Shown here one piece after another: positions 1-64,000 of a stretch of 64,000 nt of DNA (its first letter is position 1; the number at the start of each line of letters is the position of its first letter). The notes beneath the pieces were generated by a model, which saw nothing but the letters and a program-made list of their open reading frames with translations, had not been told where the DNA came from and did no database searches. The position numbers and the translations under genes were made by a program. Origin of the DNA: Nocardioides jiangxiensis. GTDB taxonomy: Bacteria > Actinomycetota > Actinomycetes > Propionibacteriales > Nocardioidaceae. The stretch lies in contig NZ_JAUQTA010000002.1 in assembly GCF_030580915.1 (NCBI RefSeq), positions 558,001 through 622,000 of the forward strand, given 5' to 3'.

Positions 1-952
1 GGGTGATCCGCTCCGGAGCCGTGAGGTTCACGGAGATGACCGACTGCCAGCGGTCCTCGGCCATGTTGGCGAGCTTCTTGTCGCGGGTGATGCCGGCGTT
101 GTGCACGACGATGTCGACGCCGCCGAACTGCTCCTTCACGAAGTGCGCGATGCGCTGCGGCGCGTCGGCGTGCGTGATGTCGAGGGTCAGCGAGGTGCCG
201 CCGATCTCGCCCATGACGTTCTGCAGGTCCGAGGCGGCCTGCGGCACGTCGATGCCGAGGACCGTCGCGCCGTCACGGTGCAGGACCCGGGCGATCTGCT
301 CGCCGATGCCGCGCGAGGCGCCGGTCACGATGGCGACCTTGCCGGCGAGGGGCTTCTCGATGTCGACCTTGGCCAGCGCCTTCTTGGCGTTGGTGCCGAT
401 GCGGACGACCTGGCCCGAGACGTAGGCGGACTTGGGGGAGAGGAAGAAGGCGAGCGTGGAGTCGATCGCCCCCTCGGCGCCCGGGGTCACGTAGACGAGC
501 TGGACGGTGCCGCCCTTGCCGATCTCCTTGCCGAGGGAGCGGGTGAAGCCCTCGAGGGCGCGCTGGGCGATGCGGGCGCCGCCCTTGACCTCGCGGGGGT
601 TGATGCCGATGACGACGACACGGGCGCAGTTCTCGAGCTTGCGCATCACGGGGGTGAAGAACTGCTGCAGCTGGACCAGGTCGGCCTCGGAGTCGAAGCC
701 GGTCGCGTCGAAGACGAGACCCTTGAACCTCGCACCGTCCTCGACCGAGGTGGCGGACTCGATCCCGAGACCCTCGAGGGTCGCGGGCAGGGAGCCGGCG
801 AGCTTGCCGGCGCCGCCGACGAGGACGGTGCCCTTCACCAGCGGAGCGCCCTCGGTGTAGCGGTCGAGCTCGACCGGGTTCGGGAGGCCGAGCTGCTTGA
901 CCAGCAGCTTGCCGATCGACGACTTCGTGAAGCTCTGGTAGCGGTCAGTCAT
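1..952 (-). CDS. fabG: 3-oxoacyl-ACP reductase, FabG4 type (C-terminus cut by window edge)
   Basis: Short-chain dehydrogenase/reductase of the long, two-domain FabG4 (HMW-FabG) class, expected to reduce 3-oxoacyl-ACP/CoA with NAD(P)H. The first 317 codons are visible. About 200 residues of N-terminal flavodoxin-like domain precede the Rossmann cofactor motif TGASRGIG near residue 208 and the NAG motif (VHNAG) near 282. The catalytic Ser-Tyr-Lys lies beyond the left edge. The start is ATG at 952 (MTDRYQSF). The gene is divergent from a fadA2-type thiolase across about 190 bp, the same arrangement as M. tuberculosis fabG4/fadA2, which supports a role in fatty-acyl metabolism and suggests shared control. 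Confidence 0.9.
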   Translation of the reverse strand, partial: MTDRYQSFTKSSIGKLLVKQLGLPNPVELDRYTEGAPLVKGTVLVGGAGKLAGSLPATLEGLGIESATSVEDGARFKGLVFDATGFDSEADLVQLQQFFTPVMRKLENCARVVVIGINPREVKGGARIAQRALEGFTRSLGKEIGKGGTVQLVYVTPGAEGAIDSTLAFFLSPKSAYVSGQVVRIGTNAKKALAKVDIEKPLAGKVAIVTGASRGIGEQIARVLHRDGATVLGIDVPQAASDLQNVMGEIGGTSLTLDITHADAPQRIAHFVKEQFGGVDIVVHNAGITRDKKLANMAEDRWQSVISVNLTAPERIT

Positions 953-1026
953 GGGTGTGGCTTCCTCATCTCGGATGAAAGGCGGCATGCGGGGCGGCCC
1001 TGCGGGCCGACGCGCGGACAGGATCA

Positions 1027-1045
1027 TGTAACTTGAAGTGTAACT
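1027..1045. promoter_or_regulatory. Direct repeat TGTAACT in the fabG/fadA2 divergent promoter
   Basis: TGTAACT occurs at 1027-1033 and again at 1039-1045, with starts 12 bp apart, between the two divergent lipid genes. The same heptamer, inverted, is found at 3230-3236 just upstream of the nearby TetR gene. Repeats placed like this could be operators for that TetR regulator. This is inference; no binding data are available. Confidence 0.35.
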
Positions 1046-1142
1046 GGGTGTCCACATTTCGTGATCTGGCACTCACACGGTTCCATCACCGGTCCCGACC
1101 GGCAAGGATAGGGACATCTGAAGACCCTCTAGAGGAGTGACC

Positions 1143-2423
1143 ATGCAGGCCAAGACCCGCCGCGTCGCCATCATCGGCGGCAACCGCATCCCGTTCGCCC
1201 GGTCGAACACCGTCTACGCCGAGGCGTCGAACCAGGAGATGCTGACCGCCGCGCTCGAGGGTCTGGTGACCCGCTTCGGCCTCGAGGGCGAGAAGCTCGG
1301 CCTCGTCGCCGGCGGTGCCGTCATCAAGCACTCGCGCGACTTCAACCTGGTCCGCGAGTCGGTCCTCGGGACGAAGCTCGACCCGGCCACCCCGGCCGTC
1401 GACGTGCAGCAGGCCTGCGGCACCGGTCTCTTCGCCGCCAACATCGTCGCCCTCCAGATCGCCACCGGCCAGATCGAGGCCGGCGTGGCGTGTGGCTCGG
1501 ACACCACCTCCGACGCCCCCATCGCGATCTCCGAGAAGCTCCGCAAGAAGCTCATCAAGATCAACCAGCTCAAGACCAACGGCGACCGCGTCAAGGCCCT
1601 CCTCGGCATCCGCCCGGGCGACCTCGGCATCGTCGCCCCGGAGAACCGCGAGCCGCGCACCGGCCTCGCCATGGGCGACCACCAGGCCATCACGGCCCTC
1701 GAGTGGGGCATCACCCGCGAGGAGCAGGACGAGCTCGCCGCGAAGTCCCACCAGAACCTCGCCCGCTCGTGGGACGAGGGCTGGCAGGCCGACCTCGTCA
1801 CCCCGTTCCGCGGTGTCGAGCGCGACAACCACCTGCGTCCCGACTCGACGGTCGAGAAGCTCGCCAAGCTGAAGCCGGTCTTCGGCAAGGGCGAGGCCGC
1901 CACGATGACCGCCGGCAACTCGACGCCGCTCTCCGACGGTGCCTCCGCCGTCCTCCTCGCCTCCGAGGACTGGGCCAAGGCCCACGGCTTCGAGCCGCTC
2001 GCGTACCTCACCGACTTCGAGGTCGCTGCGGTCGACTACGTCGGCGGCCACGAGGGCCTGCTGATGGCCCCGGCGTACGCCGTTGCGAAGATGCTCGAGC
2101 GCAACAACCTGACGCTGCAGGACTTCGACTACTACGAGATCCACGAGGCGTTCGCCGCGCAGGTCCTCTCGACGCTCAAGGCCTGGGCTGACCCGGTCTT
2201 CTGCAAGGAGCGCCTCGGCCTCGACAAGCCGCTCGGCGAGATCGACCGCTCCAAGCTCAACGTCAACGGCTCCTCGCTCGCCGCTGCGCACCCGTTCGCC
2301 GCCACGGGCGGCCGGATCCTCCCGGTGGCGGCCAAGCTCCTCAAGGAGAAGGGCAAGGGCCGCGTGCTCGTCTCGCTCTGCGAGGCCGGCGGCCAGGGCA
2401 TCGTCGCGATCGTCGAGCGCTGA
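1143..2423 (+). CDS. fadA2: Acetyl-CoA C-acetyltransferase (thiolase), FadA2-like
   Basis: Thiolase that cleaves or forms 3-oxoacyl-CoA/acetoacetyl-CoA in fatty-acid beta-oxidation. The nucleophilic cysteine is C92 (QQACGTGL), followed by H334 (EIHEAF), H383 in AHPFAATGG and the C-terminal cysteine C413 (CEAGGQG), so the active site is complete. The start is ATG 1143, preceded by AGGAG at 1133-1137 with 5 nt spacing; the in-frame GTG at 1137 overlaps that ribosome-binding site and is unlikely. The protein has 426 residues, normal for this family. It is divergent from fabG and followed by a strong hairpin terminator. Confidence 0.93.
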   Translation: MQAKTRRVAIIGGNRIPFARSNTVYAEASNQEMLTAALEGLVTRFGLEGEKLGLVAGGAVIKHSRDFNLVRESVLGTKLDPATPAVDVQQACGTGLFAANIVALQIATGQIEAGVACGSDTTSDAPIAISEKLRKKLIKINQLKTNGDRVKALLGIRPGDLGIVAPENREPRTGLAMGDHQAITALEWGITREEQDELAAKSHQNLARSWDEGWQADLVTPFRGVERDNHLRPDSTVEKLAKLKPVFGKGEAATMTAGNSTPLSDGASAVLLASEDWAKAHGFEPLAYLTDFEVAAVDYVGGHEGLLMAPAYAVAKMLERNNLTLQDFDYYEIHEAFAAQVLSTLKAWADPVFCKERLGLDKPLGEIDRSKLNVNGSSLAAAHPFAATGGRILPVAAKLLKEKGKGRVLVSLCEAGGQGIVAIVER

Positions 2424-2439
2424 TCCCACCTGCACGAGA

Positions 2440-2473
2440 GAAGCCCCCGTCCGGTCAGCCGGGCGGGGGCTTC
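2440..2473. terminator. Hairpin terminator between fadA2 and the TetR gene
   Basis: Inverted repeat with a 15-bp stem (one G-T pair) and a TCAG loop, starting GAAGCCCCCG and ending CGGGGGCTTC. It lies 17 bp after the fadA2 stop and between converging genes, so it probably serves both. Confidence 0.8.
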
Positions 2474-2502
2474 CTGCGTGTCGTGACGTTCCTCCGGGCG
2501 CG

Positions 2503-3198
2503 TCAGGCCTTCGCGAGCGCGAGCGCGGCGTCGACCATGTACGTCTTCACCTGCTCCGGCGCGAGCGGTACGACGGTCGGGATGCCGCGGGAGGAGGGGC
2601 GGACGGTGATCCCGAGGCGCGCCAGCTGGAGCGAGCCGAGCCCGGCTGCGTAGAGCGTGTTCGCCAGCTGGTAGGGGTCCTCGACCCGCATCTCGCCGCT
2701 CTCGTTGCCCGCCCGGACCACCTCGGCGAGCTGCTCCATGCAGCTGGTGATGCCGCGACCGAGCTTGAACATCGCGCTCTCGCTCACTTCCTCGAGCAGC
2801 TCGGGCCCGGGGCGGCGCATGAGGGTCAGCGCGCAGTCGACGAACGCCGGGAACTCGATGCCGAAGTCGGCGAACGCCTCGACGGCGGCCGCGAGCTGGG
2901 TCTGCGGCTTGCGACGGCTGCGGACGGCCTCACGGAGGCGCTCCTCGAGCTCGTCGAGGTAGCCGGACATGGTGAGCGCGAAGAGCTCCTCCTTGCCGGA
3001 GAAGTGCCGGTAGATGATCGCGCGGTTGATGCCGACCGACCGGGCGACGTCCTCGATCTGCACGTCGCGCACGCCCCGCTCGTCGAAGAGCTCGCGGGTC
3101 GCGCGGATGATCTCGCGACGACGCTCCCGGCGCCGTGCTGCGGCAGCCGTGCGCCGGCCGTCGGTCTGGCGGCCGTCAACGCGCTCCGAGGTGCTCAT
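2503..3198 (-). CDS. TetR/AcrR family transcriptional regulator
   Basis: One-component repressor. The N-terminal HTH domain contains IIRATRELFDERGVRDVQIE followed by DVARSVGINRAIIYRHFSGKEELF, the standard TetR helix-turn-helix with recognition-helix end IYRHF. The rest is an all-helical ligand domain. I prefer ATG 3198 (MSTSERVD), giving 231 residues; an in-frame start at 3225 adds nine residues. It lies beside fabG/fadA2 and upstream of the glycosylase and mce genes, so a fatty-acyl ligand is plausible but not shown. TGTAACT-like sequence lies immediately upstream, which suggests autoregulation. Confidence 0.85.
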   Translation of the reverse strand: MSTSERVDGRQTDGRRTAAAARRRERRREIIRATRELFDERGVRDVQIEDVARSVGINRAIIYRHFSGKEELFALTMSGYLDELEERLREAVRSRRKPQTQLAAAVEAFADFGIEFPAFVDCALTLMRRPGPELLEEVSESAMFKLGRGITSCMEQLAEVVRAGNESGEMRVEDPYQLANTLYAAGLGSLQLARLGITVRPSSRGIPTVVPLAPEQVKTYMVDAALALAKA

Positions 3199-3259
3199 GC
3201 CAGCAGCATAGGCCGAAGTTGTCACAGTCAGTTACATACGTGTTCGGTAAGTTCGCCCC

Positions 3260-4189
3260 ATGACGGCGACCGAGCGCACCTGGCGCCCGGCCTGGCCCTG
3301 CCCGGCGGGGCAGATCCTCGTGGTGGCCCGCCGCGGCGCCGGGGACCCGACGTACCGGGTCGAGGGCGGGAGCCACTGGCGCGCCCTCCGTACGCCGGAG
3401 GGGCCGGTGCGTCTGGAGGTCCGGCCGCGGCCGGGGCTGGGCGAGGTCGAGGCGCGGGCGTGGGGACCGGGAGCGACGTGGGTGCTCGACGCCCTCCCGG
3501 CGATGCTCGGTGCGTTGGACGACCCGACGGGGTTCGTGCCGCGCCACCCCGTCCTGGTCGAGGCGCACCGGCGCCACCAGCACCTGCGCATCGGGCGTAC
3601 CGGCCTCGTGTTCGAGGCTCTCCTTCCTGCCGTGCTCGAGCAGAAGGTGACGGGGCAGGAGGCGTTCGCGGGCTTCAGGCGCCTGGTGCGTCGCCACGGA
3701 GAGGTCGCGCCGGCAGGGGAGGGGCCCGACCTCCTGCTCCAGCCGGAGCCGGCCGTCGTCGCGGCGGTGCCGAGCTGGGAGTGGCTGGAGCTCCACGTCG
3801 ATCCGGCGCGGTCGCGGCCGGTCGTCGTGGCGGCCGGACGGGCTGCCGCGCTCGAGCGGATCGCCGACGACGACCCGGAGGCTGCCGACCGCAAGCTGAG
3901 GTCGCTGCCGGGTGTCGGGGTGTGGACGAGCGCGGAGGTCCGGGCGCGTGCGCTCGGCGACGCCGACGCGGTCAGCTTCGGCGACTACCACGTCGCGAAG
4001 GACATCGGGTGGGCCCTGACCGGCGCCCCGGTCGACGACGCGGGCCTGGCCGTCCTGCTCGAGGAGTGGCGTCCGCACCGGGGCCGCGTGCAGGCGCTGG
4101 TGGCCCTGGCGGGCTTGGGGAAGCCGCGCCGCGGGCCGCGAATGGCACCGAGACGACATTTGCCCGGACGAGATGTGGACAGGCCGTGA
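3260..4189 (+). CDS. DNA-3-methyladenine glycosylase 2 family (AlkA-like) protein
   Basis: Base-excision-repair glycosylase of the HhH-GPD superfamily that removes alkylated bases. The hairpin-helix region LPGVGVWTSAEVRARALGD begins near residue 216 and is followed by SFGDYHV with the probable catalytic aspartate D242. The protein has 309 residues. The N-terminal 100 residues are family-typical but lack a recognisable Ada or methyl-acceptor domain. The last 20 residues are Arg/Pro-rich and may be poorly conserved. It lies between the divergent TetR gene and the mce operon with no clear functional link to either. Confidence 0.82.
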   Translation: MTATERTWRPAWPCPAGQILVVARRGAGDPTYRVEGGSHWRALRTPEGPVRLEVRPRPGLGEVEARAWGPGATWVLDALPAMLGALDDPTGFVPRHPVLVEAHRRHQHLRIGRTGLVFEALLPAVLEQKVTGQEAFAGFRRLVRRHGEVAPAGEGPDLLLQPEPAVVAAVPSWEWLELHVDPARSRPVVVAAGRAAALERIADDDPEAADRKLRSLPGVGVWTSAEVRARALGDADAVSFGDYHVAKDIGWALTGAPVDDAGLAVLLEEWRPHRGRVQALVALAGLGKPRRGPRMAPRRHLPGRDVDRP

Positions 4190-4244
4190 CCCCTGCCACA
4201 TTCGGGCGTTAGGCAGTCCAGCAGGTACCGGTAAACACCATCTT

Positions 4245-4262
4245 TGGTCACTCCTGTGACCA
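4245..4262. promoter_or_regulatory. Perfect 7-4-7 palindrome upstream of the mce operon
   Basis: TGGTCAC-TCCT-GTGACCA is a perfect 18-bp dyad 108 bp before yrbEA, in the 180-bp gap that must carry the operon promoter. The TGGTC/GACCA ends resemble GntR/FadR-type operators, the regulator class known for mycobacterial mce operons. The cognate regulator is not evident in this window. Confidence 0.5.
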
Positions 4263-4369
4263 CTGGTGTGATTGCCGTTACGCTGCGCTGACGTCGGATC
4301 GTGTGAGTCGAGGAGTGCGCAAGTGACAGGGATCAGGGCATGTGTCCCCGTTGATGGGGGGCAGCTCTC

Positions 4370-5185
4370 ATGAGCGCGGTGACCGCACTCGTCAATGACC
4401 TGACGGGCCGCGCCAAGAAGGGCGTCACGACGGCGGGCGGCATGTCGCTGCTCACGATCGAGTCGCTCATGGCGATCGGCTCCGACGTCGTGAAGCGCAA
4501 CTTCTCCTGGAGTGAGTTCTTCTTCCAGTGCTGGTTCATGATCCGCGTCGGCCTCGCGCCCGCGATCATGGTCGCCATCCCGTTCGGCATCATCGTCTCC
4601 GTCCAGGTCGGCGCGGTCGCCAACCAGATCGGTGCCGGCTCGTTCGCCGGTGCGGTCAACGGCATCGGCGTCCTCCGCCAGGGCGCACCGCTCGTGACCT
4701 CGCTGATCATCGCGGGCGCCGTCGGTTCCGCCATCTGTGCCGACGTCGGCGCCCGGACCATCCGCGAGGAGGTCGACGCGCTCAAGGTCATGGGCATCAA
4801 CCCGGTCAACCGCATCATCGCGCCGCGTCTCGCGGCCGCGATCTTCGTCGCCCTGCTGCTCAACATCGTCGTCGCCGTGGCCGCCATCGCGACCGGCTTC
4901 CTGCTCAACGTCCAGAGCGGCAACGTCAGCTCCGGCACCTACCTGAGCGGCTTCGTCGCCTTCGCCCAGCCGACCGACCTCGTGCTCGCCGAGTTCAAGG
5001 CGCTGCTGTTCGGCATCATCGCCGTCATCGTGTCCTGCTACAAGGGACTCGCTGCCTCGGGTGGTGCCAAGGGCGTGGCCGACGCGGTCAACCAGTCGGT
5101 CGTCATCAGCGTCGTCGCGCTCGCCATCGTCAACGTGGCGATCACGCAGGCCTACGTCATGCTCGTCCCCCAGTCGGTGGCCTAG
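4370..5185 (+). CDS. yrbEA: MlaE/YrbE family ABC transporter permease, first of pair (YrbEA)
   Basis: Integral membrane permease of a Mce lipid-uptake ABC system; it pairs with YrbEB and with an MceG-type ATPase encoded elsewhere. It has 271 residues, with hydrophobic spans around residues 60-90, 105-130, 150-175, 195-225 and 240-265 and the conserved MlaE loop containing EEVDALKVMGINPVNRI. The start is ATG 4370, preceded by GGGGGG at good spacing. It is the first gene of an operon that runs without real gaps through mceF; yrbEB starts 3 bp after its stop. Confidence 0.92.
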   Translation: MSAVTALVNDLTGRAKKGVTTAGGMSLLTIESLMAIGSDVVKRNFSWSEFFFQCWFMIRVGLAPAIMVAIPFGIIVSVQVGAVANQIGAGSFAGAVNGIGVLRQGAPLVTSLIIAGAVGSAICADVGARTIREEVDALKVMGINPVNRIIAPRLAAAIFVALLLNIVVAVAAIATGFLLNVQSGNVSSGTYLSGFVAFAQPTDLVLAEFKALLFGIIAVIVSCYKGLAASGGAKGVADAVNQSVVISVVALAIVNVAITQAYVMLVPQSVA

Positions 5186-5188
5186 GAG

Positions 5189-6016
5189 ATGGCTGTGCTC
5201 ACGAACCAAGTCTCCGCTCTCAAGGGCGGTCTCGTCCGTGCCGGCGACCTCGCCTCCTTCATGGTCAGCGTCGTCGTCTCCGTGCCGGTCGTTCTGAAGA
5301 ACTACCGCAAGGAAGTCCTCCGCCAGATCATGGACATCGCCTGGGGCTCCGGCGCGATCCTCGTCGGCGGCGGCACGATCGGCATCATGATCCTGCTGGG
5401 TCTCTCCTCGGGCACCTCGCTCGGCATCGAGGGCTTCAACGGCCTCGAGCTGATCGGTCTCGCCCCCATCACGGGCTTCGTCTCCGCCTCGGTCAACACT
5501 CGTGAGCTCGCTCCGCTCGTCGCGGCGCTGGCGCTCGGTGGCCAGGTCGGCTGTCGCTTCACGGCGCAGATCGGCTCGATGAAGCTGCACGAGGAGATCG
5601 ACGCCCTCGAGGTCATGGCGGTCAACCCGATCCACTACCTGATCACCACCCGTGTGATCGGTGCGATGGTCGCGATCATCCCGCTGTACTTCGTCGGCCT
5701 CCTCGGCTCGTGGCTCGCCTCGAAGTTCGCGGTCGTCTACCTGTTCGGCCAGTCCGGCGGTCAGTACGACCACTACTTCTACTCGTTCCTGCAGCCCACC
5801 GACGTCATCAAGTCGGTGATCAAGATGCTGGTCTTCGCGCTCCTGGTGGCTCTGATCCACGCCTGGTTCGGCTTCAACGCCTCCGGCGGCCCCGCCGGCG
5901 TCGGTGAGGCCACCGGTCGCGCGATCCGTGCCTCGATCGTCACCATCGTCATCGCCGACATGCTCCTGACCCTGGCGTTCTGGGGCGGCGACCCCGGATT
6001 CCGGATCCAGGGCTGA
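5189..6016 (+). CDS. yrbEB: MlaE/YrbE family ABC transporter permease, second of pair (YrbEB)
   Basis: Second permease subunit of the Mce transporter, 275 residues, several membrane spans, with the same conserved cytoplasmic EEIDALEVMAVNPIHYL loop as its partner and an N-terminal extension before the first span. The ATG at 5189 lies 3 bp after the yrbEA stop with AGGAG overlapping the junction, so translation is probably coupled. The two paralogues form the heterodimeric membrane channel in studied Mce systems. Confidence 0.92.
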   Translation: MAVLTNQVSALKGGLVRAGDLASFMVSVVVSVPVVLKNYRKEVLRQIMDIAWGSGAILVGGGTIGIMILLGLSSGTSLGIEGFNGLELIGLAPITGFVSASVNTRELAPLVAALALGGQVGCRFTAQIGSMKLHEEIDALEVMAVNPIHYLITTRVIGAMVAIIPLYFVGLLGSWLASKFAVVYLFGQSGGQYDHYFYSFLQPTDVIKSVIKMLVFALLVALIHAWFGFNASGGPAGVGEATGRAIRASIVTIVIADMLLTLAFWGGDPGFRIQG

Positions 6017-6028
6017 GGAAGGCAGAAC

Positions 6029-7096
6029 ATGAACATCCGTGATGTCCTGGCGGGCAACGGTCGCCCGCCTACGTCCAAGGTCCTGATGGTCCGCGGCATC
6101 ATCTTCACCGCAGTCGTCGCGCTGATCCTGGCCGGCCTGATCGCGATCTCGAAGGGCGCGCTCGCCGACCGGATCTCCACCACTGCCGTCTTCCGCAACG
6201 CCGGCGGTTCGCTGATCAACGGTGCCGACGTCAAGTACCAGGGCGTCAACGTGGGCAAGCTCTACAGCCTCAAGGAGGGCGCCGGCGGCGCCGCCGAGGG
6301 CGGCATCGAGCTGGGCCTCTACATCGACGACAAGTACGCCTCCGACATCCCGTCGAACGTCACCGCGCGCGTCATGCCGCAGTCGATCTTCGGTACGTCG
6401 TTCGTCGACCTGGTGCGCCCGGCGGCCCCCACCGGTGGGCTGAAGGACGGCGCCCGGATCATGCAGGACACCTCGAAGCAGACGCTCGAGCTCCAGACGA
6501 TCCTCGACGGCCTCGACCGCGTCGTCCGCGCCCTCGGCCCGGCCGAGCTGTCCGAGATGCTCGGCAGCCTCGCCGGTGCGCTGGACGGCAAGGGCAACGC
6601 CCTCGGTCAGACGCTGACCAGCCTCGACGACTACCTGGGCAAGCTCAACCCGAAGCTGCCGCTCGTCACGCAGAACCTCGACCTGCTCGCGGGCAACCTC
6701 GAGGCGCTGCAGAAGGCGGCCCCCGACCTCTTCGAGGCCACGGACAACCTGCTCGTGACGGCGCGCACCCTCGCCCAGAACCAGGACAACTTCCACAAGC
6801 TGGTCTCCACGGCCACGCCGGTGATGGCCAAGACGGACGCGCTGCTGTCCGCCAACGAGAAGGCCCTCACCAACACGCTCGCCCACACGGCGATCGTGGT
6901 GGACGCCCTCTACGACGAGCGCTCGGACCTGGTCCGCGGCGTCGTCGCCATCGGCTCTCTCGCAAGGAAGCTCGCTTCATTGGTCAAGGACAACGCCATG
7001 ATCCGCGTGGACGCGACGGTCGTCTCGCCGACGCCGGCCGACTACGGACGCGCCCAGTGCCCGACCTACAACGGCGTTCGCGGACGGGGGTGCTGA
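6029..7096 (+). CDS. mceA: Mce family protein MceA
   Basis: Cell-envelope lipid-binding subunit, 355 residues. One N-terminal membrane anchor (residues about 20-45, GIIFTAVVALILAGLIAIS) is followed by an MCE/MlaD domain (about 45-130, GADVKYQGVNVGKL) and a long helical region (to about 320) that in known structures builds the hydrophobic tunnel for lipids. AGGAAGG precedes ATG 6029. It is the first mce gene of the six, directly behind the two permeases. Confidence 0.92.
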   Translation: MNIRDVLAGNGRPPTSKVLMVRGIIFTAVVALILAGLIAISKGALADRISTTAVFRNAGGSLINGADVKYQGVNVGKLYSLKEGAGGAAEGGIELGLYIDDKYASDIPSNVTARVMPQSIFGTSFVDLVRPAAPTGGLKDGARIMQDTSKQTLELQTILDGLDRVVRALGPAELSEMLGSLAGALDGKGNALGQTLTSLDDYLGKLNPKLPLVTQNLDLLAGNLEALQKAAPDLFEATDNLLVTARTLAQNQDNFHKLVSTATPVMAKTDALLSANEKALTNTLAHTAIVVDALYDERSDLVRGVVAIGSLARKLASLVKDNAMIRVDATVVSPTPADYGRAQCPTYNGVRGRGC

Positions 7097-7097
7097 C

Positions 7098-8132
7098 ATG
7101 ACCGGATTCCGCTCCACGATGACGAAGGTCCTCGTCTTCGCCCTGATCTGCATCGTGTTCTTCGTGATGCTCTACAACACGATGAGCAACGTCGTCGAGG
7201 GCAAGGCCAACGTCTGGAAGGCCAACTTCACCTCCGCCTCGGGCCTGCGCCCGGGCGACGACGTCCGCATCGCGGGTGTCAAGGTGGGCCGTGTCGAGAG
7301 TGTCGAGGTGACCCCGGACAACCAGGCCCAGGTGACCTTCCAGCTCGTCGACGACCAGAAGATCTACTCCTCGACGCTGCTGAAGCTGCGCTACCAGAAC
7401 CTCCTCGGCCAGCGGTACCTCTCGCTGACCGCGGGAGCGGACCGGGGCCAGGAGCTCTCGCCGGACAAGACGATCGGTGCCGGCATGACCGACCCGGGCT
7501 TCGACCTCACCGCGCTGCTCAACGGCTTCAAGCCGCTCTTCGACACGCTGCAGCCGGCCGATGTCAACAAGTTCGCGCAGAACATCATCGACGTCCTGCA
7601 GGGCCAGGGCCCGGCCGTCGACTCGCTGCTCAAGTCCACGGCCTCGACGGCCAAGTTCCTCTCCCAGCGTGACCAGGCCTTCACCCAGGTCCTGGACAAC
7701 CTGACGCCGGTGCTGAAGAACCTCGCGGCCCACTCGGACGACCTCGACGCGACGGTCAAGCAGCTGAACCTGCTGATGGGCGGCCTGGCGAAGGAGCGCG
7801 GCACGTTCGCCACCTCCATCGACACCCTCGCACCGCTGGTCGCCTCGACCTCGCAGCTGGTGAGCACGATCCGTCCGGACGTGCGCACCGACGTGAAGGC
7901 CCTCAAGACGACCTCGGGGATCCTCGCGAAGAACCGTGACAACGTCGTCAAGGGCGTCAGCGCGCTCGGCAGCATCACGGGCAACCTCGCCCAGATCGGG
8001 TCGTACTACTCGGCGCTGAACATCTACTTCTGCAACTTCGGCCTCAACGTGATCAGCCCGGACGGCAGCCAGCTCCTGCCGACTGTCTGGATCGGTGGCC
8101 CGAGCGGTCCGTACTCGGAGGTGTGCAAGTGA
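7098..8132 (+). CDS. mceB: Mce family protein MceB
   Basis: MCE/MlaD-domain subunit, 344 residues. N-terminal anchor KVLVFALICIVFFVMLYN, MCE motif DDVRIAGVKVGRVESVEV around residues 53-72, then a long helical domain and a short C-terminal segment with cysteines. ATG 7098 follows the mceA stop by one base, which suggests coupled translation. Role as for MceA: one of six subunits of the periplasm-spanning lipid conduit. Confidence 0.92.
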   Translation: MTGFRSTMTKVLVFALICIVFFVMLYNTMSNVVEGKANVWKANFTSASGLRPGDDVRIAGVKVGRVESVEVTPDNQAQVTFQLVDDQKIYSSTLLKLRYQNLLGQRYLSLTAGADRGQELSPDKTIGAGMTDPGFDLTALLNGFKPLFDTLQPADVNKFAQNIIDVLQGQGPAVDSLLKSTASTAKFLSQRDQAFTQVLDNLTPVLKNLAAHSDDLDATVKQLNLLMGGLAKERGTFATSIDTLAPLVASTSQLVSTIRPDVRTDVKALKTTSGILAKNRDNVVKGVSALGSITGNLAQIGSYYSALNIYFCNFGLNVISPDGSQLLPTVWIGGPSGPYSEVCK

Positions 8133-9103
8133 AGCCGATCTACCAGTACGACAAGTACCGGACCGGCCTCGTCGCCGTAGGCGCGCTGGCCATGCTGGTC
8201 GCGCTCGTCATCGGCGCGAGCCGCCTGAACATCGGTGCCCGCGGCTACGCGGCATCGCTGGCCAACACGGGTGGTCTCCGGGCCGGGGAGCCGGTGCAGG
8301 TCGCCGGTGTCGACGTCGGCAAGGTCACGAGCATCGCGCTCGCCGGCGACAAGGTGGACATCAAGTTCACGGTCGACAAGGACATCAAGCTGGGTGACCA
8401 GACCCGCCTCGAGGTCAAGGTCGCGACCCTGCTCGGCACGCACTTCCTGGCTGTCGTCCCCGGCGGTGCCGGCGACATCGGCGACAAGCCGATCCCGGTC
8501 TCGCAGACGCGCGTCCCGTTCAACCTGCAGGACGTCATCGAGCAGGGCACGCCCGAGGTCAACGCCTTCGACGTGGACAAGATCGAGAAGTCGCTCAACT
8601 CCATGGCGCAGCTGCTCAACGTCGCAGGTGCCGACGTCAAGCCCGCCCTCCAGCAGGTCGGTGCCCTGTCGGCGCTCGTCGCGAAGCGCAGCGACGACCT
8701 CGGCGACCTGCTCAAGGCGACCTCCGAGGTCTCCCGGCAGCTCACCGACAGCAGCGACGACATCATCGCGCTGATGAAGGCGTCGGACCTGATCCTCGAC
8801 ACGCTGAACTCCCGCCGGGCGGCCATCCACCGCCTGCTCGCCGACGTGAGCACGCTGTTCACCCAGCTGAACGGCATCGTCCAGGACAACCGGGCCGACC
8901 TCGGACCGATCCTGCACAACCTCAACCTGGTGATCGGCACGCTCAAGGCGAGCGACAAGACGATCGGTCGCGCGGTGGACAACCTCGCCATCGCCGGTCG
9001 CTACGTCTCCAACGCCACCGGTGGCGGCCCCTGGGTCAACCTCTCCAACCCGGGTGGCCTGCTGCCCGACGCAGCCTCGTGCGGAAGGGGCATCCTGTGC
9101 TGA
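8129..9103 (+). CDS. mceC: Mce family protein MceC
   Basis: MCE/MlaD-domain subunit, 324 residues. Start chosen as GTG 8129, which overlaps the mceB stop (GTGA) and has GGAGG at 8117-8121 with 7 nt spacing; an in-frame GTG two codons upstream is less well placed. N-terminal anchor (GLVAVGALAMLVALVIGA), MCE core with EPVQVAGVDVGKVTSIAL, then the helical tunnel region. Two cysteines lie near the C-terminus (ASCGRGILC). Confidence 0.9.
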   Translation: MKPIYQYDKYRTGLVAVGALAMLVALVIGASRLNIGARGYAASLANTGGLRAGEPVQVAGVDVGKVTSIALAGDKVDIKFTVDKDIKLGDQTRLEVKVATLLGTHFLAVVPGGAGDIGDKPIPVSQTRVPFNLQDVIEQGTPEVNAFDVDKIEKSLNSMAQLLNVAGADVKPALQQVGALSALVAKRSDDLGDLLKATSEVSRQLTDSSDDIIALMKASDLILDTLNSRRAAIHRLLADVSTLFTQLNGIVQDNRADLGPILHNLNLVIGTLKASDKTIGRAVDNLAIAGRYVSNATGGGPWVNLSNPGGLLPDAASCGRGILC

Positions 9104-10173
9104 CGAAGAGCTCCCGCATCGTCGGGGCCATTGCGGCCCTGGCCCTCACCGGTGCCACGTCGACCGCCTGCTTCCCCTTCGGGGACGGCTCGCGCACCAT
9201 CACGGCGTACTTCGATGACACCGCCGGCCTCTTCGTGGGCAACCAGGTGGGTGTCCTCGGCGTCCCCGTCGGCCAGGTGACCGACATCCAGGCCGACGGC
9301 GACAAGGTCAAGGTCAAGCTCAGCATCACCGACAAGGACCTGAAGGTCCCGGCCGACGCCGGTGCCCTGATCGTCGCCCGCTCGGTCGCGACGGACCGGT
9401 ACGTCGAGCTGACCCCGGTGTTCCACTCGGGGGATGCGGAGATGGCCGACAACGCCACGATCCCGCTGGCCCAGACGCGGACCCCTGTCGAGTGGGACGA
9501 GATCATCGCCGCCCTCGACCGCTTCACGAAGGGCCTCGGTGGCAAGGACGGCAAGGCGGGCGCACTCAGCAACCTGATCGCCGTCGGTGCCAAGTCGCTG
9601 TCGGGCACGGGTGAGATCGCCAACCAGACGCTGACCGACGTCGCGAAGGCCGCCACGGCCCTCGCCGACCACCGCGGTGACATCTCCTCGTCGATCGACA
9701 ACCTGGCGTCCCTCACGCAGGTGCTGGCCGCCAACGGCCGCACGATCGACGAGTTCGCTGCGAGCGTCACCGCTGCGGCGGCGCTCTTCAACGACGAGAA
9801 GGAGGAGTTCGGCACCGCGCTGAAGTCGATCGCCGCCTCCCTCAACGGTCTGGCCGCGTTCATCAAGGAGAACCGCAAGGCGCTCAAGACCTCGCTGACC
9901 GGGCTCACGACGGTCACGGGCAACCTGCTCCGGCACAGCTCGCAGCTGGCCGAGGGCGTGGAGACGCTGCCGCTGGCCTTCGACAACCTCGGTCGTGCCG
10001 TGACCCACAAGGGCTACGTCGACGTCCGGCTCCCGCTGCAGGACCTCTCGCCGGCACCCGCGCTGACGAACGCGATCTGCGCAGCGCTGCCGCCGTCGCT
10101 CTGCAACGCGCTCAGCCTCGATGCGACCACGTCGCTCAACGACCTGCTCAACATCCTGGGAGGTGGGCTGTGA
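9097..10173 (+). CDS. mceD: Mce family protein MceD, possible lipoprotein
   Basis: MCE/MlaD-domain subunit, 358 residues. Start chosen as GTG 9097, with GGAAGGGG at 9083-9090 at 6 nt spacing and a short overlap with mceC. The hydrophobic N-terminus ends TGATSTAC, which could serve as a lipobox, so it may be lipid-anchored rather than membrane-spanning. The MCE core contains NQVGVLGVPVGQVTDIQ. The long helical region and Cys-rich C-terminal part (AICAALPPSLCNAL) follow. Confidence 0.9.
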   Translation: MLTKSSRIVGAIAALALTGATSTACFPFGDGSRTITAYFDDTAGLFVGNQVGVLGVPVGQVTDIQADGDKVKVKLSITDKDLKVPADAGALIVARSVATDRYVELTPVFHSGDAEMADNATIPLAQTRTPVEWDEIIAALDRFTKGLGGKDGKAGALSNLIAVGAKSLSGTGEIANQTLTDVAKAATALADHRGDISSSIDNLASLTQVLAANGRTIDEFAASVTAAAALFNDEKEEFGTALKSIAASLNGLAAFIKENRKALKTSLTGLTTVTGNLLRHSSQLAEGVETLPLAFDNLGRAVTHKGYVDVRLPLQDLSPAPALTNAICAALPPSLCNALSLDATTSLNDLLNILGGGL

Positions 10174-11282
10174 ACGGCCGACTCGCAACTGCCGCGCTCG
10201 CCGGCGTCGGCCTCCTCGTCTCGGGCTGTGGCTTCACGGCCGGCGACCTGGCCCGCGCCAACAACAGCCGTGGTGACGGCTACCTGGTCTCGCTCGCCGT
10301 CCCGGACGCGCTCAACCTCCCGGACGGTTCGCCCGTCCGCATCGGTGGCGTCTCGGTCGGCAAGGTCGACACCGTCAAGGCCAAGGACTACGAGGCCATC
10401 GTCACGCTGAAGATCCACAACGACACCCACCTCACCGACCAGGCGAAGGTGCGTCTGCGCTACACCACCGCCCTCGGCGAGATGTACGTGCAGATCGAGC
10501 CGTCGGCCACGGGCACGCCGCTCAAGGGCGGCGAGATGCTCGCGCGCACGCAGTCCGAGACCGCTCCGTCGGTCGAGGACGCGCTGGCCTCGGCATCGCT
10601 CCTCATCAACGGTGGTGGCCTCGGGTCGATCGAGACGATCGTGACCGAGCTCAACAAGGCCGTCGACGGTCGGGTGCCGACCACGCATGCGCTGATCTCC
10701 AAGCTCGACACGTTCATGCGGACGGTCACGGGCAGCCAGCGCCAGATCGACCGCATCCTCACGGCGCTCGCGGCGACGTCCAAGACGCTCAACGCCCGGC
10801 AGGACACGATCAACAAGGCGCTGGTGGAGATCCGTCCGGCGGCCAAGACGCTCACGGACAACACGCCGCAGCTCGTCGCCCTCCTGAAGGAGGCCAACAA
10901 GCTCGGTGCGACGGCCAAGCGGATCGTCGACGCCAACCGCGGAAACGTGGAGCAGGTCGTGAGGGAGCTCGGCCCCGTCCTGCAGACGATCAACGCGAAC
11001 AGCGACGCGATCCTGTCCGCCCTGGCGAACCTGCGCTCGGCGGCGCCGCTCGTGCGCAACGTCGCACGGCCCAGCTACGCCAACCTCTACGCGGTGGCCC
11101 ACTTCGGCGCCGACGCGCTGCTCGGCGGCCTCACCAGCGGCAACCTGGGCGGCACCTCCGGCGGTACGACGGGTGGCACCGGCGGCCTCCTCGGCGGCAC
11201 GGGCGGCCTCCTCGGTGGTGGCACAACTAGTGGTGGTTCAAGCGGCGGTGGCCTGCTCGGCCTGGGTATTGGAGGCCTCTGA
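10170..11282 (+). CDS. mceE: Mce family lipoprotein MceE (LprK-like)
   Basis: The lipoprotein member of the Mce hexamer set, 370 residues. The signal peptide ends with a clear lipobox LVSGC, then MCE motif SPVRIGGVSVGKVDTVKA, helical tunnel region to about residue 300, and a low-complexity Gly/Thr/Ser tail of about 60 residues made of GGT/GGLL repeats. GTG 10170 overlaps the mceD stop as GTGA. The Gly-rich tail is probably a flexible extension and is likely the most variable part. Confidence 0.92.
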   Translation: MNGRLATAALAGVGLLVSGCGFTAGDLARANNSRGDGYLVSLAVPDALNLPDGSPVRIGGVSVGKVDTVKAKDYEAIVTLKIHNDTHLTDQAKVRLRYTTALGEMYVQIEPSATGTPLKGGEMLARTQSETAPSVEDALASASLLINGGGLGSIETIVTELNKAVDGRVPTTHALISKLDTFMRTVTGSQRQIDRILTALAATSKTLNARQDTINKALVEIRPAAKTLTDNTPQLVALLKEANKLGATAKRIVDANRGNVEQVVRELGPVLQTINANSDAILSALANLRSAAPLVRNVARPSYANLYAVAHFGADALLGGLTSGNLGGTSGGTTGGTGGLLGGTGGLLGGGTTSGGSSGGGLLGLGIGGL

Positions 11283-12367
11283 TGCTGAAGAAGTTCGACA
11301 AGCTCACGCTCAGCTTCGTCGCCCTCGTGACGGTCTTCCTGCTGCTGATGGCGTACATGGTCACCGCGGTGCTGAAGCTTCCCCTCACGGGCGCGCCGGA
11401 CCGGATCACGGTCCACATGTCGCAGACCGGCGGCCTGTTCAAGGGCTCGGCCGTCAACTACCGCGGCGTGAGCGTCGGCACGGTGACCGACATCAGGGTC
11501 GGCAAGAACGGCCCGGATGCGACGGTGACGTTCCGCAACGGCGCCAAGGTGCCGAAGGACGTCGCCGCGAAGGTGGTCAGCCTGTCGCCGATCGGTGAGC
11601 AGTTCCTGGACCTCTCGCCCCAGTCGGCCTCGGGCCCGTACCTGAAGGGCGGCGACGAGATCAACGCCGAGGCGGTCTCCCTGCCGATCACCGTCGCGTC
11701 GGCTGCCGACAACCTGGACAACCTCCTCGACGAGATCAACGACAAGGACGTCAAGGTCCTGATGACCGAGCTCAACGCGGCGGTCAAGGACAGTGGTGAC
11801 GACCTGGACCGGCTGCTCACCTCGAGCAACCAGCTGGTCTCCACGCTGGACGACTCGTGGGGCAAGACCAACGAGCTCCTCAACAACGGCGTGACCGTCA
11901 ACCAGATCCTCGCCCGTCACCAGGCGGACCTCGAGAACTTCTCGAAGTCGGCGAAGTCGCTGACCGCCTGGCTGGTGAAGTTCGACCCGACCTTCCAGCG
12001 GATCCTCAAGTCCACGCCGGCGGACCTGAAGGTCCTCGGCAGCCTCGTGGACGAGCTCGGCCCGATCCTGCCGGCGCTCCTGAAGAACCTGAACGCCACC
12101 ACGGACATCCTGGCCGACCGCGACGCCAGCCTCCGGGCCCTGGCCCAGGTGACGCCTGGTTCGCTCGGGAAGGTGATGACCAGCATCCGTGGCGGCAACT
12201 GGTACCTGCGTGCGTACCTCGACGGCGAGTCGCTCTGTGACTACGGCGGCCCGAAGACCGCTCCGACGAAGATCGACCCGAACCCGCTCTACCGCAACGG
12301 CCACTGTGGCTCGAACCCCGCCCGGTGGCGTGGTGCGAACCACGCGCTTCCGCCGATCAACCGCTGA
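11282..12367 (+). CDS. mceF: Mce family protein MceF
   Basis: Sixth MCE subunit, 361 residues: N-terminal anchor LVTVFLLLMAYMVTAVL, MCE motif SAVNYRGVSVGTVTDIRV, helical region, and a C-terminal segment with CDYGG and GHCGS cysteines. ATG 11282 overlaps the mceE stop (TGATG). It is the last gene of the operon: no Mas (Mce-associated) genes follow and a strong terminator comes within 65 bp. Confidence 0.92.
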   Translation: MLKKFDKLTLSFVALVTVFLLLMAYMVTAVLKLPLTGAPDRITVHMSQTGGLFKGSAVNYRGVSVGTVTDIRVGKNGPDATVTFRNGAKVPKDVAAKVVSLSPIGEQFLDLSPQSASGPYLKGGDEINAEAVSLPITVASAADNLDNLLDEINDKDVKVLMTELNAAVKDSGDDLDRLLTSSNQLVSTLDDSWGKTNELLNNGVTVNQILARHQADLENFSKSAKSLTAWLVKFDPTFQRILKSTPADLKVLGSLVDELGPILPALLKNLNATTDILADRDASLRALAQVTPGSLGKVMTSIRGGNWYLRAYLDGESLCDYGGPKTAPTKIDPNPLYRNGHCGSNPARWRGANHALPPINR

Positions 12368-12396
12368 CACGGAGCGCAGGCGACAGCTGCACCACC

Positions 12397-12430
12397 CGAG
12401 GCCCGGCCCCCGCGAGGGGACCGGGCCTCG
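12397..12430 (+). terminator. Hairpin terminator after the mce operon
   Basis: A 10-bp perfect outer stem (CGAGGCCCGG / CCGGGCCTCG) continues into a CCCC/GGGG inner stem with one bulged A and a 5-nt loop. It lies 30 bp after the mceF stop. The remaining roughly 190 bp up to the next gene show nothing further that I can name. Confidence 0.8.
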
Positions 12431-12624
12431 GCCGTCTTCGCCTCCGGGCACGTCCCGTGCCCGCGCGGCCGCGAGGCCGTTCACGGCGTGAGCGTGTGGG
12501 CATCGCTCACGCCTGCGCGGTGTCCGCTGACCTCGGTCCGCTGCCCTCGCCCGGGGCCGACGGCCGAGCGGGCGGGCTCGCGAGGGGCGCAGTGCCCCGC
12601 GCAGGACGCCGGGGTGGCCGCAGG

Positions 12625-13899
12625 TCAGAGCAGGGGGCGCAGCGGGCCGAGGATCGCCTCGGTGAACCGACGGTAGATGTCGCGGGACTCCCACTCGTTC
12701 ATGGTGAGCTCGGCGCAGTTGGAGAGGTCGGTCTCGAAGATCGTCTCCATCACGCGGGCCTGGTCGCGGTCGATGATCTCGACGTTGATCTCGTAGTTGC
12801 CCTGCATGCTGAGGCGGTCGACGTTCGCCGTGCCGATGGTGGACCAGCTGCCGTCGATGGTGGCGGTCTTGGCGTGCACCATCGCGTCGCGGAAGCGGAA
12901 GATCCGGATGCCGGCCTCCAGCATCTGCGCGAAGTAGCCCCGTGAGATCCAGTCGGCGACGATGTGGTTCGACTTGCGGGGCAGCAGGATGCGGACGTCG
13001 ACGCCGCGCCGCGCGGCCTCGCGCAGCGTGTCGACGAAGTTGGCGTCCGGGATGAAGTAGGCGTGCGTCATCCAGACCCGGCTCGTGGCGCGGTTGATCG
13101 CCTCGAGGTACATCGAGCGGATGGGGAAGCTCCACAGCGTCGGGATGTTGCGGTGGAAGCGCATCCGGGGCTCCCACTCGGACGCGGTCTCCAGGAGCAG
13201 GGGGCGCTCGTTGGCGCGGAAGCGGCGCTTGCGGTGCAGGTTCCAGAAGTCGGCGAACGTGCGCTGTAGGTCCCACACGCCGGGGCCGGTGATCCTGCAG
13301 TGGGTGTCGCGCCACTCGGTGGCGTACGCAGAGCCGATGTTGTAGCCGCCGACGAAGCCGACGGCGTCGTCGACCACGAGGATCTTGCGGTGGTCGCGGC
13401 CGTAGTGCCGCAGGTCGAAGAAGCGGAGGCCGGCGTTGTAGACGGGGTAGCGCAGCACCTTGATCGAGGTCGGGAAGCGCTTGAACGACGGCGGCACGAC
13501 GAGGTTGGCGAAGCCGTCGTAGATGACGTGGACGGCGACGCCGCGGCGGGCGGCTCGCACGAGCGCCTGCTTGAAGCGCTGGCCGATCTCGTCGTCCTTC
13601 CAGATGTAGGTCTCGAAGAGGATCTGCCGCTCGGCGGAGTCGATGGCCGCGAGCATGTCCTCGTAGAGGTCCTGCCCGTAGGTGTACGTCGTGACCGTGC
13701 CGCCGCCGACCTCGACCTCCATCGGCGCAGTGACGGGGAACGGCTTCGGCTTCTTGTTGCGACGCCGGTAGGAGTCGACCAGCGTCAGTGAGATCGCGAG
13801 GATGACCTGGATCCCGACGATGGTGAGCAGGGCGCGGCGCGCATGGCGTGCGGCGCGTTCGAGGGCGGTGGCTCGGCTCACGGGCCTCAATCTAGCCAT
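12625..13899 (-). CDS. Phospholipase D / cardiolipin synthase-like protein
   Basis: Membrane-anchored phosphatidyltransferase with both HKD motifs: HRKILVVD (H170, K172, D177) and HAKTATID (H342, K344, D349), each followed by the usual GG/GS-N-x region. The two-lobed PLD fold with one N-terminal membrane span (LLTIVGIQVILAISLTL) matches cardiolipin synthases or related PLD-like enzymes; which reaction it performs cannot be decided from sequence. Start chosen at ATG 13899 (MARLRPVSRA), giving 424 residues; an in-frame start at 13941 would overlap the uvrB promoter. It is divergent from uvrB. Confidence 0.85.
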   Translation of the reverse strand: MARLRPVSRATALERAARHARRALLTIVGIQVILAISLTLVDSYRRRNKKPKPFPVTAPMEVEVGGGTVTTYTYGQDLYEDMLAAIDSAERQILFETYIWKDDEIGQRFKQALVRAARRGVAVHVIYDGFANLVVPPSFKRFPTSIKVLRYPVYNAGLRFFDLRHYGRDHRKILVVDDAVGFVGGYNIGSAYATEWRDTHCRITGPGVWDLQRTFADFWNLHRKRRFRANERPLLLETASEWEPRMRFHRNIPTLWSFPIRSMYLEAINRATSRVWMTHAYFIPDANFVDTLREAARRGVDVRILLPRKSNHIVADWISRGYFAQMLEAGIRIFRFRDAMVHAKTATIDGSWSTIGTANVDRLSMQGNYEINVEIIDRDQARVMETIFETDLSNCAELTMNEWESRDIYRRFTEAILGPLRPLL

Positions 13900-13954
13900 G
13901 CCTGCGTGACCGCGCGGGCGCAGGGCTGTCAGTGGTGACAACTACGCTGGCGGC

Positions 13955-16054
13955 ATGCGACCTGTGACCGATCTGGAGCGGCGTGTCGCGCCGTTCCGCG
14001 TGATCTCCGAGTTCGAGCCGTCGGGCGACCAGCCTGCCGCGATCGCCGAGATCAGCAAGCGCCTCGACGACGGTGTCCAGGACGTCGTGCTGCTCGGCGC
14101 GACCGGCACCGGCAAGACCGCGACGGTCGCCTGGGTGGCCGAGCAGGTGCAGCGACCGATGCTCGTGCTTCAGCCCAACAAGACGCTGGCAGCGCAGTTC
14201 GCCAACGAGCTGCGCCACCTCTTCCCGGACAACGCGGTGGAGTACTTCGTCAGCTACTACGACTACTACCAGCCCGAGGCGTACGTGCCTCAGACGGACA
14301 CCTACATCGAGAAGGACTCCTCGATCAACGAGGAGGTCGAGCGGCTGCGCCACTCGGCGACCAACTCGCTGCTGACCCGGCGCGACGTCATCGTGGTGTC
14401 GACGGTCTCCTGCATCTACGGTCTCGGCACCCCGCAGGAGTACGTCGACCGCATGCTGCGGCTCAAGGTCGGCCAGGAGCACGACCGCGACGCGATCCTG
14501 CGTCGCCTCGTCGACATCCAGTACACGCGCAACGACATGGCCTTCACCCGCGGCACGTTCCGCGTCCGCGGTGACACGCTCGAGGTCTTCCCGGTCTACG
14601 AGGAGCTGGCGATCCGCATCGAGTTCTTCGGTGACGAGATCGAGCGCCTGATGACGCTGCACCCGGTGACCGGCGAGGTGGTCACCGAGGACGACGAGCT
14701 GCACGTCTTCCCGGCCACGCACTACGTCGCGGGCCCCGAGCGGATGGAGCGGGCGATCCGCGGCATCGAGGCGGAGCTCGACGACCAGCTCGAGACCTTC
14801 AAGCGCCAGGGCAAGCTGCTCGAGGCCCAGCGCCTGCAGATGCGCACGTCCTACGACATCGAGATGATGCGGCAGGTCGGCTCCTGCTCGGGCATCGAGA
14901 ACTACTCGATGCACATCGACGGCCGCGAGCGGGGGAGCGCGCCCAACTGCCTGCTCGACTACTTCCCCGAGGACTTCGTGCTCGTCATCGACGAGTCCCA
15001 CGTCGCGGTGCCGCAGATCGGCGGCATGTACGAGGGCGACATGTCCCGCAAGCGCAACCTCGTCGACCACGGCTTCCGGCTGCCGAGTGCGATGGACAAC
15101 CGGCCGTTGCGCTGGGAGGAGTTCCTCGAGCGGATCGGGCAGACCGTCTACCTCTCCGCGACGCCGGGCAACTACGAGCTGGACAAGGTCCAGGGCGACG
15201 TCGTCCAGCAGATCATCCGTCCGACGGGCCTGGTCGACCCCGAGGTCATCGTGAAGCCGACGAAGGGACAGATCGACGACCTGATCCACGAGATCCGGCT
15301 GCGCACCGAGAAGAACGAGCGGGTCCTGGTCACGACGCTGACCAAGAAGATGTCGGAGGACCTCACCGACTACCTCCTCGACGCCGGCATCCGCACGCGG
15401 TACCTGCACTCCGAGGTCGACACGCTCAAGCGCATCGAGCTGCTGCGTGACCTGCGGCTGGGGGAGTACGACGTCCTCGTCGGCATCAACCTGCTCCGCG
15501 AGGGTCTCGACCTGCCGGAGGTCTCGCTGGTCGCGATCCTCGACGCCGACAAGGAGGGCTTCCTCCGCTCCGACAAGTCGCTGATCCAGACGATCGGTCG
15601 CGCGGCGCGCAACGTCTCCGGCCAGGTCCACATGTACGCCGACAAGATCACGCCGTCGATGGAGTCGGCGATCGAGGAGACCAACCGCCGCCGCGCGATC
15701 CAGGTCGCGTACAACGAGGAGCACGGCATCGACCCGCAGCCGCTGCGGAAGAAGATCGCCGACATCACCGAGATGCTGGCCCGGGAGGCCGAGTCCACCG
15801 ACGAGCTGCTCGCCGACTGGCAGAAGTCGGACGCGCAGAAGAAGTCGCCGACGCCCAACCTGTCGAAGCTCCACAAGGACGTCCCCGACACCGCCGGACT
15901 GCCGACGAGCGACCTGGCCCAGCTGGTGCAGGAGCTGACCGACCAGATGAGGGCGGCGGCGGCGGAGCTGCAGTTCGAGGTCGCCGCGCGGCTGCGCGAC
16001 GAGATCTCCGAGCTGAAGAAGGAGCTCCGCCAGATGCTCGAGGCGACCAGGTGA
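13955..16054 (+). CDS. uvrB: Excinuclease ABC subunit UvrB
   Basis: Damage-verifying helicase-like subunit of nucleotide excision repair. 699 residues, full family length. Walker A GATGTGKT at 48-55, beta-hairpin region with [20 protein letters not shown], the DESH box, motif VI around QTIGRAARN, and a C-terminal UVR domain ([18 protein letters not shown]) that contacts UvrA/UvrC. No LexA-box-like sequence is visible in the short upstream gap, unlike uvrA at 36.7 kb. Confidence 0.97.
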
Positions 16055-16112
16055 GCGGGCGCCATGAGGCGGGAAGCGCCGACAGTCGACGACGTAGTGC
16101 GACCATCGTGAT

Positions 16113-17099
16113 GTGAGCACCGGACCGCTCCACCACGACGTCGACCTCCTCGTGATCGGGGCGGGGCCGGCCGGTCTGTTCGCGACCTACTACGCGGGCT
16201 TCCGTGGGCTGAGGGTGGCGCTCGCGGACGCGCTGCCCGAGCTCGGTGGCCAGATCACCGCGATGTACCCGCACAAGCCGATCCGTGACGTCGCGGGCTT
16301 CCCTGACATCAGCGGCACCGACCTGGTCGACGGGCTGGTCCGTCAGGCGGCGACCGCCGACCCGGTCTACCTGCTGGGGAGGGTGGCGACCACGCTCGAC
16401 GCCCGTGAGGACGGGGTCGACGTCGCGTTCGAGGACGGCACGTCGGTCTCGGCGGGCGCCGTGCTCCTGACCACCGGCATCGGCAGGTTCCGGCCGCGGC
16501 TGCTCCCGGTCGCGGGCGAGGCGTGGAGCGGACGCGGGGTCGAGCACTTCGTCACGGACCTCGGCAGGTACGCCGATGCCGACGTGCTCGTCGTGGGCGG
16601 CGGGGACAGCGCCCTCGACTGGGCGCTGCACCTGGCACCTGTCGCGCGCTCGGTGACGCTGGTGCATCGCCGCGACACGTTCCGGGCTCATGCCGCGCTG
16701 CTGGCCCAGGCTCGCGCGGCCGGGGTTGACGTCGTGACGCCGGCTGAGGTCGCGGCGGTCCGCGGCAGCCGTCACGTCGAGGAGGTCGACCTGGAGGTCG
16801 GGGGAGCGATGCGCACGCTGCGCGTGCAGCACATCGTGGCCGCTCTCGGCTTCGTCGCGGACCCCGGGCCGCTGGAGCGCTGGGGTCTCGCGCTCGACCA
16901 CCACCACGTGGTGGTCGACACGGCGATGCGGACCAGCCTGCCGCGGGTCTTCGCGGCCGGTGACATCACGTCGTACGCGGGGAAGGTGCGGCTGATCGCG
17001 GTCGGCTTCGGCGAGGCGGCGACGGCGGTCAACAACGCGGCCGTGGCGATCGACCCGGCGGCGCACCTCTTTCCCGGCCACTCGACGGACGGCGGCTGA
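16113..17099 (+). CDS. NAD(P)/FAD-dependent oxidoreductase, ferredoxin-NADP reductase (TrxR-like) type
   Basis: Two-dinucleotide-binding-domain flavoprotein, 328 residues. FAD motif GAGPAGLFATYYAGFRG near residue 17, ELGGQITAMYPHKPIRDV typical of TrxR-like ferredoxin-NADP reductases, NADPH motif GGGDSALDWAL near 164, and C-terminal AAGDITSYAGK. The CxxC redox pair of thioredoxin reductase is absent, which favours ferredoxin/flavodoxin-NADP reductase. The start is GTG 16113 with a weak ribosome site. It stands alone between uvrB and the glycosyltransferase operon. Confidence 0.82.
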   Translation: MSTGPLHHDVDLLVIGAGPAGLFATYYAGFRGLRVALADALPELGGQITAMYPHKPIRDVAGFPDISGTDLVDGLVRQAATADPVYLLGRVATTLDAREDGVDVAFEDGTSVSAGAVLLTTGIGRFRPRLLPVAGEAWSGRGVEHFVTDLGRYADADVLVVGGGDSALDWALHLAPVARSVTLVHRRDTFRAHAALLAQARAAGVDVVTPAEVAAVRGSRHVEEVDLEVGGAMRTLRVQHIVAALGFVADPGPLERWGLALDHHHVVVDTAMRTSLPRVFAAGDITSYAGKVRLIAVGFGEAATAVNNAAVAIDPAAHLFPGHSTDGG

Positions 17100-17222
17100 G
17101 ACCCGTGTGCCGGATCACGTCGGGCCGTGGGACGGTACATGGTGTACCCGTCGTTTCCTGTGACGACTAGGCTGGTCCCTCGCGTCTCCACACGGCGCGA
17201 GTGTCGGAGAGGAAGGTGCGGC

Positions 17223-18464
17223 ATGCGCATCGCACTGCTGTCGTATCGCAGCAAGCCCCACTGCGGTGGGCAGGGCATCTACGTCCGCCACCTCAGCCGG
17301 GAGCTCGTCGCCCTGGGCCATGAGGTCGAGGTCTTCTCCGGCCAGCCCTACCCGGAGCTCGACGAGGGCGTGAAGCTCACCAAGGTCCCCAGCCTCGACC
17401 TCTACCGCGAGCCCGACCCGTTCCGGATCCCGAAGCTGCGCGAGTTCCGCGACCTGGTCGACGTGCAGGAGTTCGCGATCATGTGCACGGCCGGCTTCCC
17501 CGAGCCGCGCACGTTCGCCAAGCGCGTCATCAAGCTGCTCCGTGAGCGCAGGGACGAGTTCGACGTGGTGCTCGACAACCAGGTCCTGGGCGACGGGCTC
17601 CTCAAGGTCGAGGAGCTCGGCCTGCCGATGGTCACCGCGATCCACCACCCGATCACGTTCGACCGTCGGATCGACCTGGCTGCCGCGACGGGCATCCGGC
17701 GCAAGCTGAGCCTGCGCCGCTGGTACGGCTTCCTCGGCATGCAGGGCAAGGTCGCCCGCGCCGCTCGCAAGGTGATCACGGTGAGCGAGTCGTCGTACGC
17801 CGACATCGTGAAGGACTTCGGGGTGGACCCGGACCGCATCGAGGTGATCCACCTCGGGGCCGACGCCGAGTTCCAGCCGCCGACGGCTCCTCGTGTGCCG
17901 GGCCGGCTGCTGGCCATGGCCAGCGCCGACTCCCCGCTCAAGGGCATCGACGTGCTGCTCGAGGCGTTCGCCAAGCTGCGCACCGAGCGCGACGTCCACC
18001 TGGTCCTGGTCTCCAAGCCCCAGGAGGACGGTCCGACGATCAAGCTGATCGAGGAGCTCGGCATCGGCGACGCGGTGGAGTTCCGCAACGGCCTCAGCCA
18101 GACCGACCTCGTCGCCCTGATGGGCTCGGCCGAGCTGGCGGTGGTGCCGTCGCGCTACGAGGGGTTCTCGCTCCCGACCGTCGAGCTGATGGCGTGCGAG
18201 ACGCCTCTCGTGGTCAGCCGTGCCGGCTCGATCCCCGAGGTCGTCGGCCCCGACGGGCTCTGCGCCGACCTGGTGCCGCCGGGAGACGTCGAGGCACTGC
18301 GCGACGCGATCGCGGCGCTCCTCGACGACCCCGAGCGTCGCGCCCGCTACGGTGCCGCGGGGCGCAAGCGTGTCGACGAGACGTTCAGCTGGCGCGCTGC
18401 CGCCACGCACACCGCCGAGGCCCTCGCCGAGGTCATCGAGCAGAAGAAGCAGGAGAACCACTGA
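17223..18464 (+). CDS. Glycosyltransferase family 4 (GT-B) protein
   Basis: Retaining GT-B glycosyltransferase, 413 residues, probably cytoplasmic. The N-terminal acceptor domain starts MRIALLSYRSKPHCGGQGIY; the C-terminal nucleotide-sugar domain has PSRYEGFSLPTVELMACETP with the conserved Glu pair. Start chosen at ATG 17223, preceded by GAGAGGAAGG; upstream in-frame codons do not look coding. The stop overlaps the next start (TGATG). It heads a tightly coupled three-gene operon with a methyltransferase and an alpha/alpha-toroid-like protein, suggesting one pathway making a modified glycan or glycolipid; the substrate is unknown. Confidence 0.85.
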   Translation: MRIALLSYRSKPHCGGQGIYVRHLSRELVALGHEVEVFSGQPYPELDEGVKLTKVPSLDLYREPDPFRIPKLREFRDLVDVQEFAIMCTAGFPEPRTFAKRVIKLLRERRDEFDVVLDNQVLGDGLLKVEELGLPMVTAIHHPITFDRRIDLAAATGIRRKLSLRRWYGFLGMQGKVARAARKVITVSESSYADIVKDFGVDPDRIEVIHLGADAEFQPPTAPRVPGRLLAMASADSPLKGIDVLLEAFAKLRTERDVHLVLVSKPQEDGPTIKLIEELGIGDAVEFRNGLSQTDLVALMGSAELAVVPSRYEGFSLPTVELMACETPLVVSRAGSIPEVVGPDGLCADLVPPGDVEALRDAIAALLDDPERRARYGAAGRKRVDETFSWRAAATHTAEALAEVIEQKKQENH

Positions 18465-19222
18465 TGCTGACCGTCGACTTCGACCGCCTGGGCCTCGAGC
18501 CGGGCGACCGCGTCCTCGACATGGGAGCCGGCGCGGGCCGCCACTCGTTCGAGATCTACCGCCGCGGCGGCAACGTCATCGCCTTCGACCAGAACGCCGA
18601 CGAGCTGGCCCAGGTGCGCGACCTGTTCGCTGCGATGAAGGAGGTCGGCGAGGCGCCGGCCGGGGCCGAGGCGGACGTCAAGGAGGGCGACGCGCTCTCG
18701 CTCCCGTTCGCCGACGGCGAGTTCGACCGTGTGGTCTGTGCCGAGGTGCTCGAGCACATCCACCGCGACGTCGACGCCATCAAGGAGCTGATCCGGGTGC
18801 TGCGTCCGGGCGGCACGATGGCGATCACGGTGCCCCGCTGGCTGCCCGAGGTCATCAACTGGAAGCTCTCCGCGGACTACCACAACGCCGAGGGTGGTCA
18901 CATCCGGATCTACACGGACCACGAGCTGGTCGACAAGGTCACCAAGGGCGGCCGGATGAACGACGGCACCGAGGGCGATGCGATGGTCTTCGAGGGCAAG
19001 TCCTACGCCCACGGCCTGCACACGCCGTACTGGTGGCTCAAGTGCGCGGTGGGCGTCAACAACGACAAGCACCCGCTGGTGAAGGCCTACCACCAGGTCC
19101 TCGTCTGGGACATCATGAAGACGAAGGGCTGGTCGACGCTGACCCGCGGTGCCGAGAGGGCGCTCAACCCCGTCATCGGCAAGTCGATGGTGCTCTACTT
19201 CCGCAAGCCGGACGCGGCCTGA
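18464..19222 (+). CDS. Class I SAM-dependent methyltransferase
   Basis: 252-residue methyltransferase. Motif I VLDMGAGAGRHSFEIYRRGG near residue 16, the acidic end of strand 2 (IAFDQN), motif with EGDALSLPFADGEFDRVV, then EVLEHI and LRPGGTMAIT. The start is ATG 18464, overlapping the glycosyltransferase stop; the stop overlaps the next start in the same way. It probably acts on the product or acceptor of its operon partners. The last 100 residues are not typical of simple UbiE-like enzymes and may define the substrate. Confidence 0.85.
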   Translation: MLTVDFDRLGLEPGDRVLDMGAGAGRHSFEIYRRGGNVIAFDQNADELAQVRDLFAAMKEVGEAPAGAEADVKEGDALSLPFADGEFDRVVCAEVLEHIHRDVDAIKELIRVLRPGGTMAITVPRWLPEVINWKLSADYHNAEGGHIRIYTDHELVDKVTKGGRMNDGTEGDAMVFEGKSYAHGLHTPYWWLKCAVGVNNDKHPLVKAYHQVLVWDIMKTKGWSTLTRGAERALNPVIGKSMVLYFRKPDAA

Positions 19223-20322
19223 TGCAGCCGCAGATCCCGTACGTCGAGGGCGTGCTGACCGCCGACGACGTGGCCGCGACGGCTGCGTCGATCGCGCGCA
19301 TGCAGGAGGCCGACGGTGGCATCCCCTGGACCACGGGGGAGCACACCGACATCTGGAACCACGTCGAGGCGGCCATGGCGCTGCTCGTCGGGGGCGAGGT
19401 GGAGGCCGCGGAGAAGGCGCTGCGCTGGGTCCCGACCCTGCAGTGCGCCGACGGCTCCTGGCCGATGAAGATCGTCGCCGGCGAGGTCGAGGACGACCGC
19501 GGCGAGGTCAACATGTCGGCGTACCTCGCGGTGGGGCTGTGGCACCACTGGCTGGTCCGCCGTGACCGCGCCTTCGTCGAGGAGCTGTGGCCGAGCGTGC
19601 GTGCGGGCCTGGACTTCGTGGTCTCGCTCCAGCAGGACTGGGGCGGCATCCAGTGGACGCCGCAGGACGACTTCTGCCTCCTGACCGGGTGCTCCTCGAT
19701 CTACCAGTCGCTGCGCGCGGGCGTCGCCCTCGCCGACCTGCTCGACGAGCCGCAGCCCGAGTGGGAGCTGGCCGGCGGTCGCCTGGGCCACGCGATCCGG
19801 CAGCACCCGGAGCGCTTCGCCGACAAGTCGAAGTACTCCATGGACTGGTACTACCCGGTCCTCGGCGGTGCCGTGCGGGGCGAGGCCGCGCACGCGCTGC
19901 TGGACACCCGCTGGAGCGACTTCGTGGTGCCGGACCTGGGCTGCCGCTGCGTGGACACCAACCCGTGGGTGACGGGGGCGGAGACCTGCGAGCTGGTGAT
20001 GGCGCTCGACGCCATCGGCGACCACGAGCGTGCGCTGACGCTGCTCAGGGACATGCAGCACCTGCGGGCCGAGGACGGTTCCTACTGGACCGGCTGGGTC
20101 TACGAGCTCGAGGGCTACGAGAACGAGAACCCCAACGTGTACTGGCCGGTCGAGCACACCACCTACACCGCCGCGGCCGTCCTGCTGGCCGTGGACGCAC
20201 TGGGGGAGCGCTTCGGCGGGAGCACGCCCGGGTCCGGCATCATGCGCGGCGAGACGCTCGCAGCGGACTTCCCGGAGATCGCCCTCGAGTGCGGCTGCAC
20301 CGAGGTCAGCACATCCCGCTGA
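19222..20322 (+). CDS. Alpha/alpha-toroid (prenyltransferase/glucoamylase-like fold) protein of glycosyltransferase operon
   Basis: 366 residues. Repeating helical pattern with motifs such as QMEADGGIPW-like, LQCADGSWPMK, SLQQDWGGIQW and AEDGSYWTGWVYE resembles the six-hairpin toroid fold of prenyltransferase/squalene-oxidase-repeat or glycoside-hydrolase-like proteins. I cannot assign the reaction. ATG 19222 overlaps the methyltransferase stop (TGATG), so it is made with its two upstream partners. The 3' end overlaps the converging secreted-protein gene by about 17 bp. Confidence 0.75.
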   Translation: MQPQIPYVEGVLTADDVAATAASIARMQEADGGIPWTTGEHTDIWNHVEAAMALLVGGEVEAAEKALRWVPTLQCADGSWPMKIVAGEVEDDRGEVNMSAYLAVGLWHHWLVRRDRAFVEELWPSVRAGLDFVVSLQQDWGGIQWTPQDDFCLLTGCSSIYQSLRAGVALADLLDEPQPEWELAGGRLGHAIRQHPERFADKSKYSMDWYYPVLGGAVRGEAAHALLDTRWSDFVVPDLGCRCVDTNPWVTGAETCELVMALDAIGDHERALTLLRDMQHLRAEDGSYWTGWVYELEGYENENPNVYWPVEHTTYTAAAVLLAVDALGERFGGSTPGSGIMRGETLAADFPEIALECGCTEVSTSR

Positions 20323-21133
20323 CCGCCGTCGTCGTCGCGGTCAGCGACGGCGTCGTCGTCGGGATCGTGGCGCCGGCCCTGGCCAGCGTGAAGTAGCGGT
20401 CCCAGTCGGTGGTGGCGCGGGTGTGCGTCATCGCGGTGCCGGCTGGGCCGTCGAGCACCAGCCGCGGGACCAGCGCGGTGGTGGAGAAGGCGCCGGGCGC
20501 CTGGGTCGAGGTCAGCCGGCCGACGGCCTTCGCGTCGACGAACCAGGTGATCGCGGTGTCCTTGATCTCCACCGCGTAGGTGTGGAAGACGTTGGCCTGG
20601 TTGAGGGTGAACGGTGCCAGGGTCCACCGGGAGGTTCCGTTGCGGACGCCGAGCCGGGTCGGGGTGCTGCTGGTGTAGCCGTTCCAGCTGGCCAGTGTCA
20701 CGGCGGTCGTGCCGCAGCTGGAAGCAGGCGTCCCGGCGGGCACCAGCTCGAGCCGGACCTGGTAGGGGGTGGCAGTGGCCCACTGCTTCGACTTCATCCG
20801 GAACTCCCAGCGGCCGCGGCTGTGGGCGTTGCCGTCGAGCCAGGCGAGCACGTCGCCGCTCGCCGTGGAGCTGTACGACGCCGGCCCGCTGTCGAGCCCG
20901 AGCTGCCCGTAGTAGATCCCGACCCGTCCGGTGCCGTCGGCGACGTCACGCCAGCCGGTGGTCGACTCGCCGCGCTCCCAGTCCCAGACCTCGCTGGCCC
21001 CGCCCCACCCGAACGCCGCGCCCGCCGAGGTGGCTGCGCTCGCTCCGCCGAGCGGGCTGAGGAGTGGCGCCAGGGCGGTGGCCGCGAGGGTGGCGACGGC
21101 GGTGGCCACGGCGGCCCGCACGCGGCGGCTCAC
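20306..21133 (-). CDS. Secreted concanavalin/GH16-like jelly-roll protein
   Basis: 275 residues with an N-terminal signal peptide (VRAAVATAVATLAATALAPL, Ala-rich cleavage region). The body resembles the lectin/glucanase jelly roll of GH16-type proteins (RGRWEFRMKSKQWA, FHTYAVEIKDTAITWFVD, YFTLARAGATI), but I do not see the catalytic E-x-D-x-x-E motif in the expected place, so it may bind rather than cut polysaccharide. The start is GTG 21133, overlapping the upstream stop (GTGA): coupled to the next secreted protein. Its 3' end overlaps the converging toroid-protein gene. Confidence 0.7.
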   Translation of the reverse strand: MSRRVRAAVATAVATLAATALAPLLSPLGGASAATSAGAAFGWGGASEVWDWERGESTTGWRDVADGTGRVGIYYGQLGLDSGPASYSSTASGDVLAWLDGNAHSRGRWEFRMKSKQWATATPYQVRLELVPAGTPASSCGTTAVTLASWNGYTSSTPTRLGVRNGTSRWTLAPFTLNQANVFHTYAVEIKDTAITWFVDAKAVGRLTSTQAPGAFSTTALVPRLVLDGPAGTAMTHTRATTDWDRYFTLARAGATIPTTTPSLTATTTAVSGMC

Positions 21134-21897
21134 GAGACCACCACCGTGGCCGGGAACGACGGGAACCAGCCGACGAACGTGTTGGTGCCGGCAGGGGCCC
21201 AGTCACGGGCGACCGCCCGGTAGGTCTGCCGGCCGGCCGCATCGAGGGTGAGTGAGGCCGTGACCGTGCCCGTGCTGTCGAGGACGAACGGGCCGGCGAC
21301 CCAGCTCCACGTGCCGTCGGGGTTGCGACGCTGGAGGGACATCTCGCGACCGGGGCGGACCGGACCGCTCCCGGATCCGAGGGTGACGGACACCGTCGAG
21401 CCGACCGTGGTCGCCTTGGGCAACGCGATGCTGGCGTCCTGCTGGAGCCCGTCGACCTGCAGGCTCGAGGTCATCCGCGCGCCGTCGGTCGAGGTCGCGG
21501 CGGCGTAGACGCGGTAGCGGTTGTGCTCCATCGCGTGCACCCGCGTGGAGAAGGCGTAGGCGTGGTTGCTGGTCGTCCCGTTCATGGCGGTGACCCAGTA
21601 GCTGCAGGTCGAGCCGCTGTAGCCCACGCAGCGGTCGAGGCGCACCGGACGCGCGGCGGGTCCGGGGAGCGAGGTCACCTGCACGACGAGGGCCTCACCG
21701 GGGATGCCGGACGTGCGGCTGACGGCCAGTGTGCCTCCAGCGGTCGTGGACCCGACGGCGCTTCCCGAGAGCACCACGGGGGCGGCGAGCAGCGCCGTCG
21801 CCACGACGGCAGCCCGCGACGCACGGCCGCCCCATACACGCTTTCCCTCAGGAATCACGGAAGACACGCTAGGTGACTTCCGCCATTTTGGCGACAT
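21130..21897 (-). CDS. Secreted protein of unknown function, coupled to the GH16-like protein
   Basis: 255 residues, beginning with a positively charged stretch and a signal peptide (ASRAAVVATALLAAPVVLSG). The mature part is Thr/Ser/Gly-rich and probably beta-sandwich: TSGIPGEALVVQVTSL near the start and QTYRAVARDWAPAGTNTFVG near the end, reminiscent of Ig-like repeats in actinobacterial exoproteins. Start taken as ATG 21897; a shorter start nearer the signal peptide is possible. The stop overlaps the GTG of the GH16-like gene, so the two secreted proteins are probably a functional pair. Confidence 0.65.
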   Translation of the reverse strand: MSPKWRKSPSVSSVIPEGKRVWGGRASRAAVVATALLAAPVVLSGSAVGSTTAGGTLAVSRTSGIPGEALVVQVTSLPGPAARPVRLDRCVGYSGSTCSYWVTAMNGTTSNHAYAFSTRVHAMEHNRYRVYAAATSTDGARMTSSLQVDGLQQDASIALPKATTVGSTVSVTLGSGSGPVRPGREMSLQRRNPDGTWSWVAGPFVLDSTGTVTASLTLDAAGRQTYRAVARDWAPAGTNTFVGWFPSFPATVVVS

Positions 21898-21940
21898 CAG
21901 TCACACAGATGGTCCGCGCAGCGCCCAGTGCGCCGGCCGG

Positions 21941-22612
21941 TCAGTGCGTGCGGCGCAGCACCCGCATCGACCCGAGCGCGTCGACCTCCTCGAAGTCGCC
22001 GCGGGCCAGCGTGGGCAGGTAGATCTCCTCGTACGGCGGCCGGCCACCGTCCGCCGGGTCGGGGAAGACGTCGTGGATGACCAGCACGCCGCCGACCGCG
22101 ACCTGCGGCACCCAGGTCTCGAAGTCGGTGCGCGCCGGCTCCACGCCGTGGCCACCATCGATGAAGAGCAGCGCGAGCGGCGTACGCCAGACCCGGCCGA
22201 CGGGGCCGGACTCGCCGACCAGGGCGACCACGTGCTCCTCGAGGCCCGCGCGCTCGATGGTGCGCCGGAAGAAGGGGAGGGTGTCCATCCGGCCGGTCTC
22301 GGGGTCGACGACGTCACGGTCGTGGTGCTCCCAGCCGGCCTGGTTCTCCTCCGACCCGTGGTGGTGGTCGAGCGCGAACACGATGCCGTCGCCGACCGCC
22401 TTCGCGGCCGCACCGAGGTAGACCGCCGACTTGCCGCAGTAGCTGCCCACCTCGAGAGCGGGGCCGCTGGACAGCTGCTCGAGGGCCCAACGGTGGAGCA
22501 GCAGGCCCTCGTCCTCCGGCATGAAGCCCTTGGTGGCGCGGATCAGGTCGAGCAGCTCGCCGGACAGGCTGGGGGGCAGGGTCGACGGCGCGGCGGAGGG
22601 GGTCTCGGTCAC
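21941..22612 (-). CDS. Class I SAM-dependent methyltransferase (MTase_24 type)
   Basis: 223 residues. Motif I ALEVGSYCGKSAVYLGAAA, then ALDHHHGSEENQAGW, LLFIDGGHGVEPARTDFETW and GGVLVIHDVFPDP match the methyltransferases that act on O-linked substrates in glycan or natural-product pathways. Start chosen at GTG 22612 (VTETPSAAP); the reading frame continues further upstream but would run over the divergent flavin-reductase gene. No close operon partner, so the substrate cannot be inferred. Confidence 0.8.
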   Translation of the reverse strand: MTETPSAAPSTLPPSLSGELLDLIRATKGFMPEDEGLLLHRWALEQLSSGPALEVGSYCGKSAVYLGAAAKAVGDGIVFALDHHHGSEENQAGWEHHDRDVVDPETGRMDTLPFFRRTIERAGLEEHVVALVGESGPVGRVWRTPLALLFIDGGHGVEPARTDFETWVPQVAVGGVLVIHDVFPDPADGGRPPYEEIYLPTLARGDFEEVDALGSMRVLRRTH

Positions 22613-22645
22613 CGGGTCACCGTAGCGGTCTGGGAGACTGCTGCC

Positions 22646-23176
22646 ATGCCCGGCACCTCCGACTTCGAGCTCCGCCCGGGCGAACCCGTCGACATCGACG
22701 ACTCCGCAGCTGCGCGGGTCCGGGCCCGGTACTTCCGGGAGGTCGTCGGCGAGTTCGCGACCGGTGTCGTGGTGGTGACCGCCCTCCTGGACGGCCGGCC
22801 GGTCGGGATGACCTGCCAGACCTTCTCCAGCGTCTCGCTCGAGCCTCCGCTGGTCAGCTTCATCCCCGCGCTCACGTCCCGCTCGTGGCCGCTGATGCGC
22901 GAGGCGGGCCACTTCTGCGTCAACGTGCTCGCGGCCGAGCAGGCCGAGCTGGCCGCCGTCTTCGCCTCGAAGGGGGCCGACAAGTTCGCCGGGGTGACCT
23001 GGCGGGCGGCCGGCAGCGGTGCCCCGATCCTCGAGGGGGCGCTCGCTTACGTCGACTGCACGATCGAGGCCGTGCACCCGGCCGGCGACCACGACGTCGT
23101 CATCGGCCGCGTCCGGTCGCTCTCCAAGCTCTCCGATGCGGAGCCGCTGCTCTACCACCGCGGAGCGTTCCTGTGA
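22646..23176 (+). CDS. Flavin reductase family protein (HpaC/HsaB-like)
   Basis: Small FMN/FAD reductase, 176 residues, that would deliver reduced flavin to a two-component monooxygenase. The split-barrel signature VVGEFATGVVVVTALLDGRP and MTCQTFSSVSLEPPLVSF is clear, ending ...PLLYHRGAFL as in HsaB. Start ATG 22646. Its stop overlaps the next gene (GTGA). No oxygenase partner lies beside it; the AurF-like and OYE genes are 8-9 kb away. Confidence 0.85.
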   Translation: MPGTSDFELRPGEPVDIDDSAAARVRARYFREVVGEFATGVVVVTALLDGRPVGMTCQTFSSVSLEPPLVSFIPALTSRSWPLMREAGHFCVNVLAAEQAELAAVFASKGADKFAGVTWRAAGSGAPILEGALAYVDCTIEAVHPAGDHDVVIGRVRSLSKLSDAEPLLYHRGAFL

Positions 23177-23625
23177 CGATGGACGACTTCGCCGAGAGGG
23201 TGACCCGCCGCTTCCTCGGCTTCTGCGAGAACCAGCGCACCCAGGCCGCGGTGATCGCCACCATCCGCTCGGCGATGGAGGGTGAAGGACGCAGCCAGAA
23301 GGTCTTCCGCCGGCTCAACCGGCTCGTCTTCGTGCCGCTCGCCGGCCCGGCCGGGCTGCACGTCTCGACCACCCGCATCCAGCTCGCCCTCGGCACGCTG
23401 TCAGCCGCCGCGATGATGCGCTACCAGATGCGGCTCGAGCCGCTCGCCTCGATGGAGTTCGAGGACCTGGTGCAGACGCTGACGCCGGCCGTCCGTGGCG
23501 CGCTGCAGGCCGAGCCGGTCGGTGAGATCGAGGCCTGGGACGACGAGGCCGCGCCGTACCCCCGGGCGGAGCCGCACCGGCTCGACGCCCGCCGGCAGTG
23601 GAAGCTCACCGGGCGCCTGTCCTGA
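23173..23625 (+). CDS. Stand-alone TetR-type C-terminal ligand-binding domain protein
   Basis: 150 residues from GTG 23173 (overlapping the flavin-reductase stop) or 148 from ATG 23179. The sequence RRFLGFCENQRTQAAVIATI, TTRIQLALGTLSAAAMMRYQ and ASMEFEDLVQTLTPAVRGAL matches the helical C-terminal half of actinobacterial TetR regulators. No helix-turn-helix precedes it: the upstream DNA encodes the complete flavin reductase in another frame. It may be a relic or a domain that modulates an intact regulator. A strong terminator follows immediately. Confidence 0.65.
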   Translation: MTMDDFAERVTRRFLGFCENQRTQAAVIATIRSAMEGEGRSQKVFRRLNRLVFVPLAGPAGLHVSTTRIQLALGTLSAAAMMRYQMRLEPLASMEFEDLVQTLTPAVRGALQAEPVGEIEAWDDEAAPYPRAEPHRLDARRQWKLTGRLS

Positions 23626-23630
23626 GACGG

Positions 23631-23664
23631 CGACAGCCCCCGTCCCGGAGGACGAGGGCTGTCG
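23631..23664. terminator. Bidirectional hairpin terminator
   Basis: Stem CGACAGCCC(C)CGTCC / GGACGAGGGCTGTCG, about 15 bp with one mismatch and a CGGA loop, between the converging TetR-domain gene and the CoA-lyase gene. Confidence 0.8.
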
Positions 23665-23677
23665 TGCCGTGCGGCGG

Positions 23678-24547
23678 TCAGGCCTGCAGTGCCTCGATCG
23701 CGGCAGCGATGGAGAGCGTGCGCTTCGCGGACTCGACGTGGAGGTTCTCCACCATCTTGCCGTTGTAGGTCACGACACCGCCGTCGGAGGACTCGAACGC
23801 CTCGATCAGGCCCTTGGCGTTGTCGATCGCCTCGGCCGACGGCGCGAAGCCCTCGTTGGCCGGCTCGATCTGGCCCGGGTGGATGATCGTCTTGCCGTCG
23901 AAGCCGAACTGGCGGCCCTGCTCGACCTCGGCGAGGAAGCCCTCGGCGTTCTTCACGTCGTTGTAGACGCCGTCGAGGATGACCTTGCCCGTGGCGCGCG
24001 CGGCGAGGACCGCGAGCTGGAGCGAGGTGACCAGGTTGGTGCGGCCGACGACGTGGTCGACGAAGAGCTCCTTGACCAGGTCGTTGGTGCCGAGCACCGC
24101 GACCGTGAGGCGGTCGGAGGCACCGAGGATCTCGCGGGCGTCGAGGATCGCCTGCGGCGACTCGATCATGGCCCAGAGCTTGGTGTGCTCCGGGACGCCG
24201 GCAGCCTCGAACGACGCGATCAGCTCGCGCACCTGCTCGGCCGAGTTGACCTTGGGAACGACGATCGCGTCGGGTCCGGCCTCGGCGGCGGCCTTGAGGT
24301 CCTCGGCGTGCCACTCGGTGTCCGCACCGTTGATGCGGATGGTGAGCTCCTTGGCGCCGTACTCGCCCGACTTCACCGCGGCGGCGGCGTTGAGGCGCGC
24401 CTGCGGCTTGGCGTCGGGGGCGACGGCGTCCTCGAGGTCGAGGATCAGCGCGTCGACGGCCAGCGTCTTGGCCTTCTCCAGGGCCCGCTCGTTGGAGCTG
24501 GGCATGTAGAGGACGGTGCGGCGGGGGCGGAAGCCTTCAGTCGTCAT
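23678..24547 (-). CDS. CoA ester lyase / malyl-CoA thioesterase, CitE-like (HpcH/HpaI superfamily)
   Basis: 289-residue TIM-barrel protein. LYMPSSNERALEKAKTLAVD, LILDLEDAVAP with the Mg-binding acidic cluster, TIRINGADTEW, VPKVNSAEQV and MIESPQAILDARE are typical of CitE-like lyases; GFDGKTIIHPGQ is the conserved C-terminal loop. It starts 2 nt after the stop of a second, longer homologue, so both are one operon. Such a pair fits malyl/beta-methylmalyl-CoA lyase plus (3S)-malyl-CoA thioesterase (Mcl1/Mcl2) of the ethylmalonyl-CoA pathway; this one would be the Mcl2-like partner by length. Other citramalyl-type CoA substrates remain possible. Confidence 0.8.
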   Translation of the reverse strand: MTTEGFRPRRTVLYMPSSNERALEKAKTLAVDALILDLEDAVAPDAKPQARLNAAAAVKSGEYGAKELTIRINGADTEWHAEDLKAAAEAGPDAIVVPKVNSAEQVRELIASFEAAGVPEHTKLWAMIESPQAILDAREILGASDRLTVAVLGTNDLVKELFVDHVVGRTNLVTSLQLAVLAARATGKVILDGVYNDVKNAEGFLAEVEQGRQFGFDGKTIIHPGQIEPANEGFAPSAEAIDNAKGLIEAFESSDGGVVTYNGKMVENLHVESAKRTLSIAAAIEALQA

Positions 24548-24549
24548 GG

Positions 24550-25626
24550 TCAGTCAACCTCGATCGCGTCGTACATGGCCTTCAGGTCGGGGTCGGTCGC
24601 GGCGAGGCGCTCGGCGAGCTCGACCATGACCTTGCACTGCTTCACGGAGGCGTCGTCCTCCATCTTGCCGTCGAGCATGACCGCGCCGGTGCCGTCGCCC
24701 ATGGCGGCGATCACGCGGCGGGCGTGCTTGATGTCCTCGACGGACGGCGAGAAGACCTTGTTGGCGATCTTGATCTGCACCGGGTGCAGCGACCAGGCGC
24801 CGACACAGCCGAGCAGGAACGCGTTGCGGAACTGGTCCTCGCACGCGACGGTGTCCTTGATGTCGCCGAACGGGCCGTAGTACGGGAAGAGGCCGTGCAT
24901 GGCACACGCGTCGACCATGCGGGCGATCGTGTAGTGCCACAGGTCCTGCTGGTACGTCGTGCGGTCGGCGTCGTACTGCAGGTCGCCGGCGTCGTTGCGC
25001 GGGGCGTCGGCCCGGACCAGGTAGCCCGGGTGGCCACCACCGACGCGGGTGGTCTTCATGCGGCGGTCCGCGGCGAGGTCAGCCGGGCCGAGGGAGAGGC
25101 CCTGCATGCGCGGGGAGGCGGCGCAGATCTCCTCGATGTTGGCGACGCCACGGGCGGTCTCGAGGATCGCGTGGATCAGGATCGGCTTGGTGATGCCGGC
25201 CTTGGCCTCGAGCTGGGCGAGGATCCGGTCCATGTAGTGGATGTCCTCGGCGCCCTGCACCTTGGGAACCATGATCACGTCGAGCTTCTCGCCGATGGCG
25301 GGCACGAGCGTGGTGAGGTCGTCGAGCACCCACGGCGAGTCGAGCGAGTTGATGCGGGTCCAGAACTGGGTCGGACCGAAGTCGACCTCCTGGCCGATCT
25401 TCACGAGGCCCTCGCGGGCGATCTCCTTGTTCTCGGCCTTGACGGCGTCCTCGAGGTTGCCGAGGAGGACGTCGACGGTGCCGACCATGTCCGGGACCTT
25501 GGCGGCCATCTTGGGGTTGCCGGGGTCGAAGAAGTGGATCGCGCGGCTCGGCTTGGCCGGGATCTCGCGGACGGGGGCCGGAGCGCCCACGGCGAGCGGG
25601 GAGAAGAAGTCCTTGGCTGAACGCAT
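24550..25626 (-). CDS. CoA ester lyase, L-malyl-CoA/beta-methylmalyl-CoA lyase type
   Basis: 358-residue HpcH/HpaI-family aldolase. Start ATG 25626 ([14 protein letters not shown]). Recognisable segments: [15 protein letters not shown] with the acidic metal ligands, [48 protein letters not shown] and [10 protein letters not shown]. The family condenses or splits malyl-CoA and beta-methylmalyl-CoA. It is the first gene of the two-gene lyase operon, divergent from a UvrA paralogue. Confidence 0.83.
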
Positions 25627-25667
25627 GGACGCGATGCTACTTGTGCGTGGACCGGCATGATGGGGCC

Positions 25668-28007
25668 GTGCACGCTGCGGACAACCACGACTTCATCACA
25701 GTGCAGGGCGCCCGGGAGAACAACCTCAAGGACGTCAGCGTGGCGATCCCGAAGCGGCGGCTGACCGTCTTCACGGGCGTCTCCGGCTCCGGCAAGAGCT
25801 CCCTGGTCTTCGGCACCATCGCCGCGGAGAGCCGCCGCCTGATCGACGAGACCTACTCGACGTTCGTGCAGGGGTTCATGCCGACGCTGCCGCGGCCCGA
25901 CGTGGACGCCCTCTCCGGCCTGACGACCGCGATCCTGGTCGACCAGGAGCGGATCGGTGCCAACCCGCGCTCGACGCTCGGCACGGTGACCGACGCCAAC
26001 GCGATGCTGCGCTCGCTCTTCAGTCGCCTGGGGCAGCCCTACATCGGCGGGCCGACGGCGTTCTCGTTCAACATCCCGACGACGAAGGTCGGGGGAGTGT
26101 CGGTCACCGAGAGCGGGAAGAAGAACGTCGTCCGCCAGCAGGTCTACCTCGGCGGCATGTGCCCGGCCTGCGAGGGCCGGGGCACGGTCTCCGACCTCGA
26201 CCTCACGGCGATCATCGACGAGTCGAGGTCGCTGGAGGAGGGCGCGATCCTCGTGCCCGGCTACACCGCGGACGGCTGGATGGTGAGCGCCTTCAAGGCC
26301 GTCGTGCCCGCGGACGTCCCGGTCGGGCAGCTGAGCGAGGAGCAGAAGGCGGACCTGCTGTACGCCGAGCCGCGCAAGGTCAGGGTCGACAAGATCAACA
26401 TCACCTACGAGGGCCTGATCCCGAAGATCCGGAAGTCCATGTTCAGCAAGGACCCCGAGAGCCTGCAGCCGCACATCAGGGCGTTCGTCGAGCGCGCGGC
26501 CGTCTTCGGTGAGTGCCCGCGGTGCGAGGGGACGCGGCTCAACGAGTCCGCGCGCACCTCGAAGATCAAGGGCCTCGACATCGGCGACGTCTGCCGGATG
26601 CAGGTCACCGACCTCGCTGACTGGGTCCGGACCATCGGCGAACCGGTGGTCGCCCCGCTGGTCGACGGGCTGCTGCACCTGCTCGACGCCCTCACCGAGA
26701 TCGGCCTCGGCTACCTCTCGCTCGACCGGCCCTCCGGCACGCTGTCGGGCGGCGAGGCGCAGCGCACCAAGATGGTCCGCCACCTCGGCTCGGCCCTGAC
26801 GGACGTCACCTACGTCTTCGACGAGCCCACGATCGGCCTCCACCCGCACGACATCGAGCGCATGAACAAGGTCCTCACCGAGCTCCGCGACAAGGGCAAC
26901 ACCGTGCTCGTCGTGGAGCACAAGCCGGAGACGATCGCGATCGCCGACCACGTCGTCGACATGGGACCGGAGGCCGGCACCGGCGGAGGCGAGGTCGTCT
27001 TCGAGGGCACGTACGACGAGCTGCGGGCCGCCGACACCCACACCGGCCGGGCACTGGCCTACCGGGCCAGGCTCAAGGACCGGGTCCGCGAGCGCACCGG
27101 CGTGATCGAGGTCCGCGACGCGACGTCCCACAACCTCGACCACGTCGACGTCGACATCCCGACCGGTGTGCTCACGGTCGTGACCGGCGTCGCCGGCTCG
27201 GGCAAGAGCTCCCTGGTGCACGGCTCGGTGGCGGGTCGCGCGGGCGTCGTGGTCGTCGACCAGGCGCCGATCAAGGGGTCACGCCGCAGCAACCCGGCGA
27301 CGTACACCGGACTGCTGGAGCCGATCCGGAAGGCGTTCGCGAAGGCGTGCGGGGTGAAGCCGGCCCTGTTCAGCGCCAACTCGGAGGGTGCCTGCCCGAC
27401 CTGCAACGGCGCCGGCGTGATCGTCACCGAGCTCGGGTTCATGGACACCGTCTCGACGCCGTGCGAGGACTGCGGCGGCAAGCGCTTCCAGGCCTCGGTC
27501 CTGGAGCTGCGCTGGGGCGGGCTCAACATCGCCGAGGTGCTCGACCTGCCGGTGTCGGAGGCGCTGGCGTTCTTCAGCGCGGGCGAGACGAAGACGCCCG
27601 CGGCGGCATCGATCCTGGCCCGGCTCGAGGACGTCGGCCTCGGCTACCTGCGCCTGGGTCAGCCGCTCAACACCCTGTCCGGGGGTGAGCGGCAGCGGGT
27701 CAAGCTGGCGATGAACATGAAGGACAGCGGGGGAGTGTTCGTGCTCGACGAGCCGACCACCGGCCTGCACCTGAAGGACGTCGACAACCTGCTGCGGCTG
27801 CTCGACCGGATCGTCGACGCGGGCAAGACGGTGATCGTGATCGAGCACCACCAGGCCGTCATGGCACACGCGGACTGGGTCATCGACCTCGGCCCGGGCG
27901 CCGGTCACGACGGTGGCCGGGTGGTCTTCGAGGGAACGCCGGCCGCGCTGGTCGCGGACCGCTCGACGCTCACCGGCCAGCACCTCGCGGCGTACGTCGG
28001 GGAGTGA
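25668..28007 (+). CDS. Short UvrA-family ATPase (UvrA paralogue)
   Basis: 779 residues, shorter than true UvrA (about 950). Two ABC modules: Walker [10 protein letters not shown] at 37-45 with signature [10 protein letters not shown], and GVAGSGKSS at 507-515 with [10 protein letters not shown]. It keeps CPACEGRG and [17 protein letters not shown] zinc-type cysteines, but the first zinc-finger and UvrB-binding insertions of UvrA are reduced. Start chosen at GTG 25668. Similar short paralogues accompany drug-resistance or antibiotic self-protection loci; here no such cluster is seen and its role is unknown. The true uvrA is at 36.7 kb. Confidence 0.85.
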
Positions 28008-28057
28008 GGCGGCGGGCGGCGGCGTGACCGTCGTCACCTGCGTTCGTTGAGGTGTGC

Positions 28058-29527
28058 ATGGATCACCGCAACGCCGTCCATCGCCTCATCGCCGCCCTCG
28101 TCGTCGCGCTGGGCCTCGGCACGCTGGCGATCGCCGGCGTCTCGCAGGGAGCCGCTGACACCTGGCCGGCTGCCACGCCCCGGGCGGTGTGCGGTCCCGG
28201 ATCGCTGCCGGAGACCTCGTGGCAGGGCAGGGTCCCGAAGGCCGACTACGACAGCGGGCGCGCCGCGAAGGGGTACTTCTGCAACACCAGGCAGGTGGCC
28301 CACCAGGGTGCCTCCGGAGGTTTCAAGGTCGAGCGCTACACCGATCCGGCCGGACACACGTGTGCGTTCTACGACTCCACGCTCATCGCCGGGCGTGACG
28401 TCCTGAGCAACACCCTCAACGGCACGGGCCTCGGCGTGCAGGTGCTCGACATGGCCGACCCTGCCGCGCCAGTGAAGACGGCGAGCCTGGTCACGCCGGC
28501 CATGCTCAGCCCGCACGAGACGCTGCTGGTCAACCGGGCGCGTGGCCTGCTCGTGGCCGTGATGGGCACCGCTGCGACGCTGCCGGGCGTCATGGACGTC
28601 TACGACGTCAGGACCGACTGCCGGCACCCGAGGCTGCTCTCCACCTCGCCGATGGGCATCCTCGGCCACGAGTCCGGCTTCGCGCCCGATGGCAGGACGT
28701 TCTGGAGCGCCGGGATCGCCGGCACCCTGGCTGCGATCGACCTGACCGACCCGCGCACGCCGAAGCTGCTCAAGCTGCAGACCGGCGTGGTCTACCACGG
28801 GGTGCGTCTCTCGCCCGACGGTCGCACCATGTACGTCGCCAACATCGGCTCCCCGTCCGCGACCGGCATCTCCGGTGGTGGCCTGCGGATCCTCGACGTC
28901 AGCCAGGTCCAGGACCGCGTGGCGAACCCGCAGATCACGACGCTCTCGAGCCTGACCTGGCGCGAGCTGTCGATCCCGCAGGTGGCCGAGCCGTTCACGA
29001 AGGACGGCCGCACCTATGTGATGGAGGTCGACGAGTTCATCGACCTCTTCTCCCTCCAGGGGCTGACGAGCATGAAGACCGCGCCGGTCGGCGCCGCGCG
29101 GATCATCGACGTCACCGACCCGGTGCACCCGCGGATCATCTCCAACCTCCGCCTCGAGGCGCAGCAGCCCGACCGCCGCGACGCGGAGTGGGGCGACCCG
29201 GGTGCGTCGTTCCCGGCACAGGGCTATGCGGCGCACTACTGCTCGATCCCGCGGACCGACGCACCGAAGCTGGTCGGCTGCTCGATGATCCTGTCCGGGC
29301 TGCGGCTCTTCGACATCAGCGACCTCGCGCACCCGAAGGAGGCGGCGTACTTCAACCGGCCGCTCACCTCCGCGAAGGGCCTGGTGCTCCTGCCGCCGGC
29401 GATCGGGTCGTGGGCGATGAGCGCTCCGGCGTACGACGCGGCGCGCGGCCAGGTCTGGTACACCGACGCGAACTCGGGCTTCTACGTCGTGCAGCTGACC
29501 AACGGCACGGCCCGGCTTCTCACGTGA
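28058..29527 (+). CDS. Secreted LVIVD-repeat beta-propeller protein
   Basis: 489 residues. The signal peptide (RLIAALVVALGLGTLAIAGV) ends near residue 34. The body has recurring propeller blades of the LVIVD type (LGVQVLDMADPAAPVKTASL, LAAIDLTDPRTPKLLKL, AARIIDVTDPVHPRIISNL, LRLFDISDLAHPKEAAYF) and several cysteines, so it is an extracellular or periplasmic propeller of unknown ligand. Start ATG 28058 is favoured over GTG 28052 because GAGG lies just upstream. It stands alone, with a short gap to the reductase that follows. Confidence 0.78.
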   Translation: MDHRNAVHRLIAALVVALGLGTLAIAGVSQGAADTWPAATPRAVCGPGSLPETSWQGRVPKADYDSGRAAKGYFCNTRQVAHQGASGGFKVERYTDPAGHTCAFYDSTLIAGRDVLSNTLNGTGLGVQVLDMADPAAPVKTASLVTPAMLSPHETLLVNRARGLLVAVMGTAATLPGVMDVYDVRTDCRHPRLLSTSPMGILGHESGFAPDGRTFWSAGIAGTLAAIDLTDPRTPKLLKLQTGVVYHGVRLSPDGRTMYVANIGSPSATGISGGGLRILDVSQVQDRVANPQITTLSSLTWRELSIPQVAEPFTKDGRTYVMEVDEFIDLFSLQGLTSMKTAPVGAARIIDVTDPVHPRIISNLRLEAQQPDRRDAEWGDPGASFPAQGYAAHYCSIPRTDAPKLVGCSMILSGLRLFDISDLAHPKEAAYFNRPLTSAKGLVLLPPAIGSWAMSAPAYDAARGQVWYTDANSGFYVVQLTNGTARLLT

Positions 29528-29575
29528 CGGTGGTCACGGCGACGCGGTGTCCCGGCAACCCGTAGGCTGCTTTAC

Positions 29576-30376
29576 ATGTCAGGCCAGATTGTCGAAATCG
29601 ACTCCTACCTCCTGCCCGTCGTCGAGGTGGTGGAGGAGACCCACGACGCGCTGACGGTCGCCCTCGAGGTGCCGGCGGAGCTGGCGTCGGAGTTCGTCTA
29701 CAAGCCGGGCCAGTTCCTGACCATCGCCGTGCCGAGCGACACCCACGAGCTGGCGGCGCGCTGCTACTCGCTGTCGTCGTCGCCGCACGACGGCGGCCCG
29801 CTGCGCGTGACCATCAAGCGCACGGCCGAGGGCTATGCGTCGAACTGGATCGCCGACAACCTGCGCCCCGGCCACAGCCTCCGCGTGCTGCCGCCGGCAG
29901 GCATCTTCACGCCGAAGGACCTCGACGAGGACCTGCTGCTCTTCGCGGGCGGCTCGGGGGTCACCCCGATCATGTCGATCACCCGCACCGCTCTCGCGCA
30001 CGGCACGGGACGGGTCGTCGTCTTCTACGCGAACCGCGACGAGAAGTCGGTGATCTTCGCGCGGGAGCTCGCCGAGCTCGCGGCCGCGCACCCCGACCGC
30101 CTGCTCGTCGTCCACTGGCTGGAGAGCGTCCAGGGTCTCCCCACCCAGGACCAGCTCAAGGCGTTCGCCGCGCAGTACTCCTCCTATGACGCGTTCTGCT
30201 GTGGCCCCGCGCCGTTCATGAGGGCGGTCTCGATGGCGCTGCGTGAGCTGGATTTCCCGCGCGAGCGGCGCCATCAGGAGAAGTTCGTCTCGCTCGCGGG
30301 CAACCCGTTCGGCGACGGGTTCTCCGTCGACACCGCCGAGTACGAGATCGGCGAGTTCGACACCGACGGCGCCTGA
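29576..30376 (+). CDS. KshB-like FAD/NAD ferredoxin reductase lacking the 2Fe-2S domain
   Basis: 266-residue reductase with FAD motif RCYSLSSSP at about 62-70 and NAD motif FAGGSGVTPIMSI at 123-135, ending with FCCGPAPFM and the KFVSLAGNPFGD segment that in KshB/HmpA-type reductases leads into a C-terminal plant-type [2Fe-2S] ferredoxin. Here the frame stops about 20 residues later, with no CxxxxCxxC ferredoxin motif behind it and the next gene only 90 bp away. It therefore needs a separate ferredoxin or acts directly on flavin/haem. Start ATG 29576. Confidence 0.85.
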   Translation: MSGQIVEIDSYLLPVVEVVEETHDALTVALEVPAELASEFVYKPGQFLTIAVPSDTHELAARCYSLSSSPHDGGPLRVTIKRTAEGYASNWIADNLRPGHSLRVLPPAGIFTPKDLDEDLLLFAGGSGVTPIMSITRTALAHGTGRVVVFYANRDEKSVIFARELAELAAAHPDRLLVVHWLESVQGLPTQDQLKAFAAQYSSYDAFCCGPAPFMRAVSMALRELDFPRERRHQEKFVSLAGNPFGDGFSVDTAEYEIGEFDTDGA

Positions 30377-30465
30377 GCCCTGTCACGGCTCCGCCCGCGG
30401 TCGGAGCGGCAAGTTCCGACCAGGGGAGGACGCCCGGATCCTTCACCGGTGGATAGATTGCGGCC

Positions 30466-31713
30466 GTGATCGAGACCTCCCTGACCCTGCCCTGCGGCGT
30501 GACGCTGCCCAACCGCCTCGCCAAGAGCGCCCTGTCGGAGCAGCTCGGCACGATCGCGACGCACGCGCCCGACGGTCGCCTGGTGAAGCTCTACGACCGG
30601 TGGGCGACGGGCGGCTCGGGACTCCTCGTCACCGGCAACGTCATGGTCGACCGGCGTGCGCTGGGCGAGCCGGCGAACGTCGTCGTCGAGGACGGCCGCG
30701 ACCTCGAGGCGCTCTCCGCCTGGGCCGCGGCCGCGAAGTCGGCAGGTGCCGTGGCGCTCGTCCAGGTCAACCACCCGGGTCGCCAGTCGCCGCGTTCGCT
30801 GTCGCCCCGACCGGTCGCCCCGTCGGCCATCGGGCTCAAGGGCATGGGCGGGGCCTTCGCCGTGCCGCGCGAGCTCACCGCGGAGGAGATCGCCGACATC
30901 GTGGCCCGGTACGCCGAGACCGCGCGCGTGTGCGTCGCCGCCGGCTTCGACGGCGTGCAGCTGCACGGTGCGCACGGCTACCTGATCAGCCAGTTCCTCT
31001 CGCCGCTCGCCAACCAGCGCACCGACCAGTACGGCGGCTCCACGGAGAACCGCGCGCGCTTCCTCCTCGAGATCGTCGCCGCCACGCGTGCGGTGATCGG
31101 GGCCGACAAGGTGCTGTCGGTGAAGCTCAACAGCGCCGACTTCCAGCGGGGCGGGTTCAGCGAGGACGAGTCGATCGTCGTCGCGAAGGCGCTCGAGGCG
31201 GCCGGCATCGACCTGCTCGAGATCTCCGGCGGCACCTATGAGGTCGGCGCGATGATGGGCGTCACGAAGCGCGAGTCGACCCGCCAGCGGGAGGCCTACT
31301 TCCTCGACTTCGCCGAGCGCCTCCGTGGCGAGGTGTCGCTTCCGCTCATGGTCACCGGCGGCTTCCGCACCAAGGAGGGCATGGACGAGGCGATCGCGAC
31401 CGGCGCCGTCGACGTGATCGGCCTGGGTCGTCCCCTCGCGGTCGACCCCGACTTCCCGCGCCTGCTCCTGTCCGGCCAGCGCTCCGAGGTCGCCGGCATG
31501 GAGCCGCGCTCCATCGGCATCCGCAAGCTCGACGCGATGGCCGAGGTGGTCTGGTACACGACGCAGCTGTGGCGCATGGGCCGTGGCAAGGAGCCCGCGG
31601 TCACCAAGCCGTCGGCGGTCGGCGTGGGGGAGTACGTCGTGAAGTCGCAGCTGCCCGCCGTCGTACGCGGCGTGGCGGGGCAGGTCCCCGTCGTCGGTGG
31701 CCTCTTCCGCTGA
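30466..31713 (+). CDS. NADH:flavin oxidoreductase (Old Yellow Enzyme family)
   Basis: 415-residue TIM-barrel flavoenzyme of the OYE class that reduces activated C=C bonds. NHPGRQSP, GVQLHGAHGYLISQFLSP, NQRTDQYGGSTENRARF and VTGGFRTKEGMDEAI are diagnostic; GLGRPLAVDPDFP closes the phosphate-binding end. No 4Fe-4S or second flavin domain is present, so it is the short type. Start GTG 30466. It follows the KshB-like reductase, suggesting oxidation of lipids, terpenoids or steroids, though no operon is proven. Confidence 0.88.
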   Translation: MIETSLTLPCGVTLPNRLAKSALSEQLGTIATHAPDGRLVKLYDRWATGGSGLLVTGNVMVDRRALGEPANVVVEDGRDLEALSAWAAAAKSAGAVALVQVNHPGRQSPRSLSPRPVAPSAIGLKGMGGAFAVPRELTAEEIADIVARYAETARVCVAAGFDGVQLHGAHGYLISQFLSPLANQRTDQYGGSTENRARFLLEIVAATRAVIGADKVLSVKLNSADFQRGGFSEDESIVVAKALEAAGIDLLEISGGTYEVGAMMGVTKRESTRQREAYFLDFAERLRGEVSLPLMVTGGFRTKEGMDEAIATGAVDVIGLGRPLAVDPDFPRLLLSGQRSEVAGMEPRSIGIRKLDAMAEVVWYTTQLWRMGRGKEPAVTKPSAVGVGEYVVKSQLPAVVRGVAGQVPVVGGLFR

Positions 31714-31752
31714 GCGCGGAGGCCCCGCCTAGACGAAAGTAGGGGCCAAACA

Positions 31753-31849
31753 GTGACTTCTGGCCCTGTCGCGACGCGGTGGGCGCCGCCTAGCCTGAAG
31801 TCACGAAAGCCCCTCCCGGCCTTCACCTCCTGATGGAAGCGGTGACTTC
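31753..31849. promoter_or_regulatory. Repeated GTGACTTC motif upstream of the diiron oxygenase
   Basis: GTGACTTC occurs at 31753-31760 and 31842-31849, and its complement GAAGTCAC at 31797-31804. A TANNNT-type -10 (TAGCCT, near 31791) lies between the copies. These could be regulator sites or part of a leader structure in the 275-bp gap before the oxygenase gene. Confidence 0.35.
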
Positions 31850-31876
31850 CCCTCTCTGTCATCGCCCGTCGACTAC

Positions 31877-31907
31877 GGCCCCGCCACGACAGGTTCGTCG
31901 CGGGGCC
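31877..31907. terminator. GC-rich hairpin before the diiron oxygenase gene
   Basis: Stem GGCCCCGCCACGA / TCGTCGCGGGGCC with one mismatch and a 5-nt loop. It could terminate transcription from the OYE side or act as a leader attenuator; the sequence does not decide. Confidence 0.5.
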
Positions 31908-31988
31908 CTGTCGCGCTTTCCGGGGGTGTGACGCGCCACACATGCACGGTGAGTGTCTGTGACAGGCTGTCGCAGGTAATGTCGCCGC

Positions 31989-32975
31989 ATGGTCCAGGAA
32001 GCATTCGACGCCGTCGCCTACGAGGCCCACCTGCGAAGCCTCTCCGAGGCATCCGTGCGACTCTCCTTCAACGCCTTCACGGACGTGCCGTGGGACGACC
32101 CGGCGTACGCGTGGCGGGAGGACGACCCGCAGTTCGTGCTGTCGGAGGCGGACGTCATCGGTGCCCATCCCTGGTACCAGGCGCTTCCCCTCGAGCGGCA
32201 GATCGCGATCGGGATGTTCCGCTTCGCCCAGATCGCGAAGGTGGGCCGCCAGTTCGAGCAGGTGCTGATCGGCGGGATGATGCACCACCTGATCGGCATG
32301 CGCACCGGCAACCCGGAGTTCCGCTACGCCATGCACGAGGTCACGGAGGAGACCCACCACATCCAGATGTTCCAGGAGGCGGTCAACCGGGCCCACGAGC
32401 GCTTCGGCATCGACCCCCAGGGCGCGCCGACGTACTTCCAGCGGCTTGCGCCGTTCATCACGCAGGCCGGGCTCTACCTGCCGACCGTCTTCTTCATCGG
32501 GATCCTCGCGGGTGAGGAGCCGATCGACCACCTGCAGAAGTCCATGATCCGCGACGGAGGACGGCAGCCGCTGATCTCGCGGATCATGCAGATCCACATC
32601 GCCGAGGAGGCGCGGCACATCAGCTTCGCGCACGAGTGGCTGGCGAAGAACGTCGCCGCCGCCGGGCCGGTCAAGCGCTTCTTCCTGTCGCTCGCCTACC
32701 CGGCCGCGATGTGGTGGCTCTGCAGCATGATCATGAAGCCGACCCGGCGCGACCTGCGGGCGATGGGCATCCCGCGACGGGTCGCCCGCGAGATGTGGTG
32801 GCGCTCGCCGGCCTCGGACGCACACCGCCGCGAGATGTTCGGTGACGTGCGCCTGCTCGCCGACAGGCTCGGCATCCGGCGTGGTCCGGCGCGCCTGCTG
32901 TGGACGCTCCTCCGGATCGACGGCCGGCCCTCCCGCTACCGGGGCGAGACCCACGAGCGGGACCTCGCGGCCTGA
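31989..32975 (+). CDS. AurF-like non-haem diiron oxygenase
   Basis: 328 residues. The ferritin-like diiron ligands are visible: QFEQVLIGGMMHHLIG, EVTEETHHIQMFQE (ExxH) and HIAEEARHISFAHEWL (ExxxHxxxxH), matching the p-aminobenzoate N-oxygenase (AurF) family that oxidises amines, or relatives of it. The C-terminal 80 residues are basic. Start ATG 31989. It stands alone behind a regulatory-looking 275-bp gap, so the substrate is not suggested by neighbours. Confidence 0.85.
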   Translation: MVQEAFDAVAYEAHLRSLSEASVRLSFNAFTDVPWDDPAYAWREDDPQFVLSEADVIGAHPWYQALPLERQIAIGMFRFAQIAKVGRQFEQVLIGGMMHHLIGMRTGNPEFRYAMHEVTEETHHIQMFQEAVNRAHERFGIDPQGAPTYFQRLAPFITQAGLYLPTVFFIGILAGEEPIDHLQKSMIRDGGRQPLISRIMQIHIAEEARHISFAHEWLAKNVAAAGPVKRFFLSLAYPAAMWWLCSMIMKPTRRDLRAMGIPRRVAREMWWRSPASDAHRREMFGDVRLLADRLGIRRGPARLLWTLLRIDGRPSRYRGETHERDLAA

Positions 32976-32987
32976 GCCGGTACCATC

Positions 32988-33085
32988 ATCGGCGAAAGGG
33001 AGTAGTCCCCAACAGCCGCGTCGACACACTGACCTCCGGGTCCGGTGCGGCAGGCCACCTCGGTGGCGGACGAGACTTTCGACCA
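32988..33085 (+). promoter_or_regulatory. yybP-ykoY (manganese) riboswitch aptamer
   Basis: The conserved GGGAGTAG (32998-33005) and GAGACTTTCG (33072-33081) signatures of the yybP-ykoY family are both present. P1 can form between CGAAAG at 32993-32998 and CTTTCG at 33076-33081. This RNA binds Mn2+ and typically activates exporter genes; the gene behind it encodes a TMEM165/GDT1-type protein, an established target. Confidence 0.85.
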
Positions 33086-33102
33086 GATTGACGACCCACT
33101 AC

Positions 33103-33130
33103 GGACGTCGCCTGGTCGGAGGCGACGTCC
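33103..33130 (+). terminator. Expression-platform hairpin of the manganese riboswitch
   Basis: Perfect 10-bp stem GGACGTCGCC / GGCGACGTCC with an 8-nt loop, 18 bp after the aptamer and before the AAGGAG ribosome site of the transporter gene. Probably the switching hairpin; no U-tract, as usual at this G+C content. Confidence 0.6.
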
Positions 33131-33167
33131 CTGGTGTCCTTCGGCCTCGCGGCGCAAGGAGACACCC

Positions 33168-33740
33168 GTGTACGCCTTCCTTCTCAGCACCGCCGTCATC
33201 TTCGTCGCCGAGCTGGGCGACAAGAGCCAGCTGATGGCGATGACCTTCGCGACCCGGTACCGGGCCCGTGATGTCATCCTCGGCATCACCGCGGCGACCG
33301 CGATCGTGCACCTCGCCTCCGTCGGCATCGGCGCCCTCCTCGGGGACGCCTTCGCGGCCCACCAGGGCACGATCAACATCGCGGCCGGTGTCGCGTTCCT
33401 CGCCTTCGCACTGTGGACGCTGCGCGGCGACGAGCTCACCGACGAGGAGTCGCAGAAGGCCGCCCGCGCGCGCGGACTGGCCGTCGTCGCCGTCGGCACG
33501 GCCTTCTTCCTCGCGGAGCTCGGCGACAAGACGATGCTGGCCACGATCACGCTCGCCACGAACGAGGGCTGGTTCGGCACCTGGCTCGGGTCGACGCTGG
33601 GCATGGTCGCCGCCGACGCCCTCGCGATCGCTGCGGGTGTGCTGATCGGCCGCAACCTGCCCGAGCGCCCGATCAGGTACGGCGCCGCCGCGCTGTTCGC
33701 GATCTTCGGTGCGTTGCTGCTGCTCGAGGGGCTCCGCTGA
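33168..33740 (+). CDS. TMEM165/GDT1 (UPF0016) family manganese transporter
   Basis: 190-residue membrane protein with six predicted spans and the two family motifs E-x-G-D-K-S/T: AELGDKSQ (E15-G17-D18-K19) and AELGDKTM (E117). Bacterial members export Mn2+. Start GTG 33168, with AAGGAG ahead of it, directly below a manganese riboswitch, so expression should rise with Mn2+. Confidence 0.9.
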   Translation: MYAFLLSTAVIFVAELGDKSQLMAMTFATRYRARDVILGITAATAIVHLASVGIGALLGDAFAAHQGTINIAAGVAFLAFALWTLRGDELTDEESQKAARARGLAVVAVGTAFFLAELGDKTMLATITLATNEGWFGTWLGSTLGMVAADALAIAAGVLIGRNLPERPIRYGAAALFAIFGALLLLEGLR

Positions 33741-33758
33741 GGTCGCGGCCCCGGCGGG

Positions 33759-34427
33759 TCACCAGCCCCGGGCCCGCCAGTCCGGGAGGCTCGGACGCTC
33801 GGTGCCCAGCGTCGAGTCGCCGCCGTGGCCCGGGTAGAACCAGGTCTCGTCGGGCAGACGGTCGAAGATCTTCGTCTCGACCTGGTCGATGAGGGTCGCG
33901 AACGCATCGGCATCGCCGAAGGTCGCACCGACGCCACCGGGGAAGAGCGCGTCGCCCGTCCACAGGTGCGGGTGGCCCGCGGGGTCGCGGTAGAGCAGGC
34001 AGATCGAGCCGGGCGTGTGACCGGCGATGGCGATGACCTCGAGCTCCACGTCCCCGACCCTGACCACGTCGCCGTCGCCGACGCGTCGCGAGACAGGTAC
34101 GCCGGTCGCCGACTCGATCGCGTCGGCATCCGGCGCGCCGGCGACGGTCATCGGCCGGGTGACGGCGGCGAGGTCGGCCAGGGCGCGGTGGTGGTCCCAG
34201 TGCTGGTGGGTGGTCACGATGGTGTCGACGATGCCGCCGGTGAGCTCCAGGAGAGCAGGGGCGTCGTCGGCGGCGTCGACGAGCAGCTGGGCTCCCGTCG
34301 CCGTGCAGCGCAGGAGGTAGCAGTTGTTCGCCATCCGGGGATCGACGGCGTACTTGGTGATGGTGAGGCCGGGAAGCTCGCGGATCGCGGGCGGGCCGGC
34401 GGGAGTCACGTCTCCGGTGTACGTCAT
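33759..34427 (-). CDS. MBL-fold metallo-hydrolase (glyoxalase II-like)
   Basis: 222 residues. Metal-binding motif THQHWDHH at 73-80 is a slight variant of HxHxDH, followed by GHTPGSICLL and WTGDALFPGGVG with further metal ligands, and YPGHGGDSTLG near the C-terminus. It belongs to the hydroxyacylglutathione-hydrolase-like group, probably acting on a thioester; the thiol could be mycothiol in this organism. Start ATG 34427. It converges on the transporter gene. Confidence 0.83.
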   Translation of the reverse strand: MTYTGDVTPAGPPAIRELPGLTITKYAVDPRMANNCYLLRCTATGAQLLVDAADDAPALLELTGGIVDTIVTTHQHWDHHRALADLAAVTRPMTVAGAPDADAIESATGVPVSRRVGDGDVVRVGDVELEVIAIAGHTPGSICLLYRDPAGHPHLWTGDALFPGGVGATFGDADAFATLIDQVETKIFDRLPDETWFYPGHGGDSTLGTERPSLPDWRARGW

Positions 34428-34475
34428 GGTCCCCAGCGTAGGCAGGCGTCGGTGGGTGGACGTCGGGCGCAGCGG

Positions 34476-35903
34476 TCAGCGGAGGTGCCGCAGCGCCGCC
34501 CCTGCGGCGAGGTAGCCGCCCATGCCGTGCACGCCCGCACCGGGCGGTGTCGCCGACGAGCACAGGTAGGTGCCCGGTACGCCGGTCGCGTACGGGTCCA
34601 CGGCGAGGCGGGGCCGCGCGAGCAGCTGTCGGGCCGTGTTCGCGCCGGCGCTGATGTCGCCGCCGACGTAGTTCGGGTTGTGGGCCGCGAGCTCCATCGG
34701 GCCGCGGGAGGTGACCTGCAGGACCTGCTCGCGGAACCCCGGGGCGAACCGCTCGACCTGGTCCAGGATCGCTTCCGTGGCGTCGCCCGTGTAGGCGTGC
34801 GGGACGTGCGCGTAGGCGTAGACCGGGTTGGCTTCCGGGGTCGAGCGTGACGGGTCGACGAGGTACTGCTGGCCGAGCAGGACGAACGGCCGCTGCGGCA
34901 TCCGGCCCGCCGTCGTCTCCGCCTCGGTCTGCACGATCTCCGCTGCGGAGCCGCCGAGGTGGACGGTGCCGGCACGGCGTACGTCGGGGTTGGTCCAGGG
35001 GATGTCCCCCTCCAGGGCGATGTCGACCTTGAACGCCGCCGGCCCGTAGCGGAAGCGCTGGTATGCGCGCCGGATGCGCGTGGGGAGGGCGGGGCCGAGG
35101 ATCCGTGCGGCATCACGCGGGTTGGTGTCGAGCATGGTGATGGCGGGCGCGCCTCCGAGGAGGTCGGCGACGTGGTCGGTCGAGGTCACGTGCTGCCCGG
35201 TGACCACACGTCCGCCGTGTGCGGCGAGCTCGGCCAGCAGCGCGCGGGTGATCGCCTCCGTGCCGCCCTCGGCGACCGGCCACCCGACCGCGTGCGCCGA
35301 GGCGGCGAGCATCAGGCCGACGGATCCGCTGAACGGTGTGTCGAGCCGGCCGAACGAGTGCGCGGCGACGCCGGTGAAGAGCCCCTTCGCGGGCTCGTCG
35401 CGGAAGAGTCGTGCGAGCACGGTCGCCGGCAGCACCGCCCTCGTGCCGAACCGGCCCAGGGTGACCGGATGCCGGGGGAGGTGCGCGACCGGCTGGAGCA
35501 CCTCGTCGATCAGGGGCTCGAAGTGCCGCAGCGAGGGGGCGAACAGGCGACGCCACCGCTCGGCGTCCACGCCGAGCGACCGGGCCGTCTCTGCCAGGTC
35601 GCGCGCCGCGAGCCCCGCGCGGCCGTCGTCGAGCGGGTGGGCGAGGTCGACCTCGGGCCAGAGCCAGCGCAGGCCGTGGCGCTCCAGGTCGAGTGACCGG
35701 AAGAAGGGGGACGCGACGCCCGTGGGGTGGAACGCGGCGCAGTCGTCGTGCAGCAGGCCCGGCAGCGTGCGCTCGCTGGTGAGCGTGCCACCGCCCGGGC
35801 GGTCGGCGGCCTCGACGACGGTGACCTCCAGGCCGGCGGTGGCGAGGCGGATCGCCGCAGCGAGGCCGTTGGGTCCGCTGCCGACGACGGCGGCGGTGGT
35901 CAT
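34476..35903 (-). CDS. FAD-dependent phytoene desaturase-like oxidoreductase
   Basis: 475-residue flavoprotein. N-terminal VVGSGPNGLAAAIRLATAGL and EAADRPGGGTLTSERTLPG give the dinucleotide-binding signature of the CrtI/amine-oxidase superfamily, and the C-terminus PPGAGVHGMGGYLAAGAAL is the typical FAD-closing motif. No crtB/crtE genes are adjacent, so a carotenoid role is not supported by context. Start ATG 35903. Confidence 0.8.
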   Translation of the reverse strand: MTTAAVVGSGPNGLAAAIRLATAGLEVTVVEAADRPGGGTLTSERTLPGLLHDDCAAFHPTGVASPFFRSLDLERHGLRWLWPEVDLAHPLDDGRAGLAARDLAETARSLGVDAERWRRLFAPSLRHFEPLIDEVLQPVAHLPRHPVTLGRFGTRAVLPATVLARLFRDEPAKGLFTGVAAHSFGRLDTPFSGSVGLMLAASAHAVGWPVAEGGTEAITRALLAELAAHGGRVVTGQHVTSTDHVADLLGGAPAITMLDTNPRDAARILGPALPTRIRRAYQRFRYGPAAFKVDIALEGDIPWTNPDVRRAGTVHLGGSAAEIVQTEAETTAGRMPQRPFVLLGQQYLVDPSRSTPEANPVYAYAHVPHAYTGDATEAILDQVERFAPGFREQVLQVTSRGPMELAAHNPNYVGGDISAGANTARQLLARPRLAVDPYATGVPGTYLCSSATPPGAGVHGMGGYLAAGAALRHLR

Positions 35904-35953
35904 CGCTGTTCACCTGCGGTCACGACGTCACGGTACGTCGTGCCGGGTGAGGC

Positions 35954-36682
35954 TCAGGCCTCGCGCGGACGGCGCTTCCAGGGGCCGAGCTCCGGCAGGC
36001 CACGGATCGCGACGAGGTCCTCGCCGGCGCCCCGGCCGACGAGCCACCACGCGAGCGCGCCTGCGGTGCCGGCGATGCCGTGGCCACCGGCCCCCACGCG
36101 GAACGTCTTGCCGATGTCCTGCGCGTGCAGCGTGGCGGCGAACTCCTCGCCGCGGTCCCAGGCCGCCTCCTCCACGAGGTACGCCGCGAAGGTCGCCGGC
36201 CAGTCGGCGGGGGAGTAGCCCGGTGCGAGGTCGGCCGCCAGGTCAGCGTGGTGGATCTCCACCTCGCGCCAGCGCAGCTCGACGACGTCGACGACGGAGA
36301 GCACGGGGCCGCCGGGCGTCCGCTCGACCGAGCCGACGGCCTTGAGCATGTTCAGCTCGCCGGCCATGCGCAGGCACTGCATCTGCGTGAAGGCCTGGAG
36401 CTGCTCGAGCGACGCAGCGGCGTACGCCTCGATGTCGGCGTCGCGTTGCTCGTCGCTGGCGTAGACCGGGGTGGGGGTGCCGGTGCGGAGGCCGCGCAGG
36501 GCGCCGGCGAAGCCGTGGGCGTTGAGGGCCACGTGGGCCACCACGTGCGCGCGGGTCCAGCCGGGCAGCACGGAGGGCTCGCGGAGCTGCTCCTCGGTGA
36601 GCCGGGCGACCGTCGACAGGTACCGCTGCGTGGCCTCGAGGACCGCGGTGATGGGGTTCTCGGCCGACGCCTGCTCGCTCAT
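35954..36682 (-). CDS. Maleylpyruvate isomerase family (MDMPI/DinB-like) mycothiol-dependent protein
   Basis: 242 residues. N-terminal DinB-type four-helix domain ([20 protein letters not shown] with metal-ligand His and [14 protein letters not shown]), then a small C-terminal domain ending [16 protein letters not shown]. Such proteins use mycothiol, and the family name is from one isomerase; most members are uncharacterised. Start ATG 36682, divergent from uvrA with a shared 57-bp gap that contains the SOS box. Confidence 0.78.
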
Positions 36683-36701
36683 GGGGGCCAGTGTAGGATG
36701 G

Positions 36702-36715
36702 CGAACACTTGTTCG
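36702..36715. promoter_or_regulatory. LexA-binding SOS box upstream of uvrA
   Basis: CGAAC-ACTT-GTTCG is a perfect match to the Gram-positive/actinobacterial SOS box CGAAC-N4-GTTCG. It lies 25 bp before the uvrA start and 20 bp from the divergent MDMPI gene, so LexA probably represses uvrA and perhaps both genes. Confidence 0.85.
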
Positions 36716-36739
36716 AACCGGCCCCCGAAGGGACCAGCG

Positions 36740-39580
<2,841 letters not shown>

Positions 39581-39628
39581 CCGGGGATTCACGGCCTGCT
39601 TTCAGGTTGCGCGTCTAGGGTCGAGTGC

Positions 39629-40051
39629 ATGAGCCAGGACGTGTACCCCCGACGGATCGTGTTCCAGGGCCTCGGCGCGCTCGGCGTCGCGGCCGCGCTC
39701 GCGGGCTGCGGCGGCGGCTCGTCCGACGCCGGCGGGGCCCCGTCCGCGGGGGCGGCCGGCCAGAAGCTCGCTGTCGCGGCCGACATCCCCGTCGGCGGCG
39801 GGATCGTCCTCCAGGACCGCCACATCGTGATCACCCAGCCCGCGAAGGGCGAGTTCAAGGCGTTCAGCTCGAAGTGCCTGCACCAGGGCTTCGACGTGAG
39901 CAAGGTGGAGGGCAACACCATCACCTGCACCATCCACGGGTCCACATACGACGCGACGACGGGCAAGGTGACCGGCCCGCCGGCGCCGGCCGGTGGGCAG
40001 CTCGCTTCCGTCGCGATCAAGGTCTCCGGCCCCGACATCGTCACGGCCTGA
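39629..40051 (+). CDS. Rieske-type [2Fe-2S] lipoprotein
   Basis: 140 residues. Signal peptide with a twin-arginine-like start (PRRIVFQG) and lipobox ALAGC at C27, then a Gly/Ser linker and a compact Rieske domain with C83-x-H85 and C100-x-x-H103 as the cluster ligands. Tat export would fit a folded cofactor protein. No bc1 or oxygenase subunit lies beside it, so the electron partner is unknown. Confidence 0.82.
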   Translation: MSQDVYPRRIVFQGLGALGVAAALAGCGGGSSDAGGAPSAGAAGQKLAVAADIPVGGGIVLQDRHIVITQPAKGEFKAFSSKCLHQGFDVSKVEGNTITCTIHGSTYDATTGKVTGPPAPAGGQLASVAIKVSGPDIVTA

Positions 40052-40163
40052 CCGCACGGACCACGGGTCGACCGAAGCGGCGTGCCACGGGGTGGGAGTG
40101 GTCCGGCCCGAGTCTGTGCGCACTGGGGTCGTAGGGCTCCGGGTGCGGTTCTACGGTCGAGTC

Positions 40164-40520
40164 ATGACCACCCTCACCCACTCGATCGACGCGCCCGACG
40201 AGACGCGTCCCTTCCAGGCGCACGGCCACCTCGACGTGGTCACGATCGACGACTTCACCCTGGGTCGCGCGGTTTTCGAGCCGGGCTGGAAGTGGTCGGA
40301 GGACGTCCGCCCCATCGCCGGCACCGACTCCTGCCAGACCGCCCACAAGGGGTTCTGCCTCTCCGGGCACATGACGGTCCGGATGGATGACGGCACCGAG
40401 CTGCACATGGGCCCCGGCGACGTCGTGACGATCGATCCCGGCCACGACGCGTGGGTCGAGGGCGACGAGGACTGCGTCTTCCTCGACACCGGGGTCGCGG
40501 CGTACGCGAAGCCGGCGTGA
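40164..40520 (+). CDS. Small cupin-domain protein
   Basis: 118 residues, one double-stranded beta-helix domain. The motif HKGFCLSGHMTVRMDDGTELHMGPGDVVTIDPGHDAW fits the second half of the cupin signature with metal-ligand histidines. Function unknown. Start ATG 40164 (MTTLTHSIDAPDE). Confidence 0.65.
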   Translation: MTTLTHSIDAPDETRPFQAHGHLDVVTIDDFTLGRAVFEPGWKWSEDVRPIAGTDSCQTAHKGFCLSGHMTVRMDDGTELHMGPGDVVTIDPGHDAWVEGDEDCVFLDTGVAAYAKPA

Positions 40521-40634
40521 GGGATGCCTGCGTCCCTGGGCCTGCCAGAAGCTCCCTTGCGCCACCTCACCATCTGTTGAGCGATCTCGACGAATGGTGA
40601 GGTCGCGGGCGGGAGGGTGCGCCAGACTGCGGCC

Positions 40635-41027
40635 ATGGCGAACCCGGCATTCTCGAAGACCCTGCCCCGTTGGTGGGCATGGATCGTCGCGCTCGCGGCC
40701 CTGTCAGCGGGTGGGGCCCTGATGACGCATTCCGACGAGTCGTCGACCTGGTTCGGTCTCGGCTTCCTCGTGGCAGCCGTCGGAGGAGTCGCATGGCAGA
40801 TCCTGAACCGGAACGACCTGGCCGAGCGCCTTCTCCTGCTGGCCTGGCTGGCCGTGATCGGCGCGCTCGTGGCTGTGGTGCCCGGCGCGATCGGTGCCGA
40901 CCAGCCGGTGCGCTTCGCGGCCTTCGGCGGTCTCGTCGCCGGGCTGGTCCTCGGTGAGCACTGGCTGCGCTACCGCGACGCCCGTCGTCGTACCACGGTT
41001 GGCGAGCCTGTCGGTGCAGCCGACTAG
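40635..41027 (+). CDS. Small membrane protein of unknown function
   Basis: 130 residues with about four hydrophobic spans (WWAWIVALAALSAGGAL, FGLGFLVAAVGGVAW, LLLLAWLAVIGALVAVV, RFAAFGGLVAGLVLG) and a basic C-terminus. I do not recognise the family. Start ATG 40635. It ends 9 bp before uvrC and may be co-transcribed with it. Confidence 0.65.
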   Translation: MANPAFSKTLPRWWAWIVALAALSAGGALMTHSDESSTWFGLGFLVAAVGGVAWQILNRNDLAERLLLLAWLAVIGALVAVVPGAIGADQPVRFAAFGGLVAGLVLGEHWLRYRDARRRTTVGEPVGAAD

Positions 41028-41036
41028 GGTTTCCAT

Positions 41037-42989
41037 GTGCCCGACTCGCTGACGTATCGCCCCAAGCCGGGGGAGATCCCGACCCAGCCGGGGGTGTACC
41101 GCTTCCGCGACACCAACCGCCGCGTGATCTACGTCGGCAAGGCGAAGAACCTGCGCGCCAGGCTCTCCAACTACTTCCAGCCGATCCACAGCCTGCACCC
41201 GCGGACGGCGACGATGGTCACCACCGCGGCGAGCGTGGAGTGGACCGTCGTCGGCACCGAGGTCGAGGCGCTGCAGCTGGAGTACTCCTGGATCAAGGAG
41301 TTCGACCCGCGGTTCAACGTGAAGTACCGCGACGACAAGTCGTACCCCTGGCTCGCGGTGACGCTCGACGAGGAGTTCCCGCGGGTGCAGGTGATGCGGG
41401 GAGCGAAGAAGAAGGGCACGCGCTACTTCGGCCCCTACAGCCACGCGTGGGCGATCCGCGAGACCGTCGACCTGCTGCTCCGCGTCTTCCCGATGCGCAG
41501 CTGCAGCCAGGGTGTCTTCAAGCGGGCCGAGCAGACCGGCCGTCCCTGCCTCCTCGGCTACATCGACAAGTGCTCGGCGCCCTGCGTCGGCCGCGTGAGC
41601 GCCGAGGAGCACCGCGGGATCGCCCGCGACTTCTGTGACTTCATGGCGGGCAACACCGCGACCTTCGTGCGCAAGCTCGAGCGCGAGATGTACGCCGCCA
41701 GCGAGGAGATGGAGTTCGAGAGGGCCGCCCGCCTCCGTGACGACGTGGGTGCCCTGCGCACCGCGCTGGAGAAGCAGGCGGTCGTACTCGGCGACGGCAC
41801 CGACGCCGACGTGATCGCGCTGGCCGAGGACCCCCTCGAGGTCGCCGTGCAGGTCTTCCACGTCCGCGGCGGCCGGATCCGGGGTCAGCGCGGGTGGGTC
41901 GCCGACCGGGTCGAGGAGGGCGAGACCCCCGAGCTCGTCGAGCACTTCCTGGTCCAGCTGTACGGCGGCGAGGAGGGCGACGGCGTACCCCGGGAGATCC
42001 TGGTGCCCGCACTGCCGCCGGAGGCCGGCGTCCTCGAGGACCTTCTCTCCGAACGCCGCGGCAGCCGCGTGCAGATCCGTGTGCCGCAGCGGGGCGACAA
42101 GAAGACGCTCCAGGAGACCGTCGCCCGCAATGCCGCGCAGTCCCTCGCGCTGCACAAGACCAAGCGTGCGAGCGACCTCACCACGCGCAACCGGGCGCTG
42201 GCGGAGATCCAGGAGGCCCTCGGACTGGCCGAGGTGCCGCTGCGCATCGAGTGCTTCGACATCTCCAACCTCCAGGGCACCGAGGTTGTCGCCAGCATGG
42301 TGGTCTTCGAGGACGGCCTCGCGCGCAAGTCCGACTACCGCCGGTTCGTGATCAGGTCCGTCGAGGGCCAGAACGACGTCGCCTCGATGCACGAGGTGAT
42401 CACACGGCGGTTCCGGCGCCTGCTCGATGAGCGGGGCGACGCGGTGGAGGACGGTCCGCTGCTGGTCGACCCCGAGACCGGCCGCCCGCGCCGCTTCGCC
42501 TACACACCCGGCCTCGTCGTCGTCGACGGTGGACCACCGCAGGTCGCTGCCGCGGTCGACGCGCTGACCGGCCTCGGCCTCGCCGACGAGATCCCGGTCG
42601 TGGGCCTGGCCAAGCGCCTGGAGGAGGTGTGGCTGCCGGACGACGAGGACCCGGTCATCTTCGCGCGCAGCTCCGAGGGGCTCTACCTGCTGCAGCGGAT
42701 CCGCGACGAGGCCCACCGTTTCGCGATCACGCACCACCGCAACCGGCGCAGCAAGTCGATGGTCGAGAGCGTGCTCGACGACGTTCCCGGGCTCGGAGAG
42801 GTCCGCCGCAAGGTGCTGATGAAGCACTTCGGGTCCCTGAAGAAGCTGCGGGCCGCGACGGTCGAGGAGATCGCCGTCGTCCCGGGCATCGGCCCCCGCA
42901 CGGCCGAGGCGATCGCCACCGCCGTCGCGGCGTCCAGGCCTGCGGCGCCCGCCGTCAACATGACCACCGGCGAGATCACCGAGTCCTGA
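41037..42989 (+). CDS. uvrC: Excinuclease ABC subunit UvrC
   Basis: Dual-incision nuclease of nucleotide excision repair, 650 residues. N-terminal GIY-YIG domain ([20 protein letters not shown]), [10 protein letters not shown] cluster region, UVR domain around [13 protein letters not shown], RNase-H-like C-terminal nuclease ([29 protein letters not shown]) and terminal helix-hairpin-helix ([13 protein letters not shown]). Start GTG 41037. Like uvrA and uvrB it is full length. Confidence 0.96.
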
Positions 42990-43000
42990 CCAGGAGAGAC

Positions 43001-43411
43001 ATGACGTTCGACCCGCTCGCACCCGAGCTCCCGCCCCAGAACGACGTCGAGCAGCTGCTGGACGACGACGCACCCCTCGAGCAGGTCGCTGCCGCCCTGC
43101 TCGAGGCGCACCTCGGCATGCCCGGCCAGGAGGACGCCTCCGGCGCCTTCTCGCCCGAGATGAGGGAGTTCGGCGACGGGCCGGCGGTGCTGGCGTTCAC
43201 CCACCCCGGCCGGCTCGACCGCTGGCTCGCCGCTGCGACGGCGGCGGGGGAGCGGCCGGAGGGCAAGCTGGTGGCGCACGCGGCCTCGGGCCGGGACCTG
43301 CTCGGCCACCTCGTCGCCGAAGGGCTTCCCCTCGCGCTCAACGCCGCCAACGGCAACGCCCGCACCCTGACGGTGGCGGACATGCAGGCGGCGCTGGCGG
43401 CCGGCGAGTAA
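43001..43411 (+). CDS. Hypothetical protein, weakly SseB-like
   Basis: 136 residues, start ATG 43001 preceded by AGGAGAG. The middle (PAVLAFTHPGRLDRWLA and LVAHAASGRDLLGHLVAEG, then LNAANGNARTL) loosely resembles the SseB-type N-terminal domain found in several actinobacterial proteins. Function not known. It sits between uvrC and rapZ on the same strand with short gaps, so it may be part of that transcript. Confidence 0.6.
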   Translation: MTFDPLAPELPPQNDVEQLLDDDAPLEQVAAALLEAHLGMPGQEDASGAFSPEMREFGDGPAVLAFTHPGRLDRWLAAATAAGERPEGKLVAHAASGRDLLGHLVAEGLPLALNAANGNARTLTVADMQAALAAGE

Positions 43412-43439
43412 CGTCCACGCCTGACTGAGGAGGAAGCAC

Positions 43440-44327
43440 ATGCACCCACCCGAGGACGGTGTCGCCTCGCACCGTGGCGAGCTGGTGGTCGTGACCGGCA
43501 TGACCGGCGCGGGCCGCAGCACGGCGGCGAAGGAGCTCGAGGACCTCGGCTTCTACGTCGTCGACAACCTCCCCCCGACCCTGCTGCGCGACGTCGTGCG
43601 GCTGGTCGACGAGACGCGCGGCTACGAGCAGCCGATCGCGGTCGTCGTCGACGTCCGCTCGGGCTCCTTCTTCGAGACGCTGCAGGCCAACCTCGCGCAG
43701 GGCGCGACGGGCCGGCGTACCACCCTGCTCTTCCTCGAGGCCACCGACGACGTGCTGGTTCGCCGCCAGGAGGCTGCCCGGCGCCCCCACCCGCTGCAGG
43801 CCGGCGGACGTCTTCTCGACGGGCTGCACCGCGAGCGGCAGGCGCTTGCGGACCTGCGCAGCGACGCCGATGTGGTGATCGACACCAGCAATCTGAACGT
43901 GCACCAGCTGACCGCGCGCGTGGCGGAGGCCTTCGGTGCGCCCGACAACCTGCGGCTCAAGATCACCTGCACCAGCTTCGGCTTCAAGTACGGCATCCCG
44001 GTCGACGCCGACCTGGTCGCGGACATGCGCTTCCTGCCCAATCCGCACTGGATCCCCGAGCTCCGACCGATGACGGGTCGCGACGAGGCCGTCGCGACCT
44101 ACGTCACGGAGCGCCCGGGTGCGCAGGACTTCCTCGCGCAGTACGTCCCCGTCATCCAGACCGTCGCGGAGGGCTACCTCCGCGAGGGCAAGCGGTTCGC
44201 GACGATCGCGATCGGCTGCACCGGCGGCAAGCACCGCAGCGTGGCGATGACCGAGGAGCTGGCGCGGCGCCTCCGTGAGCTCGGCTTCGACGCCACCGCC
44301 ACGCACCGGGACCTGGGGCGCGAGTGA
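43440..44327 (+). CDS. rapZ: RNase adapter protein RapZ (YvcJ) family nucleotide-binding protein
   Basis: 295-residue P-loop protein. Walker A GMTGAGRS at 20-27, GFYVVDNLPPTLL, then the C-terminal domain with CTSFGFKYGIP, ADLVADMRFLPNP and IGCTGGKHRSVAM. The family controls glucosamine-6-phosphate synthase mRNA in E. coli; in Gram-positives (YvcJ) it has GTPase activity. It is the first gene of the conserved actinobacterial rapZ-yvcK-whiA cluster. Start ATG 43440; its stop overlaps the next GTG. Confidence 0.93.
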   Translation: MHPPEDGVASHRGELVVVTGMTGAGRSTAAKELEDLGFYVVDNLPPTLLRDVVRLVDETRGYEQPIAVVVDVRSGSFFETLQANLAQGATGRRTTLLFLEATDDVLVRRQEAARRPHPLQAGGRLLDGLHRERQALADLRSDADVVIDTSNLNVHQLTARVAEAFGAPDNLRLKITCTSFGFKYGIPVDADLVADMRFLPNPHWIPELRPMTGRDEAVATYVTERPGAQDFLAQYVPVIQTVAEGYLREGKRFATIAIGCTGGKHRSVAMTEELARRLRELGFDATATHRDLGRE

Positions 44328-45328
44328 CTCCTGAGCTCGCGGCCGGCCTGACCGGCCGGCCGATCCTTCCCGATGCCGTCGTCGCCCTGGGCGGCGGCCA
44401 TGGGCTGTCCGCCTCGCTGGCTGCCCTGCGCCGCGTCGTCGACGACCTGACCGCGGTCGTGACCGTCGCCGACAACGGCGGCTCGTCCGGCCGCCTGCGT
44501 GAGGAGTTCGGGGTGCTGCCGCCGGGCGACCTGCGGATGGCGCTCGCGGCCCTGTGCGGCGACGACGAGTGGGGCCAGACCTGGGCCAAGGTGCTGCAGC
44601 ACCGCTTCGCCGGTGACGGCCAGATGCAGGGGCACAGCCTCGGGAACCTGCTGATCGTGGCGCTGTGGGAGCAGCTCGGCGAGCACGTCGACGGGCTCGA
44701 CTGGGTCGGCCGCCTGCTGGATGCCCGCGGGCGCGTCCTGCCGATGACCCTCGCCGGCGTCGACCTCTGCGCCGAGGTGGTCGGCCACGACCCCGCGCGG
44801 CCCGACGTGCGCTCCGTCGTACGCGGCCAGGTGCAGGTGGCGACCACGCCCGGCCGGATCGTCAGCGTCAGCCTCGATCCCGCCACCGCCCCCGCGTGTC
44901 CCGAGGCGGTGGGAGCCGTGACGACCGCCGACTGGGTGGTGCTCGGACCGGGCTCCTGGTACTCCTCGGTGATCCCGCACCTGCTGGTCCCGGAGCTGCG
45001 GGAGGCACTCGTCGAGACCGAGGCGAAGGTCGTCGTCGTGCTCAACCTGGGGGAGCAGAAGGGCGAGACCGACGGCTACGCCCCGGAGGACCACGTCGCG
45101 GCGCTGCTGGAGCATGCACCGGGACTCCGGATCCACACCGTGCTGGCCGACGTGGGCAGTGTGCCGGACCCGCTGGCCCTCGAGGGTGCCGTGCGCAGCC
45201 TCGGCGCGGAGCTGGTGCTCGCCGACGTGGCCGTGCCCGGCAGCACGACCCAGCACGACCCGGTCAGGCTCGCGGATGCCTATGCCCGGATCTTCGCCGG
45301 TGTGGAATCATTCGCGCCATGGCGATGA
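44324..45328 (+). CDS. yvcK: YvcK/GlmR (CofD-like) regulator of carbon and envelope metabolism
   Basis: 334 residues. [63 protein letters not shown] and [17 protein letters not shown] are the UDP-sugar-binding motifs of YvcK/GlmR, which sets cell-wall precursor supply. GTG 44324 overlaps the rapZ stop (GTGA), and its end overlaps whiA by 10 bp, so all three are translationally linked. Confidence 0.92.
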
Positions 45329-46305
45329 CGGCACAGGTGAAGTCCGAACTGGCCAGCAGCGTGGTCACGAAGACGTGTTGCCGCAAGGCGGAGGTGTCGA
45401 CGATGCTCCGGTTCGCCGGTGGCATCCACATCGTCTCCGGCCGCATCGTCGTCGAGGCCGAGCTCGACACGGGCGGTGCCGCACGCCGGCTGCGCAAGGA
45501 CATCGCGGAGATGTTCGGCCACAACGCCGAGGTCGCGGTCGTCCAGGGCGCCGGCATCCGCCGGGGGAGCCGTTACGTCCTGCGCGTCGTGCGCGACGGC
45601 GAGCAGCTCGCCCGTCAGACCGGTCTCCTCGACCAGCGCGGCCGTCCTGTCCGAGGCCTGCCGCCACAGGTGGTCTCCGGCGGTGCGTGCGACGCCGTCG
45701 CGGCGTGGCGCGGTGCGTTCCTGGCCCACGGCTCGCTGACCGAGCCCGGTCGCTCCTCCTCGCTCGAGGTGACCTGCCCCGGTCCGGAGGCGGCGCTCGC
45801 CCTCGTGGGTGTCGCACGCCGGCTCGGCATCCAGGCGAAGGCCCGTGAGGTGCGCGGCGTCGACCGCGTCGTGATCCGTGACGGCGACGCCATCGGCGAG
45901 CTGCTCACCCGCCTCGGTGCCCACGAGACCCTGATGGCCTGGGAGGAGCGCCGCATGCGCCGGGAGGTGCGTGCGACTGCCAACCGCCTGGCCAACTTCG
46001 ACGACGCGAACCTCCGGCGTTCGGCCCGCGCCGCCGTGGCCGCCGGTGCGCGCGTGGAGCGCGCCCTCGAGATCCTCGGCGCCGACGTCCCCGACCACCT
46101 CAAGCTCGCCGGCCACCTGCGCCTCGAGCACAAGCAGGCCTCGCTCGAGGAGCTGGGCCAGCTCCACGACCCGGTGCTCACCAAGGACGCGATCGCCGGC
46201 CGCATCCGCCGACTGCTGGCCATGGCCGACAAGCAGGCGAAGGACCTCGGCATCCCCGACACCGAGGCGTCGCTGACGCCGGAGATGCTCGCCGAGGGCG
46301 ACTGA
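45319..46305 (+). CDS. whiA: Sporulation/division regulator WhiA
   Basis: 328 residues. N-terminal LAGLIDADG-like domain ([29 protein letters not shown]) and C-terminal HTH with [16 protein letters not shown] and [20 protein letters not shown]. In Streptomyces it activates division genes with WhiB; it is widely conserved in Gram-positives. Start ATG 45319, with a second ATG two codons on. It is the last gene of the rapZ-yvcK-whiA group and is followed by a terminator. Confidence 0.95.
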
Positions 46306-46325
46306 GCGTCACCGTGCGTCCGTGA

Positions 46326-46345
46326 CCCCGGAGCGGGCTCCGGGG
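46326..46345 (+). terminator. Hairpin terminator after whiA
   Basis: Perfect 9-bp stem CCCCGGAGC / GCTCCGGGG with a 2-nt loop, 20 bp after whiA. A TANNNT-type -10 sequence (TACTGT) at 46352-46357 suggests the gap promoter starts immediately beyond it. Confidence 0.75.
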
Positions 46346-46372
46346 TGTCGCTACTGTGGACGTCAGGCGTGA

Positions 46373-47443
<1,071 letters not shown>

Positions 47444-47446
47444 TGC

Positions 47447-48646
47447 GTGACTGGCAACCAGACCCTCTCCGCCCTGGGCGACGTGCGTGGCAAGCGCGTC
47501 CTCGTCCGTTCCGACCTGAACGTCCCGCTGGACGGCTCGACCATCACCGATGACGGCCGGATCCGGGCCAGCGTGCCGACGATCCAGGCACTGGCCGAGG
47601 CCGGCGCGCGCGTGGTCGTGACCGCCCACCTGGGCCGTCCGAAGGGCGAGCCCGAGGCGCGCTACTCCCTGGCGCCGGTCGCCGCCCGCCTGGGTGAGCT
47701 GCTCGGTCAGGACGTGGCGTTCGCGACCGACACCGTGGGTGAGAGTGCGCAGGCGGTCGTCGCGAGCCTGGGCGACGGCCAGGTGGCGCTCCTGGAGAAC
47801 GTCCGGTTCAACGCCGGCGAGACCTCGAAGGACGACGCCGAGCGCGGTGCGTTCGCCGACCAGCTCGCCTCGCTCGCCGACGCCTTCGTCTCCGACGGCT
47901 TCGGTGTCGTGCACCGCAAGCAGGCCTCGGTGTACGACGTGGCGCAGCGCCTCCCGCACGCGATGGGCAACCTGGTGGCTGCCGAGATCGACGTGCTCAA
48001 GCGGCTCACCGAGACCCCCGAGCGCCCCTACGCGGTCGTGCTGGGTGGCTCGAAGGTCTCCGACAAGCTCGGCGTCATCGACAACCTGCTCGGCAAGGCC
48101 GACAAGCTGCTGATCGGTGGCGGCATGGTCTTCACCTTCCTCAAGGCCCAGGGTCACGAGGTCGGCAAGTCGCTGCTGGAGGAGGACCAGATCCCGACCT
48201 GCCTGGACTACCTGGCCCGCGCCAAGGAGACCGGCGTCGAGATCATCCTGCCCACCGACATCGTCGTGGCCGACGCGTTCGGTGACGAGGCCTCGGCCCG
48301 CGTGGTCGCGGCCGACGCGATCCCGGCCGAGTCGCTGGGCCTCGACATCGGTCCGGAGTCGGGCAAGGCGTTCGGGGCTGCGCTGGCGGACGCGAAGACG
48401 GTGTTCTGGAACGGTCCGATGGGTGTCTTCGAGCAGGCTGCTTTCGCCGAGGGCACGCGTGCGGTCGCGCAGGCGCTCACGGAGACCGACGGCCTGTCGG
48501 TGGTCGGCGGCGGTGACTCCGCTGCTGCGGTGCGCACGCTGGGGTTCGACGAGGCGGCGTTCGGCCACATCTCGACCGGTGGCGGTGCGTCGCTGGAGTA
48601 CCTCGAGGGCAAGACCCTCCCCGGCATCGACGTCCTCGGCGGCTGA
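47447..48646 (+). CDS. pgk: Phosphoglycerate kinase
   Basis: Glycolytic kinase, 399 residues. [58 protein letters not shown] and GGGDSAAAV are all present. GTG 47447 is 3 bp after the gap stop. Full length and intact; central gene of the gap-pgk-tpiA operon. Confidence 0.97.
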
Positions 48647-48647
48647 C

Positions 48648-49445
48648 ATGGCACGTGCGCCCCGCGTCCCGCTGATGGCGGGCAACTGGAAGATGAACCT
48701 CAACCACCAGGAGGCCGTCGTCCTGGTGCAGAAGCTCGCCGTCACGCTGTCGGACAAGAAGCACGACTTCGCGAAGGTCGAGGTCGCGGTGATCCCGCCG
48801 TTCACCGACATCCGCTCGGTGCAGTCCGTCGTCACCGGTGACCGCCTGGGCATCAAGTACGGCGCGCAGGACGTCTCCGTCCACGAGTCCGGCGCCTACA
48901 CCGGCGAGATCTCCGCGGGCATGCTGGCCAAGCTCGGCTGCACGTTCGTCGTCGTGGGCCACTCGGAGCGTCGCGACTACCACGCCGAGACCGACGAGGT
49001 CGTCAACGCCAAGGCGAAGGCGACGATCAAGGCCGGCATGACGCCGATCGTGTGCGTCGGCGAGGGCCTGGACGTACGCAAGGCGGGGGAGCAGGTGGGT
49101 CACTGCCTCGCTCAGGTCGACGGTTCGCTGGCCGGGCTCACCGCCGAGCAGGTCGGTGCCCTCGTCATCGCCTACGAGCCGGTCTGGGCGATCGGTACGG
49201 GTGAGGTCGCCACACCCGAGGACGCCCAGGAGGTCTGCCACGCGATCCGCGAGCGGGTGCGGGAGGTCCACGGGGACGCCGCGGCCGACGCCGTCCGGGT
49301 CCTCTACGGCGGCTCCGTGAAGGCAGCCAACATCGCCGGCATCATGGCCAAGGCCGACGTCGACGGTGCGCTCGTGGGCGGTGCCAGCCTGCAGGCGGAC
49401 GAGTTCGGCGGAATCTGCCGTTTCTACGACATGCCGGTGCTCTGA
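48648..49445 (+). CDS. tpiA: Triosephosphate isomerase
   Basis: 265-residue TIM barrel. Active-site K15 (AGNWKMN), H105 ([11 protein letters not shown]) and E177 ([11 protein letters not shown]) are intact, and [10 protein letters not shown] gives the phosphate-binding loop. ATG 48648 is one base after the pgk stop. Completes the lower-glycolysis operon. Confidence 0.97.
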
Positions 49446-49490
49446 GCCGGGGCGCGGTTCCCGACCAGACGTGAAGTAGAGTTCCGCATC

Positions 49491-49727
49491 GTGACCCTGC
49501 TCCTGACCATCCTGCTCGTCGCCACCAGCTTCCTGCTCGTCATCCTCGTGCTGCTGCACAAGGGGCGCGGTGGAGGCCTCTCCGACATGTTCGGTGGTGG
49601 TGTCTCGAGCACCCTCGGCGGCTCGTCCGTCGCGGAGCGCAACCTCGACCGTCTGACGGTCGGCCTGGGTCTCATCTGGGCCGCGTGCATCGTCGCGCTG
49701 GGCCTGCTCTACGCCTACGGCGCTTGA
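49491..49727 (+). CDS. secG: Preprotein translocase subunit SecG
   Basis: 78-residue accessory subunit of the Sec channel with two membrane spans (LLLTILLVATSFLLVILVLL and VGLGLIWAACIVALGLLYAY) and the conserved loop KGRGGGLSDMFGGG. Start GTG 49491. A TAGAGT sequence about 15 bp upstream could be a promoter -10, otherwise it is read from the glycolysis operon, as in other actinobacteria. Confidence 0.93.
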   Translation: MTLLLTILLVATSFLLVILVLLHKGRGGGLSDMFGGGVSSTLGGSSVAERNLDRLTVGLGLIWAACIVALGLLYAYGA

Positions 49728-49758
49728 TTCAGTAGCTCTTAGAAGGAGAACGACGAAG

Positions 49759-50118
49759 TTGGCTGGAGCTGGAAACGCCATCCGGGGTAGCCGGGTCGGC
49801 GCCGGTCCGATGGGCGAGGCGGAGCGCGGCGAAGCCGCCCCGCGGCAGAGTGTCACCTACTTCTGCTCGAAGGAGCACCGCTCTGTGGTGACCTTCGCGG
49901 CCGAGGCCGTGGCGCCCGAGTCGTGGGACTGCCCGCGCTGTGGTCTCCCTGCCGGTCTCGATGCGGAGAACGCGCCGCCGGCCGTGAAGATCGAGCCGTA
50001 CAAGACGCACCTGGCCTACGTGAAGGAGCGACGCTCCGAGGACGAGGCGAAGGACATCCTCGAGGAGGCGCTGCAGCTCCTCCGTTCGCGCCGCAAGTCG
50101 GGCGACATCATCTTCTGA
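49759..50118 (+). CDS. rbpA: RNA polymerase-binding protein RbpA
   Basis: Actinobacterial factor that stabilises the principal sigma on RNA polymerase. 119 residues. N-terminal tail with GNAIRGSRVGAG, a zinc site C36-x3-H40 ... C58-x2-C61 as in Streptomyces RbpA, and the C-terminal sigma-interacting helix (HLAYVKERRSEDEAKDILEE). Start TTG 49759 with AGAAGGAG upstream. Confidence 0.94.
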   Translation: MAGAGNAIRGSRVGAGPMGEAERGEAAPRQSVTYFCSKEHRSVVTFAAEAVAPESWDCPRCGLPAGLDAENAPPAVKIEPYKTHLAYVKERRSEDEAKDILEEALQLLRSRRKSGDIIF

Positions 50119-50138
50119 CGGACACCTCCGTCGTACGC

Positions 50139-50174
50139 CGAAGGCCGTCCTGCTCCTGAGCAGGGCGGCCTTCG
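50139..50174 (+). terminator. Hairpin terminator after rbpA
   Basis: 17-bp stem CGAAGGCCGTCCTGCTC / GAGCAGGGCGGCCTTCG (one G-T pair) with a 2-nt loop, 20 bp after rbpA and 8 bp before the end of the converging DUF6326 gene. It marks the end of the conserved core block. Confidence 0.85.
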
Positions 50175-50182
50175 TGCGTATG

Positions 50183-50647
50183 TCATGGAGTGTCCAGGAG
50201 GACCGGTTCAGGTGTGGTGTCGCCGATCTGCACGGCGCGAGGCCACGTCCACGCGGCACGCAGGATGAACGCCAGGAGCATCAGCTCGAGTGCGATGGAG
50301 AGGCCGTAGAACCAGGTCCACGCCTCCCCGAGCCCGTTGAACGCTGTCACCGGCACGTAGAGCGACGCCACCACGAGGGTGACGATGCGCGTCGCACGCG
50401 CGGGCAGGGCCACCGAGAGCGCGATCATCACGGCCGGGATGGAGACGAGCACGAGGAAGGCCACCAGCAGCGGCTGGCTGACGTCGAAATGCCAGACGAC
50501 GCCGGCACGGAGGTCGTCGACGAAGCCGGGCTTGTAGAGCGCGAAGTAGTCGACGTAGATGTAGAGGAACATGAAGCTCGTCCAGGCGGTCGCGAGCTTC
50601 GCCCGGATCGGAACCGGGGGATCCTGCAGGGTTGTCACGGTGTTCAC
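50183..50647 (-). CDS. DUF6326 family membrane protein
   Basis: 154 residues with four hydrophobic spans (SFMFLYIYVDYFALY, LVAFLVLVSIPAVMIALSVAL, IVTLVVASLYVPVTAF, WTWFYGLSIALELMLLAFIL). Start GTG 50647 chosen because GGAG lies 5 nt upstream; an in-frame extension to 50773 is not supported. Function unknown. It is the last gene before the cassette-like region. Confidence 0.72.
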   Translation of the reverse strand: MNTVTTLQDPPVPIRAKLATAWTSFMFLYIYVDYFALYKPGFVDDLRAGVVWHFDVSQPLLVAFLVLVSIPAVMIALSVALPARATRIVTLVVASLYVPVTAFNGLGEAWTWFYGLSIALELMLLAFILRAAWTWPRAVQIGDTTPEPVLLDTP

Positions 50648-50748
50648 GGCGTCTCCATGTGATCGTCGGGTTGGCTGTCCGGTCTCAGGCTCGCCCCGGT
50701 GGATCTCCCGCGTCCTCCGGGAGCTCCCGGACCAGTCCCCGGGATTCG

Positions 50749-50768
50749 TCCGGATCTGCCGATGTCCG
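50749..50768 (-). repeat. Cassette-boundary repeat element, copy 1 (reverse)
   Basis: TCCGGATCTGCCGATGTCCG on this strand, i.e. CGGACATCGGCAGATCCGGA reversed, matches the recurrent element that separates genes to the right. It is the leftmost copy I find, just upstream of the DUF6326 gene. The rest of the 300-bp gap 50648-50948 shows only the terminator listed separately. Confidence 0.6.
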
Positions 50769-50902
50769 GGCACAGTGCTGGGCCCCGGCTACCTGCTGCT
50801 CCGGGCTGGGAAGACACGACTGCGTCGCGGTGTGTGGGCCCTCGTTATGCATCAGATGGCCAAGAGCGGCTCTCGGACATTGGCGCGGTTCCTCTAAATG
50901 CA

Positions 50903-50939
50903 GAACCGCCCCTCAACCGGTCGGGTTCAGGGGCGGTTC
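50903..50939. terminator. Hairpin terminator
   Basis: Perfect 11-bp outer stem GAACCGCCCCT / AGGGGCGGTTC enclosing a second small stem. Placed 10 bp past the 3' end of the secreted-protein gene on the minus strand, so it most likely ends that transcript. Confidence 0.75.
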
Positions 50940-50948
50940 CGTCACGTC

Positions 50949-51473
50949 TCAGGGGTTGAGGACGATGCTGGTGCCGGGGCCAGCGTTGTCGGTGACTCGC
51001 TGCTCGACGTTGCTGGAGTAGTACTCGGCCTTGACGTATGGCGTGTACCTGACGCCCTTCGGGAAGCAGGACCTGGCGAACTTCACGGTGGCGGTGTTTG
51101 CCGAGTAGTCACGGACCGTGGTGGCCTCACACTTGACGTATCCGTTGACGCTGACGCGGGTGTAGGTGTTGCCGGGAGTGTTATTGACCCACACGCGCGG
51201 AGTCTGGTTGGCATTCCAGGTGAACCCCGTCATGCGGTAGTCGGAGCGGAGGTCACGGACCTTGTAGCGGAACGCGACCTTGCCGTCGCTGGTGTGCCAG
51301 TAGTCGACACGAGTCAGGTCTGCGGCGGCCTTCTGGTTGGACGACGGACTGCCCTTGGCGGTCGTGGTGTCGTAGGTTCGGTCGGTCATGTACCCGCTGG
51401 CGGCCTCAGCGCCAGTCGCGGTCATCGTCACCAGCGCCATGGCCATCGCGATGGCTGCGAACGTCTTCGTCAT
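50949..51473 (-). CDS. Small secreted protein of unknown function
   Basis: 174 residues with a clear signal peptide (FAAIAMAMALVTMTATGAEA, cleavage after AEA). The mature part is Thr/Tyr-rich with two cysteines and looks like a beta-sandwich. Start ATG 51473 with GGAGGA 7 nt upstream. Single gene lying between boundary-element copies at 50749 and 51661. I cannot assign a function. Confidence 0.72.
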   Translation of the reverse strand: MTKTFAAIAMAMALVTMTATGAEAASGYMTDRTYDTTTAKGSPSSNQKAAADLTRVDYWHTSDGKVAFRYKVRDLRSDYRMTGFTWNANQTPRVWVNNTPGNTYTRVSVNGYVKCEATTVRDYSANTATVKFARSCFPKGVRYTPYVKAEYYSSNVEQRVTDNAGPGTSIVLNP

Positions 51474-51660
51474 CTGGGTTTCCTCCGATTGGGTAACGCG
51501 GGCTTCCGAGCTGCCGAGCGCAGTCGGGACGGTACCGAGCGGCGCGCCCGGCTGGCCCTCCGTCTCGTAGACGGCCTGCTAGTCGGTGGATGACGCGGGT
51601 TGGCTGAATGTGCTCATGAGAGTGGCGCTGCCTGCGGCGGACGGGATGGTCGTGTTCCAC

Positions 51661-51736
51661 TCCGCGTTCAGCTCGGCACAGCATGCCTGCTCATGCCGCG
51701 TTGAGTTCGGCATAGCGCGCCCGCTCATGCCGCATT
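51661..51736 (-). repeat. Tandem 34-bp boundary repeats (reverse orientation), two full units plus a partial
   Basis: Units 51669-51702 and 51703-51736 are 27/34 identical, with the last 8 bp of a third unit before them. Read on the minus strand each unit starts AAYGCGGCATGAGC and contains an imperfect inverted repeat (CGGCATGAGC against GCTATGCCG, one extra base on one arm) able to fold into a bulged hairpin. They lie between the secreted-protein gene and the 3' end of the recombinase. Confidence 0.7.
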
Positions 51737-51744
51737 GACGCAGG

Positions 51745-52656
51745 TTAGGTGGCCGATGCCATGTAGGCCGCGAGCACGTAGTTCGCATGACGATCGAGGT
51801 TCTTGCGGGCCCGGTCGTACCGCATCGTGGTGCGTGGATCGGCGTGCCTTGCGGCAATCTGCACGTCCCGCAGGTCCACTCCGGCGTCCAGCATCGTCGT
51901 GACGAAGGTGTGGCGGAGCATGTGCGGATGCATCCGTGGCGTCGAGACACCTGCACCCCGTGCCAGGGCACGCAAGCGCCGGGTCGCGCAGGCGCGGTCC
52001 ATGCGATTCCCGGTTCGGCTTCGCAGGATTGGACCTCCGGTTCTGTCACTCACAGCACGCTCAATCGCCCGACCAACCGCCGGCGGCAACGGGACTACGG
52101 CGACCCTGTCGCCCTTTCCCAGAACGCGCAGCACACGGTGTCCGTGGATCTCCTCGAGCGCCTCGATGTTGGCGTTCACCGCCTCCGAGATACGCAACCC
52201 GAGCAGTCCCAGCATCGCGACCAGGGCGAAGTCGTTCGGGTTCGCAGACTCCTTACCGGCGACGAGCATGCCTTCGAATTGAAGATGGTTCAGGCCGAGC
52301 GTCGGCGACTCGGTTGAGACCCTCGGGCGCCGCACATACTCGGCTGGTGAGCGCTCGAGAACGCCATCGATGACACAGGTTCGATAGAAGCCACTGAGGA
52401 CGGAGAGGCGTCGTGAGACGGTAGACGGCTTGTAGCGGGCCACCTCCTGCATCCAGCGGAGGAAGAGCTCGACGTGCGGCCGACATGCGGCAAGGGGCTC
52501 AAGGCCCTGGCGACTGCACCACTCCAAGTAACAGCGGAGGTCCGACTCTGTGTGAGTCCGGGATTGGCCCTTGAACCGGGCGAGGTACGCCGCAATGGCG
52601 ATGCGAAGCGTTGCGCTGGAGAAGTCGCCAGGCTCGACGAGTTGAGCGGAGTTCAT
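51745..52656 (-). CDS. Tyrosine-type site-specific recombinase (XerC/D-like integrase)
   Basis: 303 residues from ATG 52656 (an in-frame GTG at 52671 adds five). N-terminal SAM-like core-binding domain (YLARFKGQSRTHTESDLRCY) and catalytic domain with all ligands: R155 (LGLRISEA), K181 (LGKGDRV), H245-x-x-R248 (HPHMLRHTF), H271 (ARHADPRTT) and nucleophile Y280 (MRYDRARK). The extra hairpin-recognising helix of integron IntI is not visible between the K and HxxR boxes. It is transcribed away from the gene array to its right, with one boundary element just upstream of its start and tandem copies past its 3' end. Confidence 0.88.
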   Translation of the reverse strand: MNSAQLVEPGDFSSATLRIAIAAYLARFKGQSRTHTESDLRCYLEWCSRQGLEPLAACRPHVELFLRWMQEVARYKPSTVSRRLSVLSGFYRTCVIDGVLERSPAEYVRRPRVSTESPTLGLNHLQFEGMLVAGKESANPNDFALVAMLGLLGLRISEAVNANIEALEEIHGHRVLRVLGKGDRVAVVPLPPAVGRAIERAVSDRTGGPILRSRTGNRMDRACATRRLRALARGAGVSTPRMHPHMLRHTFVTTMLDAGVDLRDVQIAARHADPRTTMRYDRARKNLDRHANYVLAAYMASAT

Positions 52657-52688
52657 CTCTCCACTGCGCACTCAAGGAAAATTGCGCG

Positions 52689-52708
52689 TCAACGCGGCAG
52701 ATCCGGCC
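52689..52708 (+). repeat. Cassette-boundary repeat element upstream of the recombinase gene
   Basis: TCAACGCGGCAGATCCGGCC lies about 30 bp upstream of the recombinase start and 13 bp before the end of the next gene. In an integron this is where attI would be. Confidence 0.65.
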
Positions 52709-52720
52709 ACAACCCGTCTG

Positions 52721-53062
52721 TCAATTGATGGGCGTGACCTCAAGCCGGGTGATCTTGAAACCACGCAGCTTGTCAGTGTCATCCGGTGCGACCTCGCAGG
52801 TGAAGTCGACCGCACGGGTGCCCTCTCCGACGGTGACCGACCTACCTGTAACGCGGTAGCGCCCGTCCTTCAGGGCCTCGACCTCGACGTTCTCGGTGCT
52901 GGGCAAGGAGTCTTGGGGGAATCCGGCCTTCTCGGCTACCGGCAAGGAGCACTTCGCCGCGGCCACCCGCGAACGATTCGGTTCGTCCGCTCCACAAGCG
53001 GCCGCACCGAGGGCAGCGAGCGTGATCGCACATGCTGTAGCGCGTCGAGCAATCCTGTTCAT
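52721..53062 (-). CDS. Small lipoprotein of unknown function
   Basis: 113 residues, start ATG 53062. Signal peptide ITLAALGAAAC with lipobox GAAC, then a short mature domain with SRVAAAKCSLPVAEKAGFPQ and a beta-rich end (AVDFTCEVAPDDTDKLRGF). Function unknown. It lies between two boundary elements (52689 and 53109). Confidence 0.65.
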   Translation of the reverse strand: MNRIARRATACAITLAALGAAACGADEPNRSRVAAAKCSLPVAEKAGFPQDSLPSTENVEVEALKDGRYRVTGRSVTVGEGTRAVDFTCEVAPDDTDKLRGFKITRLEVTPIN

Positions 53063-53108
53063 GTCTGCATCGTGCACCAAGCGATGTCCGCGCATGGGCA
53101 GGAGCGAG

Positions 53109-53131
53109 CTAGTTGCGGCATGAGCGGGCGC
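53109..53131 (+). repeat. Cassette-boundary repeat element
   Basis: CTAGTTGCGGCATGAGCGGG at 53109-53128, between two minus-strand genes. Shares the (C/G)CTAGTYGCGGCA core with copies at 55044 and 57874. Confidence 0.65.
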
Positions 53132-53132
53132 A

Positions 53133-53654
53133 TCAACGAGCGCGAAGCGTGACCCGGTCGCCCGTTCGCTGGTGTCCCGATCGCCAGCCTTCGGAGTAGT
53201 TGAGATCGACGCTCCGAACCTCCACGCGCCCGGGCCGATGCGGTGTCACCTCTAGGAGAAGCTGGGTGAGGTGGTCTGCCTTGGCGTTCAACGTGGCGTC
53301 GTGAATCGGCTGGATGTCGCAGGTCTCGCTCGCGGTTGCTTCGCCGGCACTTCCGATGAGGCTGTTTGAGGTCGTCTTGATGCGGCAGGCAACAACCCGG
53401 ACCTCCGCCGCTGCGGTGTTCACCGTGATCTCGGGCCTCGCGTCATGGAGCGTGACCGTCGGCCGGTCGTCCCAACCCTGTGTGAGGGAGAAGTAGAAGG
53501 GTTCGCCGACCTTGCCCAAACGCATGTCTTGCTGCAGGCCCATCGGATAGTCGTCGAACGTCTTCGGGTGCCTCCACGTCCATCCAACCGCGGTAGCAAT
53601 CGCGATCAGGACGAGAACAATGGCGATCCGCGCGAGCCGTGCCCAGGACGTCAT
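53133..53654 (-). CDS. Single-pass membrane protein of unknown function
   Basis: 173 residues from ATG 53654, beginning MTSWARLARIAIVLVLIAIA, one N-terminal membrane span and a large extracytoplasmic domain with two cysteines in VACRIKTT and SETCDIQP. Longer starts up to 53714 are possible but would run into the boundary element near 53712. Family not recognised. Confidence 0.6.
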   Translation of the reverse strand: MTSWARLARIAIVLVLIAIATAVGWTWRHPKTFDDYPMGLQQDMRLGKVGEPFYFSLTQGWDDRPTVTLHDARPEITVNTAAAEVRVVACRIKTTSNSLIGSAGEATASETCDIQPIHDATLNAKADHLTQLLLEVTPHRPGRVEVRSVDLNYSEGWRSGHQRTGDRVTLRAR

Positions 53655-53711
53655 ACCCAGACCGTCCCACGGGAAGGAGGAGCGTGTACGGCGAGCGGTC
53701 GAATTGCATCG

Positions 53712-53732
53712 CATCGCGGCATGTCCGACCGG
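53712..53732 (+). repeat. Cassette-boundary repeat element
   Basis: CATCGCGGCATGTCCGACCG, in the gap between the divergent membrane-protein gene and the sigma-partner gene. Keeps CGCGGCATGT; the right arm is degenerate. Confidence 0.5.
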
Positions 53733-53808
53733 TTTCGATCGGGCTTGTCACGTTCGGCCGGGTCACCGGACATCTCTGGGGTGTAGACCAACTCCGGAAG
53801 GAAGTCCC

Positions 53809-54501
53809 ATGACCAACGAAGAGATCTCCGTCGTCGAGCAGAGCAGCCCTACGTTCGATCGAACGCGACTCGCAGCCGCCTCGCAGGAATTGGCTCGCCA
53901 GATCGCCGTGTCGACCCCCGTGCGACGTCCTCGGCGGCGTCTCGCCGTCGGCATCGCGGCAGCGGCCATCGTCGCGGTCCCCACCGCCGCTGCCGCCACT
54001 GGTTTGCTCGACGGCCTCCGCTCCGGCATCTTTGGCCAGCCGGACAAGAACTCCGAGGACGCGGGCACATCCGAATGGATCAACATCTGCGCGCCGGGCT
54101 ACCCCGCCCTGATCCGCGAGCACAAGCCGGACGGACCTCTCCCGGCGGGGTTCACCTGGGCTCGCGCGACGCAGAAGCAGATCTCGCAGGCAGCGGCCAA
54201 CCCCGAATGCCAGCCAGGCGGACACGGCGCCCAGCAGCAAGAGATCGGAATCGTCGGCTGGTTCGACATGTACGCCACCTGCGCTTGGTACTCCGAAGCG
54301 GCAACCGCGGCCGATGCAGGTGACGCCAAGCGAGTCACGCGCGCGGGCCACGAACTGAAGACACTCGCCAACTCCGAGGTGAACCGCATCACCGACGGCG
54401 GCGGTCTTGTCGAATTCAAGAACCGGATTGCAGACGATGTCCTCGCTGGGGACGTTGCCAAGGCCCGTGACTGGGCCCAGAACTGCGAGCTGATCAAGTG
54501 A
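53809..54501 (+). CDS. Membrane-anchored protein upstream of an ECF sigma factor (possible anti-sigma)
   Basis: 230 residues, start ATG 53809 with GGAAGGAAG upstream. N-terminal cytoplasmic part of about 45 residues with a basic RRPRRRL, one span (AVGIAAAAIVAVPTAAAATG) and an outside domain with several cysteines (ICAPGYPA, PECQPGG, YATCAWY, NCELIK). Placement next to a sigma gene suggests an anti-sigma or co-regulator, but the usual HxxxCxxC anti-sigma motif is absent. Confidence 0.65.
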   Translation: MTNEEISVVEQSSPTFDRTRLAAASQELARQIAVSTPVRRPRRRLAVGIAAAAIVAVPTAAAATGLLDGLRSGIFGQPDKNSEDAGTSEWINICAPGYPALIREHKPDGPLPAGFTWARATQKQISQAAANPECQPGGHGAQQQEIGIVGWFDMYATCAWYSEAATAADAGDAKRVTRAGHELKTLANSEVNRITDGGGLVEFKNRIADDVLAGDVAKARDWAQNCELIK

Positions 54502-54983
54502 CCCCGCAGGAGCGATTCGAGCACCTGGCCGGAACGATCGGAGCTGATGTGCTCGCCTACCTCGCCCGGCGGGTCACCCCACGCGAGGACGCCGCCGATG
54601 TCTATCAGCAGGTCCTCACAATCACCTGGCGGAAACTGCGCGTCGTGCCGACCGATGACCGAGAGGCACTTGCGTGGATGCTCGGGGTCGCGCGGCGTTG
54701 CCTTGCAAACCACCGGAGGGCGGGAACTCGACGCATGGCGCTGGCAGAGCGCCTCCGTACTGAACTCGCCGTCTCCTACACCGAACCCGACGCCGCCACC
54801 GCCCAGCGGGCGGACGAGCTGCTGCGCAGCGTGAGCGACGAGGACCGCGAGCTGCTAACCCTGGTGCACTGGGAGGGGCTGACGATCGCAGAGGCTGGAG
54901 CCGTCCTCGGAGTCTCTCCATCCGCAGCACGGAAGCGGGTAGAGCGCGTCCGGAGAGCCCTGTTGACTCCAGCAGCTGTATGA
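54498..54983 (+). CDS. ECF-type RNA polymerase sigma factor
   Basis: 161 residues, start GTG 54498 overlapping the upstream stop (GTGA). Region 2 runs from LAYLARRVTPREDAADVYQQ through ALAWMLGVARRCLANHRR, region 4 from DEDRELLTLVHWEGLTIAEA through the HTH LGVSPSAARKRVERVR. Group not assigned. Encoded after, not before, its putative membrane partner. Confidence 0.83.
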   Translation: MTPQERFEHLAGTIGADVLAYLARRVTPREDAADVYQQVLTITWRKLRVVPTDDREALAWMLGVARRCLANHRRAGTRRMALAERLRTELAVSYTEPDAATAQRADELLRSVSDEDRELLTLVHWEGLTIAEAGAVLGVSPSAARKRVERVRRALLTPAAV

Positions 54984-55043
54984 CCGGCTACCCGGCGGGC
55001 GCTGAGTCGTCGCACGCGGCCCCGCCGGGAGCCGGTGTCATTT

Positions 55044-55080
55044 CGCCTGAACCGCACTAGTCGCGGCATGTGCGTGCGGA
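55044..55080 (+). repeat. Cassette-boundary repeat element, near full length
   Basis: 37 bp beginning CGCCTGAACCGCACTAGTCG and ending GCATGTGCGTGCGGA. CCGCAC and GTGCGG form inverted ends. With the copies at 57874 and 60600 it defines the full element of about 36 bp. Confidence 0.7.
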
Positions 55081-55108
55081 TTAGATCGGCGGCTGACAGT
55101 CTCGGCGC

Positions 55109-55378
55109 ATGAGGTACTTCAAGCGTCGGTGGGAGGAGTCGCGGGGCGACGCCGACGACGCCTGGGGGCCAAGCTGGTGGTACTTCGAGGTTGACCACGA
55201 CGGCTACCCGTTGCGGCAGGTCGAGGTCTACGACCGGGGACCGACCAAGCGGTACTCGCTCGACGAGCCTGAGGATGCCGACGGACGTCTCGGCACGGTC
55301 CGCCTAGACGATGGCGAGGACTGGACCGTGTGGCGCATTGGCGCCGATGACTTCGAGCGAGTTTGGGCCGACGACTGA
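55109..55378 (+). CDS. Small acidic protein, DUF6881-like
   Basis: 89 residues, start ATG 55109. Trp/Tyr/Asp-rich sequence with WWYFEVDHDGYPLRQVEVYD and ending WTVWRIGADDFERVWADD, resembling DUF6881-type proteins often found as immunity-like genes. Function unproven. Lies alone between the elements at 55044 and 55384. Confidence 0.7.
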   Translation: MRYFKRRWEESRGDADDAWGPSWWYFEVDHDGYPLRQVEVYDRGPTKRYSLDEPEDADGRLGTVRLDDGEDWTVWRIGADDFERVWADD

Positions 55379-55383
55379 CGTAT

Positions 55384-55403
55384 TCGCGGCAGATCAGCGC
55401 GCG
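55384..55403 (+). repeat. Cassette-boundary repeat element overlapping a stop codon
   Basis: TCGCGGCAGATCAGCGCGCG; the stop codon of the converging hydrolase gene (55394-55396 on the minus strand) lies inside it, so the last codons of that gene are provided by the element. Confidence 0.6.
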
Positions 55404-56320
55404 TCCGTCTCACGGAGAACGGGCGGGACTCTGTCGTCGCGAAAGCCGTTGTGGGAATCTGCATTCATGGACGATTCAGCGCTGGGCCCGACAACCCCGA
55501 CGTGCTGCCTCAGGAACGGGACGATGAGCGCGCGGACCGTGTCGGGGTCCTCGAGGGTCACCCAGTGGCCGGCATCCGGAAGCACCACCACCTGCGCGCT
55601 GGGGAACGACTCCCGTTGGAGTGGCGCCTGGCCCACCGGGATGTAGGCGTCGTCTTCGCCCCAGATGACCAATGCGGGGCGATCCAGTCCACGCAAGACA
55701 GCTTGCGGCTCGGCGAGTGTTGCTTCGGAGGTAGCGCGGTAGAACTGCAGGACGGCGTGATTCGTGCCGGGGTCGTCCGTCTGCTGCCAGAGCGCCTGCA
55801 GCGCCGCCGGACCCAGGCGCGGGTTCTGTGCCGAGACGACCTCATGGAAAAGCTCGCGGGTCATGCCCGCCTGGATTGCCTCGCCCACTCCTGGCTGCCG
55901 CCATAGCTTTGCTGCATCGTGCCACTCGTAGTCGAGCAGAACGCCGGTGTTGATCAAGATCGCGCTGGCGAATTGCTCGGGATGGTCAGCAGCCCACCGC
56001 ATGGCCCACCCGCCGCCGAGGTCGTGAGCGACGATGTGCGCGTTGCTGATGCCCAGAGCCTTGAGCGTCGCGTCGATGAACTCCGCATAGCCGGCAACGG
56101 TGTAGTCGAATCCGCTCGGCTTGTCAGCTTCGCCGTAGCCGGGCAGGTCGAATGCCACAGCCCGCGTGAAGGTGCCGACTGGTTCCAGGAAGGGCAACCA
56201 GTCTGCGATGGCGCCCGAGTTGCCGTGGATGAAGACCACGGCCTCGGCGCCGTCGGCGAACCCCGCCTGAGCCACCGGGATGGAGACCCCGTTGATGCTC
56301 AGGCGCGATGCCGTGGTCAA
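55394..56320 (-). CDS. Alpha/beta hydrolase (epoxide hydrolase/haloalkane dehalogenase-like)
   Basis: 308 residues. HGNSG at 32-36, nucleophile D100 in AHDLGGGW (Asp rather than Ser, as in epoxide hydrolases and dehalogenases), acid D223/D224 (GEDDAYIP) and H252 (DAGHWV). The triad is complete. Substrate unknown. The ATG overlaps the stop of the upstream gene by 4 bp. The C-terminal 35 residues look poorly conserved and end inside a repeat element. Confidence 0.83.
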   Translation of the reverse strand: MTTASRLSINGVSIPVAQAGFADGAEAVVFIHGNSGAIADWLPFLEPVGTFTRAVAFDLPGYGEADKPSGFDYTVAGYAEFIDATLKALGISNAHIVAHDLGGGWAMRWAADHPEQFASAILINTGVLLDYEWHDAAKLWRQPGVGEAIQAGMTRELFHEVVSAQNPRLGPAALQALWQQTDDPGTNHAVLQFYRATSEATLAEPQAVLRGLDRPALVIWGEDDAYIPVGQAPLQRESFPSAQVVVLPDAGHWVTLEDPDTVRALIVPFLRQHVGVVGPSAESSMNADSHNGFRDDRVPPVLRETDAR

Positions 56321-57009
56321 GGCGTTCCGACTTCGTCGACGATCCTGAACCGTGTGTAGGAGTCGTAGTCACCCAACGGGTTCGCCCAGTGGTACTCCAT
56401 GTGGGGCTTGTGGAGCCCGGGTTGATAGGCGAACGTCTGCATTGCCTTGACGTCCTCCCAGACCGACAGTGTCATGCCGGCGCTCGGCATCGGGAAGGTC
56501 AGGTTGCGCCAGTATTGGAGTCCGGGGACCGTGTCCAACTTGCTGACCACCTCGTCGATACGGCGCGTGAACTCGATAGCGCGCGACCAGTCGAAGTCGG
56601 CACCCATCTCCCAACCGGCGGTTGTCATGACGACGCATCGCCCCGCGGGACGATGGTGATCGGTGACGGCGAACACTGGCCCGGGCTCCTTCGGGTTGAG
56701 CCACTGGACCGTTCCTCGGTGACGGAATGGCTCTAGCACGGCAGCCCAGTGTGTCCCTGACTCCCAGGATGTCGGCCCCCACGAGTCATGCATGGCGGCG
56801 GTCGCGGATGCCAAGTCCGCGTGGAGCGATATCCGCGCGGCGTGGGTGAACTCTTTCGCTGCTCCGATGCTTGCCATGGGGTCATTCACCCCGACGGCGG
56901 CATACACGTGCGCGGTGACCGGGGGCGCGTCATCGACCTCGTCGATGCTGCGGGGCTGGCCAAAGTGGGCCAGTCGCACCGTCATGTGGGACGCCAGCTC
57001 AGCAGTCAT
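56317..57009 (-). CDS. Protein of unknown function, operonic with alpha/beta hydrolase
   Basis: 230 residues, start ATG 57009. Sequence has DDAPPVTAHVYAAVGVNDPM, TTAGWEMGADFDWSRAIEFT and PMPSAGMTLSVWEDVKAMQT; the last resembles dimeric alpha+beta-barrel (antibiotic monooxygenase-like) domains, but I cannot place the family. ATGA overlap with the hydrolase gene means the two are translated together. Confidence 0.65.
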   Translation of the reverse strand: MTAELASHMTVRLAHFGQPRSIDEVDDAPPVTAHVYAAVGVNDPMASIGAAKEFTHAARISLHADLASATAAMHDSWGPTSWESGTHWAAVLEPFRHRGTVQWLNPKEPGPVFAVTDHHRPAGRCVVMTTAGWEMGADFDWSRAIEFTRRIDEVVSKLDTVPGLQYWRNLTFPMPSAGMTLSVWEDVKAMQTFAYQPGLHKPHMEYHWANPLGDYDSYTRFRIVDEVGTP

Positions 57010-57166
57010 TCAGCGAAGTTAACCGGTCCGCGCGTTTCATGCCATGGCTACCGAAATGTCGCCATGGCCCAAAGACTCGCCTCCCACATCTCGCCCGGGC
57101 CTCGGCGCCGACCGGCGCGTGCTCAAACAACCGGACAGCAGCAGGTCCGACCGGGCCACCTCTACG

Positions 57167-57523
57167 ATGCAGACCGTGACGAGCGTCGTTCCGGCGTGGC
57201 GGAGGCTGCTTCCGCCCTACCCCTTCCGAGCGGAGCGGATGAGGGGCTGTGCGCCAGAGAGGGCAACAGCAGTGGCCTGCTTTGCCGCGGCGTGGCAACT
57301 CCTGCCGGTGTCACTGGCCGTCGTCCTTGTCGTTGACGCCTTCCCGGATCCAGCCGTCCACACCTGGCTCTTCTTCCTTCCCAGCATCTTCCTCAGTAGC
57401 GTCGCGTCCTACGCGATCTACGCGGACCACATCCGCGACAACCCGCTTCGGTTGGCAGGACCGTGGATAGTGCTCAAGCCCGCTGCCTTAGGCCTCCTGA
57501 GCGCGATCGGTGCACGCCGCTGA
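57167..57523 (+). CDS. Small membrane protein of unknown function
   Basis: 118 residues from ATG 57167 (MQTVTSVVPAWRRLLPPYPF). Two hydrophobic segments (FAAAWQLLPVSLAVVLVVDA and WLFFLPSIFLSSVASYAIYA). An in-frame start at 57044 is possible but the extra part looks non-coding. Family unknown. Confidence 0.5.
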   Translation: MQTVTSVVPAWRRLLPPYPFRAERMRGCAPERATAVACFAAAWQLLPVSLAVVLVVDAFPDPAVHTWLFFLPSIFLSSVASYAIYADHIRDNPLRLAGPWIVLKPAALGLLSAIGARR

Positions 57524-57564
57524 ATGCACCCCTATCCCGGCGGAATCTCACGCACCCGACTAAC

Positions 57565-57804
57565 GTGCGTCATGTGGCGCGCTTCTGCCGGACACCGACC
57601 TGGACAACCATCGCCGTGGAGGCGTCGGTCGGCGTCCTCTTCGTGGTGCTCGCAGCACGCAACGCGGTCGCCGAATCCACGAAGACGGAGAGCCTCTTGA
57701 CCTTTGGCCTCGGGGTCACCGGCGGCCTCCTGATTGGCACGGCGCTCGGAATGACGAAGCATCTGCTCGCTGTGCGTCAGCGGACGCTCGTTTCGCGCGG
57801 CTGA
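57565..57804 (+). CDS. Small two-span membrane protein of unknown function
   Basis: 79 residues from GTG 57565 (a second GTG at 57574). Two spans (IAVEASVGVLFVVLAARNAV and LLTFGLGVTGGLLIGTALGM) joined by a short charged loop, basic C-terminus. Weakly supported start; it follows the preceding small gene by 41 bp and may be in the same transcript. Confidence 0.45.
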   Translation: MRHVARFCRTPTWTTIAVEASVGVLFVVLAARNAVAESTKTESLLTFGLGVTGGLLIGTALGMTKHLLAVRQRTLVSRG

Positions 57805-57873
57805 GCGACAATCAGTGGACGCAGAAGCGCTCCGGCGCACCTGACGAGAAGCGGCAAGCAGCCGGCCTCATCT

Positions 57874-57909
57874 CGGCAGAACAGAACTAGTCGCGGCAGA
57901 TGAGTGCGG
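57874..57909 (+). repeat. Cassette-boundary repeat element, full length
   Basis: 36 bp beginning CGGCAGAACAGAACTAGTCG and ending GATGAGTGCGG. Flanking CTCATCT (57867-57873) and AGATGAG (57898-57904) form a perfect 7-bp inverted repeat around it, so the site can fold into a hairpin. Sits just past the 3' end of the lipoprotein gene. Confidence 0.7.
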
Positions 57910-57939
57910 TCCTACGCCACATCGAAGAGCACCTGCCAG

Positions 57940-58920
57940 CTAGGGGCGGCGCCGGACCTCGATGCCGTTCTGGGTCACGACGAGTTGGTACACGACGCCA
58001 TCGTGGACGGCGAAGTGACTGTATTGGTTGGTCCAGTCCGCCGGGGCCCGAGCGACCTTCTCGGCGGAGACGGCCCCGGTGCGCAGGTCGACCTCCAGGA
58101 GGTACAGCGGAATGGTCAGCCGTGCGTCCGACGTGAAGGTGCCGGGCCGCAGGCCCAGGTAAGCAGTCGCGCCGTCGACCGTGACGTCGTTCCGTAGCTC
58201 CACACTGTCGACTCGGGCTGGGCCTGCTGAGTGAACCCGCAGGTGGGTGACCCAGCCATCGCCGGCGATCGAGGCCCGAAGCCCGTCCTGGCCGCCTTGT
58301 CGGAACCGCAGCGGCCCCCAGCCGGTCGGGATGCTGGTGCGGACTTTGGATGCGAGCGAGGCGAACTGCTGGGGGTCGCTGCGGTTGTAGAGCGGAAGCA
58401 AGGCACCTTGCTCGGTCTGGGTCAAGAACGCCGGGTGCCAGGAGACGTGAATTGATCGAGGTCTCCCGTTGAGGAGGCGACCCAGGAGTCCATCGGGCTC
58501 GCGGTCGATCCAGACCGGTTGCCCTTCGCCATCGATGGCCAAGTCACTTGCGAGTTCGTCGACGCCCGGAGTGGCGTGCACGAGGTGCCCGTCGTCGTCG
58601 AAGAGGCAGAGTCGATGCTTGACCGGATCGAGGATCCAGATCCCCTCGTCAGTCACCGCGAGCGCACTCGGTATCAAACGCGGCTGGCCCGGAATGGTCC
58701 GGGCCCCGACCTCGCCCGCTGCATCGCCGAAAGGAACCCGGAACATCAGCGGCCACCTGGCGCCGAACGCGGTCCAGGTGACGTCGACGGAGGCGACGCG
58801 AACATGAGGAGCGCTGGTCGGCGTCGCGTTGTGCGCTGCCCCGTCAGGATGGTTCGCCGCCCTGGAGCAACCGGCCAGCAACAGGGCGAGGACCGCCGGG
58901 ATCACGAGTAGCTGGCGCAT
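57940..58920 (-). CDS. Lipoprotein with propeller-like repeats
   Basis: 326 residues from ATG 58920 (an in-frame GTG at 58932 adds four). Signal peptide LLVIPAVLALLLAGC with lipobox LAGC. The mature part has blade-like strings (SALAVTDEGIWILDPVKHRL, SDLAIDGEGQPVWIDREP, DGWVTHLRVHSAG) suggesting a beta-propeller. Function unknown. It stands alone between elements at 57874 and 59091. Confidence 0.7.
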   Translation of the reverse strand: MRQLLVIPAVLALLLAGCSRAANHPDGAAHNATPTSAPHVRVASVDVTWTAFGARWPLMFRVPFGDAAGEVGARTIPGQPRLIPSALAVTDEGIWILDPVKHRLCLFDDDGHLVHATPGVDELASDLAIDGEGQPVWIDREPDGLLGRLLNGRPRSIHVSWHPAFLTQTEQGALLPLYNRSDPQQFASLASKVRTSIPTGWGPLRFRQGGQDGLRASIAGDGWVTHLRVHSAGPARVDSVELRNDVTVDGATAYLGLRPGTFTSDARLTIPLYLLEVDLRTGAVSAEKVARAPADWTNQYSHFAVHDGVVYQLVVTQNGIEVRRRP

Positions 58921-59090
58921 CCGGTGACCCACTCCAGACGTGCGGAGGCATCCTGCGCGGTGTTCGAGCGGGCATCAGCGTCGGTAGGAACTCTCATTGC
59001 TCGCCACCACCTAGTTCGCCGAGACCTGCTTCCTTGTTCATCCTTGCGCATGCAGCCGGGTTTGTGGGCGCGAGCCGCAGATGCATCTGA

Positions 59091-59110
59091 TCGCGGCAGA
59101 ACCGCACGGA
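59091..59110 (+). repeat. Cassette-boundary repeat element
   Basis: TCGCGGCAGAACCGCACGGA, between the lipoprotein gene and the barstar-like gene; the left-arm motif CGGCAGAACCGCAC is intact. Confidence 0.6.
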
Positions 59111-59158
59111 TCGGGAATGCGCGAGCGCTACGGAGTGAGGTCGACTAGCGTCCGTCGC

Positions 59159-59695
59159 ATGGCAAGTTGGGATCCCGCAGCGGAACTCGAGCATCCGGTC
59201 GACTTCAGGCTGGCGATGAACGGTCCCGTCACGATGTTCTGGCGATGGTCAGTGTTGAGCGAGACGATCGACTGGCTGCGGTTGAACGCCTACCGAGTGG
59301 TGGAGCTGCACGCCGACTCCTGGTCATCGGCAGGTGACATGTTCAACGACGCCGCACGCGCCATGGACTTCCCCGACTACTTCGGTCGGAACCTCGACGC
59401 TTTGAACGACTGCATGAGCGACGTCGCTTCGGGCGACTACGGCTGGGACGTAGAAGCCGATACCGGTCTGGTGATCGTGCTCAAGAGGTTCGATGCGTTT
59501 GCGTCTGTAGATCGCTCTACTGCTCAGAAGTTGCTCGACATCTTCGCGAATCAAGCGCGAAGCGCATTGCTGATCGGCCATCGGATCATCTGCCTTGCCC
59601 AGTCGAACGATCCGAGACTGAGCTTCGATCCCGTGGGGGCTACCCCCGTGACTTGGAATGACCAGGAGCGGCTCGACTCCTCGCGCGGCATGTGA
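59159..59695 (+). CDS. Barstar-like (barnase inhibitor family) protein
   Basis: 178 residues, start ATG 59159. The C-terminal two thirds carry the barstar signature MDFPDYFGRNLDALNDCMSD with the helix used to block RNase active sites, followed by VIVLKRFDAF. An 80-residue N-terminal extension (VTMFWRWSVLSETIDWLRLN) is not part of classical barstar. No barnase-type RNase lies next to it, so it is an orphan inhibitor or immunity protein. Its stop codon lies inside the next repeat element. Confidence 0.75.
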   Translation: MASWDPAAELEHPVDFRLAMNGPVTMFWRWSVLSETIDWLRLNAYRVVELHADSWSSAGDMFNDAARAMDFPDYFGRNLDALNDCMSDVASGDYGWDVEADTGLVIVLKRFDAFASVDRSTAQKLLDIFANQARSALLIGHRIICLAQSNDPRLSFDPVGATPVTWNDQERLDSSRGM

Positions 59696-59721
59696 AGTGC
59701 GAGCGGACCGCGGCATGACCG
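59681..59721 (+). repeat. Doubled cassette-boundary repeat element containing a stop codon
   Basis: CGCGGCATG occurs twice, around 59684 and 59709, separated by about 25 bp. The stop of the barstar-like gene (59693-59695) lies between them, within the element. Confidence 0.55.
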
Positions 59722-59770
59722 ATGACGTCAACTGCTCCCGGAAGAACAACGACTCCATTACGTTCACGGT

Positions 59771-60538
59771 ATGGGCGCTTGGGGACCTGCGATCTTCTCG
59801 GACGACACGGCCTGCGATATTCGCGGGGACTATCGTGAGCTTCTTGAGGATCAGGTTCCGGACGACGAAGCGACACGACGAACTATCGAGGGGTACGCCC
59901 ACCTCGGCGAGGACGAGAAACACGTCCTCTGGCTGGCCCTGGCTGCAGCCCAATCGGGCCTCGGTCGCCTTGACGACGACGTCAAGGCGCGTGCCCTTGA
60001 GGTGATCGACGGCGGACTCGGCCTCGAACTGTGGGAGGAGGCGGGACCCCGCGAACTCGATCAGCGCAAGGCGGTTCTGGCGAAACTCCGCGCTCAACTC
60101 ACGGGGGAGCAGCCAGCCCGCAAGGCGGTCCGTCGCCCGTGGCGCGACATCACCGAACTGGCGGCGGGCGACGTGCTCGCTTTCGAAGCAGCCGGGACGC
60201 TCAGATTGCTTCGCGTACTTCGGATCGATGATCACCGAGTTGGCATTGCGCCAATCGTCGGCTGGCTCGACTGGGCCGGGAGTCAGGTTCCGTCCGAGCG
60301 CCAAATTCGCAAACTTAAGGTCCGAACGCGGGCTCACGACGGCCTTCGCGGCAGGCAGGTGCGAAGCGACACCTATAGAGTCGCCCGCCACCGAAAGAAG
60401 GACCCCGGCTGGGCTGAACTCGGCTTCAAGGTCGTCGCCCACCTGGACCCTCGTCCGGAGGACACGCGCGCCCAGGCATGGAGCTACACCGCGTGGACCG
60501 GCTTCGCGAAGATCCTCGAAAGCAATCGGGGCGCGTAG
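59771..60538 (+). CDS. DUF4259-like protein (possible immunity protein)
   Basis: 255 residues, start ATG 59771. The N-terminus MGAWGPAIFSDDTACDIRGD is the DUF4259 signature; the middle is helical (ALAAAQSGLGRLDDDVKARA) and the C-terminal half is basic and probably beta-rich. DUF4259-type proteins are common as small orphan genes and in immunity-gene clusters. No partner toxin is adjacent. Confidence 0.68.
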   Translation: MGAWGPAIFSDDTACDIRGDYRELLEDQVPDDEATRRTIEGYAHLGEDEKHVLWLALAAAQSGLGRLDDDVKARALEVIDGGLGLELWEEAGPRELDQRKAVLAKLRAQLTGEQPARKAVRRPWRDITELAAGDVLAFEAAGTLRLLRVLRIDDHRVGIAPIVGWLDWAGSQVPSERQIRKLKVRTRAHDGLRGRQVRSDTYRVARHRKKDPGWAELGFKVVAHLDPRPEDTRAQAWSYTAWTGFAKILESNRGA

Positions 60539-60599
60539 ACAAGCGGGCTACCGGAGCGACGATCAAGCGCCGCGCGGCATCGCGGAGACGCCCGCACAT

Positions 60600-60634
60600 C
60601 GGCAGAACCGCACTATCCGCGGCGAATCCGGGCG
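60600..60634 (+). repeat. Cassette-boundary repeat element, full length
   Basis: Begins CGGCAGAACCGCACTATCCG and ends GCGAATCCGGGCG, about 35 bp. CCGCACAT just upstream repeats the terminal motif seen at 63757-63780. Between the DUF4259-like gene and the end of the next gene. Confidence 0.65.
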
Positions 60635-60656
60635 ACTCGGTGCAGGTCGGGTCGGC

Positions 60657-60965
60657 TTAGTGACGGAGCTGTATGCGCCGTGTTCGCAGGGCCTGGGCAA
60701 CTGCCAAGAGGCACAGGACCGAACCAAGTGCGATCAAGAAGATCGACAACTGTGGCAGTGGGGCGAATGCACCGGAGCAGGAGGGGTGCGCCAACTGTGA
60801 CCCGCGTCCAAACACCGCAGGGCCACAATCCACATAGCTGAGCCCACGAGGTTCGACGCCGCTAAGAGGGAGGGAACCGGCAAGTACGCCAGCGATCGCC
60901 AGCACGGCGCCAACGAGAGCCAGGGCAAGAGCGCCCCAGACCGACCTGAGCACACCAATCGTCAT
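60657..60965 (-). CDS. Small two-span membrane protein of unknown function
   Basis: 102 residues from ATG 60965, beginning MTIGVLRSVWGALALALVGA. Two hydrophobic spans with an outside loop containing two cysteines (YVDCGPAVFG, HPSCSGAFAP). Family unknown. Single gene between elements at 60600 and 61021. Confidence 0.55.
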   Translation of the reverse strand: MTIGVLRSVWGALALALVGAVLAIAGVLAGSLPLSGVEPRGLSYVDCGPAVFGRGSQLAHPSCSGAFAPLPQLSIFLIALGSVLCLLAVAQALRTRRIQLRH

Positions 60966-61020
60966 GCGTGCGAGGCTACCGGCAGCCATTCGCTGCGACG
61001 TCCGCTGGCATTGGCCATGC

Positions 61021-61044
61021 GAGCGGATCTCGGCAGATCCGCTC
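61021..61044. repeat. Perfectly palindromic boundary element
   Basis: GAGCGGATCT-CGGC-AGATCCGCTC: a perfect 10-bp inverted repeat around CGGC. The right arm is the same CGGCAGATCCGCTC sequence as the elements at 63529 and 63757. Confidence 0.7.
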
Positions 61045-61060
61045 ACCTTCATGAGCCGCT

Positions 61061-61227
61061 GGATGCCAACTCGCATGCCCACGCCCGCCGAGCAAGACCT
61101 ACTGCGTCCTCCCCCATCGGACCCGAAAGTAGACCTGCCGAGTAGATCTTGAGCAACCTTGCGATTGCTCAATCTTCGTTGCATCTCGACACCGAGTGTC
61201 GAGTTGCACGGAAGATTGGCGACCCTC
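61061..61227. repeat. Structured repeat of about 165 bp, copy 1
   Basis: Near-identical to 63545-63708 in direct orientation. Internal hairpins: TTGAGCAA/TTGCTCAA (perfect, 61149-61172) and CTCGACAC/GTGTCGAG (perfect, further right). No conserved reading frame is shared with copy 2 because of indels, so it is probably non-coding. Confidence 0.7.
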
Positions 61228-61341
61228 ACACGGGCTACCTCGGCGAAGCCGGGCGTCTGGGTTAGCGCTCGGGAGAAGTCTCGTAGTAGCCGATGTGACG
61301 CCAGTTCCACTCCCGGCGACGCCAGCAGCGTCGACATCTTC

Positions 61342-61725
61342 GTGGGCAAGATCGTGGTGATGCTGGAGCCGACATCGCCTCAAGCGTCATCCGGAGCGGA
61401 CCCGATGGAGGCGCCCGACGGCGCCCGGCTCATCGAGCGACAGCCCGGGCAGAAGCGCTTCAAGATCACGTTCGAGGACGGGCACGTCGAATACCGGACG
61501 TTCCCGACCGGCGGGTACGGCCGGCAGCGAGCCGCCACAGCCCGCCGCCGAACCATTCGAGTCGACGGCGGTGCTGCGACGATCACGACCAACTCCGAGG
61601 GGACGCGGACGCTGCGCTACGTGCACGGTAACTACACGGTCACGAGCGACGCACAGCCGGGCGTGGGCGGACCCTGGGGACCTTCGCCCTGTCGGCTCGG
61701 CGCAGGGCCCGGGTCGCGCCGATGA
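61342..61725 (+). CDS. Hypothetical protein, weakly supported
   Basis: 127 residues from GTG 61342 (ATG at 61360 also possible). The middle (LIERQPGQKRFKITFEDGHV, TLRYVHGNYTVTSDAQP) looks coding; the last 30 residues overlap the end of the converging membrane-protein gene and may be wrong. Family unknown. Confidence 0.4.
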   Translation: MGKIVVMLEPTSPQASSGADPMEAPDGARLIERQPGQKRFKITFEDGHVEYRTFPTGGYGRQRAATARRRTIRVDGGAATITTNSEGTRTLRYVHGNYTVTSDAQPGVGGPWGPSPCRLGAGPGSRR

Positions 61726-62299
61726 GGATCATCCACAGGCCGACCAGCCCGCCCATCGGGAACAGTGCGTCGAACCGGTCGGTGTACGGGATGGTCAGCG
61801 CGGCCAGCGCGAAGCCGACCGCGCCAACTGCGCACAGCGCCGCGGTGACGACGTTCCCGATCGAGCGCCTGAGACCGCCGAGCACGGCCAGCGTGCCGAT
61901 GGCCAGGGCCCAGATCCCGTCGAGCGGCTCGACGAGGTACATCAGGACCGACAGCGCGTTGTTGTGCCCGTCCGCGATCGCGTCGGCATTCAGCGGCTGC
62001 AGCAGGTGGATGGTCGTGCCTACGACCATGACCGAACTGATGAGCGCGACCGCCTTGGTGATGGGCCGCAGGGGCTCCTCGGCCTCTCGGTTCAGGGCCC
62101 ACAGACCGGCCGTCACGAGCACCACCGCGAAGAGCATCACGGCGTGCGCGGGATACCAGGCGGGATCCACGAGCATCTCGTGCAGCTGCTCCGTCTTGGT
62201 GCCGGTGCCGCTGTCACCCGGGTGCATCGGACCGGCGATGTTGAAGGCCACTCCGCCGAGCGCGAGCAGTCCGAACTGGATTCGAGTCGATGTGTTCAT
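61640..62299 (-). CDS. Multi-span membrane protein of unknown function
   Basis: 219 residues, start ATG 62299, with about six membrane spans (IQFGLLALGGVAFNIAG, AVMLFAVVLVTAGLWAL, VALISSVMVVGTTIHLL, VTAALCAVGAVGFALAALTI and others). Divergent from a LuxR-type membrane regulator across 122 bp, which may control it. Confidence 0.72.
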   Translation of the reverse strand: MNTSTRIQFGLLALGGVAFNIAGPMHPGDSGTGTKTEQLHEMLVDPAWYPAHAVMLFAVVLVTAGLWALNREAEEPLRPITKAVALISSVMVVGTTIHLLQPLNADAIADGHNNALSVLMYLVEPLDGIWALAIGTLAVLGGLRRSIGNVVTAALCAVGAVGFALAALTIPYTDRFDALFPMGGLVGLWMILIGATRALRRADRAKVPRVRPRPAVRRS

Positions 62300-62421
62300 A
62301 CCGCAGAGTCCGGCTCGGGACCGCCCCTCCGCGGCGGGGACAACCCTCGAACGGCAGGTTCAGGGGAAACCCTGTACCCGTGTTCCGACCCGATCCCCGG
62401 CCGGAGCGGCAGACTGCTGGC

Positions 62422-63435
62422 ATGCCCGACCAGCAGCCGCGTCACGCCGAAGCGGTCCTGACGCTGCTCGCCCTGTGCGCGACGATCGCGCTCGTGACGC
62501 TGGGTCTGCTGCGCGGTCTGTGGCTCTCCAACCTGCACAACGGGATCTTCGCGGTGACGGCGGGGTTCACCGCGGCACTCCTGCTCTCGCGCCGCCCCGG
62601 CCAGCCGCTCGCGCGGCTGCTTCTGGTGTGGGGCCTGGTCAGCGCCGTCATCTTCGCCGGCCGGCAGGTCGGGCTGGACTCCCGATCGGCCGGCGACGCC
62701 TGGTGGGGGTGGTTCGGGGTCTGGCCGGTGGCGATGGTGATCGGGCTGACGACCTGGATGATCATCGCGCTGCCCGAGGGCAACTTCCTGTCGCCGGCCT
62801 GGCGCCGCATCTGCCATGTCGGCATCGGCCTCACCGTCGTGCTCAGCGCCGTGTCGGCGCTCTGGCCGGTGGAGTACGCCGAGAACGCCGTCCGCACTCC
62901 GTTCCCGTTCACCCTGCCGGGTGGCGCCTTGGCAGCGGACGTGTGGCCGGCGATCTCGGTGCCGGTCTACATCGGCATCCAGGTGGTGTGGCTGCCCGCA
63001 CTGGTCGTCCGGTGGCTCCAGTCCGACGCCGTGGTCCGGCGCCAGCTGATGGTCCTGGTCGCGGTGGTGGCCCTCGGGCTGGTCGCCCTGGCCGTCGGCC
63101 TCGCCGGCTTCCGCACCCCCACACCGGGCCTGCTGGCGCTCGCACCGCTGCCGGCGGTCCTCGGCTGGCTGATCTACCGCTACAGCTTCGCCCACGTCGT
63201 GGAGGTCGAACGCGCCGGCGGCCGCCTCGCCGAGCTGTCCCCACGGGAGAACGACGTGCTCGACCTCATGGCCCAGGGCCTGTCGAACACCGCGATCGCC
63301 GACCGGCTGTGCCTGAGCATCAAGACGGTGGAGCCGGCCATCAGCTCGATCTTCCGGAAGCTCGGGCTCGACGACGACCCCGAGAGCAACCGCCGGGTCA
63401 TGGCCGTGGCCGAGTTCTGGAAACGGCAGGGTTGA
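62422..63435 (+). CDS. Membrane-anchored LuxR-type transcriptional regulator
   Basis: 337 residues, start ATG 62422. Several N-terminal membrane spans (from ALCATIALVTLGLLRGLWL to LVALAVGLAGFRTPTPGLLA) lead to a C-terminal LuxR HTH at about 272-316 (LSPRENDVLDLMAQGLSNTA, then IKTVEPAISSIFRKLGL). A membrane-embedded sensor coupled directly to a DNA-binding domain, probably acting on the divergent membrane-protein gene. Confidence 0.78.
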   Translation: MPDQQPRHAEAVLTLLALCATIALVTLGLLRGLWLSNLHNGIFAVTAGFTAALLLSRRPGQPLARLLLVWGLVSAVIFAGRQVGLDSRSAGDAWWGWFGVWPVAMVIGLTTWMIIALPEGNFLSPAWRRICHVGIGLTVVLSAVSALWPVEYAENAVRTPFPFTLPGGALAADVWPAISVPVYIGIQVVWLPALVVRWLQSDAVVRRQLMVLVAVVALGLVALAVGLAGFRTPTPGLLALAPLPAVLGWLIYRYSFAHVVEVERAGGRLAELSPRENDVLDLMAQGLSNTAIADRLCLSIKTVEPAISSIFRKLGLDDDPESNRRVMAVAEFWKRQG

Positions 63436-63528
63436 GGCACCCGATCGCTGCGGCCGGCACCTGTTCGCGCCCGTCTACCTTCTCCGGGGCCGGAGCGACG
63501 TGCCCTGATCCGGGTCGTTCAGCGACCT

Positions 63529-63546
63529 GAACGGATCTGCCGATGG
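63529..63546 (-). repeat. Cassette-boundary repeat element (reverse)
   Basis: GAACGGATCTGCCGATGG, directly before structured-repeat copy 2, just as the palindromic element at 61021 precedes copy 1. The gap 63436-63802 otherwise holds only that copy and the element at 63757. Confidence 0.6.
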
Positions 63547-63708
63547 ATGCCAACGTCGCATGCCCACGCCCGCCGAGCAAGACCGACTGCGTCCTCCCCA
63601 TCGGACCCGAAAGTAGACCTGCCGAGTAGATCTTGAGCAACCTTGCGATTGCTCAATCTTCGTTGCATCTCGACACCTGTCGATTTGCACTGAGAATTGA
63701 CGGCTCTC
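63545..63708. repeat. Structured repeat of about 165 bp, copy 2
   Basis: Direct repeat of 61061-61227. TTGAGCAA/TTGCTCAA hairpin at 63633-63656; the second hairpin is shortened to TCGACA/TGTCGA but still pairs, which suggests selection on structure. Confidence 0.7.
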
Positions 63709-63756
63709 CCGCGGCGAACTTTCACGACTTGGGAGGCAATACGTCACCTGCTCAAT

Positions 63757-63780
63757 GTGAGCGGATCTGCCGATGTGCGG
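63757..63780 (-). repeat. Cassette-boundary repeat element (reverse)
   Basis: GTGAGCGGATCTGCCGATGT followed by GCGG. Together with 63529 it brackets structured-repeat copy 2. Confidence 0.65.
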
Positions 63781-63802
63781 TCGGATGCAGCAGCACTCGT
63801 TA

Positions 63803-64000
63803 CTACGTGACGACCGCGTACCTGGCGCGCAGATCATCGACCTTCTGTCTGCCCTGATTGCTACCGATTGACCACCAGGAGAGGTCGTCGGACCCGGCAC
63901 GGAACTTGCTATCCGGAGCACACACCAACGCCAGCTCCAGGTCCGGGTCCTGAGCCAGCCACCAGCTGGCCGATGCATCCCAGAGCATCAGGCGCCCGAC
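63803..64000 (-). CDS. Protein of unknown function, N-terminus beyond window
   Basis: The last 65 or so residues of a minus-strand gene are visible, including LMLWDASASWWLAQDPDLEL, APDSKFRAGSDDLSWW and the end QKVDDLRARYAVVT. Not recognised. It ends 22 bp after a boundary element, in line with the other genes of this region. Confidence 0.5.
   Translation of the reverse strand, partial: VGRLMLWDASASWWLAQDPDLELALVCAPDSKFRAGSDDLSWWSIGSNQGRQKVDDLRARYAVVT

Follow-up and report, generated by a model that had tools for sequence, protein, structure and literature searches.

Between 50.7 and 63.8 kb of the window, i.e., the whole 64,000-nt stretch of DNA that was analysed, a tyrosine recombinase gene lies beside a row of genes separated by copies of a short repeated site (Table 1). 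We refer to these sites as cores and to the intervening genes as cassettes. The cassette genes are found in both orientations and are small, probably swappable units. No Pfam integrase or transfer family was matched among the 19 window ORFs scanned, the recombinase being scanned separately. The ORF start in cassette 3 is uncertain, and a start at 53809 would clear the core.

Table 1 Recombinase gene, cores and cassettes of the array, in order of position
Feature	Position	Strand	Details
Core	50747–50772	−	TCGGCA centre, left flank; 19.1 bits
Core	51684–51709	−	Second of 34-bp tandem pair; 18.3 bits
Core	51718–51743	−	Directly past recombinase stop; 34-bp tandem pair (repeat D8); 15.5 bits
Tyrosine recombinase	51745–52671	−	308 aa as called, GTG 52671; PF00589 81 bits
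Core GCGGCAGATCCGG	52684–52709	+	Upstream of recombinase start, attI-like position; 15.8 bits (half-site model), 7.6 bits (26-bp model)
Cassette 1 gene	52721–53095	−	124 aa; no Pfam match
Core	53105–53130	+	Cassettes 1/2 boundary; 24.2 bits
Cassette 2 gene	53133–53714	−	193 aa; no Pfam match
Cassette 3	53704–54983	+	ORF of up to 265 aa and ECF-type sigma factor 54498–54983 (Sigma70_r4_2 40.6 bits)
Weak core	53706–53731	+	Cassettes 2/3 boundary; 9.2 bits (26-bp model), 12.0 bits (half-site model)
Core	55053–55078	+	Cassettes 3/4 boundary; 26.4 bits
Cassette 4	55109–55378	+	Single DUF6881 gene
Core	55376–55401	+	Cassettes 4/5 boundary; 19.2 bits
Cassette 5	55394–57804		Alpha/beta hydrolase 55394–56320, − (Abhydrolase_1 106 bits); 230-aa ORF 56317–57009, −; possibly more
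Double core	57863–57908	+	TCGGCA 57873 and GCGGCA 57893; cassettes 5/6; 25.8 bits at 57893; foreign 52-position model E = 3e-4 genome-wide
Cassette 6 gene	57940–58932	−	330 aa; no Pfam match
Core	59083–59108	+	Cassettes 6/7 boundary; 18.0 bits
Cassette 7	59117–59695	+	Barstar-like gene, Barstar 62.3 bits
Two weak cores	59675–59725	+	59685 and 59710; cassettes 7/8; 10.1 bits at 59710; foreign 52-position model E = 0.008 genome-wide
Cassette 8	59771–60538	+	255-aa gene; DUF4259 similarity weak, under cut-off
Double core	60589–60634	+	TCGGCA 60599 and GCGGCG 60619; past cassette 8; 18.8 and 13.1 bits; top genome-wide match of foreign 52-position model, E = 1.7e-6
TCGGCA core	61020–61045	+	Final member of rightward series; 12.9 bits
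Weak core	63528–63553	−	4.4 bits (26-bp model), 11.6 bits (half-site model)
Core	63758–63783	−	13.2 bits

The boundary element described in an earlier note on this DNA is real. Its first core, CGGCAGAWCCGC, occurs 12 times in the window at up to one mismatch compared with 2.6 expected, a number reached in none of 100 shuffles, and the scores of a 26-bp core model agree with this. Ten of the 12 matches fall within 50.7–63.8 kb, and two in the array, at 57579 and 60071, were absent from the earlier list. The second core as it had been written, CTAGTCGCGGCA, showed no enrichment in the window (11 matches at up to two mismatches vs 10.2 expected); both consensus cores are parts of one site. Moreover, the proposed 36-bp full form is made up of two cores that overlap at a spacing of 20 bp (TCGGCA-N14-GCGGCA), at 57873/57893 and 60599/60619, and what had been taken for a novel 36-bp element has to be redescribed as a dif-like double-stranded core. 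For 11 of the 15 copies listed before (14 positions, one of them a tandem), the best nearby score was above 10.9 bits, the highest value that the 26-bp model gave in 300 randomly drawn 105-bp pieces of the window. The copies at 52689, 53712, and 59681 fall short of this maximum but exceed the 99th percentile of the background (5.1 bits), and the copy at 63529 lies below that percentile with 4.4 bits.

Core orientation had not been recorded. All cores of at least 10 bits from 53115 to 61030 point rightward, as does the weak core at 52694. Leftward cores are found at 50762, 51699, 51733, 63773, and, past the window end, 64392, together with a weak one at 63543, i.e., orientation switches twice in the window. 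A weak half-site match within the array, at 57288, also points leftward. By simple gene calls the cores are mostly intergenic; those at 50762, 53716, and 59685 touch ORF ends, and the last of these, a weak core, overlaps the cassette 7 gene where it ends. A further weak match, at 56897, is inside an ORF.

The half-site model, 16 bp long, was built from 45 other loci, and the 26-bp model was trained on 281 cores, all from other genomes and picked by their right half alone. In these cores the left arm is also conserved and is a mirror image of the right one (r = 0.81 in register, no more than 0.38 when shifted by 1–4), and column counts read CGCnCK..GCGGCA..KRWSMGKRCG. The repeat unit is a core of about 26–28 bp, with inverted arms of about 10 bp flanking a near-fixed 6-bp centre, GCGGCA or TCGGCA. 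This is the double-stranded site architecture of Xer/dif, and two arms with a 6-bp spacer are also the layout of a dif-module site. Tandem units of 29 bp and 34 bp occur among the cores. A TCGGCA box at 20-bp spacing is carried by only 16 of the 281, so the order TCGGCA-linker-GCGGCA is not general. As the earlier note had held, the sites are unlike attC: column counts contained no RYYYAAC/GTTRRRY boxes, either in 45 boxes as far as +19 or in 281 cores as far back as −34. The consensus of the double sites is palindromic, with 63.3% of cells pairing in register vs 34–42% when slid by 1–3 columns, which suggested an attC-like folded site. In attC, the folded structure is what is conserved. Across 25 double sites (11 from one locus) the arms did not covary, i.e., 63.3% paired vs 65.7% after shuffling, with all five measures under the shuffled mean. 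Since pairing within sites was no better than shuffled, we rejected the folded site and prefer two overlapping dif-like cores.

The likelier start of the recombinase is ATG 52656, because many relatives begin with MNTAQ. The protein is 65–86% identical to 29 aligned relatives. Its family is conserved and mainly actinobacterial, with members in Nocardioides, Kribbella, Micromonospora, Actinoplanes, Propioniciclava, Terrabacter, Ornithinimicrobium, and other genera. Its nearest models are XerD/XerC (about 115 bits vs a cut-off of 330) and its nearest structure is XerD; seven other Phage_integrase-family genes were found in its own genome, the closest about 30% identical. The earlier assignment as a non-IntI enzyme holds, as IntI models remained far below their cut-offs (TIGR02249, 46.9 bits vs 265; NF011946, 40.6 vs 435) and the TIGR02249 match was confined to residues 224–289. 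With regard to the IntI-specific insertion of the catalytic domain, alignments to IntI4 (2a3v) and TIGR02249 span only residues 223–301, and the predicted structure was of poor quality (mean pLDDT 67.6). Residues R160, K186, H250, R253, H276, and Y285, which we take to be catalytic, are invariant in 30/30 aligned recombinases. The enzyme probably cuts and rejoins the array sites.

The array might also be ageing, with formerly mobile cassettes now fixed in this strain, a reading that we consider rather unlikely and that is compatible with the explanation preferred below. It would account for the orientation flips, for some weak cores in the window, and for a recombinase that deviates from the family consensus (e.g., RISEAVN vs RIFEATG in most relatives); however, the recombinase ORF is intact and keeps all six invariant residues.

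Around 76 family members (80 recombinase loci without L090–L093, by a name filter), 270 cores lie antisense and 24 sense to the recombinase, the reversed control giving 20; neighbouring sites hence do not alternate in orientation. At least four cores were found at 42 of these loci and at 0/76 in the reversed control. Successive antisense cores are spaced by a median of 948 bp (quartiles 455 and 1920; 280 spacings below 6 kb). An outward GCGGCA box lies 0–180 nt upstream of the recombinase gene at 46/81 loci, window included, compared with 14/81 at 300–480 nt and 11/81 on the other strand; loci with fewer than 300 or more than 840 upstream bases had been dropped. With the 26-bp model, 69 loci remained after dropping partial matches and short flanks: 43 had an upstream core (reversed control 1) and 26 lacked one, whereas 26 had a downstream core (control 0) and 43 lacked one. 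An attI-like site beside the recombinase is thus present at many loci by both box and full model. The centre was GCGGCA in 40 of the 43 upstream and TCGGCA in 23 of the 26 downstream cores. In the Micromonospora/Actinoplanes-type loci that were printed, sequence is conserved before the box and diverges directly past it. In the window, the core next to the recombinase start scores only 7.6 bits with the full model, which counts against the explanation preferred below, as do the two switches of orientation there, the loci lacking an upstream or a downstream core, and the mixed directions of the cassette genes. The layout had been read as that of an integron. An integron-like arrangement indeed stands, but at 15/69 loci the recombinase sits between two cores, in a unit of 974–1117 bp, and because cores occur both upstream and downstream of the gene the layout is not exactly that of an integron.

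We compared 127 homologous segments between different loci, leaving out the recombinase and not selecting segments by where their ends fall. Of their 508 ends, 48 are no more than 20 bp from a core vs 7.3 expected, with a maximum of 20 in 100 shifts of the cores; 16 segments have at least two ends at cores (0.2 expected, maximum 2), and for segments at least 90% identical 14/20 ends are at cores. Two close Nocardioides species (L022 and L023) differ by whole core-to-core indels, and a 2.0-kb unit bounded by cores is common to three loci (G093, L027, L074) with differing neighbours. The expectation that entire segments between elements would be gained or lost among close relatives was thus borne out. 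These indels and common units are what cassette exchange by site-to-site recombination would leave in sequence, and they support reading the elements as recombination sites.

Direct core repeats would also arise if a phage- or IME-type integrase had inserted repeatedly at one attachment site, accreting small islands with the cores as left-over attL/attR. The closest viral relatives of the recombinase are phage integrases, those of Arthrobacter and Gordonia phages among the matches listed (best 46.9% identical), within 111 phage records of which 110 are below 60% identity and one is at 60–80%. We judge such accretion improbable, as the units are small (median 948 bp), the window ORFs scanned match no integrase or transfer family, and the 2.0-kb unit recurs beside different neighbours. 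Also, a search of IMG/VR and PLSDB for vehicles gave nothing close, only distant plasmid and viral-contig copies.

A foreign model of 25 sites from other genomes, without window sequence, was run on the whole 3.0-Mb genome (150/7199 first-look candidates scored). Its top four matches and five of the top six lie in the 13-kb array, i.e., by the long core model copies cluster at the recombinase, as had been proposed, and are not scattered evenly genome-wide. The half-site GCGGCAKRWNMGKR is too short as a genome-wide marker: its 17 matches in the genome, 5 of them in the array, show no enrichment over the 23 of the reversed pattern, and by eye its counts in 149 family genomes were not distinct from the reversed pattern, some being above and many below. 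A close recombinase (E ≤ 1e-70) was found in 7/59 same-genus genomes. Core matches at E ≤ 1, counted under stricter filters with 125 candidates scored per genome, numbered 15–49 in these carriers and 3–36 in the 52 others. The counts lean as expected but do not separate carriers cleanly, because core clusters also exist in genomes without a close recombinase copy; given these and the 7/59 carriers, dependence of the cores on the recombinase is not proven. In eight relatives, hand-picked from the 59 genomes by PGK flank matches, no core of at least 12 bits was found at the same locus, and gene order there is not invariant. Intergenic position, dyad symmetry, the 29-bp and 34-bp tandem units, and the half-site counts would suit REP/MITE-type repeats or regulator binding sites unrelated to the recombinase, but clustering, orientation bias at 76 loci, and homology breaks at cores are not expected of these and the locus is without cores in the eight relatives, which makes this reading very unlikely.

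In Proteobacteria, a large share of gene exchange is driven by integrons. In Actinobacteria, complete integrons are reported to be very rare, and a 2022 survey found none complete (PMC9024848). Like integrons, the array has its own tyrosine recombinase beside cassettes of one or two mostly unknown genes, a special site adjoining it, recombinase-less clusters elsewhere, and units common to several genomes. Unlike them, its enzyme fails IntI models, its short dif-like sites keep a nearly constant 6-bp centre and show no structural covariation, cores lie on either side of the recombinase gene, and gene orientation is mixed. That the system is a genuine integron with divergent IntI and attC is therefore already contradicted and has next to no likelihood, even though the recombinase points away from the cassettes, a boundary site lies 5′ of it, and the double-site consensus is palindromic.

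Acinetobacter plasmid dif (pdif) modules, as described in PMC13141974, hold one or a few genes, some of them toxin-antitoxin pairs, between two-arm sites with a 6-bp spacer and shuffle between replicons. The array likewise has gene modules between arm-6-bp-arm sites. However, pdif modules are assumed to rely on the XerC and XerD of the host, their spacers vary, their sites alternate in orientation, and they reside on Acinetobacter plasmids, whereas here a dedicated recombinase is linked by position, the centre is nearly fixed, cores are mostly direct repeats, and the system is on actinobacterial chromosomal contigs as far as seen. With Xer/dif proper the array shares the nearest models and structure and the site layout, but the enzyme scores far under the XerC/XerD cut-offs and there are many sites, not one. 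We conclude that the system is widespread but patchy in actinobacteria, has its own recombinase, and is neither IntI/attC nor Xer dif modules as described.

The array is very probably a gene-cassette system of Actinobacteria with a dedicated Xer-like tyrosine recombinase and directly repeated double-stranded cores. The recombinase, whose gene lies within or next to the array, would recombine directly repeated cores of about 28 bp, binding the two inverted arms and crossing over within the asymmetric 6 bp, and this asymmetry would hold cores to one direction. A segment bounded by two cores, in many cases one or two small genes, would be excised as a circle and reinserted at a different core, allowing arrays to gain, lose, and exchange cassettes, whose genes may be expressed. 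A frequent order is GCGGCA-[cassette]-TCGGCA-[14-nt linker or ~1-kb recombinase unit]-GCGGCA-[next cassette]. Quite conceivably, though we lean slightly against it, this is a third, independently evolved gene-cassette class, an "actinobacterial integron" on double-stranded dif-like cores with a near-universal 6-bp crossover and the recombinase gene as a movable unit in the TCGGCA/GCGGCA linker slot. If true, any cassette would fit any array across genera, and the platform could relocate within and between arrays.

If the cassette reading is right, Actinobacteria have a cassette economy of their own, and the need of integron-like behaviour for single-stranded folded sites becomes testable. A store of unannotated small genes would lie between cores, and the 26-bp model offers a means to mine it. 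The single-gene DUF6881 cassette was found in two genera; the copy in Pimelobacter simplex (L038), 60% identical to cassette 4, lies between cores at 13876 and 13537.

The array lies between pgk/secG/rbpA and pgi in a genome of 3.0 Mb; GC content of the window is 69%. Judging by the names attached to the most similar recombinases, the host is probably a Nocardioides or a near relative. According to gene calls from a simple codon model, the genes of the array are short, have a third-position GC below that of their neighbours and are separated by copies of a single element. In these calls, starts and some small genes are uncertain (e.g., at 57.0–57.8 kb and 60.6–61.3 kb). Upon rescoring with the core model, the element positions listed in the earlier note were correct almost everywhere; the second core that it quoted was by itself not enriched in the window. 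The longer form described there does exist, but as two cores 20 bp apart, TCGGCA-N14-GCGGCA, and not as one unit. With two reversals of core orientation and several weak cores, the array may be ageing.

Coordinates of cores, genes, repeats and core clusters (window positions unless a locus or genome is named)
Feature	Location	Remarks
Recombinase gene	51745..52671 (-)	308 aa
Cores of at least 10 bits	53115 to 61030	all rightward
Weak core	52694	rightward
Weak half-site match	57288	exception inside rightward series
Leftward cores	50762, 51699, 51733, 63543, 63773, 64392	64392 beyond window end
DUF6881 gene	55063-55386; Pimelobacter simplex L038 13876-13537	lone cassette in both
Direct repeat, ~156 bp	61055-61209; 63539-63690	95% identical
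LuxR-type regulator gene	62290-63435	between the repeats
Tandem core runs	51684-51743; L038 19217-19275; G129:C4:28605-28768; G159:C1:2918990-2919152	34 or 29 bp apart
Second cluster, same genome (L004)	G000:C2:649.9-652.4 kb	three cores of at least 13 bits, all leftward
Clusters in other same-genus genomes	G181:C1:550.7-556.5 kb; G029:C1:3190-3195 kb; G191:C1:2811-2818 kb; G164:C1:870-875 kb	among matches listed

A 16-bp half-site model was derived from 45 boxes in other genomes, each located upstream of a relative of the recombinase. Searching the strand antisense to the recombinase at a cut-off of 15 bits gave 281 cores, the left side of which was inspected only afterwards. Here, a left arm emerged (C-10 G-9 C-8, C-6, G/T-5) that mirrors the right arm about a 6-bp centre: arm columns correlate at 0.81 when in register, and at no more than 0.38 when offset by 1 to 4. 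Columns -34 to -11 held at most 0.12 bits each. From the mirrored left arm and the flat columns beyond it we therefore conclude that the site is an arm-6-arm element of about 26–28 bp, i.e., it has the architecture of Xer/dif sites. With one mismatch allowed, only 16 of the 281 cores had an upstream TCGGCA box at the 20-bp double-core distance; no distance between 8 and 35 gave a higher count.

Of 81 loci with sufficient sequence upstream, the window among them, 46 have an outward GCGGCA box no more than 180 nt from the recombinase start, compared with 14 at 300–480 nt and 11 on the other strand. Among loci of the Micromonospora and Actinoplanes types, those displayed show conservation over the ~45 nt that precede the box and divergence beyond it, i.e., a platform that is fixed and a first cassette that varies. 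Strands were counted in 76 of 80 recombinase loci for cores of at least 14 bits, training boxes excluded: 270 cores were antisense and 24 sense to the recombinase (reversed control: 20 on both strands). Cores flanked the gene about evenly (139 upstream, 130 downstream), at a density falling with distance, and successive antisense cores had a median spacing of 948 bp (quartiles 455 and 1920; 280 spacings below 6 kb). At least four cores, training boxes now counted, occurred in 42 of the 76 loci and in none of the controls. Part of the training set of the 26-bp model came from these loci, which makes the following count partly circular. The model placed a core just upstream of the recombinase in 43 of 69 loci (control 1) and just downstream in 26 (control 0). 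Cores on both sides, in 15 loci, delimit a recombinase unit of 974–1117 bp. The outer centres were GCGGCA in 40 of the 43 upstream and TCGGCA in 23 of the 26 downstream cases. The cores are linked to the recombinase by association and may depend on it.

A 52-position model was built, window sequence excluded, from 25 double sites at 10 loci of other genomes (Pimelobacter, Kribbella, Terrabacter, Actinotalea, Jatrophihabitans, two Nocardioides and three further same-genus genomes). In a run on the whole genome, 7199 first-look candidates arose, of which 150 were scored. The best four matches, with E from 1.7e-6 to 0.008, fell at C2:611–619 kb, as did five of the best six; at E<=10, 8 of 62 matches lay within 609.7–622.4 kb. 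In the 120 kb around the array, the 26-bp model found 12 places of at least 15 bits, 10 of them at 50–65 kb; the reversed sequence gave none. The bare half-site pattern was not enriched genome-wide (17 matches versus 23 for the reversed control), which we count against clustering. The second cluster, about 28–30 kb right of the window end, contains no PF00589 match of the genome and is an array without recombinase. Likewise, the four other genomes with core clusters gave no recombinase match at E<=1e-70. Arrays without recombinase are known from integrons, to which these four clusters may be likened.

We compared 127 homologous segments of 120–4000 bp between different loci, leaving out the recombinase and using shifted core positions as control. 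The majority of shared segments end away from cores. The excess at cores is nevertheless large and strongest in the most recent segments, since 48 of 508 ends lay within 20 bp of a core (shifted mean 7.3, maximum 20 in 100 trials) and 14 of 20 in the five segments of at least 90% identity. At least two ends at cores were found for 16 segments (shifted mean 0.2, maximum 2). This control agrees with the cassette reading. The locus pairs L024/L031, L053/L057 and L120/L125 share further segments, of which three or four ends come within 45 bp of a core.

Nocardioides lacusdianchii (L022) and N. glacieisoli (L023) are 97.9% identical over 3957 bp of the recombinase region; L023 has an extra 660-bp unit and a 34-bp mini-unit, L022 an extra ~3.6 kb with further cores inside, and both differences start and end with GCGGCA cores. 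G093 and Nocardioides sp. T2.26MG-1 (L027) share a 2.0-kb unit at 98.8% identity, its homology beginning at CTCAACGCGGCAGATCC and ending at GGAATTCGGCATG; they are different genomes because G093 has a single recombinase match. Outside the unit, the sequence common to G093 (40 kb) and L027 (21 kb) is limited to the recombinase (77%) and 25 bp. The neighbour that follows the unit is a different one in each of G093, L027 and L074; the one in L074 is the recombinase unit. The DUF6881 cassettes are 60% identical. The rbpA-to-pgi distance, 16.7 kb here, is 0.8–4.6 kb in 7 of 8 hand-picked relatives (pgi found in 7), and none of the 8 has cores of at least 12 bits at this home locus.

The recombinase is a tyrosine recombinase nearest to the XerD/XerC models, yet far below their cut-offs. 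It belongs to a tight family: its 29 chosen relatives are 65–86% identical to it, with invariance of six residues that we take to be the catalytic ones. Seven further members of the wider family are encoded in the same genome, the closest of them at about 30% identity. Distribution is patchy, i.e., 7 of 59 same-genus genomes, own genome counted, hold a relative at E<=1e-70. Plasmids gave two distant and viral contigs two weak matches; 110 of 111 matching phage integrases were below 60% identity. One of the 80 loci collected, L021, titled Acidobacteria bacterium isolate ATN4, shares 2.3 kb at about 95% (95.5%) identity with Ornithinimicrobium tianjinense (L018), and its contig is probably mis-binned actinobacterial DNA.

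The earlier note had proposed an integron-like layout. Profile comparison ruled out IntI, and as the IntI and attC tests both failed, the array is not an integron. It is also not the dif-module system as set out in PMC13141974, from which it differs in site orientation, spacer and recombinase. We recognised no published description of such a cassette system in the literature searched, alternative names included, a search with preprints and most subscription papers outside its scope.

As the simplest proposed mechanism, conservative tyrosine recombination would act on a pair of cores in direct orientation and would cross over in their asymmetric 6-bp centre. Excision would yield a circle with one core, which could re-enter at another core. 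The order GCGGCA-cassette-TCGGCA-linker-GCGGCA, in which the recombinase unit can take the place of a linker of 14 nt, suggests that this unit fills a linker slot and is itself movable. Micromonospora sp. MP36 (L065) carries a pair of recombinase copies plus part of a third in a stretch of 8 kb (4.7, 6.6 and 11.1 kb), and a core occupies the same position at each; the two copies with their cores fit a movable recombinase unit.

The ~156-bp direct repeats of the window enclose the LuxR-type regulator gene and an ORF of 219 aa whose codon usage is native-like; at the home locus of the 8 relatives, neither of the two was found. The tandem core runs are apparently minimal units without genes.
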